Below are positions 1 to 64,000 of a stretch of 64,000 bases of DNA, one piece after another (within the stretch, counting starts at the first letter, position 1; every line of letters starts with the position of its first letter). The position numbers were made by a program, and so were the translations under genes. The notes under the pieces were generated by a model. The model was not told the origin of the DNA. It worked only from the letters and a program-made list of their open reading frames with translations, and searched no databases. The stretch is taken from assembly GCA_009746045.1 (NCBI GenBank), contig RPFO01000163.1:64001-128000 (forward strand), written 5' to 3'. The stretch comes from Mesostigma viride (Eukaryota; Streptophyta; Mesostigmatophyceae; Mesostigmatales; Mesostigmataceae).

Positions 1-1840
1 CCCGGGTGCTCATACCCATGTGGGTAGTGGGCGCGGCTTGCATAATGATGGGCGGCGGTGGCCGCTGGGTGCTGCGCTCGTGGGTCACCCGGAGCCAGGC
101 GGTCGTATGCTGAGTTGGGGAGGGGAATCGCCTCCCCTGCGACCCCGAAGGAAGACCGACCGGTCCGTGCGGTGCCCTGGCCCTGCCCAGCCATATTTGG
201 CGAGGCATGGCCGAAGGGGCTAGCCCCAAGGGGTCCAGGCGCATGATAGGACGCCCGATTCGCAGCGCGGCGAGACCGCGATCGGCTATCATACAAGGGT
301 GGCGCCGGGGCGCTGCTGGGCCAAGTGGCCAATGTAGGTTGCGGCAGCACCGTAGGCAGGGCCCCACTCCTACCGTAGTGCAGGGTAACATTATTCCCCT
401 GCGCCCCCGCGCCGGCTCCTACACCAAGGGCCGGACCCGCCGACAATCCCGCGATGGATGTTCCACTTGGTGGTCCATTAAGGGGATTCACTACAGGGCT
501 ACCAGGTGGTGCACCGCGGCAGCCGCCGAGGAATTCCCTCCCAAACGTGGGGTTTGTTTGTGCTGGGGATGACCCCCTAGAGCCACGCTCACTACTCGGG
601 CGTGAGTGATTTTGGGTAGCTCTCTCTGCCGCCTCGAGTGCTGCCACGAGGGAAGGGGCAGGAGAGAAGCGATGGGCCTCTCGTCGCCCGGCCTCGCTCA
701 ATACCGTCAGCCGGCATCGCGTGGTGGCTGGTACAGTGTGAAACAATGTGCCGGAGCTGACAGTATATATCCCAGATATAGGGTGTGAGGCAATGGCCAA
801 GACGCCAAACAATGCGTGAAATCGCAACCCACAAAGCGTTTCCTTATAAAGCACGCAATATAAGGAGATTCGTTTCCGGACGAATCCCTTAGGTCAACCG
901 GACAAGGCCAGGTTGGGGCATGCAAGAACCGCAATATGGGTAACGGCCGGGTATGGACAGTTAGGATTGTGGGGATCCGAACCCCACAATGAATTACTGC
1001 AAGCGGAATTAGTAAGGGTTTCGGCCCTTATATAATTCCGTTGCTGATCCGGATCAGATTACAGAAAAACGGGACGGGATAGAGGCCACTAGGAAAGTTT
1101 CCTCCGAGTCCAGTTTAACACGTATGGCTATTTAAAATAGCGCCTTAGTGATTGAGAATGAATGCGAAAGACCTTTGACTTCCTATGCGTCACAGCGCAC
1201 GATGGTGGCTTAAGAATACTTGTCACACAATACGAATAAGCTCAAACCCGGAAAACCGGTTTCGTATATTACAATGTTACCACACAGATTAAAACACTCA
1301 ATGCGGGAAGACTTACACCCAGTAGGCGAGGGATTCACACTCGAGCCCACAGGAGATTTACACTCCAGGATTAAGCGATGGTAAATAATCTGTAGAGCAA
1401 CGTGGTAAATTACGATACAAGGTCCGGATTGCTGGCATAGCTCGTGCCTTCCTATTTTGTCCCTTCGTCCCTGTTGGTGGCTGCGCCTGGCGCTGCCAAC
1501 CAGGCATGACGTGAGGTCCGCGGGGACGGGCTTCTCGAACCGTCTAGAACACATTAAAGACCAGTACATACGGCTAGAGGCCTCTCCTGAAAAATATCCA
1601 AATGTCCGTAGGAACCATCATAACGCATGTGCAGTGCCACTTGGCTGTCCCGTAACTCCCGTTCAGGCGCTAGGTCTGCCTACGGCGCAAAGGCCAAGTT
1701 CGTCAGCAAAACTTCTATGCACTTACTTTCACACGGATTGCCTCGGCTGTAAACTATACTATGGCCTCGGCACTGGCGCCGGATTACGGTCGGCGCCGAT
1801 CGACCGGGACGGATAATTTATATTTACCACAAACGGCATG
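1..1840. other. Unassigned left flank
   Basis: No gene is recognised here on either strand. The first 600 bases are GC-rich and contain short open frames with no familiar motif. From about 1000 the composition becomes more balanced and stops are frequent in all frames. Family A LINE homology starts at about 1850. This could be the end of an undescribed transposon or intergenic DNA. Confidence 0.4.
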
Positions 1841-1849
1841 TTGCATCCG

Positions 1850-2634
1850 TGCAACAGCGGACTTGCTTAAGCATCATACCACCTCCACCACCTCCACCAT
1901 CGCGGCACAACTCAAGCAACAAGCCCTCGACCTTCGCGAGGAGGCCGAGCTCGACAAGCGCAGCCACAATGTCATCGTCAAGCACCTCGACCAGCTAGCC
2001 GGCAGGTGAGACCCCGACGAGCCTTCTCACGGCACTTAAGCGCGACATTCTTGCCCCCATGCCCTACTCACTGGTGAGCTGCAGATGTCGGCTGTTCGCC
2101 TCCCCCGCGCGCGGGGTAAGGCTGGCCCGGCACCTGTGCTTCTCACAGTGGGGGACAAGCTGGCGTTCCTTAAATGCCGCAAGAAGCTCTCGGAGACTCG
2201 CTTCACGCTGGACGACGACTTGACCCTGGCCCAGCAACAGCGGCGACGCGAGCTAATAATGGCCGACCTACCTTCAGCTCCGGCAGCGCGCAGGGGGGAA
2301 GCAGGTGTACTGGAGGGGGGCGGTCATCCACGTTGACCACAAGCCCTGGCAGGCCCCTCCTGCCACCTCAGACTAGGGAACATATACCAGTAGTGTAGAT
2401 TAGTCAGGCTTATAGCCTAGCATGTGGCCCACGCGCATGTGAGCCCACAATGGCCCCCATGGATGATGCCCCTAGTATTTAGTTACGCCATGCCTACAAT
2501 GGGACCTCCCATGGATGTTGCAGTCAGCATTTAGCCATGCTATGCCTAAGCAGGGAGCTACTCTCGGCTGAGATGCCATGTGTACACCAGCTATATAGCC
2601 TAGCCACATTAATTAATTAATTAATTAATTAAAA
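1850..2634 (+). mobile_element. Half-LINE family A, 5'-truncated and internally deleted
   Basis: The translation contains the family A signature LREEAELDKRSHNVIVKHLD at about 1927-1992. A second frame (2085-2300) carries the RRM-like part and the LDDDLTLAQQQRRREL motif of the ORF1 C-terminus. The reading frame is broken at about 2005 and again near 2260. The 3' UTR follows directly (from about 2380) and ends in a (TTAA)n tail at 2609-2634. There is no endonuclease or reverse transcriptase between ORF1 and the tail. The best intact relatives in this window are at 4346-5624 and 46250-48126. Confidence 0.75.
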
Positions 2635-2885
2635 TCATACTCTCCGTTGGGAGCATATTTAACACATAGCCCTGAGAAAGGGGCATCTATGGGTTTGTAA
2701 TACAATCAGGGCGACAACCTGCAGGTGTAGGATGTACAACTATCACCTGCTCTGGTACGTGCACAAGCTAGGTGCACCTGCACCGCCATCAATGATGGTT
2801 CATGCCTCCTAACAAGCACAGGCCCCCAGGGCGACTTGAGGAGAGGGCCTAGAAGGCCTGCATGACATATGGTTTGGAAGGTATG
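2609..2885 (-). mobile_element. Family A 3' end, inverted, sharing its tail
   Basis: The complement of this stretch matches the 3' UTR of family A as seen at 5395-5610, including the 'cctgcaggt...gccctgattgta' block and the terminal CTCC/GGAG hairpin. Its (TTAA)n tail is the same tract that ends the plus-strand copy on its left, so two elements meet tail to tail. Confidence 0.75.
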
Positions 2886-3062
2886 TGTCTGTACTATGGA
2901 GGCAGATGGTGCGCAAGGATAGATGGCAAGTAGTAATGAAGGAGACCACCCCCAAGCCTGTGGGGGCTCCGCGTGTGACCAAGTATGGCATTCATAGTGA
3001 TTCGGGCCGCGGTGCCCACACCCCTACTAGAACTAGGACCTGGATTAATTAATTTTAATTAA
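2886..3062 (+). mobile_element. LINE family R 3' fragment
   Basis: This stretch is nearly identical to the 3' end of the reverse-transcriptase ORF of the full-length LINE R (compare 61490-61635). It encodes the same C-terminal residues (MVRKDRWQVVMKETTPKPVG). After the 'aggacct' block it ends early in a short AATT tract, so the usual final hairpin is missing. Confidence 0.75.
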
Positions 3063-3360
3063 TAGACACGTGACTGCGTCACGTGAGCATAAGTCCTCAG
3101 TGGGAGGGGAACATGGGATGGAATGGATGGTATAAGCTATCTAGGTCCTAGTTACAGGGTGGGCACCGCGGCCCGAATCGCTATGAATGCCATACTTGGT
3201 CACACGCGGAGCCCCCACAGGCTTGGGGGTGGTCTCCTTCATCACTACTTGCCATCTATCCTTGCGCACTGGTCATCTGCCTCTATATTACAGACAAACC
3301 AGGAGGTTGCCCGGGGGTGAGCCCGTCACGTCTAGTGTAGCACATGTCCATGCCGAGTCT
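3063..3360 (-). mobile_element. LINE family R 3' fragment, inverted
   Basis: The complement matches 61420-61714 of the full-length LINE R, including the CACGTGAC/GTCACGTG stem-loop and the last ~60 codons of ORF2. It lies head-on against a second R end starting at 3361, which makes a local foldback. Confidence 0.75.
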
Positions 3361-3463
3361 AGGACCTAGATAGCTTATACCATCCATTCCATCCCATGTT
3401 CCCCTCCCACTGAGGACTTATGCTCACGTGACGCAGTCACGTGTCTATTAATTAATTAATTAA
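3361..3463 (+). mobile_element. LINE family R terminal ~100 bp
   Basis: This is a plus-strand copy of the last ~100 bp of family R, with the 'cccctcccactgaggacttatg' block, the CACGTGAC-GCA-GTCACGTG hairpin and an AATT tail. Confidence 0.75.
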
Positions 3464-3645
3464 TGTGGCTAGGCTATAGCTGGTGCACACATGGCATCTC
3501 AGCAGAGAGTAACTCCCTGCATAGTAGGCATAGCATGGCTAAATTCTTAATGCATCATCCATGGGAGGTCCCATTGTAGGCAGGGCGTGGCTAAATACTG
3601 AAAGCATCATCCATGGGGGCCATTATGGGCGCACATGCGCGTGGG
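3464..3645 (-). mobile_element. Family A-type 3' UTR fragment, inverted
   Basis: The complement corresponds to the 3' UTR segment at about 2440-2605 of the first family A copy, including 'ctgctgagatgcc' and 'agctatagcctagccaca'. No coding part remains. Confidence 0.6.
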
Positions 3646-3872
3646 ATGCAAGGATAGATGGCAAGTAGTGATGAAGGAGACCACCCCCAAGCCTGTGGGG
3701 GCTCCGTGTGTGACCAAGTATGGCATTCATAGCGATTCGGGCCGCGGTGCCCACACCCCTGTAACTAGGACCTAGATAGCTTACACAATCCATTCCAGCC
3801 CATGTTCCCCTCCCACTGAGGACTCATGCTCACGTTACACAGTCACGTGTCTATTAATTAATTCACTAATTA
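3646..3872 (+). mobile_element. LINE family R 3' fragment
   Basis: This copy is collinear with 61510-61733: the final ORF2 codons, the 3' UTR, a slightly mutated hairpin (CACGTTACACAGTCACGTG) and a (TTAA)n tail at about 3853-3872. Confidence 0.75.
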
Positions 3873-4345
3873 ATGCGTGTGGGCCACATGCAAAGGCTAA
3901 GCCTGACTAATCTACACTTCTGGTATATATTCCCTAGTCTGAGGTGGCAGGGGGGGCCTGCCAGGGCTTGTGGTCAACGTGGATGACCGCCCCCCTCCAG
4001 TATACCGGCTTCCCCCCTGCGCGCTGCCGGTCGCCGGAGCTGAAGGTATAGTAGGTCGGCCATAGCTCGCGTCGCCGCTGTTGCTGGGCCAGGGTCAAGT
4101 CGTCGTCCAGCGTGAAGCGAGTCTCCGAGAGCTTCTTGCGGCATTTAAGAGCTTGCGGAACGCCAGCTTGTCCGCCATGTACTTAAAGGTGAGGAGCACA
4201 GGTCCCGGGCCAGCCTTACCCCGCGCGCGGGAAAGGCGGACAGCCGACATCTGCAGCTCACCAGTGAGTTGCATGGGGGCAAGAATGGCGCGCTTAAATG
4301 CCTCAAGGAGGCTCGGCCTAGCCACATACCTTCCAACCCATATAT
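3873..4345 (-). mobile_element. Half-LINE family A, inverted, 5'-truncated
   Basis: The complement holds the family A 3' UTR start and the C-terminal ORF1 region (LDDDLTLAQQQRRREL, with the RRM-like block upstream). ORF1 has a small deletion and frame breaks relative to the copy on its right. The boundary with the plus-strand copy is close to 4345. Confidence 0.7.
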
Positions 4346-5624
4346 ATGTCATGCAGGCCTGACACCCCTGGCCGCAGATGTGGCGGCCATGGGCGGCACG
4401 CTGGCTGCCGAGCTTCCCCTCCTCTCCTCCACCACCACCGCCACCTCCACTGAGCTCCTCGCCTCCACCTCCACCACAACCGACGCCCTCACCGCCCAGC
4501 TCCTCGCCATCGACAAGCGCATGCAGGACAATGCCATAGCCATCGAATGCTTGCAGAACACCGCCGGCATCACTGCCCAGGCGGTGAAGGACATCGCCGC
4601 TCGGCCAGCCCCTGCTGGCCCTGCCGGCGATGCTCCTCCCATCCCGACCTGGGCGGACATGCTTAAGCAACACGCCACCTCCACCACCTCCGCCGTCGCC
4701 GCCCAGCTTAAGCAGCAGACGCTGGACCTCCGCGAGGAGGCCGAGCTCGCCAAGCGCAGCCTTAACGTCATAGTCAAGCACTTCGACCCGCTGCAGGACG
4801 AGACCTCCGAGACCCTTGCCCTGGCGTTTGAGAACAAAATCCTTGTCCCCATGGCTATCACTGGTAAGGGCAAGCCGCGGGGGGTGACCCGCCTTCCCCG
4901 CTCGCGGGGTAAGGCCGGCCCCTCCCCCTTGCTCCTCACCTTTGACACCATGGCGGATAAGATGGAGTTCCTCAAGTGTCGCAAGCGGCTTGGGGGGACC
5001 GCCTACACGCTGGACGACGACTTGACCTTGACGCAGCAACAACGGCGACGGGAGCTATGGCCGACCTACCTCCAGCTTCGGCAGAAGGCGGGGCAGAAGC
5101 CGGTCTACTGGAAGGGGGCGGACATCTACGTCGCCCACAAGCCCTGGCAGGCGACCCCTGCCGCCCCAGCCACCCCAGCCACCCCAGCCTAGGGAATATA
5201 TAGCAGTAGTGTAGCCTAGACAGCTTAGTGACGTGGCCATGTATGCCCACGTGACGGGCCCACACCCGCCCTTGCAATAGCCGTAGCAATTTCGAGTCAT
5301 GCTTTGCCCATGCAGGGAGTTACTCTCTGCTGAGAGGCCATGTGTACCCCAGCTATAGCCTAGCCACATACCTTCCACCCCATATGTCATGCAGGCCTTC
5401 TAGGCCCTCTCCTCAAGCCCCCCCTGGGTGCCTGTGCTTGTTTAGGAGGCATGAACCACCATGGAGGTGCAGGTGCACCTAGTGCACCCAGAGCAGGTGA
5501 TAGTTGTACATCCTACACCTGCAGGTTGTCGCCCTGATTGTATTACAAACCCATAGATGCCCCTCTCTCAGGGCTATGTGTTACATATGCTCCCCACGGA
5601 GCTATGATTTTAATTAATTAATTA
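4346..5624 (+). mobile_element. Half-LINE family A, 5'-truncated, ORF1 part open
   Basis: An open frame from 4349 to 5192 encodes the C-terminal two thirds of an ORF1-like protein. It has a Thr/Ser-rich coiled region, a PTWADMLKQH motif, an RRM-like segment with basic loops, and the closing TAYTLDDDLTLTQQQRRREL block followed by VYWKGADIYVAHKPW. This order resembles the RNA-binding ORF1p of L1-type LINEs. The stop at 5190-5192 is followed directly by a ~420-bp 3' UTR, the hairpin GCTCC-CCAC-GGAGC at 5589-5602 and a (TTAA)n tail. No ORF2 is present. The ORF1-to-UTR junction is the same as in the copy at 46250-48126. Confidence 0.8.
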
Positions 5625-5862
5625 ATGCAGGCCTTCTAGGCCCTCTCCTCAAGCCGCCTTGTGTGCTTGTGCTTGTTTAGGAGGCATGAACCATCATGGC
5701 GGTGCAGGTGCACCTTGTGCATCCAGAGCAGGTGATAGTTGTACATCCTACACCTGCAGGTTGTCGCCCTGATTGTCTTACAAACCCATAGATGCCCCTT
5801 TCTCAGGGCTATGTGTGACATATGCTCCCCACGGAGCTATGATTTTAATTAATTAATTAATT
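5625..5862 (+). mobile_element. Family A 3' end, tandem behind the previous tail
   Basis: This stretch is nearly identical to 5395-5624, with the same UTR, hairpin and tail. It starts immediately after the tail of the upstream copy, as expected from insertion of a severely 5'-truncated copy into an older tail. Confidence 0.8.
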
Positions 5863-6008
5863 TCTCCCCACGGGCCCCGCGGCCCATTGCTAGCCAGGGT
5901 ATAAGTCCGCAGGTGGAGGTTATTGGTCCTGAGGATAGCCGCTACACTACCGCCTCGTCTGCCATTACAGTAGAGGACAGCTCGGATGAGGATTACATCC
6001 CCATCTAG
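5863..6008 (+). pseudogene. C-terminal acidic coding fragment
   Basis: An open frame from just after the TTAA tail to a TAG at 6006-6008 encodes an acidic, Ser/Thr-rich tail with VEVIGPEDSRY, then VEDSSDEDYIPI. Similar acidic tails end transposase-associated proteins, for example the CACTA protein at 38228-39187. There is no upstream continuation because the LINE cluster interrupts it. It could be the last exon of a host or transposon gene cut by LINE insertions. Confidence 0.3.
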
Positions 6009-6848
6009 TGCTTAACGGTTGGGGGATGATGCAGACGATATTTGTTTAATTAAACTTTTGTGTAATTATTTTTCTAATGAGATTAGCATACTACTCCGTG
6101 GCATGCCTTTGCGCATGACACGCAAGTACTTACTTACTACCCATGTCCCAGACGCTGAATTGTATGCCTACTACCTTTTTCACACTGCTGTTTGCATGTC
6201 TGTTCTTCTCTCCCATGTGGGGCTGTCCCTTAACCCTAATGTGAGGGCACACCTATTTGCTTTGTGGGGGGGGAAGGAACTGAAAATTTTACTCCATGTT
6301 CCACTTGTCATGTGTCTACCAGAGCCGGTAAACTCCGCCTCCTGCTCTGGCCAGGTCACAAGCTATAGGTGATACAGATTGATCGATGAAAGTTTCATGC
6401 GGTAGTTCCGATATGACGATGTGCACGCAAGGCCGGCACAACTTGCATGATGCTAAGCATAAAAGTAGACAAGCTAGAAAGGATTACTCCCTTGGCCCAG
6501 CAGCTATAACATGATTGTCACACTTGGAGAAAGCTTCGAAAGAGTACTTGTCTCTTAGAAAAGGACTATTTGTCTCCAAGAAAAATCCTTGCAACAGGCA
6601 CACACGCGCAGTTGCGTGGGGGTTGTCTGCCAGGGCTAACTAGTCAATGTCGCATTTTCTGATTGACATAATTGAAGTCTATTCATAATTGAAGGTGCAC
6701 AGAAGATGCCCCAGCCATGCATATCAGCTATTGGCTGCCACCATCGCAACACTGTACTTCACCAGAAAGGCGTGCCCACGGCTGGTGCTGCCAAACCCAT
6801 CAGAAAGTTATCAAAAGAATGATATCAAGATGATATCCAAGGATCGCA
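6009..6848. other. Intergenic region with no recognised feature
   Basis: This is AT-richer DNA between the transposon cluster and the 3' end of the proteasome gene. A 117-codon open frame at 6019-6372 has no familiar motif and no sign of splicing. Part of the stretch must be the 3' UTR of the minus-strand proteasome gene. Confidence 0.4.
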
Positions 6849-9800
6849 TCAATCTGTCTCCATGACGTCCCCCTCGATGACGTCCACAAGTGAGGATATG
6901 GGCCGGACGTGGGAGGTCAAAATCTCTGTGGCAGAAAAAAAATGAGAAACAATCCATGCAATCAGGGGAGGAGAGCAAGCCACGCAAGAAGCACACAACG
7001 GAAAAGAAATTAGTTCAAGCTGCTCCCTGTCAGCCTTCTGTACAATCCTTTCCCTGTAAAGCTCGACACGAGTACAGAATGAGATGCTGGATGCTAAGAA
7101 CAGCCACGTGCTGATAAACCAGAATTGGATGCAACAATGATAAAACTAGTTGAAGTCCTGGTAGCAAGAACAGTAGAAGCAACAGCGATAGCTGCAGCGG
7201 TAGCAATGGTGGCATTAGTAGACATGAAAGAAATCGAGCAGAGGTAGCAAGACTTTACGGCAAACCGTTCATTCATTCAAATAGACAAGCAACAGGCGTA
7301 TCTTCACATGGATGACCAGGAAACACAACACATATGGACTTGATGGCTTGCTAACAAGCTTTCAGCAGAGGAGAAAATGCCAATACCAAGGCAGCCTGGA
7401 ATCATAGGACTAAATTTAACTAGTAAAAGACCTGTGCGAAGAAATTGACAGACACCCACAGCACGAGCCAACCCATTTGCGCACAGATTTTGTCGGATAC
7501 ATCCAAGAAGTGCAGGAAGGCAGGCTTGCCCAAAGAGATCATTGCCCACAACACGCTGCCCATGTCACGATGCCGCGGCAGCCCCTCCAAAACCTGTTGA
7601 AGCGGGTCCAACAACCAGATGGTTGAACCGAGTGCTGAGTCCACATCTGACGTTGCTAGAGCGGCTTCTGGTATGGATGTGCCTCCGAGCGATCCACACC
7701 TCTAGCCTCACATAGCCAGCGAGCAACAAGGTGCGGACTGGGAACACCCAAACGACTCATAGTCATCTTACCTGTGTGATCCACCGGGCCGCCACATCTT
7801 AAGATCACCCATCCCATGCTAGTCTTGCCTAGGATAATCCACCCTAAGACGGCGTGCAACAAGGTGCAGGGTCTGGACAGTGATCACTCACGTGTCTTCC
7901 CCGGCGCAAAGCCGAAACCCTTGCTCCGCACATACGTCCGCGGGTTCGGCAGCTCGTAGTTGCGAAGGTACTTGGTCTCGTTCTGCAGGTGGAAGACAAA
8001 GACAAGGCACACGAAGAGCACAGAAGAGCAGAAGCAGGCAGAACACGCAGAAGCGACACGAGCACTGGCCGCAATGACAAAAATGTAATCTCAAACTAAA
8101 AAAACAGAGAAGAGAAACGAGAATGAAGAGTCGCAAGCAGCCAAGAAAGCCACAGGTACTTGGCCTTCACGCGAGGGTCAACCGAACTGTGAGTGGCCGA
8201 AAGGTTACCGACTGGGTGAGGGACAGACAAGACAGGTGACCAGCCACGTCGAGGGAAACGTGAAGGGACACAGGCACTCACGGTCCCAACGGGCACGCAG
8301 ATTGGGCATGGCCAGGACATTGCAGATGCTGCCACATGGCCCTACCCAACTCAACGGAGCTGTGACAAAATGTTTACAATCCCACCTTGGATTATACTGG
8401 TACATCTACATTCCCACCTTGGTGATGACACAGAGATCCACGTTGCTGCCGCTGCCTAGGTCATTGAAGATACCCGCGCGGATGGCCTTTGCGACCATGG
8501 CCATCGCCTCCGCCTCCTGCGACGAGCGACCACGCGCATGGCATGATGGGGCACCCGGCCGTGTTATATGCATACATCGCCAAGCATAGTGAATCATTCC
8601 ATTGGTGAACACGCAGGAGGCAACAAACACAAGACATTCTGCCACTGCAGAAGGATGACATAAGGACAACGCATGATGAGACATTCCATCGGTGAACACG
8701 ACATTTCATGAGCGCATGCAGAAGGAGGCAGCATCGAAACAAGGACAAAGCACGACTCTCCCGACACACGCACCCACACGCACACGCACACGCACACGCA
8801 CACGCACACGCACACGCACACGCACACGCACACGCACACGCACACGCACACGCACACGCACACGCACACGCACACGCACACGCACACGCACACGCACACG
8901 CACACGCACACGCACACGCACACGCACACGCACACGCACACGCACACGCACACGCACACGCACACGCACACGCACACGCACACGCACACGCACACGCACA
9001 CGCACACGCACACGCACACGCACACGCACACGCACACGCACACGCACACGCACAATATGAGACCAGCTATCGCACATATGCACCGCCAACAAGTATTGCA
9101 CACCAGTGGCCAAGCATTGCACACCCGTAGCCAGGAACACTTAAGGGGCCAGCTGCCTCTTTCTTGCGGGTAGTCCTATCAACATCCCCGCACACGTATG
9201 CATTAGTTAAAAGCGCACGTATGCGTTGATTAAGAGCATGTGACTGCATGCTCGAGAACGCCCTCCAAGGGAGGGAATGCTTGAGAAATGGATGCAAAAT
9301 AATCCCGTGCTCGGTGGGCGCGCAAACAACAAACAGTGTGGATTGTACACCCACGGACACACGCCCCATACAAGTTCCTCATTGGAATATTCGTACACAC
9401 ACCTGTACGTACATTCGTGCCGATTGCGTACATTCTGATTTGGCACGCCGCAAATAGTGAAAACCATTTGCGTTCAGTGCCGGTCCGCGGAAAACGCGAT
9501 CTGCAAATGAATCCAGGCCGGAATCGAACTGGGGACCTCTCGCACCCACTTTTGCTGACTATAGGACGGACGTCTCCTGATCCTAAGGCATCGCCAACTG
9601 ACACCTACAGTCCAACCGCAAAAGTTCTCCTGTCAGGGGAGTGATGCAAGCCTGTCAGATTTGGTACTAGATAAATCATTCGAGATCTGTGTGTGAAGGA
9701 GTACCGATTGCGTACCTCCATGCACTACACACCACAATATTCATACATTCTCGGGAATATACATGAACCATCACACACTTCCACGCCCCATACGGTACCT

Positions 9801-12800
9801 ATAAAGACCTCCCCAGCCTTCTTACCCACCTTTCCGCACATACCACATGCACGCCTATAAGATACATTTACAGACAAGCACATGCTATGGCTTCACAACG
9901 CAACCCCCATCACCCACCTCCATTCCCTCCCGGTACTCAGTCTCAAAGATGCTCATGGCAGCCAGGGACCCTGACCCCATGGTTGCAAACGGCAGGTTGT
10001 CGGTGGAGCCATGGGGGTAGACCTGCGCGATGGGGTCACAGGGCACAGGGGACCAGGTTGGTGGCAACAACATGAGCGAAGAAGGGAGGGAACAGGGGCA
10101 GGGGAAACGGATAGGGGCAGCAGAATTAGGGAGGAAGGGGATCGTGGAAGGGGAACCGGGTTGGGAGCAACACGACGACGGAACGGACGGGGGAATGGGG
10201 GCAAGGCAACAGGGCTATGCACAACCGGTTTCGAAGGCAACAAAATCAGGCAAGAAGGGAGGGAACAGGGGCAACGGAACAGAAAAAAGAGAGAACTGAA
10301 CACGAGGGAAACTAGGGTACCGGAAAGGAGGCTGAGGAGATGGAGGGTAAGGGCATGGCGGGTGAGAGGGCAGGGTATGAGGGCCGCAGCAGCAACTGAC
10401 GGTGAGCTCCTGATGCAACGACGTGCTCACACCCAAAATGCAGCAATATCCACCACCTCCCCATCCCACCACCACAACACATGCCCTCACACCTCCACCA
10501 CATGGTGCCTGCACAGCACATTCCAGTCAGTAAATACAATCCATGACACCCGGCGGCCGCTCACCGTGAAGATGTGGGGGCCGGTGCAGTCCACGCCCCC
10601 AAGCACCAGCGCGGCGCTGACATGCCCTTGGTACCTGCATGGGGATGCAAGGGGACAAATGCAAGGAAATAAGAAAAACAAAGGGAAATCGAGCCCATGC
10701 AAAGCATGTGCACACCCATGTATGTGAGCCACCATGCAAGCACATGACTTGGCACATGGCTTGGGGGCCACACACCGACATCCACGCAAGTAAACGGAGA
10801 AGAACACACATGAGCCGCATAAATTGTCAAACAGAAATGGGTACGTGGCGTTGGGGGCACTTGCACACACGCAAGTCAATGTGCAAGCACACAGATAGGA
10901 TCGTGTGCAAGCACACAGATAGGATCGTGTGCAAGCACACAGATAGGATCGTGTGCAAGCACACAGATAAGCTTCTGGGCTAGCCGATCTGCTTGCATAT
11001 TGGAACATGCAAGGGGGGGGGCATCTGCTTGCATACTGGCACATGCAAGCGGGGGGGCATCTGCTTGCATAATGTCAAGGACACACATAACCATCACCCA
11101 ACAGGTCATACTGGAGTAGTTGATCAAGCCAACATCCCCCACTTATACAGAAAGGGTGCAGCCCTCTCTTAAGATCGAGCCACGTACAGCCCAGATTCAG
11201 AGCACAGCTTCACCCACTGGAGCAGGCGCGCCTTGCGCACACGCCACCACCTACACATGCATGATCATCATCAAGCACGCCTTTCACCCACTTGAACAGG
11301 TGCGTCTTGAGCAGCGTCAGCGCAGCAGCCACACGGCTCTGCCGGTTGACGTCATAGCGGTGGAGCTCCAGGGCACTGCTGACCATGCCTGGTGCCGAAA
11401 ATAGAAGCGGGGAGGACAGCAGAGAGGCAAGCGGCAGCAGACAAGCGGGGGGGGGGCGATACCAGGTCAGCCACGCATCGGCAACAGCGCTGCGACTCAA
11501 AGTAAAAACGAGAGCCTTGACTCGAGGAAGGACAGCGCCGAGAGTAGAGAACAGTGCCAAGAGGACGATAAAGACTTGGCCGAGAGGGAAAAAAGGACAC
11601 AGCCGTCAGTCAAGTAGCGAGAGAGCTGTGAGTCAAGGAAAGCACAGAGCCGTCAGGAAAGGAAGGATAGCGCTGTGGTGGCAAGTTGAGACGGAGCAAG
11701 GCAGACCGGGTGCCAGCTATGAGGGAGGGGGGAGAAGGGGGGGGGGGGGGGGGGGCAGGGGCAGCCTGCGCTAGGTTTAGCCTGTAAGGGCCTGTGCTAG
11801 GCCAAGCGTGCAAGGATTAAACTAAATTAAAATTAAATTATAACATGCCTCCGTTGGGAGATCATGTAGCACATATTCCATGATGGATGGGTGGAGGGGA
11901 GGAAGCCGCGTAATCGAACTAACCTAACTCTAAGCTATCTAGTCCAGAAAAGCCTAACTACACTACTCATCAAAACGCCTCCTCCTCTTGGGGGGAGGGG
12001 GCTTGCCCACAGGGTCTGGCGTGTGAGCCTTGACAATCTTCTGCCACCGCGTCTTGTCCTGCATGGCAGTCCAAAGACGTGCAAGGATGCGCCCGCATAA
12101 TTGCTCAAGTCACGACCGTAGGATTCGCTACTCCGACGGTTGAGCAGGGAAAGGGGTAGGCTTCCAATAACGCTGTCCTAGTGCATGGAATTCTGTCTTC
12201 GGTCACCACTGGTGGGCACACACCGGGATTGCCAGATCCGCATCAGCGGAACATCGCAAGGGGATGTAAATGATCCATGTGGAAACGGAATATCAAGACT
12301 AAGTTATTGAACAAAAATTATTGTCATATCGTAGGATAGAAGAAAGGAATCAGCAAGAAGGGCCATCGAAACGGGACATGAAAATGAGATATCGAAGTGG
12401 GGTGACACTGACAGGATGAGGTTGATACCTTAGGTTGGCAACTAGAAAAGGAGTTAGAAACGATTCGACGACAAGGCCCTCGGAGTTGTTATGATATGGG
12501 GCTTTTTTTTCTTGCCAGCGCCGCTGGTCAGGTACGCACACATCAGCCAGGTATCACAAGGAAAGGCTCGTGCACCATCGGGACGCACCTGTCACGGCCT
12601 CGGTGTCGGCAGCGGTACCGGCTCCGCAGCAGTATATATTGGGAGCAAGGTAATGAATTTTCGCGCAATTCTTCTCTACCACCATCGCATCGGACGTAGC
12701 CCGTGTGTCTGCCCCGAGAACCACGCCATCCTGCAGCACGGCGTTGCATGCAAGCAAGGCAAATTGAGCAACTCCCAAAGGTTAGCAAGAAGATAGAGCG

Positions 12801-13052
12801 AATTCAGGTTGCAAACCATGCAGCCATTAAGCACCGACTACATGCTACCGTGAATTGTCCACACTGACAGCAGAGCCAGGCGTAAACGTTCAACGAGTGG
12901 ACAAGCCTGCTCACCTTATACACCAGGCCAACAATGGTTGTTCCTGTCTTCAGGACTTTAGGACCGGACAGACCAAGCTTTTCCAAGTGGGCATTCCGAC
13001 GGCATAGTTCAAAAGTAAACCCGCCTGTCTGCTCAGCGTCGTCTGTGGTCAT
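6849..13052 (-). CDS. PBB: 20S proteasome subunit beta-2 (beta type-7), 8 exons
   Basis: This gene encodes the trypsin-like catalytic subunit of the 20S proteasome core. Exons on the minus strand are 13052-12915, 12730-12589, 11388-11292, 10634-10565, 10022-9918, 8516-8418, 7982-7892 and 6925-6849. All junctions are GT-AG and the phases fit, giving 819 nt or 272 residues plus stop, the usual length for the plant and algal family. The propeptide ends ...VLKTG, so the nucleophile is Thr38 in TTIVG. Asp54 (GADTRAT) and Lys70 (NCAKIHY) occupy the D17 and K33 positions of the mature enzyme. Family blocks [39 protein letters not shown] and [11 protein letters not shown] follow in order. The C-terminal arm, [12 protein letters not shown]..., is the typical clamp onto the neighbouring subunit. 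The start ATG was chosen because the frame gives [20 protein letters not shown]. Introns carry a hexamer satellite, short tandem repeats and a LINE fragment. Identification is very secure. Confidence 0.96.
8768..9055. repeat. (CACACG)n hexamer satellite in a proteasome intron
   Basis: About 47 near-perfect copies of a 6-bp unit lie in intron 5 of the beta-2 gene. On the gene's strand it reads (CGTGTG)n, an alternating purine-pyrimidine tract with Z-DNA potential. Confidence 0.97.
9390..9605 (-). repeat. SINE-like repeat with tRNA-type promoter
   Basis: Read on the minus strand, this begins with a tRNA-like head: 'gatgccttaggatcaggaga' near 9590, then a B-box-like 'gttcgattcc' near 9530. A body follows with 'tttccgcggaccggcactga' and 'cgcaaatggttttcac'. 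The head recurs at 40730-40815 and the body at 45235-45330. It lies in intron 5 of the proteasome gene. No proper tRNA cloverleaf was found, so it is called SINE-like rather than a tRNA gene. Confidence 0.5.
10880..11075. repeat. Short tandem repeats in proteasome intron 3
   Basis: Four copies of a 24-bp unit (gatcgtgtgcaagcacacag plus ata(g/a)) are followed by about three copies of a ~36-bp unit built on 'catctgcttgcat'. Each 24-bp unit contains the near-palindrome GTGTGCAAGCACAC and could form a small hairpin. Confidence 0.85.
11822..12120 (-). mobile_element. LINE family D 3' fragment in proteasome intron 2
   Basis: The complement matches the plus-strand family D end at 53290-53575: part of the C-terminal coding segment, the 3' UTR with 'agttaggtta' and 'gaggcatgttataattt', and a TTTAA-type tail at 11822-11845. 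It lies in the same orientation as the host gene. Confidence 0.75.
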
Positions 13053-14033
13053 TCTCCTAGGCAAGTGAGGCAGACCCTACCAGGAAACAAAATTTCAACA
13101 CGCCTTGCGTTTGCACTCTGCCTCAAAGCGGCCCGGTTTGTGGAAATTCTGCCTTCCCTGCTACCGCCAGAACGTAATAGCACCTCCTTTAAAAAAATTC
13201 AAGTTATTCTCTTGAACACAAGCCTTGATGGAAGCTCTGGAAAGGAAAGAGCGCTTGTAAAACAATGCCACAGCTCGTGCGCACGTCTCCTGTTCTTGTC
13301 ACGGACATGATCGCGGGTCTGTGTCTGCTGTCTCCAGTCGTGCGTCGTCTCACGAGCCCGCACAGCGATGCCAGCATAAGATAATAACTACCGGGATGCC
13401 AGCCCGCTCCAACTGGCACCCTGAGTGGCGCGGTCCAGCAGATACCAAGGTGGAAACTGGATTCCGTGAAGATTTGGTGGACCACATTTATTATTATTAT
13501 TGCCGAATGCCGACTCGGGCGAATAACTAATTATTGGTGTTATGTAGTGGCAGGGTCATTTATCATAGCAGTTGATTTGGTAATGGCGCCTTTGGATGCG
13601 ACGCCGGCAGTCGCATGCACGATTTCCTTTGGCGAATCCTGAAATTAAGAAGGCTGCGCTACTGCCGATTGCCTCATTCCACAAGATGCATTCGGCAGAG
13701 GCAGCATGCTTGCATGGAAATTAGTTGCGTAACCCTGGCTTGACCGCAAGTTGCATATCGTACTGGCGGGAGTAAAATTAGGGATTAACACAGGCATTTC
13801 CTGGCAGGATTTGACCTGCCAGATCGTTGGCTACCAAGCGAACACGAAATTGACGTTAGATGTGCTGTTTATGGCTTACTGGGGCTAGGGATGACCGAAT
13901 GGAGGCGACCCACCGGTGTCTTTTGCATGCGGTAAATACCATGTGCACCGCGGTCTGGTAATAAATGACGTGGGCGCCATGCAAACTCCAGACGTTGGCA
14001 ATTAATAGTTTGGCTTCCAGAAGGACTTGAACC
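13053..14033. promoter_or_regulatory. Shared upstream region of two divergent genes
   Basis: The start codons of the beta-2 gene (minus) and the GT29 gene (plus) are 981 bp apart, head to head. Both promoters must lie here, or nearly so. I see no long open frame and no clear TATA pair. An ATTATT microsatellite lies at about 13488-13500. The assignment follows from gene positions only. Confidence 0.55.
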
Positions 14034-17000
14034 ATGCCGCCCTTCAAACGAACAATACTCGTAGTTGGCCTGCCGTGCCTGCTCGTGTTCCTAGTTACGA
14101 CGGGGTCCCTGCTGTACGAGGCGTACCAAAGTTCAGGACAAGGTGAGCTTTCACATACAGCCATGCATTATCCAACGACGTCGTTGACAAGTCTGTAAAT
14201 GGCACTTGTCCGGCGTTGGCAGCCATGATCCTGCTCCGCGGCCAACGTTCCGCAAGCCGTTTTGCTGTGTGTTTCCTCCTCGCGCCCATGTTCTTCATAT
14301 CACGTGCGGGTTTTTACAATGTGCGCGTGTGACTACCCGTACACGGTCTAGCCGCGTTCCTATTAGCAGCGAAGCTGCATCTGCAATTGTCTGACGATCT
14401 GCTACTGCTGTGCTCGTAGCTTTTACCTAGACCTATCCTATACCTAGCCTTCACCTACATCTAGCTTATACATAGCTTTTACCCTGTTAAATTTTTTTTT
14501 GCATATTTGAATTGGGCATGATGTGACGTCCAATGCCGCAAAGTTTGAAGGCTATATCTCTGGCTTTTCCGTTCATTCACATTGCCATCGAGTAGCGATT
14601 GAGTAACGGGGAGATCGGTTGCAACAGGAAGCCTGGACAATCTTGCTGGAGTTCCCCACCTGTCAAGTCTCTGACTCCTCTCCCTGTTATTGGTTTTTGT
14701 TTTTGTGTGTGACGATGCCACCGTCAGACCCTGGTGAGGGCGTCACCCCGATAGCCCCAGGTCTGGCTGCCAACATCCACCTAGCTGTCGATGCCCCGCA
14801 GGCCGACCACGATAATGATGACGATGATGATGATGGTGATGATCATGATGATGATGATAATCCCGCTGTGGCCACCCCACATTCTCTCCTAGAGCCGCCG
14901 GAACCGCGCGGCGTGCTGACGTCCGACGAGTGGTTGAGGTCGCGGGCCGGTGCCGAGGGGGGCGAGCTCGCCAGGTCAGCGCCAGGGCCCCTGGGCAGAC
15001 CTCGGCCCGCAAGCGCACGGGCACACCATCCCGCTGCCATCGCTGGGGGGCATCCCAGTCGGGATGGATGGGTGGGTGAAAAGGCGGACGCGGTGGGTGT
15101 AGAGGCGGAGCGCAACTGGAACGAGAAGGGCGGAAAGAACCGGGACGTGGTCCTGCTGGACTGGCAGCCGTCACAGGTCGTGAAAGAGGAGCGCTCCCCT
15201 GAGAACAACGAGGTCTCCGCTCCCACCGGGTATGACACGTCCATGGCCGAAGATGTGAGCTCGTCTGAGAATGAAGAGGTTTCCACCCCCGTGGATGCGG
15301 GTGCTGGAATATACGGCGTTGTCTTGCGCGACGGTGATGATGCGGATGTCAGCACTGGTGGCGATGCTGACGCTGATGCTGGCATGGACGTCGTGGTTGG
15401 CCCCGACGGCGGAGTTCTTGAAACAGTCGTTGCTGGCGAAGGCGGGGATGTGGGTGCTGGAGAGGATGGCGTGGGTGGGGGGGGAGAGGGAGGGGGAGCG
15501 GGTCATTCCGGTGGGATACGTGGCGTGGGTGAGGGTGGCCCAGAGGGGAGGGGGGAGGGAAGCGAAGGGGCGAGGGGGGAGGGGAGCGAAGGGGGGAGGG
15601 GGGAGGACGTTGAGGACCTGCGCGAGGAGGACCTGGACGGAATAGCGGAAGCCTCCAGCGAAGAATCAGGCGAAGGTGCCAACGCAGGCGAAGGTGCCAT
15701 CGAAGTGGAGAGGGAGGAGGGAAGGAAAGAGGCGGGCGAAGAGGGGAGGGCGAGTGGGAGCGAAGAAGAAAGTGAGGAGGAGGGCGTGACGGATGACCGC
15801 GGGGGACGTACGCGGGGGCGGTCCTCGCGGCAGGTCTTCCTGCAGGAGGGGGAGGGGTTGGAGCCAGCGCAGTCAGCGGGAATGGATGATGATGGGGATG
15901 GGCAAGTGGATGGGGATGGGGATGGGGATGGGGATGGGGATGGGGATGGGGATGGGGATGGGGATGGGGATGGGGATGGGGATGGGGATGGGGATGGGGA
16001 TGGGGATGGGGATGGGGATGGGGATGGGGATGGGGATGGGGATGGGGATGGGGATGGGGATGGGGATGGGAATGGGGGTGGGGATGGGGATGGGGATGGG
16101 GGTGGGGATGGTGGGGAGGATGCTACCAAGGAGGGCACTGTGGATCGAACGGATTTGGAAGAGGGAAGGGGTGATGGGGAAGGGGGGGTGGATGCCATGG
16201 GTGACAGTACCATGGGTGCCGGCCTTGCTCTTGACGGTGATGACGTGGCGGCCAAGTTGGGTGGCAGCATAACGGGCGATGGTCCCGTTCTTGATGGCAG
16301 TAGAGGTCACAGCCATCGTGAGCATGATGGTGCGGGCTCGCCGAGCAGAGGGCATGCTGCGGGGGGACGGTATGTGGCAGGGGATTCCATCCCGGACGTG
16401 CCGCGGCGACGCGGGTGGACGGGGGAGGTGGACGGCGATGATGTCATCACTGTCAGAAATGATGACGCCACGTCGAGGGAGGATGCGAGCATCCCAGCGA
16501 GCGCACGGCTGCTGGGCGCCCCGCTTGACGCATTACCAGGCAGTGTGGATCCGCGAGGCAGTCGCGAGGGAGGATACCTTGGTTCTATCTATAGCGATGG
16601 TCTGTCCAGTCCCATGTCTGCCAGCAGAAGGGGAGGATTCACTTGGGGCCTTGACCAGCAGCAGGCGTCAGGAGGGCCTGAGGATGGTTGGCAACTGTGG
16701 GAGGGCCAGGGGTTGGATGACACTGCTGATGCTTCTGGTGTTGCTGAAATCGGCAGGGCTAATGATGGGGAGGACGTTGTGACATCCAGCATTGCCCCGG
16801 GGTTGGCCACCGGAGACGGGGCAGCTGTGCTTAGTGTTGACGATGGCGATGGCGATGCTGCTGGCGGTCTAGTAGCAGATGACGGTGATGATTCTGTTGC
16901 TGTCGCTGGCGGTCTAGAAGACGGGGATGCCATGCAAGCTGTCGATAAAGCTGGCGACCGTGGAGGCGGGGATGGTGTCGGTGAGCTGGCAGGGGAGAAG

Positions 17001-20000
17001 CCCCTCCTGGACGCGCCACCCGGGGGCTATGACGTCGTCGAGGTGGCCATTGTGGGTGGGGGGTGGGGCTCTCCGGATGGTGCGGGAGGAGGGGATGGAG
17101 GCAGGAGGGGGAGCAGTTTGGCCGGGCACGAACCAGGGGAGGAGGGGGAGGAGGAGGAGCCAGCAGAGTCACAGGAAGAGGGTGAGGGCGAGGGGGCGCG
17201 GGAACAGCCTCAAGGCAACGAGGGGCAGGATGGCGTGGGGGGAGAAAAGGGGGAGAGTGCTGGGGAGGGGAGTGGGGTCAAAGGGATCTGGGAAGAACCC
17301 GAGGAGGAGGGTGTCCAAGAGGGGGGCAGCGAGGGGGGCGGTCAAGAGGGCATGGGGGAAGGAAGCGGAGGAGAAGGGGATGACAGCGGAGACGAAGAAG
17401 AAAGAAAAGAAGAAGAGGGTCATGAGGGAGAAGAACCGAGGGGGGGAGATGAGGGGAATGAGCAGGGAGGAGGCGCAACAGCTGGGGCTGCTGATGGGAT
17501 TGGCGGAATGGATGCGATTGTGGAGGAAACACCGGCCGCGGATGATTGGGATGATTTAGAGCTGCCGGAAAGCGAACAGAATGGTGGGGTTGCCGGCTCA
17601 CCTGCGGATGGGGAGGTGGGTGGGGAGGGTAAAGGGGGGCGTGGTGTGGAGGCAGGTGAAGGAAAGGAGGAGGCAGAGAAGGAAGAGGAAGAAGGAGAGG
17701 AAGGGGAAGGCGGAGAGGAAGAGGGAGGGGAAGGGGACGGGGAAGGGGAGGAGGGGGAGCTTTGGGACCAGGAGGGGGAAGAAGGGGAAGGCGGCGATGA
17801 GGGGGAAAGCAAACCTGGGGAGGATGATCAGGGGGCAGAGGAGGGGAAGGAGGGGGGCAGAGAGGAGGAAAATGAAGGGGAAGTTGAGGAAGAAGAAGAA
17901 GGGGTGGAGGTTGAGGAAGGGGAGGACGAGGGTGAGGATGGGACCGAGGATGGGGACGAGGTCTTGAATGCGGAAGCGAACGAGGAGCTTGATGCCGCGC
18001 TGGAACTTGACGGGGATGACGAGGGAGATGAAGGAGGGTCAGACGACGATGAAGGCAGTGAAGATGATGGGGGCAAAGGCATGGGCATGCGTGGTACCTC
18101 AGCGGCGGCACGTGGCAAGGGTGACCAGGGGCGTGGGGAGGCCATTGATGGGGCTGTCGATGGCCTGCTGGACTTTGTGTCCCCGGCTCCTTCGCGCCAT
18201 GTTCGCGCCAGCTCATCACCGTCAACGCCCAAGGCGACCAAGAAGCAGCCCCAGGGCTCAAAGAAGAAACCAGCCGGGGGCAAGGGGCCAGGCGGCCGCA
18301 AGGACGCCAAGAAGAAACCCACCCCAAAGCCTAGGAAGCCGCTTCCAAAGGCAAGTGGGACGCCTGCTGCTGCAGCCCAGTCAGGCACCCGCACAGGGAG
18401 TACCCAGGGGGGTTCTGGTCCAGGCCGTGCGGGTACCGGTGCAGGGTCTTCTAGCAGCGCCATGCCCAAGGGCAGGTCGCTCATCGAGCGGCTGAGCGAC
18501 ACCTGGCTGGGCCACCTGGTCCAAAAGGTTGCTCCGGGGGTCACAGCGGCTGCCCAGACGGGCCTCGCGCCGTACCCTGGCCCAAACGCGACCGTTGCGG
18601 GTGACGGTAGTGAGCCGCGTGGCAAGGGGGGGGATTCCTCGGATCGTGGGGGGGGGGATGCTGTGTCGGATCGTGAGGGTGCGATGCACGTCTCGTGGGG
18701 GGATGCCGTGCTGCCTGGCCCTGGGGGAGAGGAAAAGGAGGGGGGTCATGATGATGGTGATGATGATGGGCTAAGGTGGGGGGTGATTGGCCCTGTGAAC
18801 CGTGAGGTTGTTGACAACGACGGTGACGGTGATGATGAGGGTGATGGCGAGGGTGATCATGATGGTGATGGTGATGGTGATGGTGAGGGTGGGGTGGGTC
18901 CAGAGGGTTTGGCGGGAGTGGAAGACGAGACACCCCCCCTGGTGGCCTCCCCCAGGGTGCTCAAAGGGGCACGTGCACGCCCCCCGGCGTCCCCTCCCCC
19001 GGCCCCCAAATGCGGCCCCGGCTCAGTCTGGGGTGCAGGCGCCCCTTGCCTGCGTACGACTGACTGCTGCGGACGTCACTTGATGTGTGTGAAGGGCACA
19101 TGCCGATGCCCCATCATGCTCTCCGGCGACGCCAACTGTACAACGCAGCCTCCTTCGCTGCCTCGCTGGTGCGTTATGCCCATGAGTGACCCCGCGATTC
19201 GCGCATATGCGGTCAAGCGGGGCCTGATAAAGAAAGGGGCCATGCTGCCGCCGCGGATCGCCACGTACGGCCGCAGGCAGTTGCACCAGCTGGGAAACTT
19301 CGCCAGCTGCGCGGTGGTGGGCAGCTCGGGCGTGCTCAAGAAGAGGCACTATGGCGCAGCGATTGACAAGCACATGGCGACGATCCGGATCAACGACGCG
19401 CCCACCAAGGGGTACCAGGTTTGTTTCTCGGTTTGGGGTGGGGGGGGGGGGGGGGGAGGGGGGGGAGGGGGAGGGAGGGGGGAAAGGGGTTTGGAGGGGG
19501 AGGGGGGAAGAGGGGGGGAGCCGGGGAGGGGCATGGGGATGAAGGGGGGCATATCAATCATTCAATCAAGCAATTTAGCAATATATTGACAAGGGAAAAG
19601 GATTCACTGTGTTTCTATTTTCACTAGGTAACGAGCTCCGGTTGGGCCAAACGTTGTAGTTAGAAAGGAATTAAGCGCCGGTTGCGGTGGCTGGTTGCGT
19701 TACTTAGCTTGAATGGGATACGAGGCTCGAGGGGGGGCGGGGGGCGGGGGGCGGGGGCGGGGGGCGGGGGGGCGGGGGGGCGGGGGGCGGGGGGGGCATG
19801 GATGATGTTCCCTGGTCCCTGGCTAAATTGAATGTCTGCTTGTAGGCACGGTTACTTGCATTTTATAACCCATGCCTATCGCCGCTGCATATCATCTACA
19901 TCATATCAGCTGTCGTTGTTTGCAACCATCTGCTCTTGTCTTCCTGTCTCGATCCCCATCTGTCTCCCTATTTCTCACCCAATCACTCACCCTATCTGTC

Positions 20001-20070
20001 TCCCTGTCTCCTCCATCCATCCACTCTCTCTCTCCCTCTGTGTGTGTGCGTGCGTGTGTCTCTTCTTTTG

Positions 20071-20137
<67 letters not shown>

Positions 20138-23100
20138 CGCGTGCGTGTGTCTGTGTATCTATCCTTCCCCTCCCCCCCCTTCCCCTCCCTCCCCCCCCTC
20201 CCTCCCCTCCCACTTCACTCCTGTATTGTCGTACTACTGTCTCTTTCCCTTGTGGTATATCTCTTTCCTTCGTTCTCATGTAATGCTATCTTTTAATCTA
20301 CTGTCTCTTTCCCTTGTGGTATATCTCTTTCCTTCGTTCTCATGTAATGCTATCTGTTAATCTACTGTCTCTTTCCCTTGTGGTATATCTCTTTCCTTCG
20401 TTCTCATGTAATGCTATCTGTTGATCTACTGTCTGTTGTTCTTGTATACTACGCTCTCTGCATCTATGATCTGTTGTTCTCATAGTGGTGCACTACTATC
20501 TGTTGATCTACTGTCTGTTGTTCTCATGTACTGCTATCTGTTGTACTACTATCTCCTTCTGCTCTCGCTCACCCGCCCGCATCCGCGCCTGGCTCGCCTC
20601 CCCGCGTGTGCCAGAAATACGTCGGCAGCAGCACCACGCTGCGCATCCAGAACATCGACTACTGTGGGTATCGGGAAGGCCACCGTGAGATGTGCCTACC
20701 GTACACGTCGCACCCGACGGGGTCACGCATGTGCGACCCGACGTGGCTGCGGCGCTGCCGGGTAAGCTGCCAGCCACACACATATATCTACACAATGTGC
20801 TGCCGACTATACACAATAAGAGCATATAATGATTAAGAATGAATAGGAACATAAATCATCAAAATCATCAACGCAATCAGCAATGCAGGAAAAACTATAC
20901 AAACAAGAGCAAAATAGGTACAATGTTTTATTCATTTGTTCATTTGTTCCATAAATTATTGTGCAGTTGTTCATTTTGTGTGTATTGGCTGTGATGTGTT
21001 TGTGGGGGTTTAGATTTTCCTTGGTGGATTTTCATATGGGTTTTATCGGTTGTTTGTTCTTTTTTTTTTTTTTTGAGTTTGATGCAGTGCAGCAGCATGG
21101 GTTTCTCTAGTTGGACCTTCATGCACGCCTTGGTTTTTGTCATGTTATAGTGCCAGATTATAGTGCCGGGTTATAGTGCCAGAAGGGTTGTTAGAGTGCC
21201 GGGTTATAGCGCAAGAAGGGTTGTGGTGCCAGAAGGGTTGTTGTAGTGGTGGCTCTTTGAAGACATGTAAGGCCTGAAACGAGCAAAGGCCCTGAAAGGC
21301 CATGGATATGCCAATGGCTGACATGGAATGTGGGGCCTGGCCTTTGGCTGGCAATGAGCGGATGGGAGGGAGGGAGACTCGGAGGGAGGAAAGAAGGACT
21401 GTGAGGTACAGTACGGAAAATCCATGCGCAGTTTGCAGCAGCCATTTGCTCTGACAAGCCTATGGAACGCTGATGTGGCTACTCAGTTTGCTAATGCTGT
21501 AGCCAAGCCTTGCTCAGGCTGTAACGTGCTGTTGACAATCAGTCTTAGCACACGCATACATACTTCTTGCCTGCATGTTATTAGTCCTGCTCATGTCGCC
21601 TCACCTCGTCTTCCCCTGCCTACTAACTTTCCCTGCCTCACTCTCTGTGTCGCCTTACCAAGCCTCAAGTAGCTCCTGTTACCTCGCCTTGCCTCTTGCC
21701 TCGCCTTGCCTTGTACCTCGCCTTGTCTCTCGCCTCGCCTTGCCTCTTGCCTTGCCTTGCCCCTTACCTTGCCATCTGTTGCCTAATCTTAGCCGCCTCA
21801 TCGCAACCCCCTCATCTTGACCGCCTCATCTTGACCGCCTCATCTTAACTGCCTCATCTTGACCGCCTCATCTTGACCGCCTCATCTTAACTGCCTCATC
21901 GCAACCTCCTCATCTTAACTGCCTCATCGCAACCGCCTCATCGCAACTGCCTCATCTTCACCGCCTCATCTTAACCTCCTCATCGCAACGGCCTCATCTT
22001 CACTGCCTCATCTTAACCGCCTCATCTTAACCGCCTCATCTTAACTGCCTCATCTTCACCGCCTCATCTTAACTGCCTCATCTTAACCGCCTCATCTTAA
22101 CTGCCTCATCTAAACTGCCTAATCTTAACCGCCTCATCTTCACCGCCTCATCTTGACCGCCTCATCTTAGCCGCCTCATCTTAACTGCCTCATCTTCACC
22201 GCCTCATCTTGACCGCCTCATCTTAACTGCCTCATCGCAACCTCCTCATCTTAACTGCCTCATCTTAACTGCCTCATCGCAACCTCCTCATCTTAACCGC
22301 CTCATCTTAACTGCCTCATCTAAACTGCCTAATCTTAACCGCCTCATCTTAGCCGCCTCATCTTAACCGCCTCATCTTAACCGCCTCATCTTAACTGCCT
22401 CATCGCAACCTCCTCATCTTAACCGCCTCATCTTAGCCGCCTCATCGCAACCGCCTCATCTTGACCGCCTCATCTTAACCGCCTCATCTTCACCGCCTCA
22501 TCTTGACCGCCTCATCGCAACCGCCTCATCTTCACTGCCTCATCTTAACCGCCTCATCTTAACCGCCTCATCTTCACCGCCTCATCTTGACCGCCTCATC
22601 TTAACTGCCTCATCGCAACCGCCTCATCGCAACCGCCTCATCTTCACTGCCTCATCGCAACCGCCTCATCTTCACCACCTCATCTAAACCGCCTCATCTT
22701 CACCGCCTCATCTAAACCGCCTCATCTTAGCCGCCTCATCTTCACCGCCTCATCTTAACTGCCTCATCGCAACCTCCTCATCTTAACTGCCTCATCTTCA
22801 CCGCCTCATCTTGACCGCCTCATCTTCACTGCCTCATCTAAACCGCCTCATCTTCACTGCCTCATCTAAACCGCCTCATCTTAGCCGCCTCATCTTCACC
22901 GCCTCATCTAAGTGCCCTTCCCCTACGTCTGCATGGCTCCCCTCCAGCCGGTGCCTCGGACCCCTCCGTGTCCCCTGCCTTCCTCCGCCCCTCTCACCCA
23001 TTGATGCGGCGTCCCTGTGTTTCACGGCTTTCTCTGCCACCCCCCCCTCGTTTCCTCACTTGCACTCTCACCCTGCCCCAGAGCGCACGCCTCTCCCTTC

Positions 23101-26100
23101 GTGCCAAGATCTACGTGCACATGTACTGGGCGCTCACCAAGCCACCCGTGCGGATGAAGAAGGTATGCGGGTGGCGTGCTCGCAAACAAGGTATGCGGGC
23201 GCACTTGTGGTCAGATATAACTTTGAAGAGGGCGCTGCCAGCACCAAGTGGGGTGCATGGGGTCGTGCGTCAAAGCGGGGTGCCGAAGGCATGCGCGTGC
23301 ATGGGGCCATGGGGCAAACAAAGAGTTTTGGGAGGTTGCGGGCACATGGGTTTGTGGGCTTGTGGGGTGGCGAGCGCAACCCCAAGTCCAAAACAATATA
23401 ATTAAAAATTAACAAGATGATGAGTAAAATAACAAGATGATAAGTTAATACATATGGGCAGTGGGTTTTCCTATTAGCGTTGGGAATGTCCTCAGTCGGA
23501 CAGGACAGTGGGCGGTAGGATGCGCAGTGCATGGCTCTGGAGTGCTAGCATAAGCACAACAGGAATGTCTAGAGTATCCTACTCGTATGTACACAGCAAG
23601 CACCAGGGGGCTGGAATTATACTCGGCGTTCTAGCACCTAAAGCTCAGCCCAGCGTGGTAAAGACTCAGCCCAGCCCGGTGAAGCTCAGCACTGCGTGGT
23701 AAGATTCAGCACTGCATGGTGAAACATGGCACGGCGTGGCTTTGGGACCTAATGATACATGGACAAGACGAGGGTGCTTACTAGAACTCGGCACAGCGTG
23801 GCCCTGGGAGCCTGTTGAAGCCTGACCTTGACAGGGCAGGACAGGGCAGGGCGGGGCATGGCATGGCAGGGCAGGACAGGGCAGGACAGGGCAGGGCAGG
23901 GCAGGGCAGGGCAGGGCGGGGCGGGGCGGGGCGGGGCGGGGCGGGGCGGGGCGGGGCGGGGCGGGCGGGGCGGGGCGGGGCGGGCGGGGCGGGGCGGGGC
24001 GGGGCGGGGCGGGGCGGGCGGGGCGGGCGGGGCGGGGCGGGCGGGGCGGGGCGGGGCGGGGCGGGGCGGGGCGGGGCGGGGCGGGGCGGGGCGGGGCGGG
24101 GCGGGGCGGGGCGGGGCGGGGCGGGGCGGGGCGGGGCGGGGCGGGGCGGGGCGAGGCGGGGCGGGGCAACCTGTGTGAAATGTGGACCTTGCCGTGCGAT
24201 GCCACCCTTGACCCTTGCCTCATATTTGTGAACTTGCCTCGCGCGTTCTTGGGCACCCCCCTGCAGGAGGTGGCCAAGATCTCTGGCGGCTTTCTGGGTA
24301 TCAGCCTCGCGCTGCACATCTGTGGCGAGGTGGACATCTATGGATTCCAGGTGACGTTTGGCAGCACTTGGTGATGCTCGCATGCATGCTTTCTTCTCAC
24401 TAACAGTTATGGGTTCTTCTCACTAATGATGATGGGCTCCGCTCACTAATGACGATGCCTGCTGTGTGGCCACCAGCACCAATAACCTCAATGCCTGCAT
24501 GCGTGCTGTGTGCTCACCAGCACCAGCCTCGCATTTTTTCCTTATGATTGCAGCAGCCAGCTGTACCGGCAGCAGCGTCAAAATTGTGTCCCCCTCAAAC
24601 AATATTTCTGGTTGTGCTGCCTTTCCGATGATTACAATTGATGCATGCTATCAAAATTGTTGCCAGTATTCAATTTATGGGACAGGCTGGTCACCCATAA
24701 GGACTATCTCTCAAGACGCTTTGGTATGTACTGCTGTGTTGACCTCCTTACACTGTATGGCTACCGCCGTTCGCTTACAATGTCATTCGCAAGCCTTGGC
24801 CTAAGAGAATCATCTGCCACAATGAACAGTTCCCACTACTGAGTTGTGGCACCTGGTCACAATGATGCAGCCAATATGGTTAGTGCTATCAGACTGCTGT
24901 TTATGAAATCATAGTAATGATGCAGCCAATATGGTTAGTGCTATCAGACTGCTGTTTATGAAATCATAGTAGCTGGCCTTGGTACCACGGCCCCGCGTGC
25001 GTCACGAGGAAGGGCTGGTGAGAAATGGGAAGGGGGGACATCAATAAAGAGCAGCTTCTGTCCTGCTTGCCTCTTTCACTTTGCCCTTTCACTTGGCACA
25101 TTTGCTTGGCTCAGTTGCTTGGCTCCTTTTTGCCTCGTCTATGTGCATGGTGCATGTTTTTAAATTGGCCTCTCTTGTGCTTTTCTTGTAGCTGTATTAA
25201 ATCATCTCTACTCATTTATTTATCTACCAAATAACAATATAAGCTATGGAGCTCTGGTTCGCTCTAGTCTGCATACTTGCCAACGTCTTGCTCACTCGCT
25301 GGCTGTTGATATTCTCTGCTGCCCGATGGCCAATCTGCGGTGTTCGCTGGAGACAGGGCACCGCGGGGCACTACTACGCCAAGAAACAGAAGAACACCAA
25401 CAGGGTGAGCTATCTGAGTTGATCATTTTGGTGGGACAAGTTTCTTTCGAAGTGTAATTTTGTTGCGATGATCAAGATTGACGTAACAGGAAGGCAAGGG
25501 ACGACAGAGCAAGCACTGAAATATAGGAACGCCAACTGCTTGGGCCTCGGCTCAATGCGCTTGGCTGATTTGGCGCTGCCGTGGGTCGAAGGGATTTGGT
25601 GACATCCGACTAGTTTCCGGCCAACATGAAACCAAGGGACTCCGTAACGTTATGCTCCTTACCGGTTCAGGATACCTGTTGTAGTTTCATGTTGGCAACA
25701 TGGCAGCCACAATTGATTCCACCAGCTGTCCCATCCTGTGGTTTTTCACGTATCCTGTTCCATGCTGCACCTGAGTCGTGTTTTCTCAAGTATCCAACTG
25801 TCCGTGGCATACCTACGGTCGCCATGGAGCCTGCCGTGGATTGTGCTTGGATTAGGCCTCCCTCTAGCGTGGCCTCTTGTTGGTTACGGTTTGCCTTGCT
25901 TCCTGATGTCCTTGTTGGCTGCAAAGGCCCCAGGGAGTTGCTACGTAGCACATGCTGCGACACGGGACTATTCCACAGCAGTAAAGAGTGCCTCCTGACT
26001 AGCACCTCCTTACTAGATTCCTCCTTACTAAAACCTCCTTGACTGGTATTCCTTACTAGATTCCTTCTTACTAGACTCCTTCCTAGTACCTCCTTACCAG

Positions 26101-26528
26101 ATTCCTCCTCACTAGCCGGTATCTCCTTACCAGATGCCTCCGTAGCTCTGCCAGCATGTGCCATGGGCTGCGAGCGCCTGTGTAGAAACAGCACAAACGA
26201 TACAAACGCCTGGGACCTGCTGCATTTAGATTGCCCCCAATGCCATCTGCAAACTGCGGGCTTTACAGCTCTCTGTTTCGTTGTGCTTTCACGTGAGCTA
26301 ATAACCTCTTACCCGAGTAACTGGGCCCTGTTATTAAAATGCAGCTAGCACATGCCCTGGACACTGTATGAATGGTGTGATAACTTGGGTACCTTGTGGC
26401 TGCAGCACCGGGCGCCCAAGCCGTTCCAGCAGCGCCACAGCTGGAAGTATGAGAAGGACTGCCTCAAGTACCTGGCAAGCCTGCATTCCCCTCGCCCAGG
26501 GATGCCCAGAATACGAGTATGGACTTGA
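14034..26528 (+). CDS. Sialyltransferase-like glycosyltransferase (GT29), 7 exons, giant acidic stem
   Basis: Inferred exons are 14034-14142, 14728-19418, 20615-20761, 23082-23162, 24267-24350, 25357-25404 and 26406-26528. They join in phase at GT-AG sites to about 1,760 residues. Exon 1 encodes a short basic N-terminus and a hydrophobic anchor (residues 7-27), the type II Golgi topology of this family. Residues ~38-1390 are a Glu/Asp/Gly-rich stem, followed by a basic Pro/Lys stretch and a Cys-rich module (1465-1497). The catalytic part has an L motif at 1563-1600 (SCAVVGSSG...IRINDAPTKG), an S motif at 1683-1703 (GGFLG...CGEVDIYGF), HYY at 1709-1711 and a VS-type HSWKYE at 1731-1736. Cys1564 and Cys1695 fit the conserved disulphide. 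The expected role is sugar transfer from a CMP-linked donor in the Golgi; whether the donor is sialic acid, Kdo or another acid sugar cannot be read. Exons 1 and 6 are the least certain. A single-exon start at ATG 14715 would lose the anchor. Confidence 0.85.
15890..16120 (+). repeat. (GATGGG)n in-frame hexamer repeat in the GT29 stem
   Basis: About 30 copies of GGGGAT lie inside exon 2 and encode a Gly-Asp dipeptide run (roughly residues 425-500). Length changes by whole units keep the frame. Confidence 0.95.
19430..19800. repeat. Poly-G and G-rich tracts in GT29 intron 2
   Basis: Right after the exon 2 donor are runs of G interrupted by A, then (at 19728-19796) GGGGCGGGG-type units. Both are strong G-quadruplex candidates on the sense strand. 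Confidence 0.85.
20030..20420. repeat. (TC)n microsatellite and ~63-bp tandem repeat
   Basis: A CT dinucleotide run at 20080-20124 with flanking TG runs precedes about three copies of a ~63-bp unit containing 'ctactgtctctttcccttgt' and 'ttcgttctcatgtaatgcta'. All lie in GT29 intron 2. Confidence 0.9.
21778..22912. repeat. 14-bp minisatellite, ~80 copies, in GT29 intron 3
   Basis: The unit is CCGCCTCATCTTAA with a fixed CTCAT core and two variable slots: C(C/T/-)GCC or CCTCC before it, and CTTAA, CTTGA, CTTCA, CTAAA or CGCAA after it. Period 14 is maintained for about 1.13 kb. Confidence 0.97.
23826..24169. repeat. (GGGGC)n satellite in GT29 intron 4
   Basis: A block of about 340 bp starts with GGGCA variants and becomes nearly pure GGGGC pentamers, with occasional 4-bp units. 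It lies about 100 bp upstream of exon 5, on the sense strand as G-rich. Confidence 0.96.
24849..24970. repeat. Tandem duplication of ~57 bp in GT29 intron 5
   Basis: The segment beginning 'aatgatgcagccaatatggt' and ending 'tatgaaatcatagt' occurs twice in direct succession. Confidence 0.9.
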
Positions 26529-27119
26529 CCATAGAATCCATTCTCCAGATTTCTGGCCTGCGCTGGTTGTCTCATTGAGACAGTGATCACTATCCTGGTC
26601 TCATTGATAGAATCCGTCCATTTATGACATGTACTGGCCCTGCCCCCAGCCTCGTTTACCCCACATGCTACTCAATTGCAATAGGGGTCGGCATGTGAAG
26701 CGGTAGTGGCCTGCACGTTGGCAACGAAAGATACGGATACCACGCCTGGCTGCTCAAGGAGGCGTTTGTGCTGTTGTCCCACAGGTTTTCTGTACGTCTT
26801 TTTCAGGACATGAACTCACAGCGGGAATGATGGCGGTCGCAGAACAGCATGTACCGCCATCCCAAGCTGGAATTAATTGTGGACGCGATGTCCCACTGAG
26901 GTGGACAAACCGCTAGTGTGTGTGTGCTTCAGAGTTGTAACATCTAGGACTAAGCTTCGCAAGGGAAGTATCTTCCAGAAGGGGTCGCTATGCCCAGTCA
27001 CAGTGCTCTTTCCTGCATGCAGGGGCCAGCTGAGAGATGCCAGAATTTTGATGTGCGACCATGGAGGGTGATTTTGCCGTGCATGAGAAATTGTGGCTGT
27101 GCAAATTTTACGTCCAGAG
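26529..27119. other. GT29 3' UTR and intergenic DNA
   Basis: This follows the GT29 stop. A short stretch (26535-26580, 'gatttctggcctgcgctggt') is shared with 40632-40668 and may be a SINE remnant. A TGTAA, the poly(A) signal used by many green algae, occurs at about 26936-26940. Its use here is inference. Confidence 0.4.
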
Positions 27120-27335
27120 TGAGGGCCATCTTAGACAGTCAGCATGTGTGTGACGGTCGGTTGGGGCCCCACGCGTGACCAAATTTGGCAACCATAGTGA
27201 TTCGGGCCGCAGTGCCCGCACCACCCTGTAACTAGAAGCTGGACCGCTCGCTACACCCATCCCATTCCATTTGAATCCCGCTGAGGACTCATCAATGAGA
27301 CAACCAGCGCTTACGCTCACGTGATGCAGTCTACG
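27120..27335 (+). mobile_element. Diverged LINE family R 3' fragment
   Basis: This contains recognisable but mutated blocks of the R end ('gtgattcgggccgcagtgcc', 'ccctgtaactag', 'gctgaggactcat', 'tcacgtgatgcagtc'). It is older than the copies at 2.9-3.9 kb. Confidence 0.6.
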
Positions 27336-27639
27336 TGCGTGATGCTGAAATGCAGCTGCGCTGAAAAGCTCTGTAATTGTTATAAAATATATAAGTGTGT
27401 CGGTATCCATATGTACGACCTTCAACTTTTAAGTAATGTGTTTGCAGCTGTGCATTCTTCTAGCATGTTCATCGCCTCGCAGATCAATTGTGCACATGAA
27501 TTGGCGACCGTCATGACATTGAATGTGGGCACAACATCACGTACGATCAATCTAATACTACTATTACGTTAGTGAATGCATTAATGAATTTACACGTCGA
27601 TCGAAAATTACTAAGGCAGGGCCGTCCCGTCCCGTTCCC

Positions 27640-27925
27640 GTAATTAATTAATTAATTAATTAAGAACATAACTCCCATTGGGAGCTTATGTAACACATAG
27701 CCCTGAGAGGGCGGGGGGCATATGGTTTGTAATACATTCTGAGCTACAACCTGCAGGTGGGGCCGGGATGTATATGGGTGCACTTGTAAGGTGCACCTGC
27801 ACCACCCATGATGTATCATACCGGCCTTATAGGCCTGGCATGGGGTGGAAGATTATTATGGCTAGGCAATGGCTAGGGCATGCCATCTCAGCAGAGAGCA
27901 ACTCTCTGCATGGGCAAAGCATTAA
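27640..27925 (-). mobile_element. LINE 3' end of family A/B type, inverted
   Basis: It starts with a (TTAA)n tail, followed on the complement by the CTCC...GGAG hairpin, the 'agggctatgtgttaca' block, 'cctgcaggt' and 'gagttgctctctgctgagat'. Only 3' UTR is present. Confidence 0.7.
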
Positions 27926-27967
27926 TTAAATTAAATTAAATTATCACATGACTCCGTTGGGAGATCA
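27926..27967 (-). mobile_element. Stub of a family D 3' end
   Basis: A TTTAA-type tail and about 25 bp of the family D terminus remain. The rest is cut by the TTAA element that starts at 27972. Confidence 0.5.
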
Positions 27968-29680
27968 TTAACCCTTAAACCGTACTCGGTCCGATTTGAA
28001 GGACTGAGTTTTTCTCAGTCCTAAAAATCGGACCGAGTTTGTGGCAGAACTAGCTATAATTCTAGCAAACGTTTGAATATTCTGTTTGGACCAAATTCGA
28101 GATCTAGATTTGTACTTTCACGTACACCCCTGGTTTACTACTTTTGGACACCTGGACAGGGACCTACGGTCAAGGAAAGTAGGGGGGGTACCATGGCCAA
28201 ACGAGGACGACGTGAATAAAAATTATTAACGTCCGCAGCTATGGTGGCACAAACAACTGACTGGGGCGAGAGCATGGCTTGACGTATTCGACTGAAACTT
28301 TGTAGGCATCATCCCTAAGTCTTGTAAATGCTATATGCGTAGCCGTGCAACATTTACAAATGCCTAGATATGTCTCGAGGTTAGGTGGCGGCGCAGCAAA
28401 TCGCGTGAGCGGCCAGGCGATGACAGTGCAAGCTGTACTTGTTGCTCGGCAGGAAATGTTCGGATTTTTGCGCATGGATGAGTTAGTTACGTCGTTCCTA
28501 GCACAGTCGATCATCAATGGCGGCCAGGACATGCTTGCGGCTACGTTCATGGGTAGGCGTGCTAGCTCCTGCAAACAAGGTAATCTGTGGTTTCGACCAG
28601 GTACGTTTTAGCCTTTTATCATGTCTCAGTGACCGCGCATGTGTCATATATTGTTTCGATACCAGTCTTGGGGCTATAATCGAGGCTTTATGACTGTCTT
28701 TTTGTTGTTTTATTGCTTCTGTGCATAGGCTTGTGATGGTTGGGTAGTAATGTTACCTCGGCCAGGTTTTGGACGAGTTTTGATTGCTTTTAGCGTATGC
28801 TACAACATTAATGTCGGTATAACGACAGATATCGTTTGTCATAATGTTCAGTTTGATGATACGATGCTTTCCGTTGCTTAAACAACTCAGGGCGAGTGTT
28901 TTTCTGCCCAGTTCTAGGCATGCATGCTGGCCAAGTCCGCTTTCTTTTTGTGAGTTTGCTGTGTGTTAGAGACATAGAGATGCCTGGGATCTGCTTGCAT
29001 TGAAGCATCAGCAAGTTGCTTATTTGGTTTCTTTCCTTTTTCCTTGTATTTTGAAGTTGTTTGTAGCGTGTAGGGTACATTGGTAGTAAGCTCCTTGCAT
29101 GTGCCTTCTACACGTGCTTTATGCCCAATGGCACTAGATTTGCAATATTATAGAGCATGAGCTGCTGTTTTATATGCTGGAAATGTGTTGGAGGATGCAA
29201 GTGTGGCCAGCTATGATGTTTTGTGCCACAATGGGAAAGGAAACCAAAACGGTAGTGCTAGCCAACCACCCCCCAAAAACTTGGTCCTATTTTTAGGACT
29301 GAGCTATTTTGGGATTTTTGCTAGCTAGCTTGTGCAGTTCTGTAGCATGTCATGTTGTGAATGCATTGATGGCATGCCTGTGATATAAACTAACTGCCTT
29401 TGAAATTCCAGGGCCTATATATTTGTATAAGTGGTCCATATTGCATGATGTATGTCTCAAATCCCATTTTTCCGTACCCCCCTGGGGTTGGCGCTATTTA
29501 TAGCACCCAAAAGTCAAAGATATGGGACCAGTGGCATGTCCCCAAAGAAATTCAACATAAATGCATGCTTGGTACCAAGGGGTAGCCAGAAATTGTTTTT
29601 AGGCCATAGAGAAACATATGTGCGAAGATGTGCAACTCAGTCCGATTTTTAGGACTGAGTTGCTACGGTTTAAGGGTTAA
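27968..29680. mobile_element. TTAA-flanked DNA transposon, non-autonomous (piggyBac-like ends)
   Basis: Inside TTAA duplications at 27968-27971 and 29677-29680, the ends read CCCTTAAACCGTA on the left and its complement (tacggtttaaggg) on the right. Subterminal 'gtccgattt...aggactgagt' blocks are also inverted. The TTAACCCTT start is typical of piggyBac-type ends. The 1.7-kb interior has no transposase. An 88-codon open frame (28345-28611) ends in a possible splice donor and is unrecognised. A diverged inverted relative lies at 49113-50829. Confidence 0.75.
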
Positions 29681-29689
29681 TGAATTAAT

Positions 29690-31790
29690 TAGGAACATAA
29701 CTCCGTTGAGAGTATTTGTAGCACATAGCCCTTGAGATTTAGGCATGATTTAGGCATGATTTAGGCATGATGCAGACGAGCCACGAGCCACGAGCCACGA
29801 GCCACGAGCCACGAGCCACGAGGTAGCCATGGCTGACGGCGGAGCTCATAACTTTCACGTTTGAGCACCGAATTTTAGCCGTGAATATCACAATCGATGC
29901 GTCTTTCTACGTGACGCACATGCTGATATAATTTTCCGAAGCTATTACGCAATATACGATGAGCAAACGCCTCTCGACGCAACGCAGCCTGGCGGCTGCG
30001 CTCGGCAATGAAAATCCGCCTGCAGCTTCGGCTGCAGCTTCGCCCACCGGCCCAGACGGCAACGGTGACACTAGTCGTGCACTGGTGCTCGCCCAGCCCC
30101 CCGGGCTTGCCTCGCCATCTGCATCGCCTGAACCTAAGCGCAGTCGCTCTGCTGAGCCGCACTGGGACGCGATCGCCTTTGACATCAACGAACCAGGCTA
30201 CTGGACTCGCCGCCCATCCGCCTTCATGGAAGATGTGTTTTTCGGCACGCACGCCTCGCTTGTAGCCCTGTGCGCGCACCTCACGTCCCACAACCGCGGC
30301 CGCTGGCCTGGTGATGGCCAGCTTGCCGACCCCGATCACGCTCTCCCAATCGTTCACCGCATGAATCGCCCCAAGCTCCAACGCTACGCCCTCAGCTCCC
30401 TCCTTGGACGCTCCGAAGCCGTGATCTGGGCTTCCCCACCGCCCCCCCCCACCTTTCCCACCGAAGCCACCATCCGCACCCTCCTTAAGGAAGCTTTCGA
30501 GCAGCACGTGACCCCCCTTGCCACAGATGTGGCGGCATTGGGAGGCACGCTGGCTGCTGAGCTCCCTCACATTTCCACCACCATCACCTCCACCTCCACC
30601 CTCCTCGCCTCCACCTCCACCGCCTCCACCGACTCCATCACCGCCCAGCTCCGCGACATCGACCAGCGTCTTAAGGATAATGCCATCGCTATCGAGGTCC
30701 TGCAGAACACCGCAGGCCTCACCGCCCAGACGTTGAAGGACATTAATTGCCGCCAAGCCAGCCCCTGCTGGCCTGGCCGGCGATGCTCCTCCGGCCCATC
30801 ACGACCTGGGCGGACAACATACCACCTCCACCACCTCCGCCGTCGCAGCCCAGCTCCAGCGGCAGACGCTTGACCTCCACGAGGAGGCCGAGCTCGCCAA
30901 GGGCAGCCTCAAGGCCATCCTCAAGAACTTCGACATGGTGGAAGGTGAGAATTCCGAAAAGCTTGCACGTGCGTTTGAGAGCAAAATCCTTGCACGCATG
31001 GGCCTCCTTGGTGAGATTAAGCTGACCGCCCACCGCCTCCCCCGCGCGCGGGGTAAGGCAGGGGCGCCTCCGCTTCTTCTCATCTTTGAGACCGGCCCCG
31101 CGGACAAGATTTCGTTTCTCAGACGCCGCAAGCGGCTCGAGAACACTCCCTTCACCGTGGACGACGACTTGACCGGTTGACCCTGGCGCAGCAACAACGG
31201 TGACGGGAGCTATGGCCGACCTACCTCCACCTCCGGCAGACCAAGGCGGCGGGCCAGCTGGTGTACTGGAAGGGGGCGGGCATCTACGTCGGCCACAAGC
31301 CCTGGCACGCGACCCCCTCGACCACCGCGGCCCCAGCGACTCCAGAAGCCCCGGCCTAGCTAGGAGAATACAGCAGCAGTAGTGTAGAATAGTTAGACAG
31401 TGGCCTTGTACATGCCCGCCTACTACAGGCACTATACCAGCTGAGGCCTAGCCTTTTTAGTCATGTACATGTGTGCCTATGATGAGCCACCCTCCAGATG
31501 ATGCCTAGCTCTATGCCGTGCCCATGCAGGGAGTAACTTTCTGCTGAGACGCCGTGCCCTATAGCTTCTGTATATAGCTATGCTGATCTTCCCCCCCATG
31601 ACAGGCTCCCACTTAGCTGGGCATAGCTTGAAGATCATGGGGCTGCAAGAGCCCTGGTGCACCTAGAGCAAGGGTCGTTTACATTCTCACCCTTGCATGC
31701 AGGAAGTAGCGTAGAATATATGATAGGCCATATGCCCCTTCTCTGGGCTATGTGCTACATATACTCCCAACGGAGTTGTGTTCCTAATCG
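29690..31790 (+). mobile_element. Half-LINE family B with 5' leader
   Basis: The leader has about six copies of a 10-bp 'cgagccacga' repeat (29776-29822), then 'ggctgacggcggagctcata', which matches the leaders of family A (46262) and LINE R (53680). ORF1 opens at 29959 and runs to about 30745: a Pro/Ser-rich N-terminus, a VFFGTHASLVALC segment and a Thr/Ser-rich helical region. It continues after a frame break at 30935-31180 (RRM-like part, TPFTVDDDLT) and ends with VYWKGAGIYVGHKPW near 31359. A 3' UTR follows directly, with the hairpin ACTCC-CAAC-GGAGT at 31763-31776. The TTAA tail is missing at the right edge. There is no ORF2. Confidence 0.8.
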
Positions 31791-32749
31791 GTGTTGTCTG
31801 AACGTAGTTTCTTTATAATAGATGAGAATGAACGCCGCTATGTGAGTGGTACTACGGGACGGTGGGCCTTGGGCTGGACCGGTTCCATGACTCAGTTAGA
31901 ATTAGTTGGCCAGTTTTGTATGGCCATTTCTAGTTCGTTAAGTTAAGTAGCAATTAAGTTACTGTTGCTGACGGCTCATGAGGCGAGCCCGGGCTACGCC
32001 GCCCTAAAGTGCCATTTGCACGATGTTCTAGGTCTCTTTTTCTTGTAATCGGATGTATGGGGTATGGGTATGGCGGATTACAAGAAATTTAATGCTGCCC
32101 TAATCGCGTCAGCCTTTTTGGCTGCCGGTGGCCGATTAGAGATGGCGCGTGACTGACATAGCATGAACAGTCACGTGACTGTGAAAAAGAAATTAACATT
32201 ACCCTCGTTGGTTTTCTCCCCGCAGCTGGGTTCTTGGCCGACGAGAGACTATAAAATACTTCGCGTTTGCCTGCGCGTGGCACCTGTACGGAACTCTGAA
32301 ACCATGAGTAAGTTTTCCGTGCCACGCTGCAGTGCCTACCGCTTTGCTGCGGAATGTCGCAGCAGGAGGGGTGGCATGCCCGGGGAAGATTTCCTGGAAC
32401 CGCGGTACCAGAGAGGGTTGTCCCAGGGGCTGACGGTGGTGGATTTTTGCGGGGCCCATGGTTAACCGCGGGGTTTGAGGGTCAAAAACTTGCCGGTGGC
32501 GGTTCGTGGGCCCTGGGTGATCAGAACCGTGGTTTACTACGTGCCAGTAGAAAACTGCCACGTGTAATATGTTAGACTAGGGCTGTACGTCACGCCGGGT
32601 TGGCTCAGGACCGTGGTAGCCTATGGACCAGTAGAAGTATGCCACGTGGATAATGTTGTAGGTACTGTACCTGTGCCTGCATGCCACGTGGCTTTTACTG
32701 GCCGCCACGTGCGAAGTCACTTGAACCATCAGGCGCATGCCACGTCATC

Positions 32750-33445
32750 ATGTGCATCATGTGTGCGTCAGGGCTAACTCACACGGGTCGCGATCCGTAG
32801 TTCGTGAGCACTCTTGTCATGCGTGGCAGGAATCTTCTCACGGCGTCGGCAGATAGTGCCGGAAAACGGGCATGGTTCGCGGGAAATCGTGTCGCGACCC
32901 ATGTTCGCGAGCGAAAAGTCCACGTGTCCGTGAATCGAACCTAACAAGTGCGAAAAAGACCTGAAAGTACGGGAATTAATGGTACGAATTCAGTCGGCGT
33001 AGAACCAGTACGGCAGGGTGCTGAAGAAAACTGGACAGCTTCGATCCAGCGAAGCCGGTCTCGCCAGGTAGAATTTAGTATCGTCCAGTAAAGACAAATA
33101 ATCACTGGATACACCCGAATAATCGCGGAATACGATATCGTAGATATCCCGCTGTATGTGTAAATCCAAGGACAGGTGGCGACAACGAGGAGATTGAGGA
33201 GGAGTGCGGAAAAGAGCGAAAAGTGCGGAAACGCCAGCACAAAAGGTACTGTGAACCAATCTTTATCTATCTGAACAATCCGAACGCCCGCGACCCGCCG
33301 TGTGAGTGCGACCGGTTCGTCAACCAATTTCTGTTCCACGAGGCAGAAAGTTCGATGCCACTCGGCAAAGCGGTTCGCGCCATGACCGTACGAACCACGG
33401 ATCGCGACCCGTGTGAGTTGGCCCTCAGGTGTGTGCATCATGTGG
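32750..33445. repeat. Inverted repeat pair, ~55-bp arms
   Basis: 'ctcacacgggtcgcgatccg' at about 32780 and its near-complement 'cggatcgcgacccgtgtgag' at about 33399 are the cores of ~55-bp arms that include 'gcatcatgtg' on the outside. About 560 bp separate the arms. This may be a foldback or MITE-like element. Confidence 0.65.
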
Positions 33446-33828
33446 GTTTGTTTTGAGGGCTGTTGCCACGTGGCAGAATAATGGAGTACGGAGAGAGAAG
33501 AATAGTAGTATAATGTTCAGTTTAGTGGGTAGTAGGGATAGTTACCGCAAATAGGAGTCCGAGGGGGTAACCATGGTACCGGCTCTCGGGCTTGCCGGCG
33601 GCGGCCGGCGGGTACCATGGTCCTGGACGCTACCGTGGTACCAGCAGCGTTGGGTGCCGGTTGCGGTCCACGCGTCATGGTTGGACCGCGGGCCCGGCCT
33701 TTTTTGTCCGGCGGTGGTGGTTTTTGTGACCGCGGACCCTTGGCTGGATGCCACCCCTCCTGTCGCAGCAGGGTTGCAGTTCCTGACTGCTGTCAGACTG
33801 CCGAAGGAAGGGTGGTCGGGTTACTTTA

Positions 33829-34519
33829 GGGGGCACTAGGGCTGGCACATCCGGGTCTTTTCTCGACCCGGTCACGAACACGAACACCTGGGAGAGTGCC
33901 CGAACCCGAACACGAACATGTTCAGTACATTGCCAGGTGACCCGAACACGAACACGAACACGAACATGTACTGTTTAGGGTTAAGTGACCCGAACCCGAA
34001 CCCGAACATTACCCGAACATTTTACCGAACACGAACAATTCATTAAATAAACTATAATAAGTGAGAAACTATACATAGTTTGTTGTCACTAGCTTTTCCT
34101 TAAATACATTATATACTATTAATGATTACGTAATCATTACCTGAACTAGTCCGGTCGTGCTTAGACAATATTCTACAGACTACAACCGTACAACAGCTTT
34201 GCTCTTGCCAGCGTGTCGGCGGACTAAAATCTAAGGCCTTTTCATCAGAGAATCGTTGCCGAGTCGGCTCACTGGATGGTACTACAAGGATTCCGCCAGA
34301 AAATGTTCGGTACCGGGTCAGAGGCGAACATGTTCGCCCGGTTCCCAGGGTGACCCGAATACGGACACGAACATGTTCTGAAAGTTTCCAGGTGACCCTA
34401 ACCCGAACAGCACATGTTCGGCCGAACATTTTTGCCGACCCGAACACCGCACATGTTCGGTATCCGCCCAAACATGTCCGTGTTCGGTATGCGGCGGATG
34501 TGCCAGCCCTAGTGGGCAC
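33829..34519. mobile_element. hAT-like MITE, 675 bp
   Basis: Terminal inverted repeats begin TAGGGCTGGCACATCCG (33837 onward, and the complement ending at 34511). They are flanked by an 8-bp duplication with one mismatch (ggggGCAC-type at 33829-33836, gtgggcac at 34512-34519). TIRs of the TAGGGnTGGCA form with 8-bp duplications are typical of the hAT superfamily. The interior is made of 'cccgaacacgaacacgaaca' subterminal repeats in both orientations and has no coding capacity. Confidence 0.8.
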
Positions 34520-35685
34520 TGTGATGGACGACAAATCTGTCGGCCCTCGCGTAAGTAGAAAAATATTTACCAGCATCCGCTCTTATGGGTGCATGAGGTC
34601 TCGGGAATGTGGTGGGGACGAATTCCGGAATTATGCAATATTACGATTCAGACCGAGACTTAAGGGGCCAGTTTAACAGACGGACCTGGGCCGGGCAGGA
34701 CCAAATATTTTGGCCGGCCCAGTTGCGCTTGCGCTTTATCGGCCGCTCAGGGGTGTGTGATGAGAGCCTGCTCATCAACTAAAACCTGAAATATGGAAAG
34801 TTACTCCCCCAGGTGACAACGTTGACAGTAATCGAGATATGGTGGCCTCGGGTGTCGTCCTACAAGTTGTCGTCACGTTAGGGCGACACTGGCCTTTGAG
34901 GGAGGTCCGTGATCGTCAAACGAGGCGTCTTCTTCCTTGTCTTTGCGTGCACATTCAACACCCTCTTTTACTGGCCGAGGGTGGAAGGCTGGGGGGGGCC
35001 CTGCGAAGGGTTATCGTGCATGAGGCTCACTACAGCCGCCGGCGATTGTAATGGTCGTGACCGTTGCGGCAGGGCAGCCTCGAGAGCCACTGAGCGAAAG
35101 TGGTTGGCGGAGCTTTGGTGATAAAGCACCAGGAAAGGGGGGTTGGGTAACGAGAACTACAATCAATCATGAAATGGGTGCAGCGTGGCAGGCTCACTCA
35201 TGGGTTCTGTAATTGCCCATGCACTTATTGTTTTAATCAAATGTTGGTGGATTGGTAATAGTGGGAATAGAATCGGTGTTCTCTGAACGTAGTTTCTTTA
35301 TAATAGATGAGAATGAACGCCGCTATGTGAGTGGTACTACGGGACGGTGGGCCTTGGGCTGGACCGGTTCCATGAGTTAGAATTAGTTGGCCAGTTTTGT
35401 ATGGCCATTTCTAGTAGCAATTAAGTTACTGTTGCTGACGGCTCATGAGGCGAGCCCGGGCTACGCCGCCCTAAAGACTGTGCCATTTGCACGATGTTCT
35501 AGGTCTCTTTTTCTTGTCCCACCCTCGGACCCTCCCTCTTCTTGTGTTTGTTTCTAGGGTAACGAGAACTACAGTTCAATCATGAAATGGGTGCAGCGTG
35601 GCAGGCTCACTCATGGGTTCTGTAATTGCCCACTTATTGTATTCATCAAATGTTGGTGGATTGGTAATAGTGGGAATAGAATTAT

Positions 35686-37378
35686 AATTAATTAATAGCC
35701 CTTGAGAAGGGGCATATGGCCTATAATACATTCTAAGCTACTTCGAATGTAAACGACACTTGCTCTAGGTGCACCATGCAGGGCACCTGCATCCCCATGA
35801 TCTATCAAGCTATGCCCAGCTAAGGGGGAGCCTGTCATGGGGGGGAAGATCATCATAGCTATACAGAAGCTAGAGCGTGGCATCTCAGCAGAGAGCAGCT
35901 CTCTGCATGGGCACAGCATAACTAAATAAAGCTAGGCATCATCTGGAGTGTGGCACATCATAGGCACACATGTACAGGGCTAAATGATGCTCGTGAATCA
36001 GCTGGTATAGTGCCTGACAGTAGGAGGCGTACATGTACATGGCCACGGTCTATCTATTCTACACTACTACTGCTGTATTCCCCTAAGCTGGGGCGTCTGG
36101 AGTCGCTGGGGCCGCGGGGGTCGCATGCCAGGGCTTGTGGCCGACGTAGATGGCCGCCCCCTTCCAGTACACCGGCTGCCCCGCCTTGGTCTGCCGGAGC
36201 TGGAGGTAGGTCGGCCATAGCTCCCGTCGCCGTTGTTGCTGCGCCAGGGTCAAGGCATCGTCAAGGGTGAAGTGAGTCTTCTCGAGCCGCTTGCGGCGTC
36301 TGAGAAAAGAAATCTAGTCCGCCGGGTTCTTAAAGGTGAGAAGGAGCGGGGGCGCCCCTGCCTTACCCCGCGCGCGGGGAAGGCGGTGGGCGACCATGCA
36401 GCTCGATCTCACCATTAAGGCCCATGCGACCAAGGATTTCTCTCTCAAACGCACGCGTAAGCTTCTCGGAATTCTCACCTTCCTCCATGTCGAAGTTCTT
36501 GACGATGATGTTGAGGCTGCGCTTGGCGAGCTCGGCCTCCCCGCGGAGGTCGAGCGTCTGCTGCTGGAGCTGTGCTGCAACGGCGGAGGTGGTGGAGGTG
36601 GTGTGCTGCTTAAGCATGTCCGCCCAGGTCGTGATGGGAGGAGCATCGCCAGCCAGGCCAGCAGGGGCTGGCTTGGCGGCAATGTCCTTCACCGCCTGGG
36701 CGGTGAGGCCTGCGGTGTTCTGCAGGACCTCGCCGGATGGCGATGGCATTGTCCTGATTAAGGTGCTGGTCGATGATGCGGAGCTGGGCGGTGATGGAGT
36801 CGGTGGAGCTAGGCGGATCGGGGGGGGGGGGGGGAGGCGAGGAGGGGGGCGGGGGCGGTGGGGATGGTGGGGAGCTCAGCAGCCAACGTGCGACCCACAG
36901 CTGCCACATCTGCAGTTAGGGGCGTCACGTGCTGTGAGATGGCTTCGTGGAGGTGGATCGAGGAGGAAGGTGGATTCAGTCAAGGGGGAGGGGGCCCAGA
37001 GGTCCGCGGCAGAGCGCTGAAGGATGGAAAAGAGGGCGGCGAGCTGAAGGGGCGGGCGGGACCAGTTGGTCAGGTGGTCAGGTCGGTTGAGAAACCCGGC
37101 CGTCAGGTCTGGACATTGCGGAAGCGATTAAGGCTCTGAAGGCGCCGCCACAGGTCCAGAAGAGAGGCGTACGACCCGTAAAACACGAGCTCCAGTATCT
37201 TGAGGGGTGGCATGTCGAAATAGCTGGGTCTGGCGTCGGCGGAGGTGGAAAATAACCTGTCAACGTCAAAGTCGTACTCAGACCAGCTGGTTTCGGTTGG
37301 GCGGCTGCGTTTGGGTTCAGGCGAGGCTGAAGGCGAGGCATGAAGCCCGGGAGGGTGCGGGGCGACCACCAGTGCGCA
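35686..37378 (-). mobile_element. Half-LINE family B, inverted
   Basis: The minus strand carries a family B element. The N-terminal ORF1 part (about 37369 to 37100, SPSASPEPKRSRPTETSW) is followed by the frame at 36749-36363 (NTAGLTAQAVKDIAAKPAPA, ITTWADMLKQH, a coiled stretch), then the RRM-like part and VYWKGAAIYVGHKPW near 36130. The 3' UTR follows to a short AATT tail at 35686-35698. The ORF1-to-UTR junction is the same as in 29690-31790. Several frame breaks are present. The 5' end is cut at a family D fragment at about 37378. Confidence 0.8.
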
Positions 37379-37620
37379 ACTGGGAGATCATGTAGCACAT
37401 ATTCCCTTGCTGGATGGATGGGGGTGGGCGAAGCCGCGAAACCGAACTTATCTAACTCTAAGCTATAACCTAATCTAGAAAACCCTAACTATTCTACTCA
37501 GCAAAGCGCCCCTTCCTCTTGGGGGGGGGGGGGGCTTGCCCACAGGGGCAAAGCATGACTAAATAATTTATAATGCTATGCATCATCTGCATGGTGTGGA
37601 GCCCATCATAGGCAGACATG
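37379..37620 (-). mobile_element. LINE family D fragment plus a short family B 3' UTR fragment
   Basis: 37379-37545 is the complement of the family D 3' UTR ('gggagatcatgtagcacata'...'gcttgcccacagg'), with the last ORF2 codons. 37546-37620 resembles a family B UTR ('aaagcatgactaaata', 'catcatctgcatggtgtgg'). Confidence 0.6.
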
Positions 37621-37734
37621 TACATTAATTAATTAATTAATTAAACTCGTGCTCCCGTTGGGGAGTCACGGAGCACCGAAGTGCTTTTAATCCCTGTGTG
37701 TGCACTACAGGAGAAAGGGCACACTAGGAACTCA

Positions 37735-38075
37735 ATTTCTGAGAAAATTCTCAAAACCCTCAATTTTCTCACCTTTTGTGAGAATTTTTTGAGAAAATTG
37801 AGAAAAATCTCAATTTTTTTCCGCAAACGCTAGGCAAAAAATCTCACCAGGGTGAGATTTTGGTGAGAAAAAGGGCGTTTTGGTGAGATTGGGGTGAGAA
37901 AAAACCCTAAAGTGAGAAAAAAGGTGAGAATGGGTGAGAAAAAGGCAGAAAGATTGAGAAAATTGAGAAAATTGAGAAGTTTCTCACCAACACGAGAAAA
38001 ATCACTAACACGAGAAAAATCACAAGTCAACGTGGTGAGAAATTTCTCACCAAGAGTGTAACACGAGAAAAATCA
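37735..38075. repeat. CACTA left subterminal array
   Basis: This contains many copies of (a)ggtgagaaa and gagaaaattga motifs, the complement of the array at 41545-41876. Such arrays are transposase-binding sites in CACTA elements. Confidence 0.85.
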
Positions 38076-38227
38076 TGAGCTTTATTTCATTAAGTCCTTA
38101 ACGTGAAAAAAAAACTCAACACCACTTTGATATGCATTGTAGGGTGCACAAAGGTGCAATATAGGGTTGTCATACAATATAAAACAGCACATCATTCCAT
38201 AAACAATGCTGTCATGCCCAAATTAAA

Positions 38228-39187
38228 TCAAAAGTCATCTTCTTCAGAACTGCTGTCCGAGGGGTTGCTTGCATCAACATCATCTTCTGATGACATAGTG
38301 TCATCCCCACTAGTGTCGCAATAGTTCACAGCTTTACGCTGCCTTCCACTGGCCCTCTTTGCCATAGGGACCTCCTCAATTACAACGGTGGGCTGGCTAG
38401 GTCCAGCATCTGTGGGAGCACCACGCTTGCGGCTGCGCCCTCGAGCAGGTGCCTTGCCAGCGCGGCGCACCACGTCGCCATCACCTACGTCTGCCGCTGC
38501 CACCTTCTTCTTCTTCTTGGACCCCTTCTTCTTGCCTTTCTTCTTGCCACTAGGCGGTGGCATCGGCTCACCCTCCTCAATCACTTCAAACTGCGGCATG
38601 GTGGGGAAATCTGCTGCCACGCTGTGATACACATGGTTACTGAGGGAAGATTGCGCCTGGTGTGCCATGCTCCATGGCAGTTTGGCAGGGATTACCACCA
38701 TTTCGGGAGCATAGCATTCATCGACGACATACCCAACTGAGCTCACTGCACCTGGCAACACAAGGCGCGACGACCTGGGGGCCTGTGCGCTGCTGATGAC
38801 CACCAACCTCTCGTGGGGCAGGTGAGCGACATGAAGGCGATCAAAAAGCTCCACCTTCAACAACAGCTGCCATTCCCAGCCCCCTCGTGGGTACTCTAAC
38901 CTGGCCTTCAGAATGTGTGTGATGAAACCAAAGTCTACACCGCCCGGGCCATGCACCGCAACTCCCGCATTCTTGTGCCGCTTTCCCAGGGATTGGTCCG
39001 CAGCCTCTGTGCGGTAGTTGAACCCGTGTATCCTGACTTTGTGGAAAGAATCCGCGTAGCGCTTCACGCCCCCACACGCCGCTACAATGCCTTGCGGCAC
39101 AAGCGGCGTCAGGTTTAATGATGCCCATGCAATCACGTTGAACGTTGTGTCAGCACAGCGATCTCGCCTGCATTCAAACAAACGCAC
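38228..39187 (-). CDS. CACTA-associated protein, C-terminal exon(s)
   Basis: An open frame of about 319 codons ends at TGA 38228. The first third has RIHGFNYRTEAADQSLGKRH, KNAGVAVHGPGGVDFGFITH and a following ILKARLEY, a pattern reminiscent of the DUF4216-type domain found behind the transposase in plant CACTA proteins. The middle is unremarkable. The last third is a strongly basic segment (KKKGKKKGSKKKKK, then RGRSRKRG) followed by an acidic Ser-rich tail (SEDDVDASNPSDSSSEEDDF), as in DNA-binding or nuclear proteins. The upstream part is probably spliced. The true 5' border is likely an acceptor near 39187, and a related exon-like segment with AARDLLGEDALPKADYSD lies at about 39450-39560 on the same strand. 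The catalytic domain is not seen. Confidence 0.6.
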   Translation of the reverse strand: MRLFECRRDRCADTTFNVIAWASLNLTPLVPQGIVAACGGVKRYADSFHKVRIHGFNYRTEAADQSLGKRHKNAGVAVHGPGGVDFGFITHILKARLEYPRGGWEWQLLLKVELFDRLHVAHLPHERLVVISSAQAPRSSRLVLPGAVSSVGYVVDECYAPEMVVIPAKLPWSMAHQAQSSLSNHVYHSVAADFPTMPQFEVIEEGEPMPPPSGKKKGKKKGSKKKKKVAAADVGDGDVVRRAGKAPARGRSRKRGAPTDAGPSQPTVVIEEVPMAKRASGRQRKAVNYCDTSGDDTMSSEDDVDASNPSDSSSEEDDF

Positions 39188-40624
39188 ACCGATAACCCAG
39201 CAAAGAGTATTATTATTAAGTATTGGTTATTAAAAAAAATAGAACGGATACAACACAGGACGCTTTTACTGGCGGCAAGATCATGGCACCCGGATGGGTA
39301 AAACCAAACAAACTAGATATTAATTACTAGGGCTGGCTTTGTGACAGTAAAACATGATTGCATGGCTAATCCCAAGGCGCCTTTCAATAGGACTGAATTA
39401 AAATAACCAAAGCAGACGGCGTAAGTAGCATTTGCAAAAAACAAGGCTCACCAGTAGGCCTCGTCGCCATTCGCAGGGTCGCTGTAATCAGCCTTGGGAA
39501 GGGCATCTTCTCCCAGCAAATCCCTTGCGGCGCGTTGTGTCAGCACAGCGATCCCCCCTGCATCCAAACAAAGGCACACCGATAACCAAGCAAAGAGTAT
39601 GCAAATGTGTAGCCTTGTTCATTGAAATTATGGCTGGCTTACGCAAAGAGCGACTGTAAGATGACCTATACAGTGGGGCCGGAAACAGCTTGCTTGATCA
39701 GGGCGTGTTTTTCGAGCTTCACTGGCCGGGAGTGTCTAGTGGTGAGAACCATTGCTGCGATCGCTTTCCCACCATTTACGAGGAAATACCCGCAAATGAA
39801 AAACCACTGAAACGGTCTAGCTAGTCAGTCATTACATTAGCCACATGCCATCATGCATGTTTCCAAACGTCCAGGAACTGCACACGGTGCAAATGCCATT
39901 TGCAGTGCAAAAATCCAGAGGACACGACCTCATTGCTTCATATTTGTATGCAGAAGACTAAAAAAGTAACATGCATTAATGGCCCGCATGCATAAAGGGC
40001 CTGAATTCTGATGCGGGCCCAACGGCAGCACCGCCAAAGCAGATAAGGGCCCGCAGTCTGATGCGGGCCCCACGGCACCACCGCCATAGCAGAGCTCGAA
40101 GGTCGTGGTGCGCGTGAAACGTACGTATGCCCTTTGTCGGTAGGTGCCGTTGGGGTCAAATTGGGTGCCGCCAAAATCGGGCCGACGCGTCAATAGACTG
40201 AGGCCGTCGATGAGAGCCATCATGCGGCTTGGGGAACTTCAGCTAAGTTAACTTAACGCAAACCACTGGTCGCCCGCGTCGGGAACCGGCCCAACGGCTC
40301 TCCCGCAACAGAAAATAACGCGGCATACTGCATACGTCGTCGGATTGTTACATTTCGACGGTCAAGATTTCATGATGAGGTTTGCGTTCAATTTGCCGCA
40401 GTTTGCCGCCCAGAGAAAGTAGTTGTTGGACTCGTTGCCCACGATGAAACACAATCAAGCAAGCCGTTTCCGGACCCACCGAGTAGGTCATGTAGTCGCT
40501 CTTCACGTCAGCCAGCCGTAATTTCAATGCACAAGGCTACACATTTCCATCTCCATTCATATTCATAATCCTGCACGACTCGAAAACGCGGACAAGATAA
40601 CGGCAGGCTCGAGCTACCATGGTC

Positions 40625-40890
40625 CGGATTCTCCCGATTTCTGGCCTGCGCTGGTTGTCTCCTTGATATTGGCAACTCTCTCCGGTAAGAGATTTTCCGC
40701 AGTTTGGCTGTTTCGAAACGTTCATTACGTGAGATGCCTTCGGATCAGGAGACTCACACAGCCGCGAAATCATGCCAAAGGTCATATGTTCGATCCCTTG
40801 CTGGTAGCTTCTGAGCTTTCTTATTTTCTGTGTTCCGCGGAATCTCAGATTTGGGCCGCTAGCGTTTTCACGCTTGTTGCTTTCTGATCC
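40625..40890 (+). repeat. SINE-like repeat inside the CACTA element
   Basis: It contains 'gatgccttcggatcaggaga' (A-box region) and 'tatgttcgatccc' (B-box-like), then a body with 'ttccgcggaatc' and 'gcgttttcacgc'. The same order occurs at 9390-9605. The segment before the head (40632-40668) is shared with 26535-26580. Confidence 0.45.
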
Positions 40891-41544
40891 GACGACAACG
40901 TTGTGCCTTGCTCGTGTGACATCTGGCGCATGGTGTGATTCATGTGTATGGTGCTGCCTTGCCACATGGGGCTGCTTTGCCATAAGAGTGAGTGTTGGGT
41001 TCTACACATTTGCTGCATGGACCGTTAGGTGCTGGTGAGCTCTTCCTTGTAGAACGCTTACATCTATGTCAAGGATCTGATTTCTTTTCCTCTTGCGTAT
41101 ATTGTGTCGGTTTGCTTTATTTCTTGCAGGGACCACGAGAGTAAAATGCAAGCGGTTCCACTTTCAAGTCAGCATGTGACGCCCTGTCGACCGGCCCGCT
41201 TTGTTAGCTAGCTACCATATAGTATTTGATGATAGGCATTGAATGCGGAAGATGTCATAACGCCATAACAGACTGTGTTGAACAGGCATTGAATGCCGAA
41301 GATGTCATAACGCCATAACAGACTGTGTTGAAAAGGCATATTTGAATGCCGAAGATGTACATAACGCCATAACAGTGTTGAATAGTTGAATCAATGGGTT
41401 CTTGCAGCTGTAAACATTAAAATTATTCAAACATTTAATGAAAAAATCATTATTGTTCGTGCTGTTTTGAACAGCGGTTGTTACTGGCACTGCATGCATG
41501 TGTCTGCTGCCAGCATATTGCATTATGGGTGTGTTTTTCAGCGC

Positions 41545-41880
41545 TGTGTTTTCTCACTTTTCTCACTTTTCTCACGTCCTGTTTTTCTCACTTTTCTCAC
41601 TTTTCTCACGTCCTGATTTTCTCACTTTTCTCACGTTTCACACCTCCCGTTTTTCTCACTTATCTCACGTCCTGTTTTTTGAGATTTTTCTCACGTTTTT
41701 CCCCTTTTTTCACCTTTTTGGGGCAATCTCACCCGGGTGAGAAACGTGTTTTCTCACCCATTCTCACCCCATTCTCACCCTTTTTTCTCACCTTTCTCAC
41801 CCATTCTCACCCATTTCTCACCCTTTTTCTCACCTTTCTCACCCTTTTTCTCACCATTTCTCACCCATTCTCAAAGCCGA
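41545..41880. repeat. CACTA right subterminal array
   Basis: Tandem (T)TTCTCAC / CCATTCTCACC units are inverted relative to the left array. Together the two arrays could pair over several hundred bases. Confidence 0.85.
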
Positions 41881-42721
41881 GTTCCTAGTGCAGAGACCCC
41901 CAGTCTCCTTCATGCCAAAGGCATGCCACAGCCGCAATCGGGCGCGTTAGCTAAACGGACACGCTAACGATCCGGCAAACTGTGGGTGCAATAAGACCCA
42001 TGTAGGCGTAGCATAACAAGTATAGCGTGGGCAAGTAATCTGAACATAGCCAGGGCGTAGCATGGCTGTACGAGAACTAGGCTAAGGCTATGGCTGGTTG
42101 TGTACCGTGCGTTGGCGGCACGTGACTAGGTGTGTTGGCACAGCTAGGCAAACATTCTAGGCATGGCTGCCTTAGCGACAGTGACTCCAATGGTTACAAG
42201 CTAGGGCTATTGCTATTCTAGCCCGCTGGGGGCGTCCACATCTTGTGGTTGATCATCAGGTCCCCGCCCCTCCAGTACACCTTGGGCTTCTGGGGGTCCT
42301 GCTTATGGCGGAGGTATTCCGGCCACAGGTCGCGTCGCTGCTGTTGCTGAGCGGGGGTGAGGTCGTCATCCAACGTCCAGGTGAGGTCGTGCAACCGCTT
42401 GCGACGAGAGAGGAACCGCTGCTTATCCTCAGGGGAGAGGAAGGTGAGCAGGACTGGTGGGGTGGCCGCCTTGTCCCGTGAGTGGGGAAGGCGGTGGCAC
42501 CCACGCAGTTCTACCTCACCTACCAGGCCCATGAGGGTAAGAAGCTGGTTCTTGATCTCGTCAGCAAGGGAGGTTGACGTCTCACCTGGCTTCTGGGGGA
42601 AGCGACGTAGCACCACTCGGCACTCGCGGCGAGCGCGATCGGTGACCTCCCGTTGCTGGGCCTGGCGGTGGTCCTCCAGCTCCTGGAGCTTCGTGGCGAT
42701 GGCGTCGGTGGTGGAGGCGGT

Positions 42722-43119
42722 AGATGACATGTACATGGCCGGCTAAATAATGCTTATTCATCATCTGCATGGTGTGGCCGGCCCATCATCACAGGCATAC
42801 ATGTACATGGCCGCGATGGCTAAGCCTTACTATTCTAACTACTACTGCTATATAGTCCCCTAGGCTCAGTGGGGTGGCTGAGGGTGCTGGGGGAGCGGGG
42901 GTCGCTTGCCAGGGCTTGTGGCCGACGTAAATTAATTCATGAAACTGCATCACGGCCGCGGCCCCAACACCTCCAGATACCCCATGCAGCTTAGGGGAAT
43001 ACAGCAGTAGAAGTGTAGAATATAGTAAGGCCTAGCCACCGTGGCCTTGTATACATGTACGCCTATTATGGGCCACCTACCAGCTGATGACTTAGCATGT
43101 TATTTAATTAACCATGCAT
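42722..43119. mobile_element. Mosaic of family B 3' fragments in both orientations
   Basis: 42722-42935 reads on the minus strand as a family B 3' UTR plus the last ORF1 codons ('ccagggcttgtggccgacgt'). 42936-43119 reads on the plus strand as another B/C UTR ('ggggaatacagcagta', 'gtggccttgta'). The two meet near a short 'attaatt'. Confidence 0.55.
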
Positions 43120-44702
43120 ATTTATTAACTCGTGCTCCCGTTGTGCATGCATGGGGAGTCACAGAGCACCGAAGTGCTGGCCCTGTGTGCATGTGCACAA
43201 CAGGTATAGAAAGGGCAGAGACCCCCTTTCTCCTTCATGCCAAAGGCATGCCACAGCTGCAATCGGACTCGCCGATCGGTAACCGATCCGGCAAGATCTG
43301 TGGGTGCAATAAGACCCATGTGAGCATATCATAACAAGGAGCGTGGGCAAGTAATTAATCTGAGCATAGCCAGGACGTAGCATGGCTGTACAAGGACGAA
43401 GCTAAGGCTATGGCTGGTTGTGTATATACCGCGTGTGTTAGCTCGGTGCACGTGACTGGGTATGGTGGCACAGCTAGGCAAACATACTAAGCATGGCTGC
43501 CATGGCGTCATCAGTGACTATACCAATGGATACAAGCTAGGGCTATTATTAGCTATTCTAGCCCACATGCAGGGCCGGGCGTCCACATCTTGTGGTTGAT
43601 CATCAGGTCCCCACCCCTCCAGTACACCTTGGGCTTCTGGGGGTCCTGCTTGTGGCGGAGGTATTCAGGCCACAGGTCGCGTCGCTGCTGCATGCTGCTG
43701 AGCGGGGGTCAGGTCGTCGTCCAGCGTCCAGGTGAGGTCGTACAGCCTCTTGCGACGAGAAAGGAACCCGCTGCTTGTCCTCACGGGAGGGGAAGGTGAG
43801 CAGGACTGGTGGGGGAGCCGCCTTGTCCCGTGAGTGGGGAAGGCGGTGGCACCCACGCAGTTCTACCTCACCTACCAGGCCCATGAGGGTAAGGAGCTGG
43901 TCTTTGAGCTGGTCGGCAAGAGTGATTGACGTCAGTCAGTCTCACATGGATTCTAGGGGAAATGACGCAGCATCACCCGGCAGTCGCGGCGGGCGTGGTC
44001 GGTGGCCTCCCGTTGTTGTGGCGGCCTGGCGAAGGTCTTCAAGCTCCTGGAGTTTGGTAGCGATGGCGTCGGTGGTGGAGGCGGTCGCTGTCCGCAGCAG
44101 GTCCGCATAGGAGAGGGGCGGGAGGTCGCCAGCATCCTGCCGGGGTGGCTGGGCCGGGTGCGATGGTGGCCGTCTGCTCCGCTATCTTTGGGACCTCGGT
44201 GAGGCCAGGGCCTCGGTCAGTGGGGGGTGATGGCTTCAAGCTTCTTCATGAGCACGCCGCACTTGCCCTCGATCCACCTGGTTTAGGCGAGAGACAAGTG
44301 CAGCGTGCGTCTCAGATGCCTGCGCCGCGGTGTGCAGCGCCGTGAACTGGGGTAACTTGTTGCTTGTGGACGACCTTGGTTTCCACATTGGAGACCCGGG
44401 CCTCCACCGTGTTGAGCGTCGTGTGTAGCGAGGTCAGCTTCTCGGCCAACGGCCAGGTCACGTGCTCCTCCAGCACTGCTTGGAGATCATCCTTGCAGAG
44501 GGAGGGAGCCGACGTGGCTGCCGGCTGCGCAAGCCGGGCTGGGTTTTAATGCGGAGCTTAGCGACGATGTCGTGAACAGGTAGCTGGAAGAAGCTGCACA
44601 GGATAGCGAGGCGGTTGTCTGGCCTGGCGATGAACGCCTCCACGTGGGGGGCGGGAATGGCCCCGTTGGGCCCCGGCCATGAGCTTGCGTTCCTGGGCTA
44701 AC
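43120..44702 (-). mobile_element. Half-LINE family C, second inverted copy
   Basis: This shows the same layout as 37624-42721 without the CACTA insertion. The 3' tail region is at 43090-43135, with a terminal hairpin disturbed by an insertion. The UTR includes 'aagggcagagacccc', the uninterrupted CACTA target. ORF1 on the minus strand runs from about 44690 to 43590 with several frame breaks. N-terminal blocks include IARPDNRLAILCSFFQLPV, and the RRM-like and DDDLTPAQQ parts are recognisable. Confidence 0.75.
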
Positions 44703-44930
44703 TAAGCCGGTAGGTATCCACACCCGGCCCATTCCCTACGTGCATGCACAGGCTCTCACACATGATAATAAGGTATAGTATAAGTATACTGCAATATGAT
44801 GATGCAAGTAAGTTGTCCTATTATGCTTGAAGGGAAATGAGCTGATTGCATGGCATGGTTGGTGGCCGCGGTGGTGTGTAGTATGACCGCACTTTCATGC
44901 TTGCAAATTGCTAGCTAGCAACCTCAAATT
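44703..44930. other. Unassigned spacer
   Basis: AT-rich DNA lies between a family C copy and a TTAA-element fragment. Nothing is recognised here. Confidence 0.3.
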
Positions 44931-45415
44931 CCATTCTTAGGGCTGGTGGTTTTTGGCGTGTTTCAGGCAGTGCCAGTGGCCAAATTGACTTTAGTTTTTT
45001 GCCACGTTTTAAGAACTCTATTTTGCACATGCTTATAATTTTTAAACATGATGCATATGGAATTTAGTCAAAATTTTCCCACTCGTGCTTCCACACAAAA
45101 ATGTAAATCGCGAGTAAGGGTCAACACTTGAGTAAAATTCTACATGATTTGGTCAATGTATGATATTTTATGCATATGCCCAAGCATTATAGCATGATAT
45201 GGACGGCATGCTATTATGCACATCAAACATATGGGGTCGCGTTTTTCCGCGTTTTCCGCGGCCCGGCACTGAACGCAAATGGTTTTCACCTTTGCGGAGT
45301 GCCTGATCAGAATATGGGGTACCCCCCTACCCTCATACCGCTACACGATCCCAAAGTATAGGTCAACTCAGTCCTCCTGCATGTGAGGACTGAGTTTCTA
45401 CAGACGACGAGTTAA
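44931..45415. mobile_element. Fragment of a TTAA-type DNA transposon
   Basis: The right end, 'aggactgagtttctacagac' followed by GAGTTAA (45411-45415), matches the right end of the element at 27972-29676 ('aggactgagttgctac...gggttaa'). The left terminus was not found. It includes a copy of the SINE body (45235-45330, 'ccgcggcccggcactgaac'). Confidence 0.5.
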
Positions 45416-45660
45416 TGGAGCTTAGCGACGATGTCGTGAACAGGTAGCTGGAAGAAGCTGCACAGGATAGCGAGGCGGTTGTCTGGCCTCAGTGGCCTGG
45501 CGATGAACCCCTCCACGTGGGCGGCGGGAATGGCCCCGTTGGGCCCCATGAGCTTGCGTTCCTGGGCTAAGAACCTGATGATGTTGGTGCATTCTTCCTT
45601 CGTCAGGGCCAGCCATTGAAAGAAAGAAAACACTCTGTCGCCTGGGAGGTAATGGCTCCA
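45416..45660 (-). mobile_element. Family C ORF1 N-terminal fragment
   Basis: The minus strand encodes WSHYLPGDRVFSFFQWLA, then FLAQERKLMGPNGAI and ARPLRPDNRLAILCSFFQLP. This matches the N-terminal half of family C ORF1 and overlaps the segment preserved at 44550-44702, so it comes from a separate insertion. Confidence 0.65.
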
Positions 45661-45992
45661 TTTATTTAACCATGGATGTACATGCGCGCCTATGGTGTGC
45701 CACACCGCAGATGATGCCTAGCTTTATTTAGTTATGCTGTGCCCATGCAGAGAGATACTCTCTGCTGAGAAGCCATGCCCTAGCCATTGTTTAGCCATGA
45801 TGATCTTCCCCCTATGTCTGCGCCCCTAGGTGCTGGAATACATAGTGGTGTGCAGGTGCATTTTGTGCACCGGCCAGAGCAGGTGTAGTATACACCCTAC
45901 CCTTGCAGGAAGAAGCCATATGCCCTCTCTCGGGGCTATGAGCAACATTTACTCCCAACGGAGTTATGTTACAATTCAATTCAATTCAATGC
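45661..45992 (+). mobile_element. Family B 3' end with a variant CAATT tail
   Basis: This is collinear with 31440-31790 (UTR, 'cgaggctatg'-type block, hairpin ACTCC-CAAC-GGAGT at about 45951-45964). The tail is (CAATT)n instead of (TTAA)n. Confidence 0.65.
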
Positions 45993-46249
45993 CAGTGGAG
46001 GTTGTGGGTTAACACTGGGAATGCCCCTAAAACCCCTCAGGCTCCGGGAGAGGGCTTTATATTCTCCCAAACCGGCGCCTCTAAATCAATGTGTGCGTTC
46101 CAAGCCTATCTGTGGGCTCGATCTGGACCATGGGGCAGCCTTATACTGTATCCGCTATGAGTCAGCCATGCTTTGCCCATGCAGAGAGCCATGCACTCCT
46201 CTCTGCTGAGACGCCATCATCATGCCCAAGCCATTGCCTAGCCATGATC

Positions 46250-48126
46250 ATTCTCCACCCCAGCCACGAGCCACGAGCCAGTGACGAGGTAGCCATGGCT
46301 GTCGGAGCTCATAACTTTCACGTTTGAGCCCCGAATTCAGCTGTGAATATCACAATCGCTTCGTCTTTCTTAGACGCACATGCTGATATAATTTTCCGAA
46401 GCTATAAGAACGCACTGTATGATGAGCAAACGCCCCTTGCCGCAACGCAGCCTGGTGGCTGCGCTCGCCAATGAAAGTCCGTCTGCAGCTTCGGCAGCAG
46501 ATTCGCCCTCAAGCCCGGAAGGCAACGGTGACACTAGTCGTGCACTGGTGGTTGCCCAGCCCCCTCACGGACTTGCCTCGCCCTCTGCATCGCCTGAGCC
46601 TAAACGCAGCCGCCCTGAGGATCCGCCCCCTGACGAGCCGGGCTGGAAAGAAATCGACTTTGACGCCAAATCAGCTGCCCATGGTGGACACAAGGCCAAG
46701 CAGCTCCCATCCAGTTTATGAACGCCGTGTTCTTCGGGTCGCGCACCTCGCTTCTTGCCCTGTGCAAGCACTTTTACGTCCAAGGTCGCATCATTTCGCC
46801 TACCCGCGGTGATTATCACCCGGATCTGTCCCGCTACTCCCGCCCCCGCCTTCAGCTCCTCGCCCTCTGCTGCCTCCTCGGGCGCTCTGTCGCCGAGATC
46901 TGGGCCCCCCCCTCCACCTCCGAAATTCGCTCCATCATCAACAAGGCCATCGAACAGCACGTGACACCCCTGGCTGCAGATGTGGCGGCCATGCAGGGCG
47001 GCACGCTGGCTGCCGAGCTTCCCCTCCTCTCCTCCACCACCACCGCCACCTCCACGCTCCTCGCCTCCACCTCCACGCCTCACCGCCCAGCTCCTCGCCA
47101 TCGACAAGCGCCTGCAGGACCATGCCATAGCCATTGAATGCTTGCAGAACACCGCCGGCATCACTGCCCAGGCGGTGAAGGACATCGCCGCTCGGCCAGC
47201 GCCTGCTGGCCCCATGCCGGCGCTGCTCCTCCCACTGATCCCGACCTGGGCGGACATGCTTAAGCAGCATGCCACCTCCACCACCTCCGCCGTCGCCGCC
47301 CAGCTTAAGCAGCAGACGCTGGACCTCCGCGAGGAGGCCGAGCTCGCCAAGCGCAGCCTTAACGTCATAGTCAAGCACTTCGACCCGCTGCAGGACGAGA
47401 CCTCCGAGACCCTTGCCCTGGCGTTTGAGAACCAAATCCTTGTCCCCATGGCTATCACTGGTAAGGGCAAGCCGCGGGGGGTGACCCGGCCGCCTTCCCC
47501 GCTCGCGGGGTAAGGCCGGCCCCTTCCCCTTGCTCCTCACCTTTGACACCATGGCGGATAAGATGGAGTTCCTCAAGTGTCGCAAGCGGCTTGGGGGGAC
47601 CGCCTACACGCTGGACGACGACTTGACCTTGACGCAGCAACAACGGCGACGGGAGCTATGGCCGACCTACCTCCAGCTTCGGCAGACGGCGGGGCAGAAG
47701 CCGGTCTACTGGAAGGGGGCGGACATCTACGTCGCCCACAAGCCCTGGCAGGCCACCCCTGCCGCCCCAGCCACCCCAGCCACCCCAGCCTAGGGAATAT
47801 ATAGCAGTAGTGTAGACTAGAAAGCTTAGTGACGTGGCCATGTATGCCTACGTGATGGGCCCACACCCGCCCTTACAATAGCCGTAGCAATTTCGAGTCA
47901 TGCTCTGCCCATGCAGGGAGTTACTCTCTGCTGAGAGGCCATGTGTACCCCAGCTATAGCCTAGCCACATACCTTCCACCCCATATGTCATGCAGGCCCT
48001 CTAGGCCCTCTCCTAAAGCCGCCTTGTGTGCCTGTGCTTGTTTAGGAGGCATGACCCATCATGGCGGTGCAGGTGCACCTTGTGCACCCAGAGCAGGTGA
48101 TAGTTGTACATCCTACACCTGCAGGT
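46250..48126 (+). mobile_element. Half-LINE family A, longest copy
   Basis: The leader with 'cacgagccacgagcca' and 'gtcggagctcataactttca' matches families B and R. ORF1 starts at 46419 or 46422 (MSKRPLPQRSLVAALANES). It is open to about 46700, shifts frame at about 46715, 47085 and 47510, and ends at 47791-47793. Domains in order are a Ser/Pro-rich N-terminus, a VFFGSRTSLLALCKHF segment, a Thr/Ser-rich coiled part, PTWADMLKQHA, an LREEAELAKRSLNVIVKHFD helix, an RRM-like block, AYTLDDDLTLTQQQRRREL, and VYWKGADIYVAHKPWQ. The 3' UTR begins at once and is truncated at 'ctgcaggtt', where a family D copy abuts. No ORF2 is present. Confidence 0.82.
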
Positions 48127-48590
48127 TAAAATTAAATTAAATTAAATTATAACATATGCCTCCGTGGGGAGGTCATGTAGCACATATTTCATGATGGATG
48201 GGGTGGAGGAAGCCGCGTGATCGAACTATCCTAACTCTATCTAGAAAATCCTAACTACACTACTCATCAAAACGCCTCCTCCGCCGTTGGGGGGAGGTGG
48301 CTTGCCCACAGGGTCGGGCGTGTGCGCCTTGACAATCTTCTTCCACCGCGTCTTGTCCTGCAATGATGGCAGTCCAAAGACGGGAGAGAGAGTGGATGCG
48401 GTGCTCAAACTGGGCTGGGACCACTAGGTCGTCCAGCAACATCTGAACGTAGTTGGTGACAGGTTTCCCTACCCTTTTGGGAATGTCCTTGGGGCCAGGC
48501 CAGGTCAGAATGTGCCGCCCTGGCTGTCCAAGCCGCTGGGGGCCGGCCAGACCAAGGGTGGTGTCGACCTGGCTGGTGCGGGCAAGGTGT
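48127..48590 (-). mobile_element. LINE family D 3' fragment, inverted
   Basis: It starts with a TTTAA-type tail (48127-48152) and the CTCC hairpin. On the minus strand the last ~70 codons of ORF2 follow (QFEHRIHSLSRLWTA, then ...RRRRFDE) with a frame break. It is nearly identical to 53190-53575. Confidence 0.75.
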
Positions 48591-48716
48591 CCTACAAATG
48601 CTACCTGCAGGTTGTCGCCCTGATTGTATTACAAACCCATAGATGCCCCTTTCTCTGGGCTATGTGTTACATATCACTCCCCACGGGGCTATGATTTTAA
48701 TTAATTAATTAATTCT
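48591..48716 (+). mobile_element. Family A terminal ~120 bp
   Basis: This has the 'cctgcaggttgtcgccctga' block, the hairpin (variant CTCC-CCAC-GGGG) and a (TTAA)n tail at about 48698-48716. Confidence 0.75.
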
Positions 48717-48935
48717 CCACCCCGTGTCCGCAACTTTGCACAGGCCCTGGAATACATGGTGGTGCAGGTGCACCACCATCTCACCTCAGTTGTGCACCCC
48801 GAGTAGGTGGCAGTCTACACCAATTAACCACCTGCAGGTTGTCGCCTAGAATGTATTGAAAACCATATGCCCCTTCTCAGGGATGTGTGTTACATATCCT
48901 CCCCACGGAGGTATGTTCTTAATAATTATTAATGC
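48717..48935 (+). mobile_element. Family A-related 3' end, diverged
   Basis: This is the same UTR architecture placed directly behind the previous tail. The hairpin is CCTCC-CCAC-GGAGG (about 48898-48911) and the tail is AT-rich and irregular. Confidence 0.65.
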
Positions 48936-49108
48936 CAGTGGTGCCCAAGGGAAGACAAGTATCTCTGCCCCATTCCCAGTGTGCACCATACAGGGATGTG
49001 AAGCACTACACGTGTCCCCCACGGGACCGCGAATAATAAATTAACTAATGGAGGCCATACAACATTGAGAGACGTACATCAGCTACAAGTCATGCACGTA
49101 GCCATTAA
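48936..49108. other. Short unassigned spacer
   Basis: Nothing is recognised. It ends in 'attaatt' immediately before the TTAA element. Confidence 0.3.
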
Positions 49109-50833
49109 TTAACCCTTCAATTGTGTCAACTGGAACCACCAGAACGGACTGAGTATGGGCATCTTAGTAAGTATGAGAGTATCTAGCCAAATAACATTTT
49201 CTGGCCCACCCTTGGAACCAAGGATGCTTTTATATCAAATAACTTTGGGGTCATGTCATTGGTCACATATCTATGCCCCACAGCTGCTATAAATAGCACC
49301 CCCCCCAAGGGGGTACGGTGCAGATGGGGTTCAAGAGATATATAATGCAATATGGACCATTTCTCAAAATCTGCTGACCCTGGCCCTTTGAGGGGAGTTT
49401 AAGATAATCACAGGCATGCCATAGATGCATTCACAACATGACATGCCATAGAACTGCACAGGCTAGCTAGCATACAGCCCAAAATAGCTCAGACCGTTAT
49501 AACGGGTGCAGTTATTTTGGGGTGTTTTGGTAGCACTACCGTATAGGCATTCAATTCCAACGTGGCACAAAACATAATAGATGGCCACACATGCATTCCC
49601 AAACACATTTCCAGCTTAAAAATCACAACAGCATGCTATACAACAAGTATAAAGCTTGTGCCAAGGCCCAAAACCAAGCGTATAACGGTTTCACAAGGAG
49701 CTACATTATCAATGCATCCAACACACTATAAAGCAATTCCAATGATTGGCAATGATAGAGAAAACAAAAGAACTCACCTGGTTGTGCTTCCATGCAAGCA
49801 GGCCCTGGCCATTCATGTTTCTTGCATGCACTATGGACGCACAAGCAGAAGGATAACTTGGGCCAGCAAACCAAGAAGCAATGCCTAGAGCTGGCCAGAA
49901 AACCAATTGTCTCGCTATGTCTGTGCAGGGAAAAGCATCCCGTTATCAAGCCCACCATGTTAAGAGACAATACCAAACGCTACTTCACTGGTTTCGTTGA
50001 AGCCTTAGCTAATAGCAATCAAATCTGGTCCAAAATCTGCGTGACATAGTGGTATTCCCCAACCATCACAAGCGAACGCGTACAAGCACTAAAGCAACAA
50101 AACGACAAGCAAAAACCATCGATTACATGTCTACAAGTAGTTTATAAACGATAGGACGACTTGGTACTGTAATGTATAAACGCTAACATGTTAATACGTA
50201 CCAGGTCGAAACCGCAGATTACCTGCTGTGCGGGAGCCATCACTCCCACCTCACGGACATAGCCTCGAACCTTTCCTGGCCGTCATCGCTAATAAAACAT
50301 GTCAAGAATAACGTAACAATTCTATCCACGCGCAAATATATGGACGTTTGCTGCCGAACAACAGGTAGCATACGCACTGTCACCGCCTGGCCGCTGACAG
50401 GATCTGCTGCACCGATTAGAACCTAGAGACATACTTGCGCACATCCAGACGCTTCACGGCCAGAGATATAACCTTTATAACACTCAAGGATAATTACTAC
50501 AAAATTTGAGTTCAAAATTCCAAGCCATGCTCTCGTACCAGTCATTTGCCTGCACCGCCATAGCCGCGGACGTCAATTATTTTCATTCACGTCGGTCCCG
50601 TTTGACCATGGTACCCCCCCAACTTTGATTGAGTATATCTCCCTGGCCAGTTGTCCAAAGTACGGTCTGAATAGTGCCAGGCATAGCTTACGTCTAGATC
50701 TTTCGATCCCCCCAGGTTTGACCGTTGAATTATTTTTGGCGCGGCGCCTGGTTCTGCCACAAAGTCAGTCCGTTAGAGTGGCGCGAGTTCAACTGGCGCC
50801 ACGAAAACGGACTCAGTACAAATTAAGGGTTAA
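49109..50833. mobile_element. TTAA-flanked DNA transposon, inverted relative of 27972-29676
   Basis: The ends are TTAA-CCCTTCAATT (49109 onward) and AATTAAGGG-TTAA (to 50833). The interior is the complement of the first element at several places, for example 'ctagctagcatacagccc' against the block near 29320, and 'ggtcgaaaccgcagattacc' against 28580-28600. It has no transposase. The right TTAA (50830-50833) is also the left TTAA of the next element. Confidence 0.7.
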
Positions 50834-53111
50834 GGGGATGTGGCACCTCAAAACCCTTAAAATTGACATATGCTAATATCACTTGAAATTCATTTGCACA
50901 ATGCTAAGTTATGATTGGGGGCACTAAATAACATCTCTAGTGAGTTGTCCATGCACTTCTTGGGGGTACTACCCCCATATATACGCCAATAATGCGCTAT
51001 AAATAGCAAAAGACGCTAACTAGGGCTGGTTATGCCCCAGCCAATCCACAAAACAGTTTGACCCAAAAAGCACAAGCCACGTAGTAACGTCCTGGGACAT
51101 CGCAAACAGCAACTTACATGGGGCATATGGACACCGCCGTTCAAAAAATAGACCGTGGCGCCAAAAACGCGATTTTTTTCACTTAAAAAAATAAAACAAT
51201 TCATAAACTTGTCAGATCAAGCCAAAAAGCACTATTAAATTTCGGCACGGGCGCTCCAAGCCACAGTCCAAGTTTGAGGTCAATCGGACAACCCTAGCTC
51301 AAGTTATTGCGTTTGGCAGATGCCACTCGCACGACCGCTAAAGAAGGTTTTTCTTTGTACAAGGCCACTTAGGCATGATGTTTTCCATCCAAAAAGCCTG
51401 AAAGCATGCCCTACTCGATCACAAAACATAAGCAAACGCCTAGGCACCTCATCTGCCCTCACCTGCCCTCGGCATGGCCAACCTTGCCAGCGCAAGCATA
51501 GCAACACGATCGCTAGGCATACATGCCAAGAGAGCATACACTATACTCAACCCAAGGTTACCTTGTAAACTTCATGCCAAGAACTCAGCAAATCTATGAC
51601 CAAAAGCACCTCTAACTCTTGCTCACTGATGACGACACATGCTCAAGGTCGGGGGTCACTGTGGCACGCACTGATGGGTTTCCTAGACGACCACCTGACA
51701 AGGCGCTAAGGACCACTCAGTAACCAAGTAAACACAATTACACTTTGCATGCCATCCAACATGCATCAAATACATGCTTAATATGTTATGAAATACAAAT
51801 GGGTGGCCACACACCTCATACCCCTTCACCGTCCCTCGAGCATGGCCAGACTTATAAGCATGTGAATAGCAATATTGATGATGGCACTAAAATGCCTAAT
51901 CAGCATTTTCTATGTTTCTCCCAGGTTAGAGTGTTAAGGTTTATGCCAACCAAGCTAATCAACACTGCAGCGACTCCTTAACTGCCCTACCTGAGATGGG
52001 CAACAAACTGGAACGATGGAGGGCAAGGAACCAAGGAGATCATGGCATACAAAGCTTGCATGCAGTCAACCATGTCAACCATGGTTGGCTCAGCACATTG
52101 CAGTCTTTTGACATCATCATATCAAGGGAAAGCTCAAATAAACCAATGGTGGCAGCTATCTACATGCAGTCACACAAATGCAATATCTCCAACATGATCG
52201 TCAATAAAACACTTCCTCCCCTGCACGATAAAATGGAAAGAAACCATTGGCGGGCCTCCAGCGCATGAGCGCTGTGATGCCGCTGCGAAGAGAGGGTGCG
52301 TCACTCTCACACAACTAGAAGCTTCCATACGCACAACATCCTTGCCAGAACACGTTTCATGAAATACCTTAAACCTTCCCGAGAAGCAATAGGCTTCGAC
52401 TGAAGCGGCCTTGACCACGACATCAACGAAAACAATCTAAAGCTGCCAGGTATTCGACAACACCACGGCAAGCAACGGCGAGCTAGCTGGCGGAAACTGC
52501 CCAAAAAGAACGAAAAAAACTTCGAACGATGAGCTAATAGAAGAAAGAACTGATAGCACAGAATGTTCATTCGCGGCAAATCTATACATTGCCCTCGCAG
52601 ATCCCTCGCCCAGGCGCGCAACAACGGCCGTTCTTCCATGGAAGGTTCCGACATGCACTGCGGAGGCCTGAAGAATTACTTACCGAGAACGGCCGAAAAT
52701 GTAGCAAAAAGCACCAGTTCGGTTTGGAATTCAATGCTACCGATAAGAATTCATCCTTCGCGGTCAAAAAGCCCCCCAAAACTGCGAAATTACTGCCGCT
52801 ATCACGAATTCTATTTTATTCCGCGCGACGAAAAAATGCAGTTTACCCCCCATGCCGATGGCAGTAAAAGAAAGCAGCGATATTGTAAATCAGCTACTTG
52901 CCGCCACAAACAAACATCATTAAATCATCGTATTCGACATTCGAGCATTTTTTTGGCATTTCTCTAGCCTTACATTGCTAGTTTCGCCTAAACGCAGTCG
53001 CCATGGCCACTTCCGCAAGGGGTGCGCGCACCGTGCACCCACTTTTCACGGTACGGCTGGTACCGCGAATTTTTTGGCGCGGAAAAAATTCGGCGCGCCG
53101 CGTCCCCTTAA
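50830..53111. mobile_element. TTAA-flanked DNA transposon of a second family
   Basis: The ends read TTAA-GGGGATGTGGC (50830 onward) and GCCGCGTCCCC-TTAA (to 53111), imperfect inverted repeats of at least 11 bp. The size is about 2.27 kb. Open frames inside (for example 52563-52967) have no familiar motif. The TTAA duplication fits piggyBac or Kolobok-type elements; the superfamily is not decided. Confidence 0.65.
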
Positions 53112-53579
53112 GCCATGAATTACTCAATTAATTAATTAATTAATGAAGAACATGAATGCATTGGGAGTATACGTGACACATGGCCCTGAGACTACGTGGC
53201 CTGGCCCCAAGGACATTCCCAAAAGGGTAGGGAAACCTGTCACCAACTACGTTCAGATGCTGCTGGACGACCTCGTGGTCCCAGCCCAGTTTGAGCACCG
53301 CATCCACTCTCTCTCCCGTCTTTGGACTGCCATGCAGGACAAGACGCGGTGGAAGAAGATTGTCAAGGCACACACGCCCGACCCTGTGGGCAAGCCACCT
53401 CCCCCCAAGCGGAGGAGGCGTTTTGATGAGTAGTGCAGTTAGGATTTTCTAGATAGAGTTAGGATAGTTCGATCACGCGGCTTCCTCCACCCCATCCATC
53501 ATGAAATATGTGCTACATGACCTCCCCACGGAGGCATGTTATAATTTAATTTAATTTAATTTAATTTAATTTAATTTTT
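53112..53579 (+). mobile_element. LINE family D, C-terminal coding end and 3' UTR
   Basis: After a (TTAA)n remnant at 53125-53142 and a short inverted 3' end, an open frame to 53433 encodes the final part of a LINE ORF2. It has GPKDIPKRVGKP, QMLLDDLVVPAQFEHRIHSL, then W-x2-M-x2-K-x-RW and TPDPVGKP before RRRRFDE. The W..M..K.RW...TP.PVG.P spacing matches the C-terminus of LINE R. The 3' UTR ends with hairpin CCTCC-CCAC-GGAGG (53521-53534) and a (TTTAA)n tail at 53541-53579. Confidence 0.7.
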
Positions 53580-53699
53580 AATGGCCCTGAGAAGGGGCCT
53601 ATTGCCATATACTACGTAAGATGTAGGCGTGCTCACATCTCATGCGCACAAAATGGCCGCTGACGGCGGTATGGCGGCTGACGGCGGAGTTCAGATCTT

Positions 53700-54578
53700 T
53701 TGCGTCTGAGCCCCAAATTCGGTCAGACCACTTGCATTCGATGCGCCTTTCTAAGACAGCAGCAGCAGCAGCAGCAGCTCCTCCACCAGCTCCAGCAACA
53801 ACTTGCCGCCTCCATAACTCCTGCCAAGACCACCTATGCCGCCACGCTTCAGAACCCTACGGAGCTCATCAACGAAATCAAAACAGCCGTCAAGGCCAGC
53901 ACAAGGGATGCTATGCACGAACCCATTCGCTCATGCAGTATTGTGGTACGTGGCGTCCCCTCGAACGTCAACGATGCACGCCTGGGCACCTACCTCCGGG
54001 GCGACCCCTTCCTGGGGAAGCTCGGCGTGGCCCAAAGCGTCGTCATCAAAACGGCACGACGGCTCGGCGGCCCCACCGCCCCTGTCTTGGTGGAATTCCA
54101 CCGCAAGGAGGACAAACTGCAGGTGCAGAAGGCCCGCCGGAACCTCCACGATACCCAACTGAGCATCGACGATTACTATACCCCGGAGCAGCTTGAGGCC
54201 CGGGCTGCCGCTTTGAACCGGCCGGAGGTCCACGAGGCTCGGGCAGCCAAGCAGGCCAACCCGCAACTACGGTGCAGCATCTATGCCCGCCTCTTTAATG
54301 GCGTCTTCATCGTCCGCATTAACGGCCAGGACCTTCCTCCAATGACGGCGACCCCCATGGATACCGCCGTGCCAGCGCCCCAGCCCCCTGCTCGGCCCCC
54401 GCCGTCACCGCCATCGCCACCGGCATCGACGGTCACCTGCTCCCCAGCACGGGTGGGGATCCGCCGGGGCAACTTCAGCTCAGGTATGGCTGCCAGGCTT
54501 GGCCGTCCCCCTAATAAATTCGTTCGCTTTGCACCTGAGCCGGAGCCCGCGCTGCGAACCCTTCTCTCCTATCAATGA
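53700..54578 (+). CDS. LINE R ORF1 (RNA-binding ORF1p-like)
   Basis: The frame is open for up to 292 codons. The true start is uncertain: the frame has no ATG before a Gln-rich stretch (~residues 18-45, CAG repeat), and the first in-frame ATG is near 53739. After a TTYAATLQNPTELI segment comes an RRM-like region (SCSIVVRGVP...) ending in NLHDTQLSIDDYYTPEQLEA, the counterpart of the DDDLTPxQQ block in families A-C. The protein then has VFIVRINGQDLPP and a Pro-rich tail. The stop (TGA 54576-54578) overlaps an ATG at 54575 (ATGA), so ORF2 translation could restart there. The expected role is binding LINE RNA in a ribonucleoprotein. Homology to L1 ORF1p is by layout, not a strong sequence match. 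Confidence 0.7.
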   Translation: MRLSPKFGQTTCIRCAFLRQQQQQQQLLHQLQQQLAASITPAKTTYAATLQNPTELINEIKTAVKASTRDAMHEPIRSCSIVVRGVPSNVNDARLGTYLRGDPFLGKLGVAQSVVIKTARRLGGPTAPVLVEFHRKEDKLQVQKARRNLHDTQLSIDDYYTPEQLEARAAALNRPEVHEARAAKQANPQLRCSIYARLFNGVFIVRINGQDLPPMTATPMDTAVPAPQPPARPPPSPPSPPASTVTCSPARVGIRRGNFSSGMAARLGRPPNKFVRFAPEPEPALRTLLSYQ

Positions 54579-54973
54579 CGACGCTCGCGGCCCCGCGGCT
54601 CCGCGGCTTTAGCAGTGGGATCTGCCTAACTCCCCTTCCCGCCCCTTTGCCTTCGCAGCCCTCGGGCTGTCGGAGAGAGAGCACCGGGTCGGCAGTGAGC
54701 CAGGTTCGCCCCGCCTCGCGCGGCCGCCTCCGAAACCTTCAGACTGCACGCATTTCTTCTGCGTGCAGGCGCAGACTCATTCTACCTGGCCACCCGAGCC
54801 AACCGTCGGCGTCGCCTCGACGCGTTGGCAGGAAGAATCGAAACGGTGATTGAAAGCATAAGTCCCCAACCCGCCCCCCCTACCCCACCACCTCCACCCC
54901 CACCCCATCACCACCCTGCTCCATCTCCGCCCCCACCCCCGCCTGCACCCCCCTTTTCGGTCAACGCGCGCCC

Positions 54974-56011
54974 TTGGTCATCGCCACCTTCAACGCCCGC
55001 ACGCTCCAGCCCGACGCTGACCGCTGTCACTGCCTGCGCAGTGACGACTGTCAGTGCCATCGAGTCTCCAATCTTATTGGTTTCTGCATCGACAATAATA
55101 TCGCCATCCTGGGAATCCAAGAACACAGGCGCACTGCATCGGCCCGCGGATCAACTGCCCATGTTGCTGACGACATCGACGGCTGGCGGTTCTACTACGG
55201 AGGCGGCGACGGCACCGGGAACGGGGGCGTCGGTCTCCTCTGCTCCCCGCTCGCCGTACGCCACATGGGCGAACCCCAGCTGGTCAACGCTCGGCTCCTC
55301 GTGGCCACTTTTCATTCGATGGAGGGCCACTCAACCTACGCCCTGACGGTGGGCGTTGGTTACGCACCCCACTCCGGCCACCCAGAACAAGACCGCAAGG
55401 ACTTCTTTGCAGCGCTGGAGAACCTGGCGAACGGCATCCCTGGTCGCAACTACCTCGCTCTGCTGCTGGACGCCAACGCCACGCTACCACCGGGTAGTGG
55501 CGGATGTCAGCACGCCCCCAACGGTACAGTCTCCAATGCCAACACTGAACTTTTTGCTGATTTGCTTACGACATGCGATTTGGTCACTGCCAACACTCGC
55601 TTTCCACATAGTCCAGATGCTTTGGTCACACACACCTCGCCAACTGGCACTGAACGCTGCATTGACTATGTTGTAATGCGCAAGCGTCATCAAGGATCTG
55701 TACTAGCTGCTCGCTCGCATGTGATCCCCCTGGTGCGCTCCGATCATCGCATCGTCACCGCCCGCATCCGCCTGCGATTCCCCTCGCCCTTTCGTAAGCA
55801 CGTGGCACCCCCTGATTTGCGCACACTCCAGTTGCTCGAGAAATCTGACGACGCTCTGGAGGACTTCCCTGAAAAACGCGCCCACAAGCGCGCCGCAGAG
55901 GCGTTTGTCGACGCGCTGGACATCCCGGCCAGCCACGCCCAGCTGTTCGCTGCCGGCCTGGCATCGGCCCTTCGGCACCTCGCTGACAAGCTGCCCGCGG
56001 CCGGGGCCCTA
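54974..56011 (+). CDS. LINE R ORF2, N-terminal APE-type endonuclease
   Basis: This is the endonuclease that nicks the target DNA. In order: VIATFNARTL (first Asn), a Cys/His-containing loop, IAILGIQEHRR (catalytic Glu), YGGGDGTGNGGVGLL, LALLLDANATLP (Asp-x-Asn), TERCIDYVVM and LVRSDHRIV (final Asp-His). All residues expected for an exonuclease-endonuclease-phosphatase fold are present. The frame upstream of 54974 is Pro-rich and continues open for some distance, so the translation start may be earlier, possibly near the ATGA at 54575 with a frame change. The coding run is interrupted at the TA dinucleotide 56010-56011 by the DNA transposon. The remainder of ORF2 is at 59438-61634. Confidence 0.85.
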
Positions 56012-56899
56012 CAGGGGTCACCCGCAGTATCGCAACAAGAATCGCAACTCAAAAAAAAAAAATTTATCATCCACTTCGATTAAGGGCAGGTATGGGCACA
56101 CCATGGCACCTTCACTTTTCAAAAGTGATGTTTGGATGAAAAATGGGAGCGTGCTCGAGTATCGCAACACCTAGTTCCGCAACTGAAAACCCACCAATTC
56201 TAGAGTTCCGCAATGCAACAGAATCGCAACAAACCTGGCAAGTATACCAAAAGTACGCCGTACACGTGCGCCGGAAGGAATGAATTGTCGCCAATCGGCG
56301 TGCAGGATCCGATATGTACTTGCAATAGTTACCGCCGTTGACGATTGATTGGCCGCGCGGTGTTCAGTTCAGTTCAGTGGGATTCATCGCGCGGAAGTCA
56401 GTGCAATAATGAACAAAAACATAAGTGTGCCGCCTCTTCATTGAATAATCAACGACCTATAATTAGTCTACAACCACTAACCTTTCGTTATCAAACAGTT
56501 CCCTAATCATCACGCGCGTCATCGTCTCGTCATTGCGCGTCATTACCCCGTCATTGTCCCGCCGACATTACACAGCTATGGTCTTGAGGTATAGTCGGCG
56601 CCGTGGCATGTTAAACAAACTGCGTTGTTTCATTCACAGTGTGGTTTCATTATGTCGCTCTTTCGAACGGGGATGCATTAGGCAACAATACTGGACAGAT
56701 TCTGAAAGAGGGTGTGTTTGTGAAGTGGGGATGGCAGCGGCCCAGCATTTGCTGGCCGTGCGGGTGCAACTTTGAGGCGACTACATATATCGCCCTGAAC
56801 CGTCTTTGTTAAAGCGGTGAGACAGTCCAGTGTTACAGTCCGGCCGCAGGCCGGGCAAGGGAAATGCTGTGTTCACCCTGATGCTGCGGGCCGAGGATG

Positions 56900-57690
56900 G
56901 GTGGCTGCATGGAAACGTGAATGCTTGCATCGAATGGATGGCGGTGTCTGCATGCATGGATTGCACGTGAATGTTCGCAGGATGGGTGGTAATTGCATGG
57001 ATGCTCGCAGGATGGGTGCTAATTACACGAATCGATATTGCATTAATGCTTGCAGGGATGGATGGTGTTTGCATGCGTGGATACGTGAATGCTTGCAGGG
57101 ATGGATGGTGTTTGCATGCATGGATACGTGAATGCTTGCAGGGATGGGTGGTGTTTGCATGCATGGATACGTAAATGCTTGCAGGGATGGATGGTGTTTG
57201 CATGCATGAATGTGTGAATGCTTGCATGGGTGGATGGTGTTTGCATGCATGGATGGGTGGTGTTTGCATGCATGGATACCTGAAAGCTTGGGGTGGATGG
57301 TGTTTGCATGCATGGATACGTGAATGCTTGCATGGGTGGATGGTGTTTGCATGCATGGATGCGTGAATGCTTGCACGGATGGGTGGTGTTTGCATGCATG
57401 GATACGTGAATGCTTGCCTGGGTGGATGGTGTTTGCATGCATGGATACGTGAATGCTTGCACGGATGGGTGGTGTTTGCATGCATGGATACGTGAATGCT
57501 AGCATGGATGGATGGTGTTTGCATGCATGAATGTGTGAATGCTTGGGGTGGATGGTGTTTGCATGCATGGATACGTGAATGCTTGCGTGGATGGATGGTG
57601 TTTGCATGCATGGATGCGTGAATGCTTGCAGGGATGGAAGTGATTGCATGCATGGATACGCGAATGCATGCATGAATGCGACCGAGGACA
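56900..57690. repeat. 43-bp minisatellite, ~15-17 units
   Basis: The core unit contains 'gcatgcatggatacgtgaat' and 'gcttgcagggatgg' followed by 'atggtgttt'. Units vary in length by a few bases, and some are deleted. It sits inside the TA-flanked transposon. The open frames across it are products of the repeat. Confidence 0.92.
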
Positions 57691-57769
57691 GTGTAAGCAC
57701 CTTTTAGGGATTAATATAGTGGTGAATATGGGCAGGCCCCCTGACCCATGTGAGTTATACATGTATTCA

Positions 57770-57990
57770 AGGAGACAACGATTCCAGTCCATGGCAGGAT
57801 ATATAAAGGATACCAACCCCAAGTCGGTGGGGGTATGCATGTGACCCAATTCAGTACAAGTGTAATAACAGTGATTCGGGCCGTGGTGTCAGCAACCCTG
57901 TCACTCAAGGTTACATTATAGATACTCATTCCATCTCCGCCTCCACATCATTGAGGATGTAATATACGCGACAACTATTAATGTTCGCAT
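57770..57990 (+). mobile_element. Decayed LINE R 3' end inside the TA transposon
   Basis: Blocks 'ggataccaaccccaagtcgg', 'gtgattcgggccgtggtgtc', 'aaccctgtcac' and 'ctccacatcattgaggat' align in order with the R 3' end. The hairpin is lost. Confidence 0.5.
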
Positions 57991-58139
57991 GGCGGTCACG
58001 CGACGCCTGATCAACGCGTAGCGTCTGCGTGTCGTAATTTAATTTTTTAATATTAATGCACAGTCACCATTTTACCGCGTGCTGGCCTGCACTTAGCCCT
58101 TGGATGACCAGTGTGTAACTCTACCCCTAATTATGGCTG

Positions 58140-58930
58140 GTTGCACCTTGCATGATAATGTCCAGAAACCAGCCTGATAACAATCTAGTGTCCATACTGG
58201 GACCAAAGCACACGCATATAGGGAGTTACTTCGGGGTCATGTCATTAGTCATGTTGCAATGTCCTATATGTCCTATGGGTGCTAAATACAGCACTAATCT
58301 CAGGGGGTGCACGGGTGCGATAAAAAAGACACTTACAATGCAATGTTAAGTGATAATGCAATATTGGACGTCTTCACAAACCAAGGCCCAAATGCACACG
58401 TAGCAAGGGGGTGCAAGGGGCGGTGTTACCCATGCATCCAGAACATGAGAAATGACCTCCATTTGCATGCCTAGGATGAAAATATACAAACACTGCATCG
58501 AACTTCTTTTCTACGTCAGCAAGGCACTGGGGCCTCCATAGATGTTGCACGGACTGCACAACTGCACAGGCGTCCTTTACTAGCAAAGCCAAAAGGCTGA
58601 CAAAAAACTGGCCATGATACCATCTTTCCTGAAGAATTTAGGCAATAGAAACCATCGTGCTACCATCTACAACTCCTTTAGATGTTAAATCAATCGTCAT
58701 TCTAGAAAATTAGGTACAGACGCAGCTAATCATGAACAAAACTGATGAAAATCTTACGACGACGGTTGTACAAAACCACAACCACAAACTAGTACACAGG
58801 AGTAGTAAGTTAGCGAACTTAACACCACAAACCTTCAACAACGTGTCCGAGATTACTTACCGAATGATATAACGACTTTACCTTGTTGACGGTATCCGCA
58901 GGTACACTAAACTGCGCCATGCCGAAACCG
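58140..58930. mobile_element. Segment related to the TTAA element at 49113-50829
   Basis: Shared blocks include 'ttcggggtcatgtcattagt' (58229) against 'tttggggtcatgtcattggt' (49243), 'gctaaatacagca' against 'gctataaatagca', and a similar gap structure up to about 58700. It is an old fragment carried within the TA-flanked transposon. Confidence 0.45.
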
Positions 58931-59437
58931 CAAAAAGAAGGCTAGCGGAAAGCTAGCAATCTCATGACAGAAAGGCAATCTCATCACGGCGTCGAGACTT
59001 TCCTGGCCCTGAACGATGATGAAATACGCGAAATACATCATACGAAAACTACTGGTTGCGAAAATTTCAATGATACAGAAGCTAATAACAAGTGCTGCCT
59101 TTCATCGTCACCCCCGTGATGATTAACGCGTGTAGACGCAGTAAAAAGTAAAAACCAGCCCGAGATAATGTGCGCATCATTAGATGTTGCGCGACTGCGG
59201 CTATAGCATTTTTCTGACGCCGCTCATTTCAGTTCGGTTGATTCTTCGCGCCGGTCAGCCAAGGAGTGACATACTTCACGTCGGGGTGTATCTTTAGTTG
59301 CGATACCACGCGTTTGCCGTTTCGCAACTTTTCGTCCAAATCGGTCCTCGCAAGAATCGCAACAAAAGTGTTTTTTGGTCCTCCTGGAAAGTTGCGTAGT
59401 TGCGATTCTTGTTGCGATACTGCGGGTGACCCCTGTA

Positions 59438-61634
59438 CTGCCCCCCCGCCGCCCGCCCCGCTTCACCAGCCTGCACCGGCTCCCCGCCGTCATCCAGGCC
59501 CGGCAAGCCCTGCGCGACAACAGCGACCCCGCCCGCTACGCCCGCCTCAAAGCCGATTACCACTCGGCCATCCGGCAGGCGACCAAGGAGCAGGAGGACC
59601 TTCATGTCCGCGAGTACTTCGCCCACCTCAAGGACCAGCACGGCAAGTACGCCTGGACCCGCCTGCGTCACGCCCAACGGCCCGCCGGCGGCGCGCAGCC
59701 GGCGCCGCGGACGCTCTCTGGCTCACCGCAGCAGCAGCTCGACCAGTGGTATTCCTCCCAGTCCCGGCTGCTCGGCGCCCCCCCGCCGCCTCCGCCGCTT
59801 GGCCCTCTGGCGGCCGCACGCCTGGCAGTAGCACCGGCGGACGTCCCTGCGCCGCCCACGCCGCCCGCCGCTGAGCAGGACTACACGTACCCAGCCCTGA
59901 CGGAACCCCTGGCCGACCCCAACGAGCTCCCGCCGTTCACCGAGCTCGAGCTGAGCACCGCCGCCAAGCAACTCCGCTTTTATGCCGCCGTTGGACCTGA
60001 CCAGCTCCCAGCCCCGGTGATTAAGCTGACGGCGCTCACGGGATTCCTGCTTGACGTCTGCAACCGGATCCTGCTTGCCGACGCGCCGCCGATTCCTGAG
60101 TGGCAGCACAGCTACCGTATTATGCTGTACAAAAACAAAGGTTCCCCTGACGACCCCGCCAACTACAGAGGAGTCTGCATCCAGAGCGCCGCACTTAAGT
60201 TGTTCATGCGCATGATCCTCAACCGCCTTCGTTCTGCTCTCGACTGTCACCTTGGGGAGAGTCAAATGGGCTTCCGTCCTGGGCGCAACACCGTCATGGC
60301 CATCTTCGTCGCGCGTCGCCTCTTCGAGGAAATCGCTCTCCTGCAACCTGGTGAGTTTCCCGCCATCCTGATCTTCGTCGACTTCATCAAGGCTTTTGAT
60401 TCTGTCCTCTGGGACGCTCTATGGGCTGTACTTGCTCGCGCTCGCGTCCCCACTCCCCTGATTACCGTCATCCGCACGCTGTACATATGAGGGGTCGACC
60501 ACTTCGGTGCGCACTCAACACGGCATTACCCCGCCATGCCCACTGCAGACCGGCGTCTGGCAGGGTTGCGTCCTGTCGCCGTACCTGTTTATTATTGTAG
60601 TGGATTATGTCATGCGCCAGGCACGTGCTCGCTTTGCTAGCATTGCAGGCCGTGCCCCTGGCCTAGCGATCACGAACGAGCTTGGGGAAGGGGGGCCGAC
60701 TAACAAGCAGAACTTACTAGCTGACCTCATTTATGCCGACGACATCACGCTCATCGAGAAGCCGGAGTCTGCCCAACTTTGGCTGGACTGCCTGGCGCTC
60801 GAGGCTCGGGCGGTTGGTCTAGAAATCAGCCCCAAAACGGAGGCCCTGGCCCTCGGCATGGCAGGGCCCCCACCCACACTCCGCCTCTTAGACGATGCCG
60901 AGGTCAACTACCCTCCTTCAGGCCGCTTCAAGCTGCTCGGCAGTTGGCTTCCCGACTGCGAGGACGACATGACGACACGGATCGGCATGGCGTGGGCGCA
61001 CCTCCATGACCACCGCCGCTGGTGGAGCAACCCCGCCCTACCCCGGATCGTCAAGCGTGACCTCTTCAAGGTCGTCATTCTGACGATCCTGACCTACGGC
61101 GCCGAGACGTGGACACTGATGCAGGAGCTGGAGCAACGACTCGACGGCGCCGTCACCAAGATGCTGCGCAAGGCCCTTAACATCCCCTTTGGTTTGCACA
61201 TTAGTAATGAGGATTTGTACGCTGATTTGCCCTATGTTTCCCACATTATTAGGCACAGGCGCCTGGGCCTAGCCGGGCACCTGGCCCGCACAGATCAGGT
61301 AGATACATCAGATAGACTAGCTGGCACCAAGCCCGCCCAGCCTGGGCGATATGTCCTCACCTGGCGTGCCCCCGGCCGCGCGCGGCAGGGCCGCCACCCG
61401 TGGACTTTTCGTGATAGACTCGGCATGGACATGTGCTACGCTAGACGTGACGGGCTCACCCCCGGGCAGCCTCCTGGTTTGTCTGTAATATGGAGGCAGA
61501 TGGTGCGCAAGGATAGATGGCAAGTAGTGATGAAGGAGACCACCCCCAAGCCTGTGGGGGCTCCGCGTGTGACCAAGTATGGCATTCATAGCGATTCGGG
61601 CCGCGGTGCCCACACCCCTGTAACTAGGACCTAG
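59438..61634 (+). CDS. LINE R ORF2, reverse transcriptase and C-terminal part (one frameshift)
   Basis: This performs target-primed reverse transcription. Motifs in order: LYKNKGSPDDPANYRGVCI, ESQMGFRPGRNT, ILIFVDFIKAFDSV (motif A Asp), GVWQGCVLSPYLF (motif B), LIYADDITLI (motif C, catalytic YADD), LEISPKTEALAL and a following GRFKLLGSWL. The C-terminus has RRLGLAGHLARTD and ends ...KPVGAPRVTKYGIHSDSGRG. The frame is broken once, at about 60485-60490 ('tacatatgag'), between motifs A and B. Otherwise it is open to the stop at 61632-61634. All catalytic Asp residues are present, so decay is recent. It continues the endonuclease frame across the TA transposon. Confidence 0.88.
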
Positions 61635-61733
61635 ATGATAGCATATACCATCCATTCCATCCCATGTTCCCCTCCCACTGAGGACTTATGCTCACGTGAC
61701 GCAGTCACGTGTCTATTAATTAATTAATTAATT

Positions 61734-63612
61734 CTAAGACGCACTTGCCAGTATAAACGGTTACGGCTGCCACGCAGTATAGACAAAGTCACGCACGTGA
61801 CCAGCTATGACGACTACCAAAGCAAAACGAGGGCTGGAAAAGGAGCTGGCACAGCTTCCCAGCGCCCAGCCCAACCCTCTCGCCCTCGCCATTGTTCAGC
61901 CGCCAGGCTTACCCGCCAAACCCTCGCCAAGCGCCTCGCCTGAGCCCAAGAAACCATGCCACGATCGCCACAAATGGAGCCAATACTTGCCCGGCGACGG
62001 AATGTTCTCCCTCCTCGAGTGGCAGAATTAAGCTGTCACCGCAGGAAGTCGTCGAAGTTCTCCAGTTCCTCACACAGGAGCGGAAGCTCTTTGTGGCCTG
62101 GAGAGGGGGGACGGCTATCGACTACCGCGACACGTCCTGGCTCTACACCTGTGACGAATCCCGCCAACGCACGGTTATCTTGACCAGCTACTACCAGCGC
62201 AGCTTCGGCGACATCCACAGAGCACTTCGGAACGCACTCAACGCCCCAGCCCCCGCACAGCCGGCAGCCCCATCGGCTTCCTCCCTCGGCAAGGATGACA
62301 TCCGCGCAGTGCTGGAGGAGCACGTGACCTGGCCGCTGGCCGAGAAGATGACCTCGCTGAACACCACGCTCAACACGGTCGAGGCCCGGGTCTCCAACGT
62401 GGAAACCAAGGTCGTCCACAAGCTACAACCACAGTTCACGGCGCTACACACCGCGGCGCAGGCTTCGGAAACGCATGCTGCACTTGTCTCTCGCCTTAAC
62501 CAGGTGGAAGGCAAGTGCGGCGTGCTCATGAAGAAGCTTGAGGCCATCACCGCCCACACCGAGGCCCTGGCCGGCGCCACACAGGTCCCAAAGCTAGCGG
62601 AGCAGACGGCCACCATTGCCTCCCAGCCACCCCGGCAGGATGCTGGTGACCTCCCGCTCTCCTACGCGGACCTGCTGCGGTCAGCGACCGCCTCCACCAC
62701 CGACGCCATCGCCACGAAGCTCCAGGAGCTGGAGGACCACCGCCAGGCCCAGCAACGGGAGGTCACCGATCGCGCTCGCCGCGAGTGCCGAGTGGTGCTA
62801 CGTCGCTTCCCCCAGAAGCCAGGTGAGACGTCAACCTCCCTTGCTGACGAGATCAAGAACCAGCTTCTTACCCTCATGGGCCTGGTAGGTGAGGTAGAAC
62901 TGCGTGGGTGCCACCGCCTTCCCCACTCACGGGACAAGGCGGCCACCCCACCAGTCCTGCTCACCTTCCTCTCCCCTGAGGATAAGCAGCGGTTCCTCTC
63001 TCGTCGCAAGCGGTTGCACGACCTCACCTGGACGCTGGATGACGACCTCACCCCCGCTCAGCAACAGCAGCGACGCGACCTGTGGCCTGAATACCTCCGC
63101 CATAAGCAGGACCCCCAGAAGCCCAAGGTGTAATGGAGGGGCGGGGACCTGATGATCAACCACAAGATGTGGACGCCCCCAGCGGGCTAGAATAGCAATA
63201 GCCCTAGCTTGTAACCATTGGAGTCACTGTCGCTAAGGCAGCCATGCCTAGAATGTTTGCCTAGCTGTGCCAACACACCTAGTCACGTGCCGCCAACGCA
63301 CGGTACACAACCAGCCATAGCCTTAGCCTAGTTCTCGTACAGCCATGCTACGCCCTGGCTATGTTCAGATTACTTGCCCACGCTCCTTGCTATGATATGC
63401 TCACATGGGTCTTATTGCACCCACAGTTTGCCGGATCGTTAGCCTGTCCTTTTAGCTAGCCGCGCCCGATTGCAGCTGTGGCATGCCTTTGGCATGAAGG
63501 AGACTGGGGGTCTCTGCCCTTTCTCCTGTAGTGCACTCACAGGGATTAAAAGCACTTCGGTGCTCCGTGGCTCCCCAACGGGAGCACGAGTTTAATTAAT
63601 TAATTAATTAAT
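61734..63612 (+). mobile_element. Half-LINE family C, near full length
   Basis: It starts directly behind the tail of LINE R. A ~73-bp leader precedes ATG 61807 (MTTTKAKRGLEKELAQLPSA). ORF1 has a frame break at about 62028 and a premature TAA at 63130-63132. The protein has a Pro/Ser-rich N-terminus, QYLPGDGMFSLLEW, FLTQERKLF, a long heptad-like coiled coil (about 62330-62600: LNTVEARVSNVETKV...), LSYADLLRS, an RRM-like part and LTWTLDDDLTPAQQQQRRDL. The 3' UTR starts at 63191. It ends with hairpins AGCAC-TTCG-GTGCT (63551-63564) and GCTCCC-CAAC-GGGAGC (63570-63585) and a (TTAA)n tail. No ORF2. Confidence 0.82.
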
Positions 63613-64000
63613 GTAGGCGTGCATGGCCTGCCTTTCACTCAAGACTGCCAATGAGAGAAGCTACGGTCCGGTGGTCCCTGCGGGCCCCCTTCTTGCTGCA
63701 TGTGCACGAGTCGATGAAGAATCAATCAGGGATGAAAAGTACACCTACTCAAATAGTTTAGACGAGTTCGTCATGTGACTCTCTGCAACGGACGCTCGTG
63801 AATGATCGAATTAAGGGAATGAGTGTTGGCGCACGTATACATATGGAATCAAGGCGTTTTTCGCGTCCCAGCACTCGGCAGCAATTGGTTTACTATTGGT
63901 TGCTAGCTTGACAATATAATCACAGTGGCTGTTGCGATTGGTGGTTCACTACTTAATTTACTTGTGGGGTACCCACAACCTGTACTGATCATGTGCAGGT
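63613..64000. other. Unassigned right flank
   Basis: No gene or repeat is recognised with confidence. 'gcgtttttcgcgtcccagca' at about 63857 weakly resembles the SINE body seen at 9450 and 45240. Confidence 0.3.

Follow-up and report, generated by a model that had tools for sequence, protein, structure and literature searches.

Putative HAL1-like, ORF1-only LINEs of two lineages in the genome of Mesostigma viride

The analysed window (64,000 nucleotides of Mesostigma viride contig RPFO01000163.1) contains two lineages of short elements, A/B and C, as judged from sequence comparison. They are very probably HAL1-like, ORF1-only non-autonomous LINEs, mobilised in trans through a 3′ hairpin shared with RT-encoding LINEs by a mechanism that we infer. 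The elements of both lineages are about 1.9-2.0 kb in length and are composed of a 5′UTR, an L1-type ORF1p gene and a 400-450-nt 3′UTR, closed by a hairpin and (TTAA)n repeats. The sequence-only reading had counted three families, and three parallel families suggested a general strategy to it. Self-comparison and sequence comparison revealed that 5′UTR, ORF1 and 3′UTR are all common to A and B, which therefore merge into one lineage; C stands as the second, and the proposed strategy is reduced to two lineages. The ORF1s of A/B and C are homologous, whereas their 3′UTR bodies are not clearly so. The copies are dispersed and found in both orientations, and the A copies at 1857-5861 fall outside the range first given for the families (29690-63612). 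The features of the window are as follows.

1857..2438, plus strand: A3, 3′ half of ORF1, stop 2378, start of 3′UTR
3897..4345, minus strand: A4, 3′ half of ORF1, stop near 3940, 3′UTR; inverted partner of A3
4360..5626, plus strand: A1, 5′-truncated ORF1 with open frame to stop 5192, 3′UTR, hairpin 5584-5606, tail; the 3′ end is then repeated once more, up to 5861
29776..31785, plus strand: B1 (5′ end approximate), 5′UTR, frameshifted ORF1, stop near 31360, 3′UTR, hairpin 31758-31780, lacking its own TTAA tail
35695..37381, minus strand: B2, ORF1, stop near 36085, 3′UTR
37621..37721, minus strand: C-type 3′ end, last 30 nt before the tail identical to LINE-Cp
41887..42728, minus strand: C2, 5′-truncated ORF1 (open frame), stop 42218, 3′UTR ending short of the hairpin
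42793..42932, minus strand: A/B-type fragment adjoining C2, ORF1 end, stop, start of 3′UTR
43120..44530, minus strand: C3, frameshifted ORF1, stop near 43555, 3′UTR
46262..48711, plus strand: A2, complete, with 5′UTR, frameshifted ORF1, stop 47793, 3′UTR, 3′ end, TTAA tail
48128..48602, minus strand: 5′-truncated R-LINE inside A2, 11-bp duplication AACCTGCAGGT
53194..53577, plus strand: 3′ end of the RT-bearing R-LINE, hairpin 53516-53538, terminal 27 nt resembling those of A/B, 12-bp duplication ATGGCCCTGAGA
53633..61732, plus strand: LINEw, ORF1 53700-54578, EN 54974-56080, RT 59375-61634
61733..63611, plus strand: C1, 5′UTR remnant, ORF1 (one in-frame stop) ending at 63190, 3′UTR, hairpin 63566-63588, TTAA tail

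Each of the eight junctions named in the sequence-only reading was confirmed to within a few tens of bases. For A they lie at 2378, 5192 and 47793, for B at about 31360 on the plus strand and about 36085 on the minus strand, and for C at 63190 on the plus strand and at 42218 and about 43555 on the minus strand. Four further junctions were found at about 3940 (minus, A-type), near 42870 (minus, A/B-type fragment), at C491:20579-21885 and at C679:7176-9170. As had been claimed, ORF1 passes straight into the 3′UTR at 12 of 12 junctions, and at none of them does an endonuclease or RT follow as part of the element. The count leaves out copies that do not reach the junction, namely ORF1 fragments (C491:24633-25099, C679:6470-7134 and C679:20600-21243) and 3′UTR-only copies. 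There were also RT-LINE 3′ ends nested in the 3′UTR of A2, with an 11-bp duplication of their own, and present beyond A3/A4.

In a genome-wide query with the C junction, the best 40 of 2,967 candidates were scored, by a ranking that favours junction-spanning copies, and 40 of 40 cross the junction. Among these best 40, the match extends over 1-891 in 38 and 1-889 in two; C1 itself accounts for one match (100%), the remaining 39 score 99%, and together they spread over 35 contigs. The absence of ORF2 from the junction thus holds for the 12 junctions and for the best 40 of the 2,967 C candidates, and no parent combining an A/B/C ORF1 with ORF2 and the same 3′UTR was seen in about 300 kb of sequence. 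A copy at C491:215525, which starts about 10 nt past the ORF1 stop, was considered as an ORF2 version and rejected; the copy is truncated and has a 10-bp duplication, and the sequence just upstream showed no RT frame.

The A/B and C copies bear the marks of target-primed reverse transcription: target-site duplications, 5′ truncation and one twin-priming-like copy. Two complete copies carry 12-bp duplications; that of A2 is ATTCTCCACCCC, at 46250-46261 and 48712-48723. The ORF1 matches of A2 are split, and a 5′-truncated RT-LINE is inserted at about 48128-48602. Five of the 14 flank tests gave no flanking repeat (X, C211178, C37721m, A48830 and LINEw alone). The 18-bp repeat of C13712 and the 13-bp repeat of C145112 fall in simple sequence, and the flanks of the LINE-Cp copy in C224 and of the twin-priming-like copy gave only tail-like repeats. 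Beside B1 lies an inverted 3′ end (29686-29735). Terminal inverted repeats of a DNA transposon were considered here, but the twin-priming-like copy (C679:6405-7134) has a comparable inverted 3′ end next to it and two complete copies have the 12-bp duplications, so this reading was rejected.

Both lineages are predicted to encode an L1-type ORF1p, with the fold taken from the family C model and extended to A/B by ORF1 homology. In the structure prediction, made with the C2 protein, family C ORF1p consists of a coiled coil, an RRM and a CTD, a fold common with human L1 ORF1p (PDB 2yko, 2ykp), at 15-19% identity. The Pfam L1 ORF1 family gave no match at E up to 1, and no meaningful match came from a PDB sequence search with the ORF1 profile.

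The 3′ terminus of each family is a hairpin that precedes the repeat tail, and this 3′-terminal stem-loop is common to the ORF1-only elements and an RT-encoding LINE. The C-type copy at 37621..37721 is identical to LINE-Cp in its last 30 of 30 nt, C1 matches the LINE-Cp 3′ end in 27 of 28 nt, and A/B match the R-LINE 3′ end in 23 of 27 nt. Beyond the last 28-30 nt the 3′UTR bodies of C and LINE-Cp do not match, and C1 and R-LINE have no significant common 3′ sequence. The 3′ ends suggest LINE-Cp (for C) and R-LINE (for A/B) as candidate helpers, a link absent from the sequence-only reading. Because its tail is built of TTTAA units where A/B have TTAA, R-LINE may not be the real helper of A/B.

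The hairpin covaries between families, with two of five measures unremarkable: the number of pairs changed on both sides, for which a value of 5 is attained in 62 of 500 shuffles, and the additional pair types, with 394 of 500. The rows comprised the tailless B1 and ten of the 18 hairpins from a scan for stems close to a tail with a minimum of 7 paired positions out of 9. Eight scan rows were dropped, either because they nearly duplicated another row or, for 28235-28257, because no element ends there. Five element ends fail the hairpin rule and are absent from the scan (A48714; 27644, 53128 and 2609, all minus; and C3 at 43120, minus). Because the rows were chosen by this rule, the paired-cell percentage tends to be too high; the between-family compensatory changes rest on more than this rule.

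LINEw, interrupted at about 56083-59374, has a 5′UTR homologous to that of A and B and an ORF1 that is a distant homologue; alongside these, no parent with the same 3′UTR as A/B/C was found in the about 300 kb of sequence. C1 lies immediately 3′ of the LINEw tail, and a 12-bp repeat, ATGTAGGCGTGC, flanks the two together. The structure model of the LINEw ORF1 was poor (pLDDT 44.8) and left unused. Its RT gave three weak R2 matches only in the PDB sequence search (E 1e-4), and since these are few and weak we assigned no LINE clade. The R-LINE insert at 48128..48602 is the same sequence as the RT C-terminus plus tail at C491:43367-44434. LINE-Cp is an abundant RT-encoding LINE with many copies. 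Its reading as an ORF2-only element with a common start base was rejected: only the C136 copy, with a single start point and an 11-bp duplication, starts there, and four of five copies extend upstream, C1591 by about 145 nt and three as far as the sequence examined reaches. The sequence examined upstream of C136 is flanking DNA whose only ORF1 sequence is a C-type fragment in antisense, and no known ORF1 was found upstream of C1591; comparisons of LINE-Cp and R-LINE stop short of their 5′ ends. In the RT profile search (PF00078) the best 150 of 7,638 candidates were scored, and the many 570-base matches are presumably mostly LTR-type.

We propose that the RNA of the element would be translated to ORF1p, which may coat its own RNA and be required in cis, and that ORF2p would be supplied in trans by separate RT-encoding LINEs. 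ORF2p would recognise the 3′ hairpin, and target-primed reverse transcription would insert the RNA at TTAA-like sites. The elements may descend from a LINE that had a 5′UTR resembling that of LINEw and lost its ORF2.

ORF1 might instead be a passenger that decays while LINE-tailed non-coding units spread, and the frameshifts or stops in the ORF1 of A2, B1, B2, C1 and C3 would fit this, as would the ratios near 1 between some A/B and C copies. However, amino-acid changes in ORF1 were rarer than expected within each lineage, with ratios of 0.24-0.63 for pairs with enough changes (the pairs reuse copies and are not independent). An intact B-type ORF1 of 470 aa is found in a complete copy with a duplication, and an adjoining fragment is 99.7% identical to it. 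The purifying selection looked for thus appears within lineages, whereas the comparison of A/B with C is mixed; null ratios were 0.88 (A1-C1), 0.91 (A1-C2), 0.82 (C2-X) and 0.95 (C679 copy-C1). We consider a passenger ORF1 the least probable of the alternatives, and scarcely more credible is that splicing or internal deletion repeatedly removed ORF2 from a full LINE RNA without any self-propagating ORF1-only lineage. Such events would likewise yield identical junctions, but the about 300 kb hold no parent with these ORF1s and 3′UTRs, the 40 best-scored of the 2,967 C candidates are near-identical over 40 sites, A, B and X diverged mutually yet kept the junction, and the 3′UTR bodies of C and LINE-Cp are unmatched outside the last 28-30 nt. 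The evidence supports the ORF1-only form as the unit that spreads, as first proposed, because there are complete copies with target-site duplications, at least 40 C junction copies and a depletion of amino-acid changes within lineages. Neither many ORF2-bearing copies, among the 12 junctions and the best 40 C candidates, nor a neutral ORF1 within lineages, the two outcomes that would have spoken against it, was observed.

A split LINE is unlikely, though less so than the two former explanations. The ORF1-only and RT-encoding families would then be complementary halves, with ORF1 and ORF2 functions in separate abundant families that recognise each other via one 3′ hairpin; the half-LINE ORF1p would also serve the RT-LINEs, and neither half would be mobile alone. 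The exact match between the 3′ ends of a C copy and LINE-Cp and the multi-copy state of both families are in its favour, as is the need of TART for HeT-A Gag in telomere targeting, described in PMC5537684. Nevertheless, LINEw has both ORFs, four of five LINE-Cp ORF2 copies share sequence upstream of the C136 start, and the LINE-Cp sequence compared stops short of the 5′ end, where an ORF1 may lie.

The HAL1-like, trans-mobilised reading compares with several known systems. The likeness to HAL1 drawn in the sequence-only reading is apt, both being ORF1p-only with ORF2 absent at the junction. HAL1 ends in poly(A), unlike the TTAA repeats of A/B/C, and is mammalian, whereas A/B/C belong to a streptophyte alga and have a hairpin common to RT-LINEs; they work like HAL1 but are not members of the mammalian HAL1 family, given their TTAA tails and algal genome. 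PMC5753468 describes mammalian HAL1 (half-L1) as encoding ORF1p without ORF2 and having several independent origins. For guinea pig HAL1, PMC3627910 gives an ORF1 coding capacity kept for about 29-44 Myr, read as ORF1p acting in cis and ORF2p in trans. A narrow search of open-licence papers found no algal ORF1-bearing non-autonomous LINE, which leaves novelty in print unproven. The algal case suggests that the HAL1 strategy is not limited to mammals. The existence of ORF1-only LINEs implies that an element gains from retaining ORF1p in cis and that ORF2p can be borrowed, and a dispersed case with a hairpin-sharing helper implies that the supplier of ORF1p is separable from that of ORF2p. Natural element/helper pairs make cis-preference and 3′ recognition testable.

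HeT-A of the Drosophila telomere is described in PMC5537684 as a Gag-only non-LTR element without pol, whose gag conservation suggests negative selection. It is confined to chromosome ends, whereas A/B/C are dispersed, several with target-site duplications, and do not form HeT-A-like head-to-tail terminal arrays. SINEs are not known to code for protein, and A/B/C differ from them in encoding ORF1p. Stringent-type SINE/LINE pairs, reported from Chlamydomonas and maize in PMC3747384, have a common 3′ end whose stem-loop is presumed to be recognised by the LINE RT; these pairs and A/B/C both share a 3′-terminal stem-loop with an RT-encoding LINE.

All eight passages from an ORF1 stop directly into a 3′ UTR, without endonuclease (EN) or reverse transcriptase (RT), that had been named in the sequence-only reading were confirmed in the window, and four added copies (two in the window, one elsewhere in its contig C491, one in contig C679) showed the same structure, giving 12/12. 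The search for ORF2 covered all of the 237-kb C491, 37 kb of C679, 16.5 kb of contig C224 and smaller stretches, in which no ORF1 of A, B or C had an EN or RT of its own after it. RT-LINE 3′ ends were nested in the 3′ UTR of copy A2 and lay beyond copies A3 and A4, separate from the A/B/C elements. Against the assembly (439.9 Mb, 2,243 contigs), the C junction gave 40 scored matches, all of which spanned it. They comprised C1 plus 39 further copies at 99%, and were the best 40 of 2,967 candidates in a ranking biased toward contiguous copies. A3 and A4 (1857-4345) formed a large inverted repeat, with LINEw 3′ ends between them likewise in both orientations.

The proposal that the ORF1-only form is itself the unit of spread was supported by two complete copies:

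46262-48711, A2, complete ORF1-only element, 12-bp duplication
C679:7176-9170, complete ORF1-only element, 12-bp duplication, open 470-aa ORF1

A fragment near the latter matched it at 99.7% identity across 670 nt. Flank repeats of 10-18 bp were found in 9 of 14 tests, those of C13712 (18 bp) and C145112 (13 bp) sitting within simple sequence, and were absent for X (a further A/B-type copy), C211178, C37721m, A48830 and LINEw alone; among 20,000 control flank pairs a 12-mer was shared in 57, an 11-mer in 67 and a 10-mer in 96. At C679:6405-7134, a short sense B-type 3′ end with tail was joined to an inverted ORF1 segment and flanked by just a 9-bp tail-like repeat, an arrangement we take to resemble twin priming. 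A similar inverted 3′ end was adjacent to B1.

The three families first proposed reduce to two lineages, A/B and C, because A and B share 5′ UTR, ORF1 and 3′ UTR (scores for the 3′ UTR sequence common to A, B and X were reached by 0/300 shuffles), while the C 3′ UTR showed no clear match to A (16/300) or B (70/300) and a weak one to X (1/300). The 5′ UTR of LINEw, an ORF1+EN+RT LINE at 53633..61732 (+), was homologous to those of A2 and B1 (0/300); homology to C1, whose 5′ end is short, was undetected (25/300), and A2 matched C1 weakly (1/300). The homology of LINEw ORF1 is distant, at 27% over 119 aa, with a profile match at E 1e-5 and 82% probability. In LINEw, ORF2 was interrupted at 56083-59374 by roughly 3.3 kb of sequence, part of which (56906-57678) is a repeat array. 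C1 (61733..63611) directly follows the LINEw tail, and a 12-bp repeat, ATGTAGGCGTGC, flanks the two jointly (53621-63622); either C1 inserted into the LINEw TTAA tail or both inserted jointly as one composite.

Nonsynonymous changes in ORF1 were depleted within lineages; the picture between A/B and C was mixed. Under a null preserving substitution types, where values below 1 mean depleted nonsynonymous changes, ratios were 0.24 for C1 to C3, 0.50-0.55 for A1 to A3, X, B1 and B2, and 0.46-0.63 for the C679 copy to B1, A2, B2, A1 and X; A1 to A2 (0.35) rested on 13 changes and C1 to C2 (0.10) on 4, and the C679 copy and its neighbouring fragment differed by 2, uninformative for selection. Between lineages, in gapped and distant alignments, some ratios were lower (C1-A1 0.72, C1-B2 0.65, C2-A1 0.70, C2-B2 0.55) and others higher (A1-C1 0.88, A1-C2 0.91, C2-X 0.82, C679 copy-C1 0.95). 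The pairwise tests are not independent since pairs have copies in common.

Directly before the tail, copies of A, B, X, C and R-LINE, an RT-bearing LINE, carried a bulged hairpin of 9 pairs, its loop of CMAC type. In 11 chosen rows (B1 and ten from a scan requiring at least 7/9 pairs), compensated changes occurred in 5/9 pairs and 94.9% of cells were paired, a percentage that leans high. Of five covariation measures, three lay above every one of 500 shuffles; two did not stand out, namely how many pairs were compensated (62/500) and how many pair types occurred (394/500). We read the LINEw 3′ end as a different, unbulged hairpin.

Two RT-bearing LINEs are candidate helpers. The last 27 nt of R-LINE shared 23 positions with A1 and 23 with B1, and similarity of C1 to its 3′ end was not significant; tail units differ (TTTAA in R-LINE, TTAA in A/B), so the A/B helper is uncertain. 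One R-type tail, (TAATT)n at L037:761-1024, ran for about 260 bases and far exceeded the other tails seen. For LINE-Cp (C224, RT at 539151-540266), the terminal 30 nt were identical to the C-type copy 37621-37721 and the 3′ end matched C1 at 27/28, no further match to C-type 3′ UTRs being found beyond the terminal 28-30 nt. Of 26,156 candidate matches to LINE-Cp, 110 were scored, and their open frames reached 1,192 aa, that frame beginning in the flank of a copy on contig C136; most rows carried one TAG, which in the copies read was the ORF2 stop, 3 codons before the query end. The C136 copy is truncated, its flank containing only an antisense C-type ORF1 fragment; upstream of its cut point 4/5 LINE-Cp copies continue, and no known ORF1 was found in the sequence upstream of the copy on contig C1591.

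The simplest account from this anatomy is that ORF1-only elements would produce ORF1p in cis, may borrow ORF2p in trans from LINEs recognising the same hairpin, and would have their RNA inserted at TTAA-like sites. The analogy to HAL1 is sound, A/B and C working like HAL1 though outside the mammalian HAL1 family; HAL1, HeT-A and stringent SINE/LINE pairs each have part of these features in common.

Among proteins, family-C ORF1 was closest, at 96% identity, to a gene model of Mesostigma viride. These ORF1s account for many Mesostigma gene models, in clusters with as many as 18 members; therefore transposon ORF1s have been counted as genes. For the published M. viride assembly, 66% repeats are reported (PMC6947507). 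A Prorocentrum lima (dinoflagellate) entry, P0003, was an ORF1 relative at 57% identity, either contamination or broader spread of these ORF1s. The window also holds a long acidic, repeat-rich ORF at 14619-19589, the C-terminal part of which may be sialyltransferase-like.
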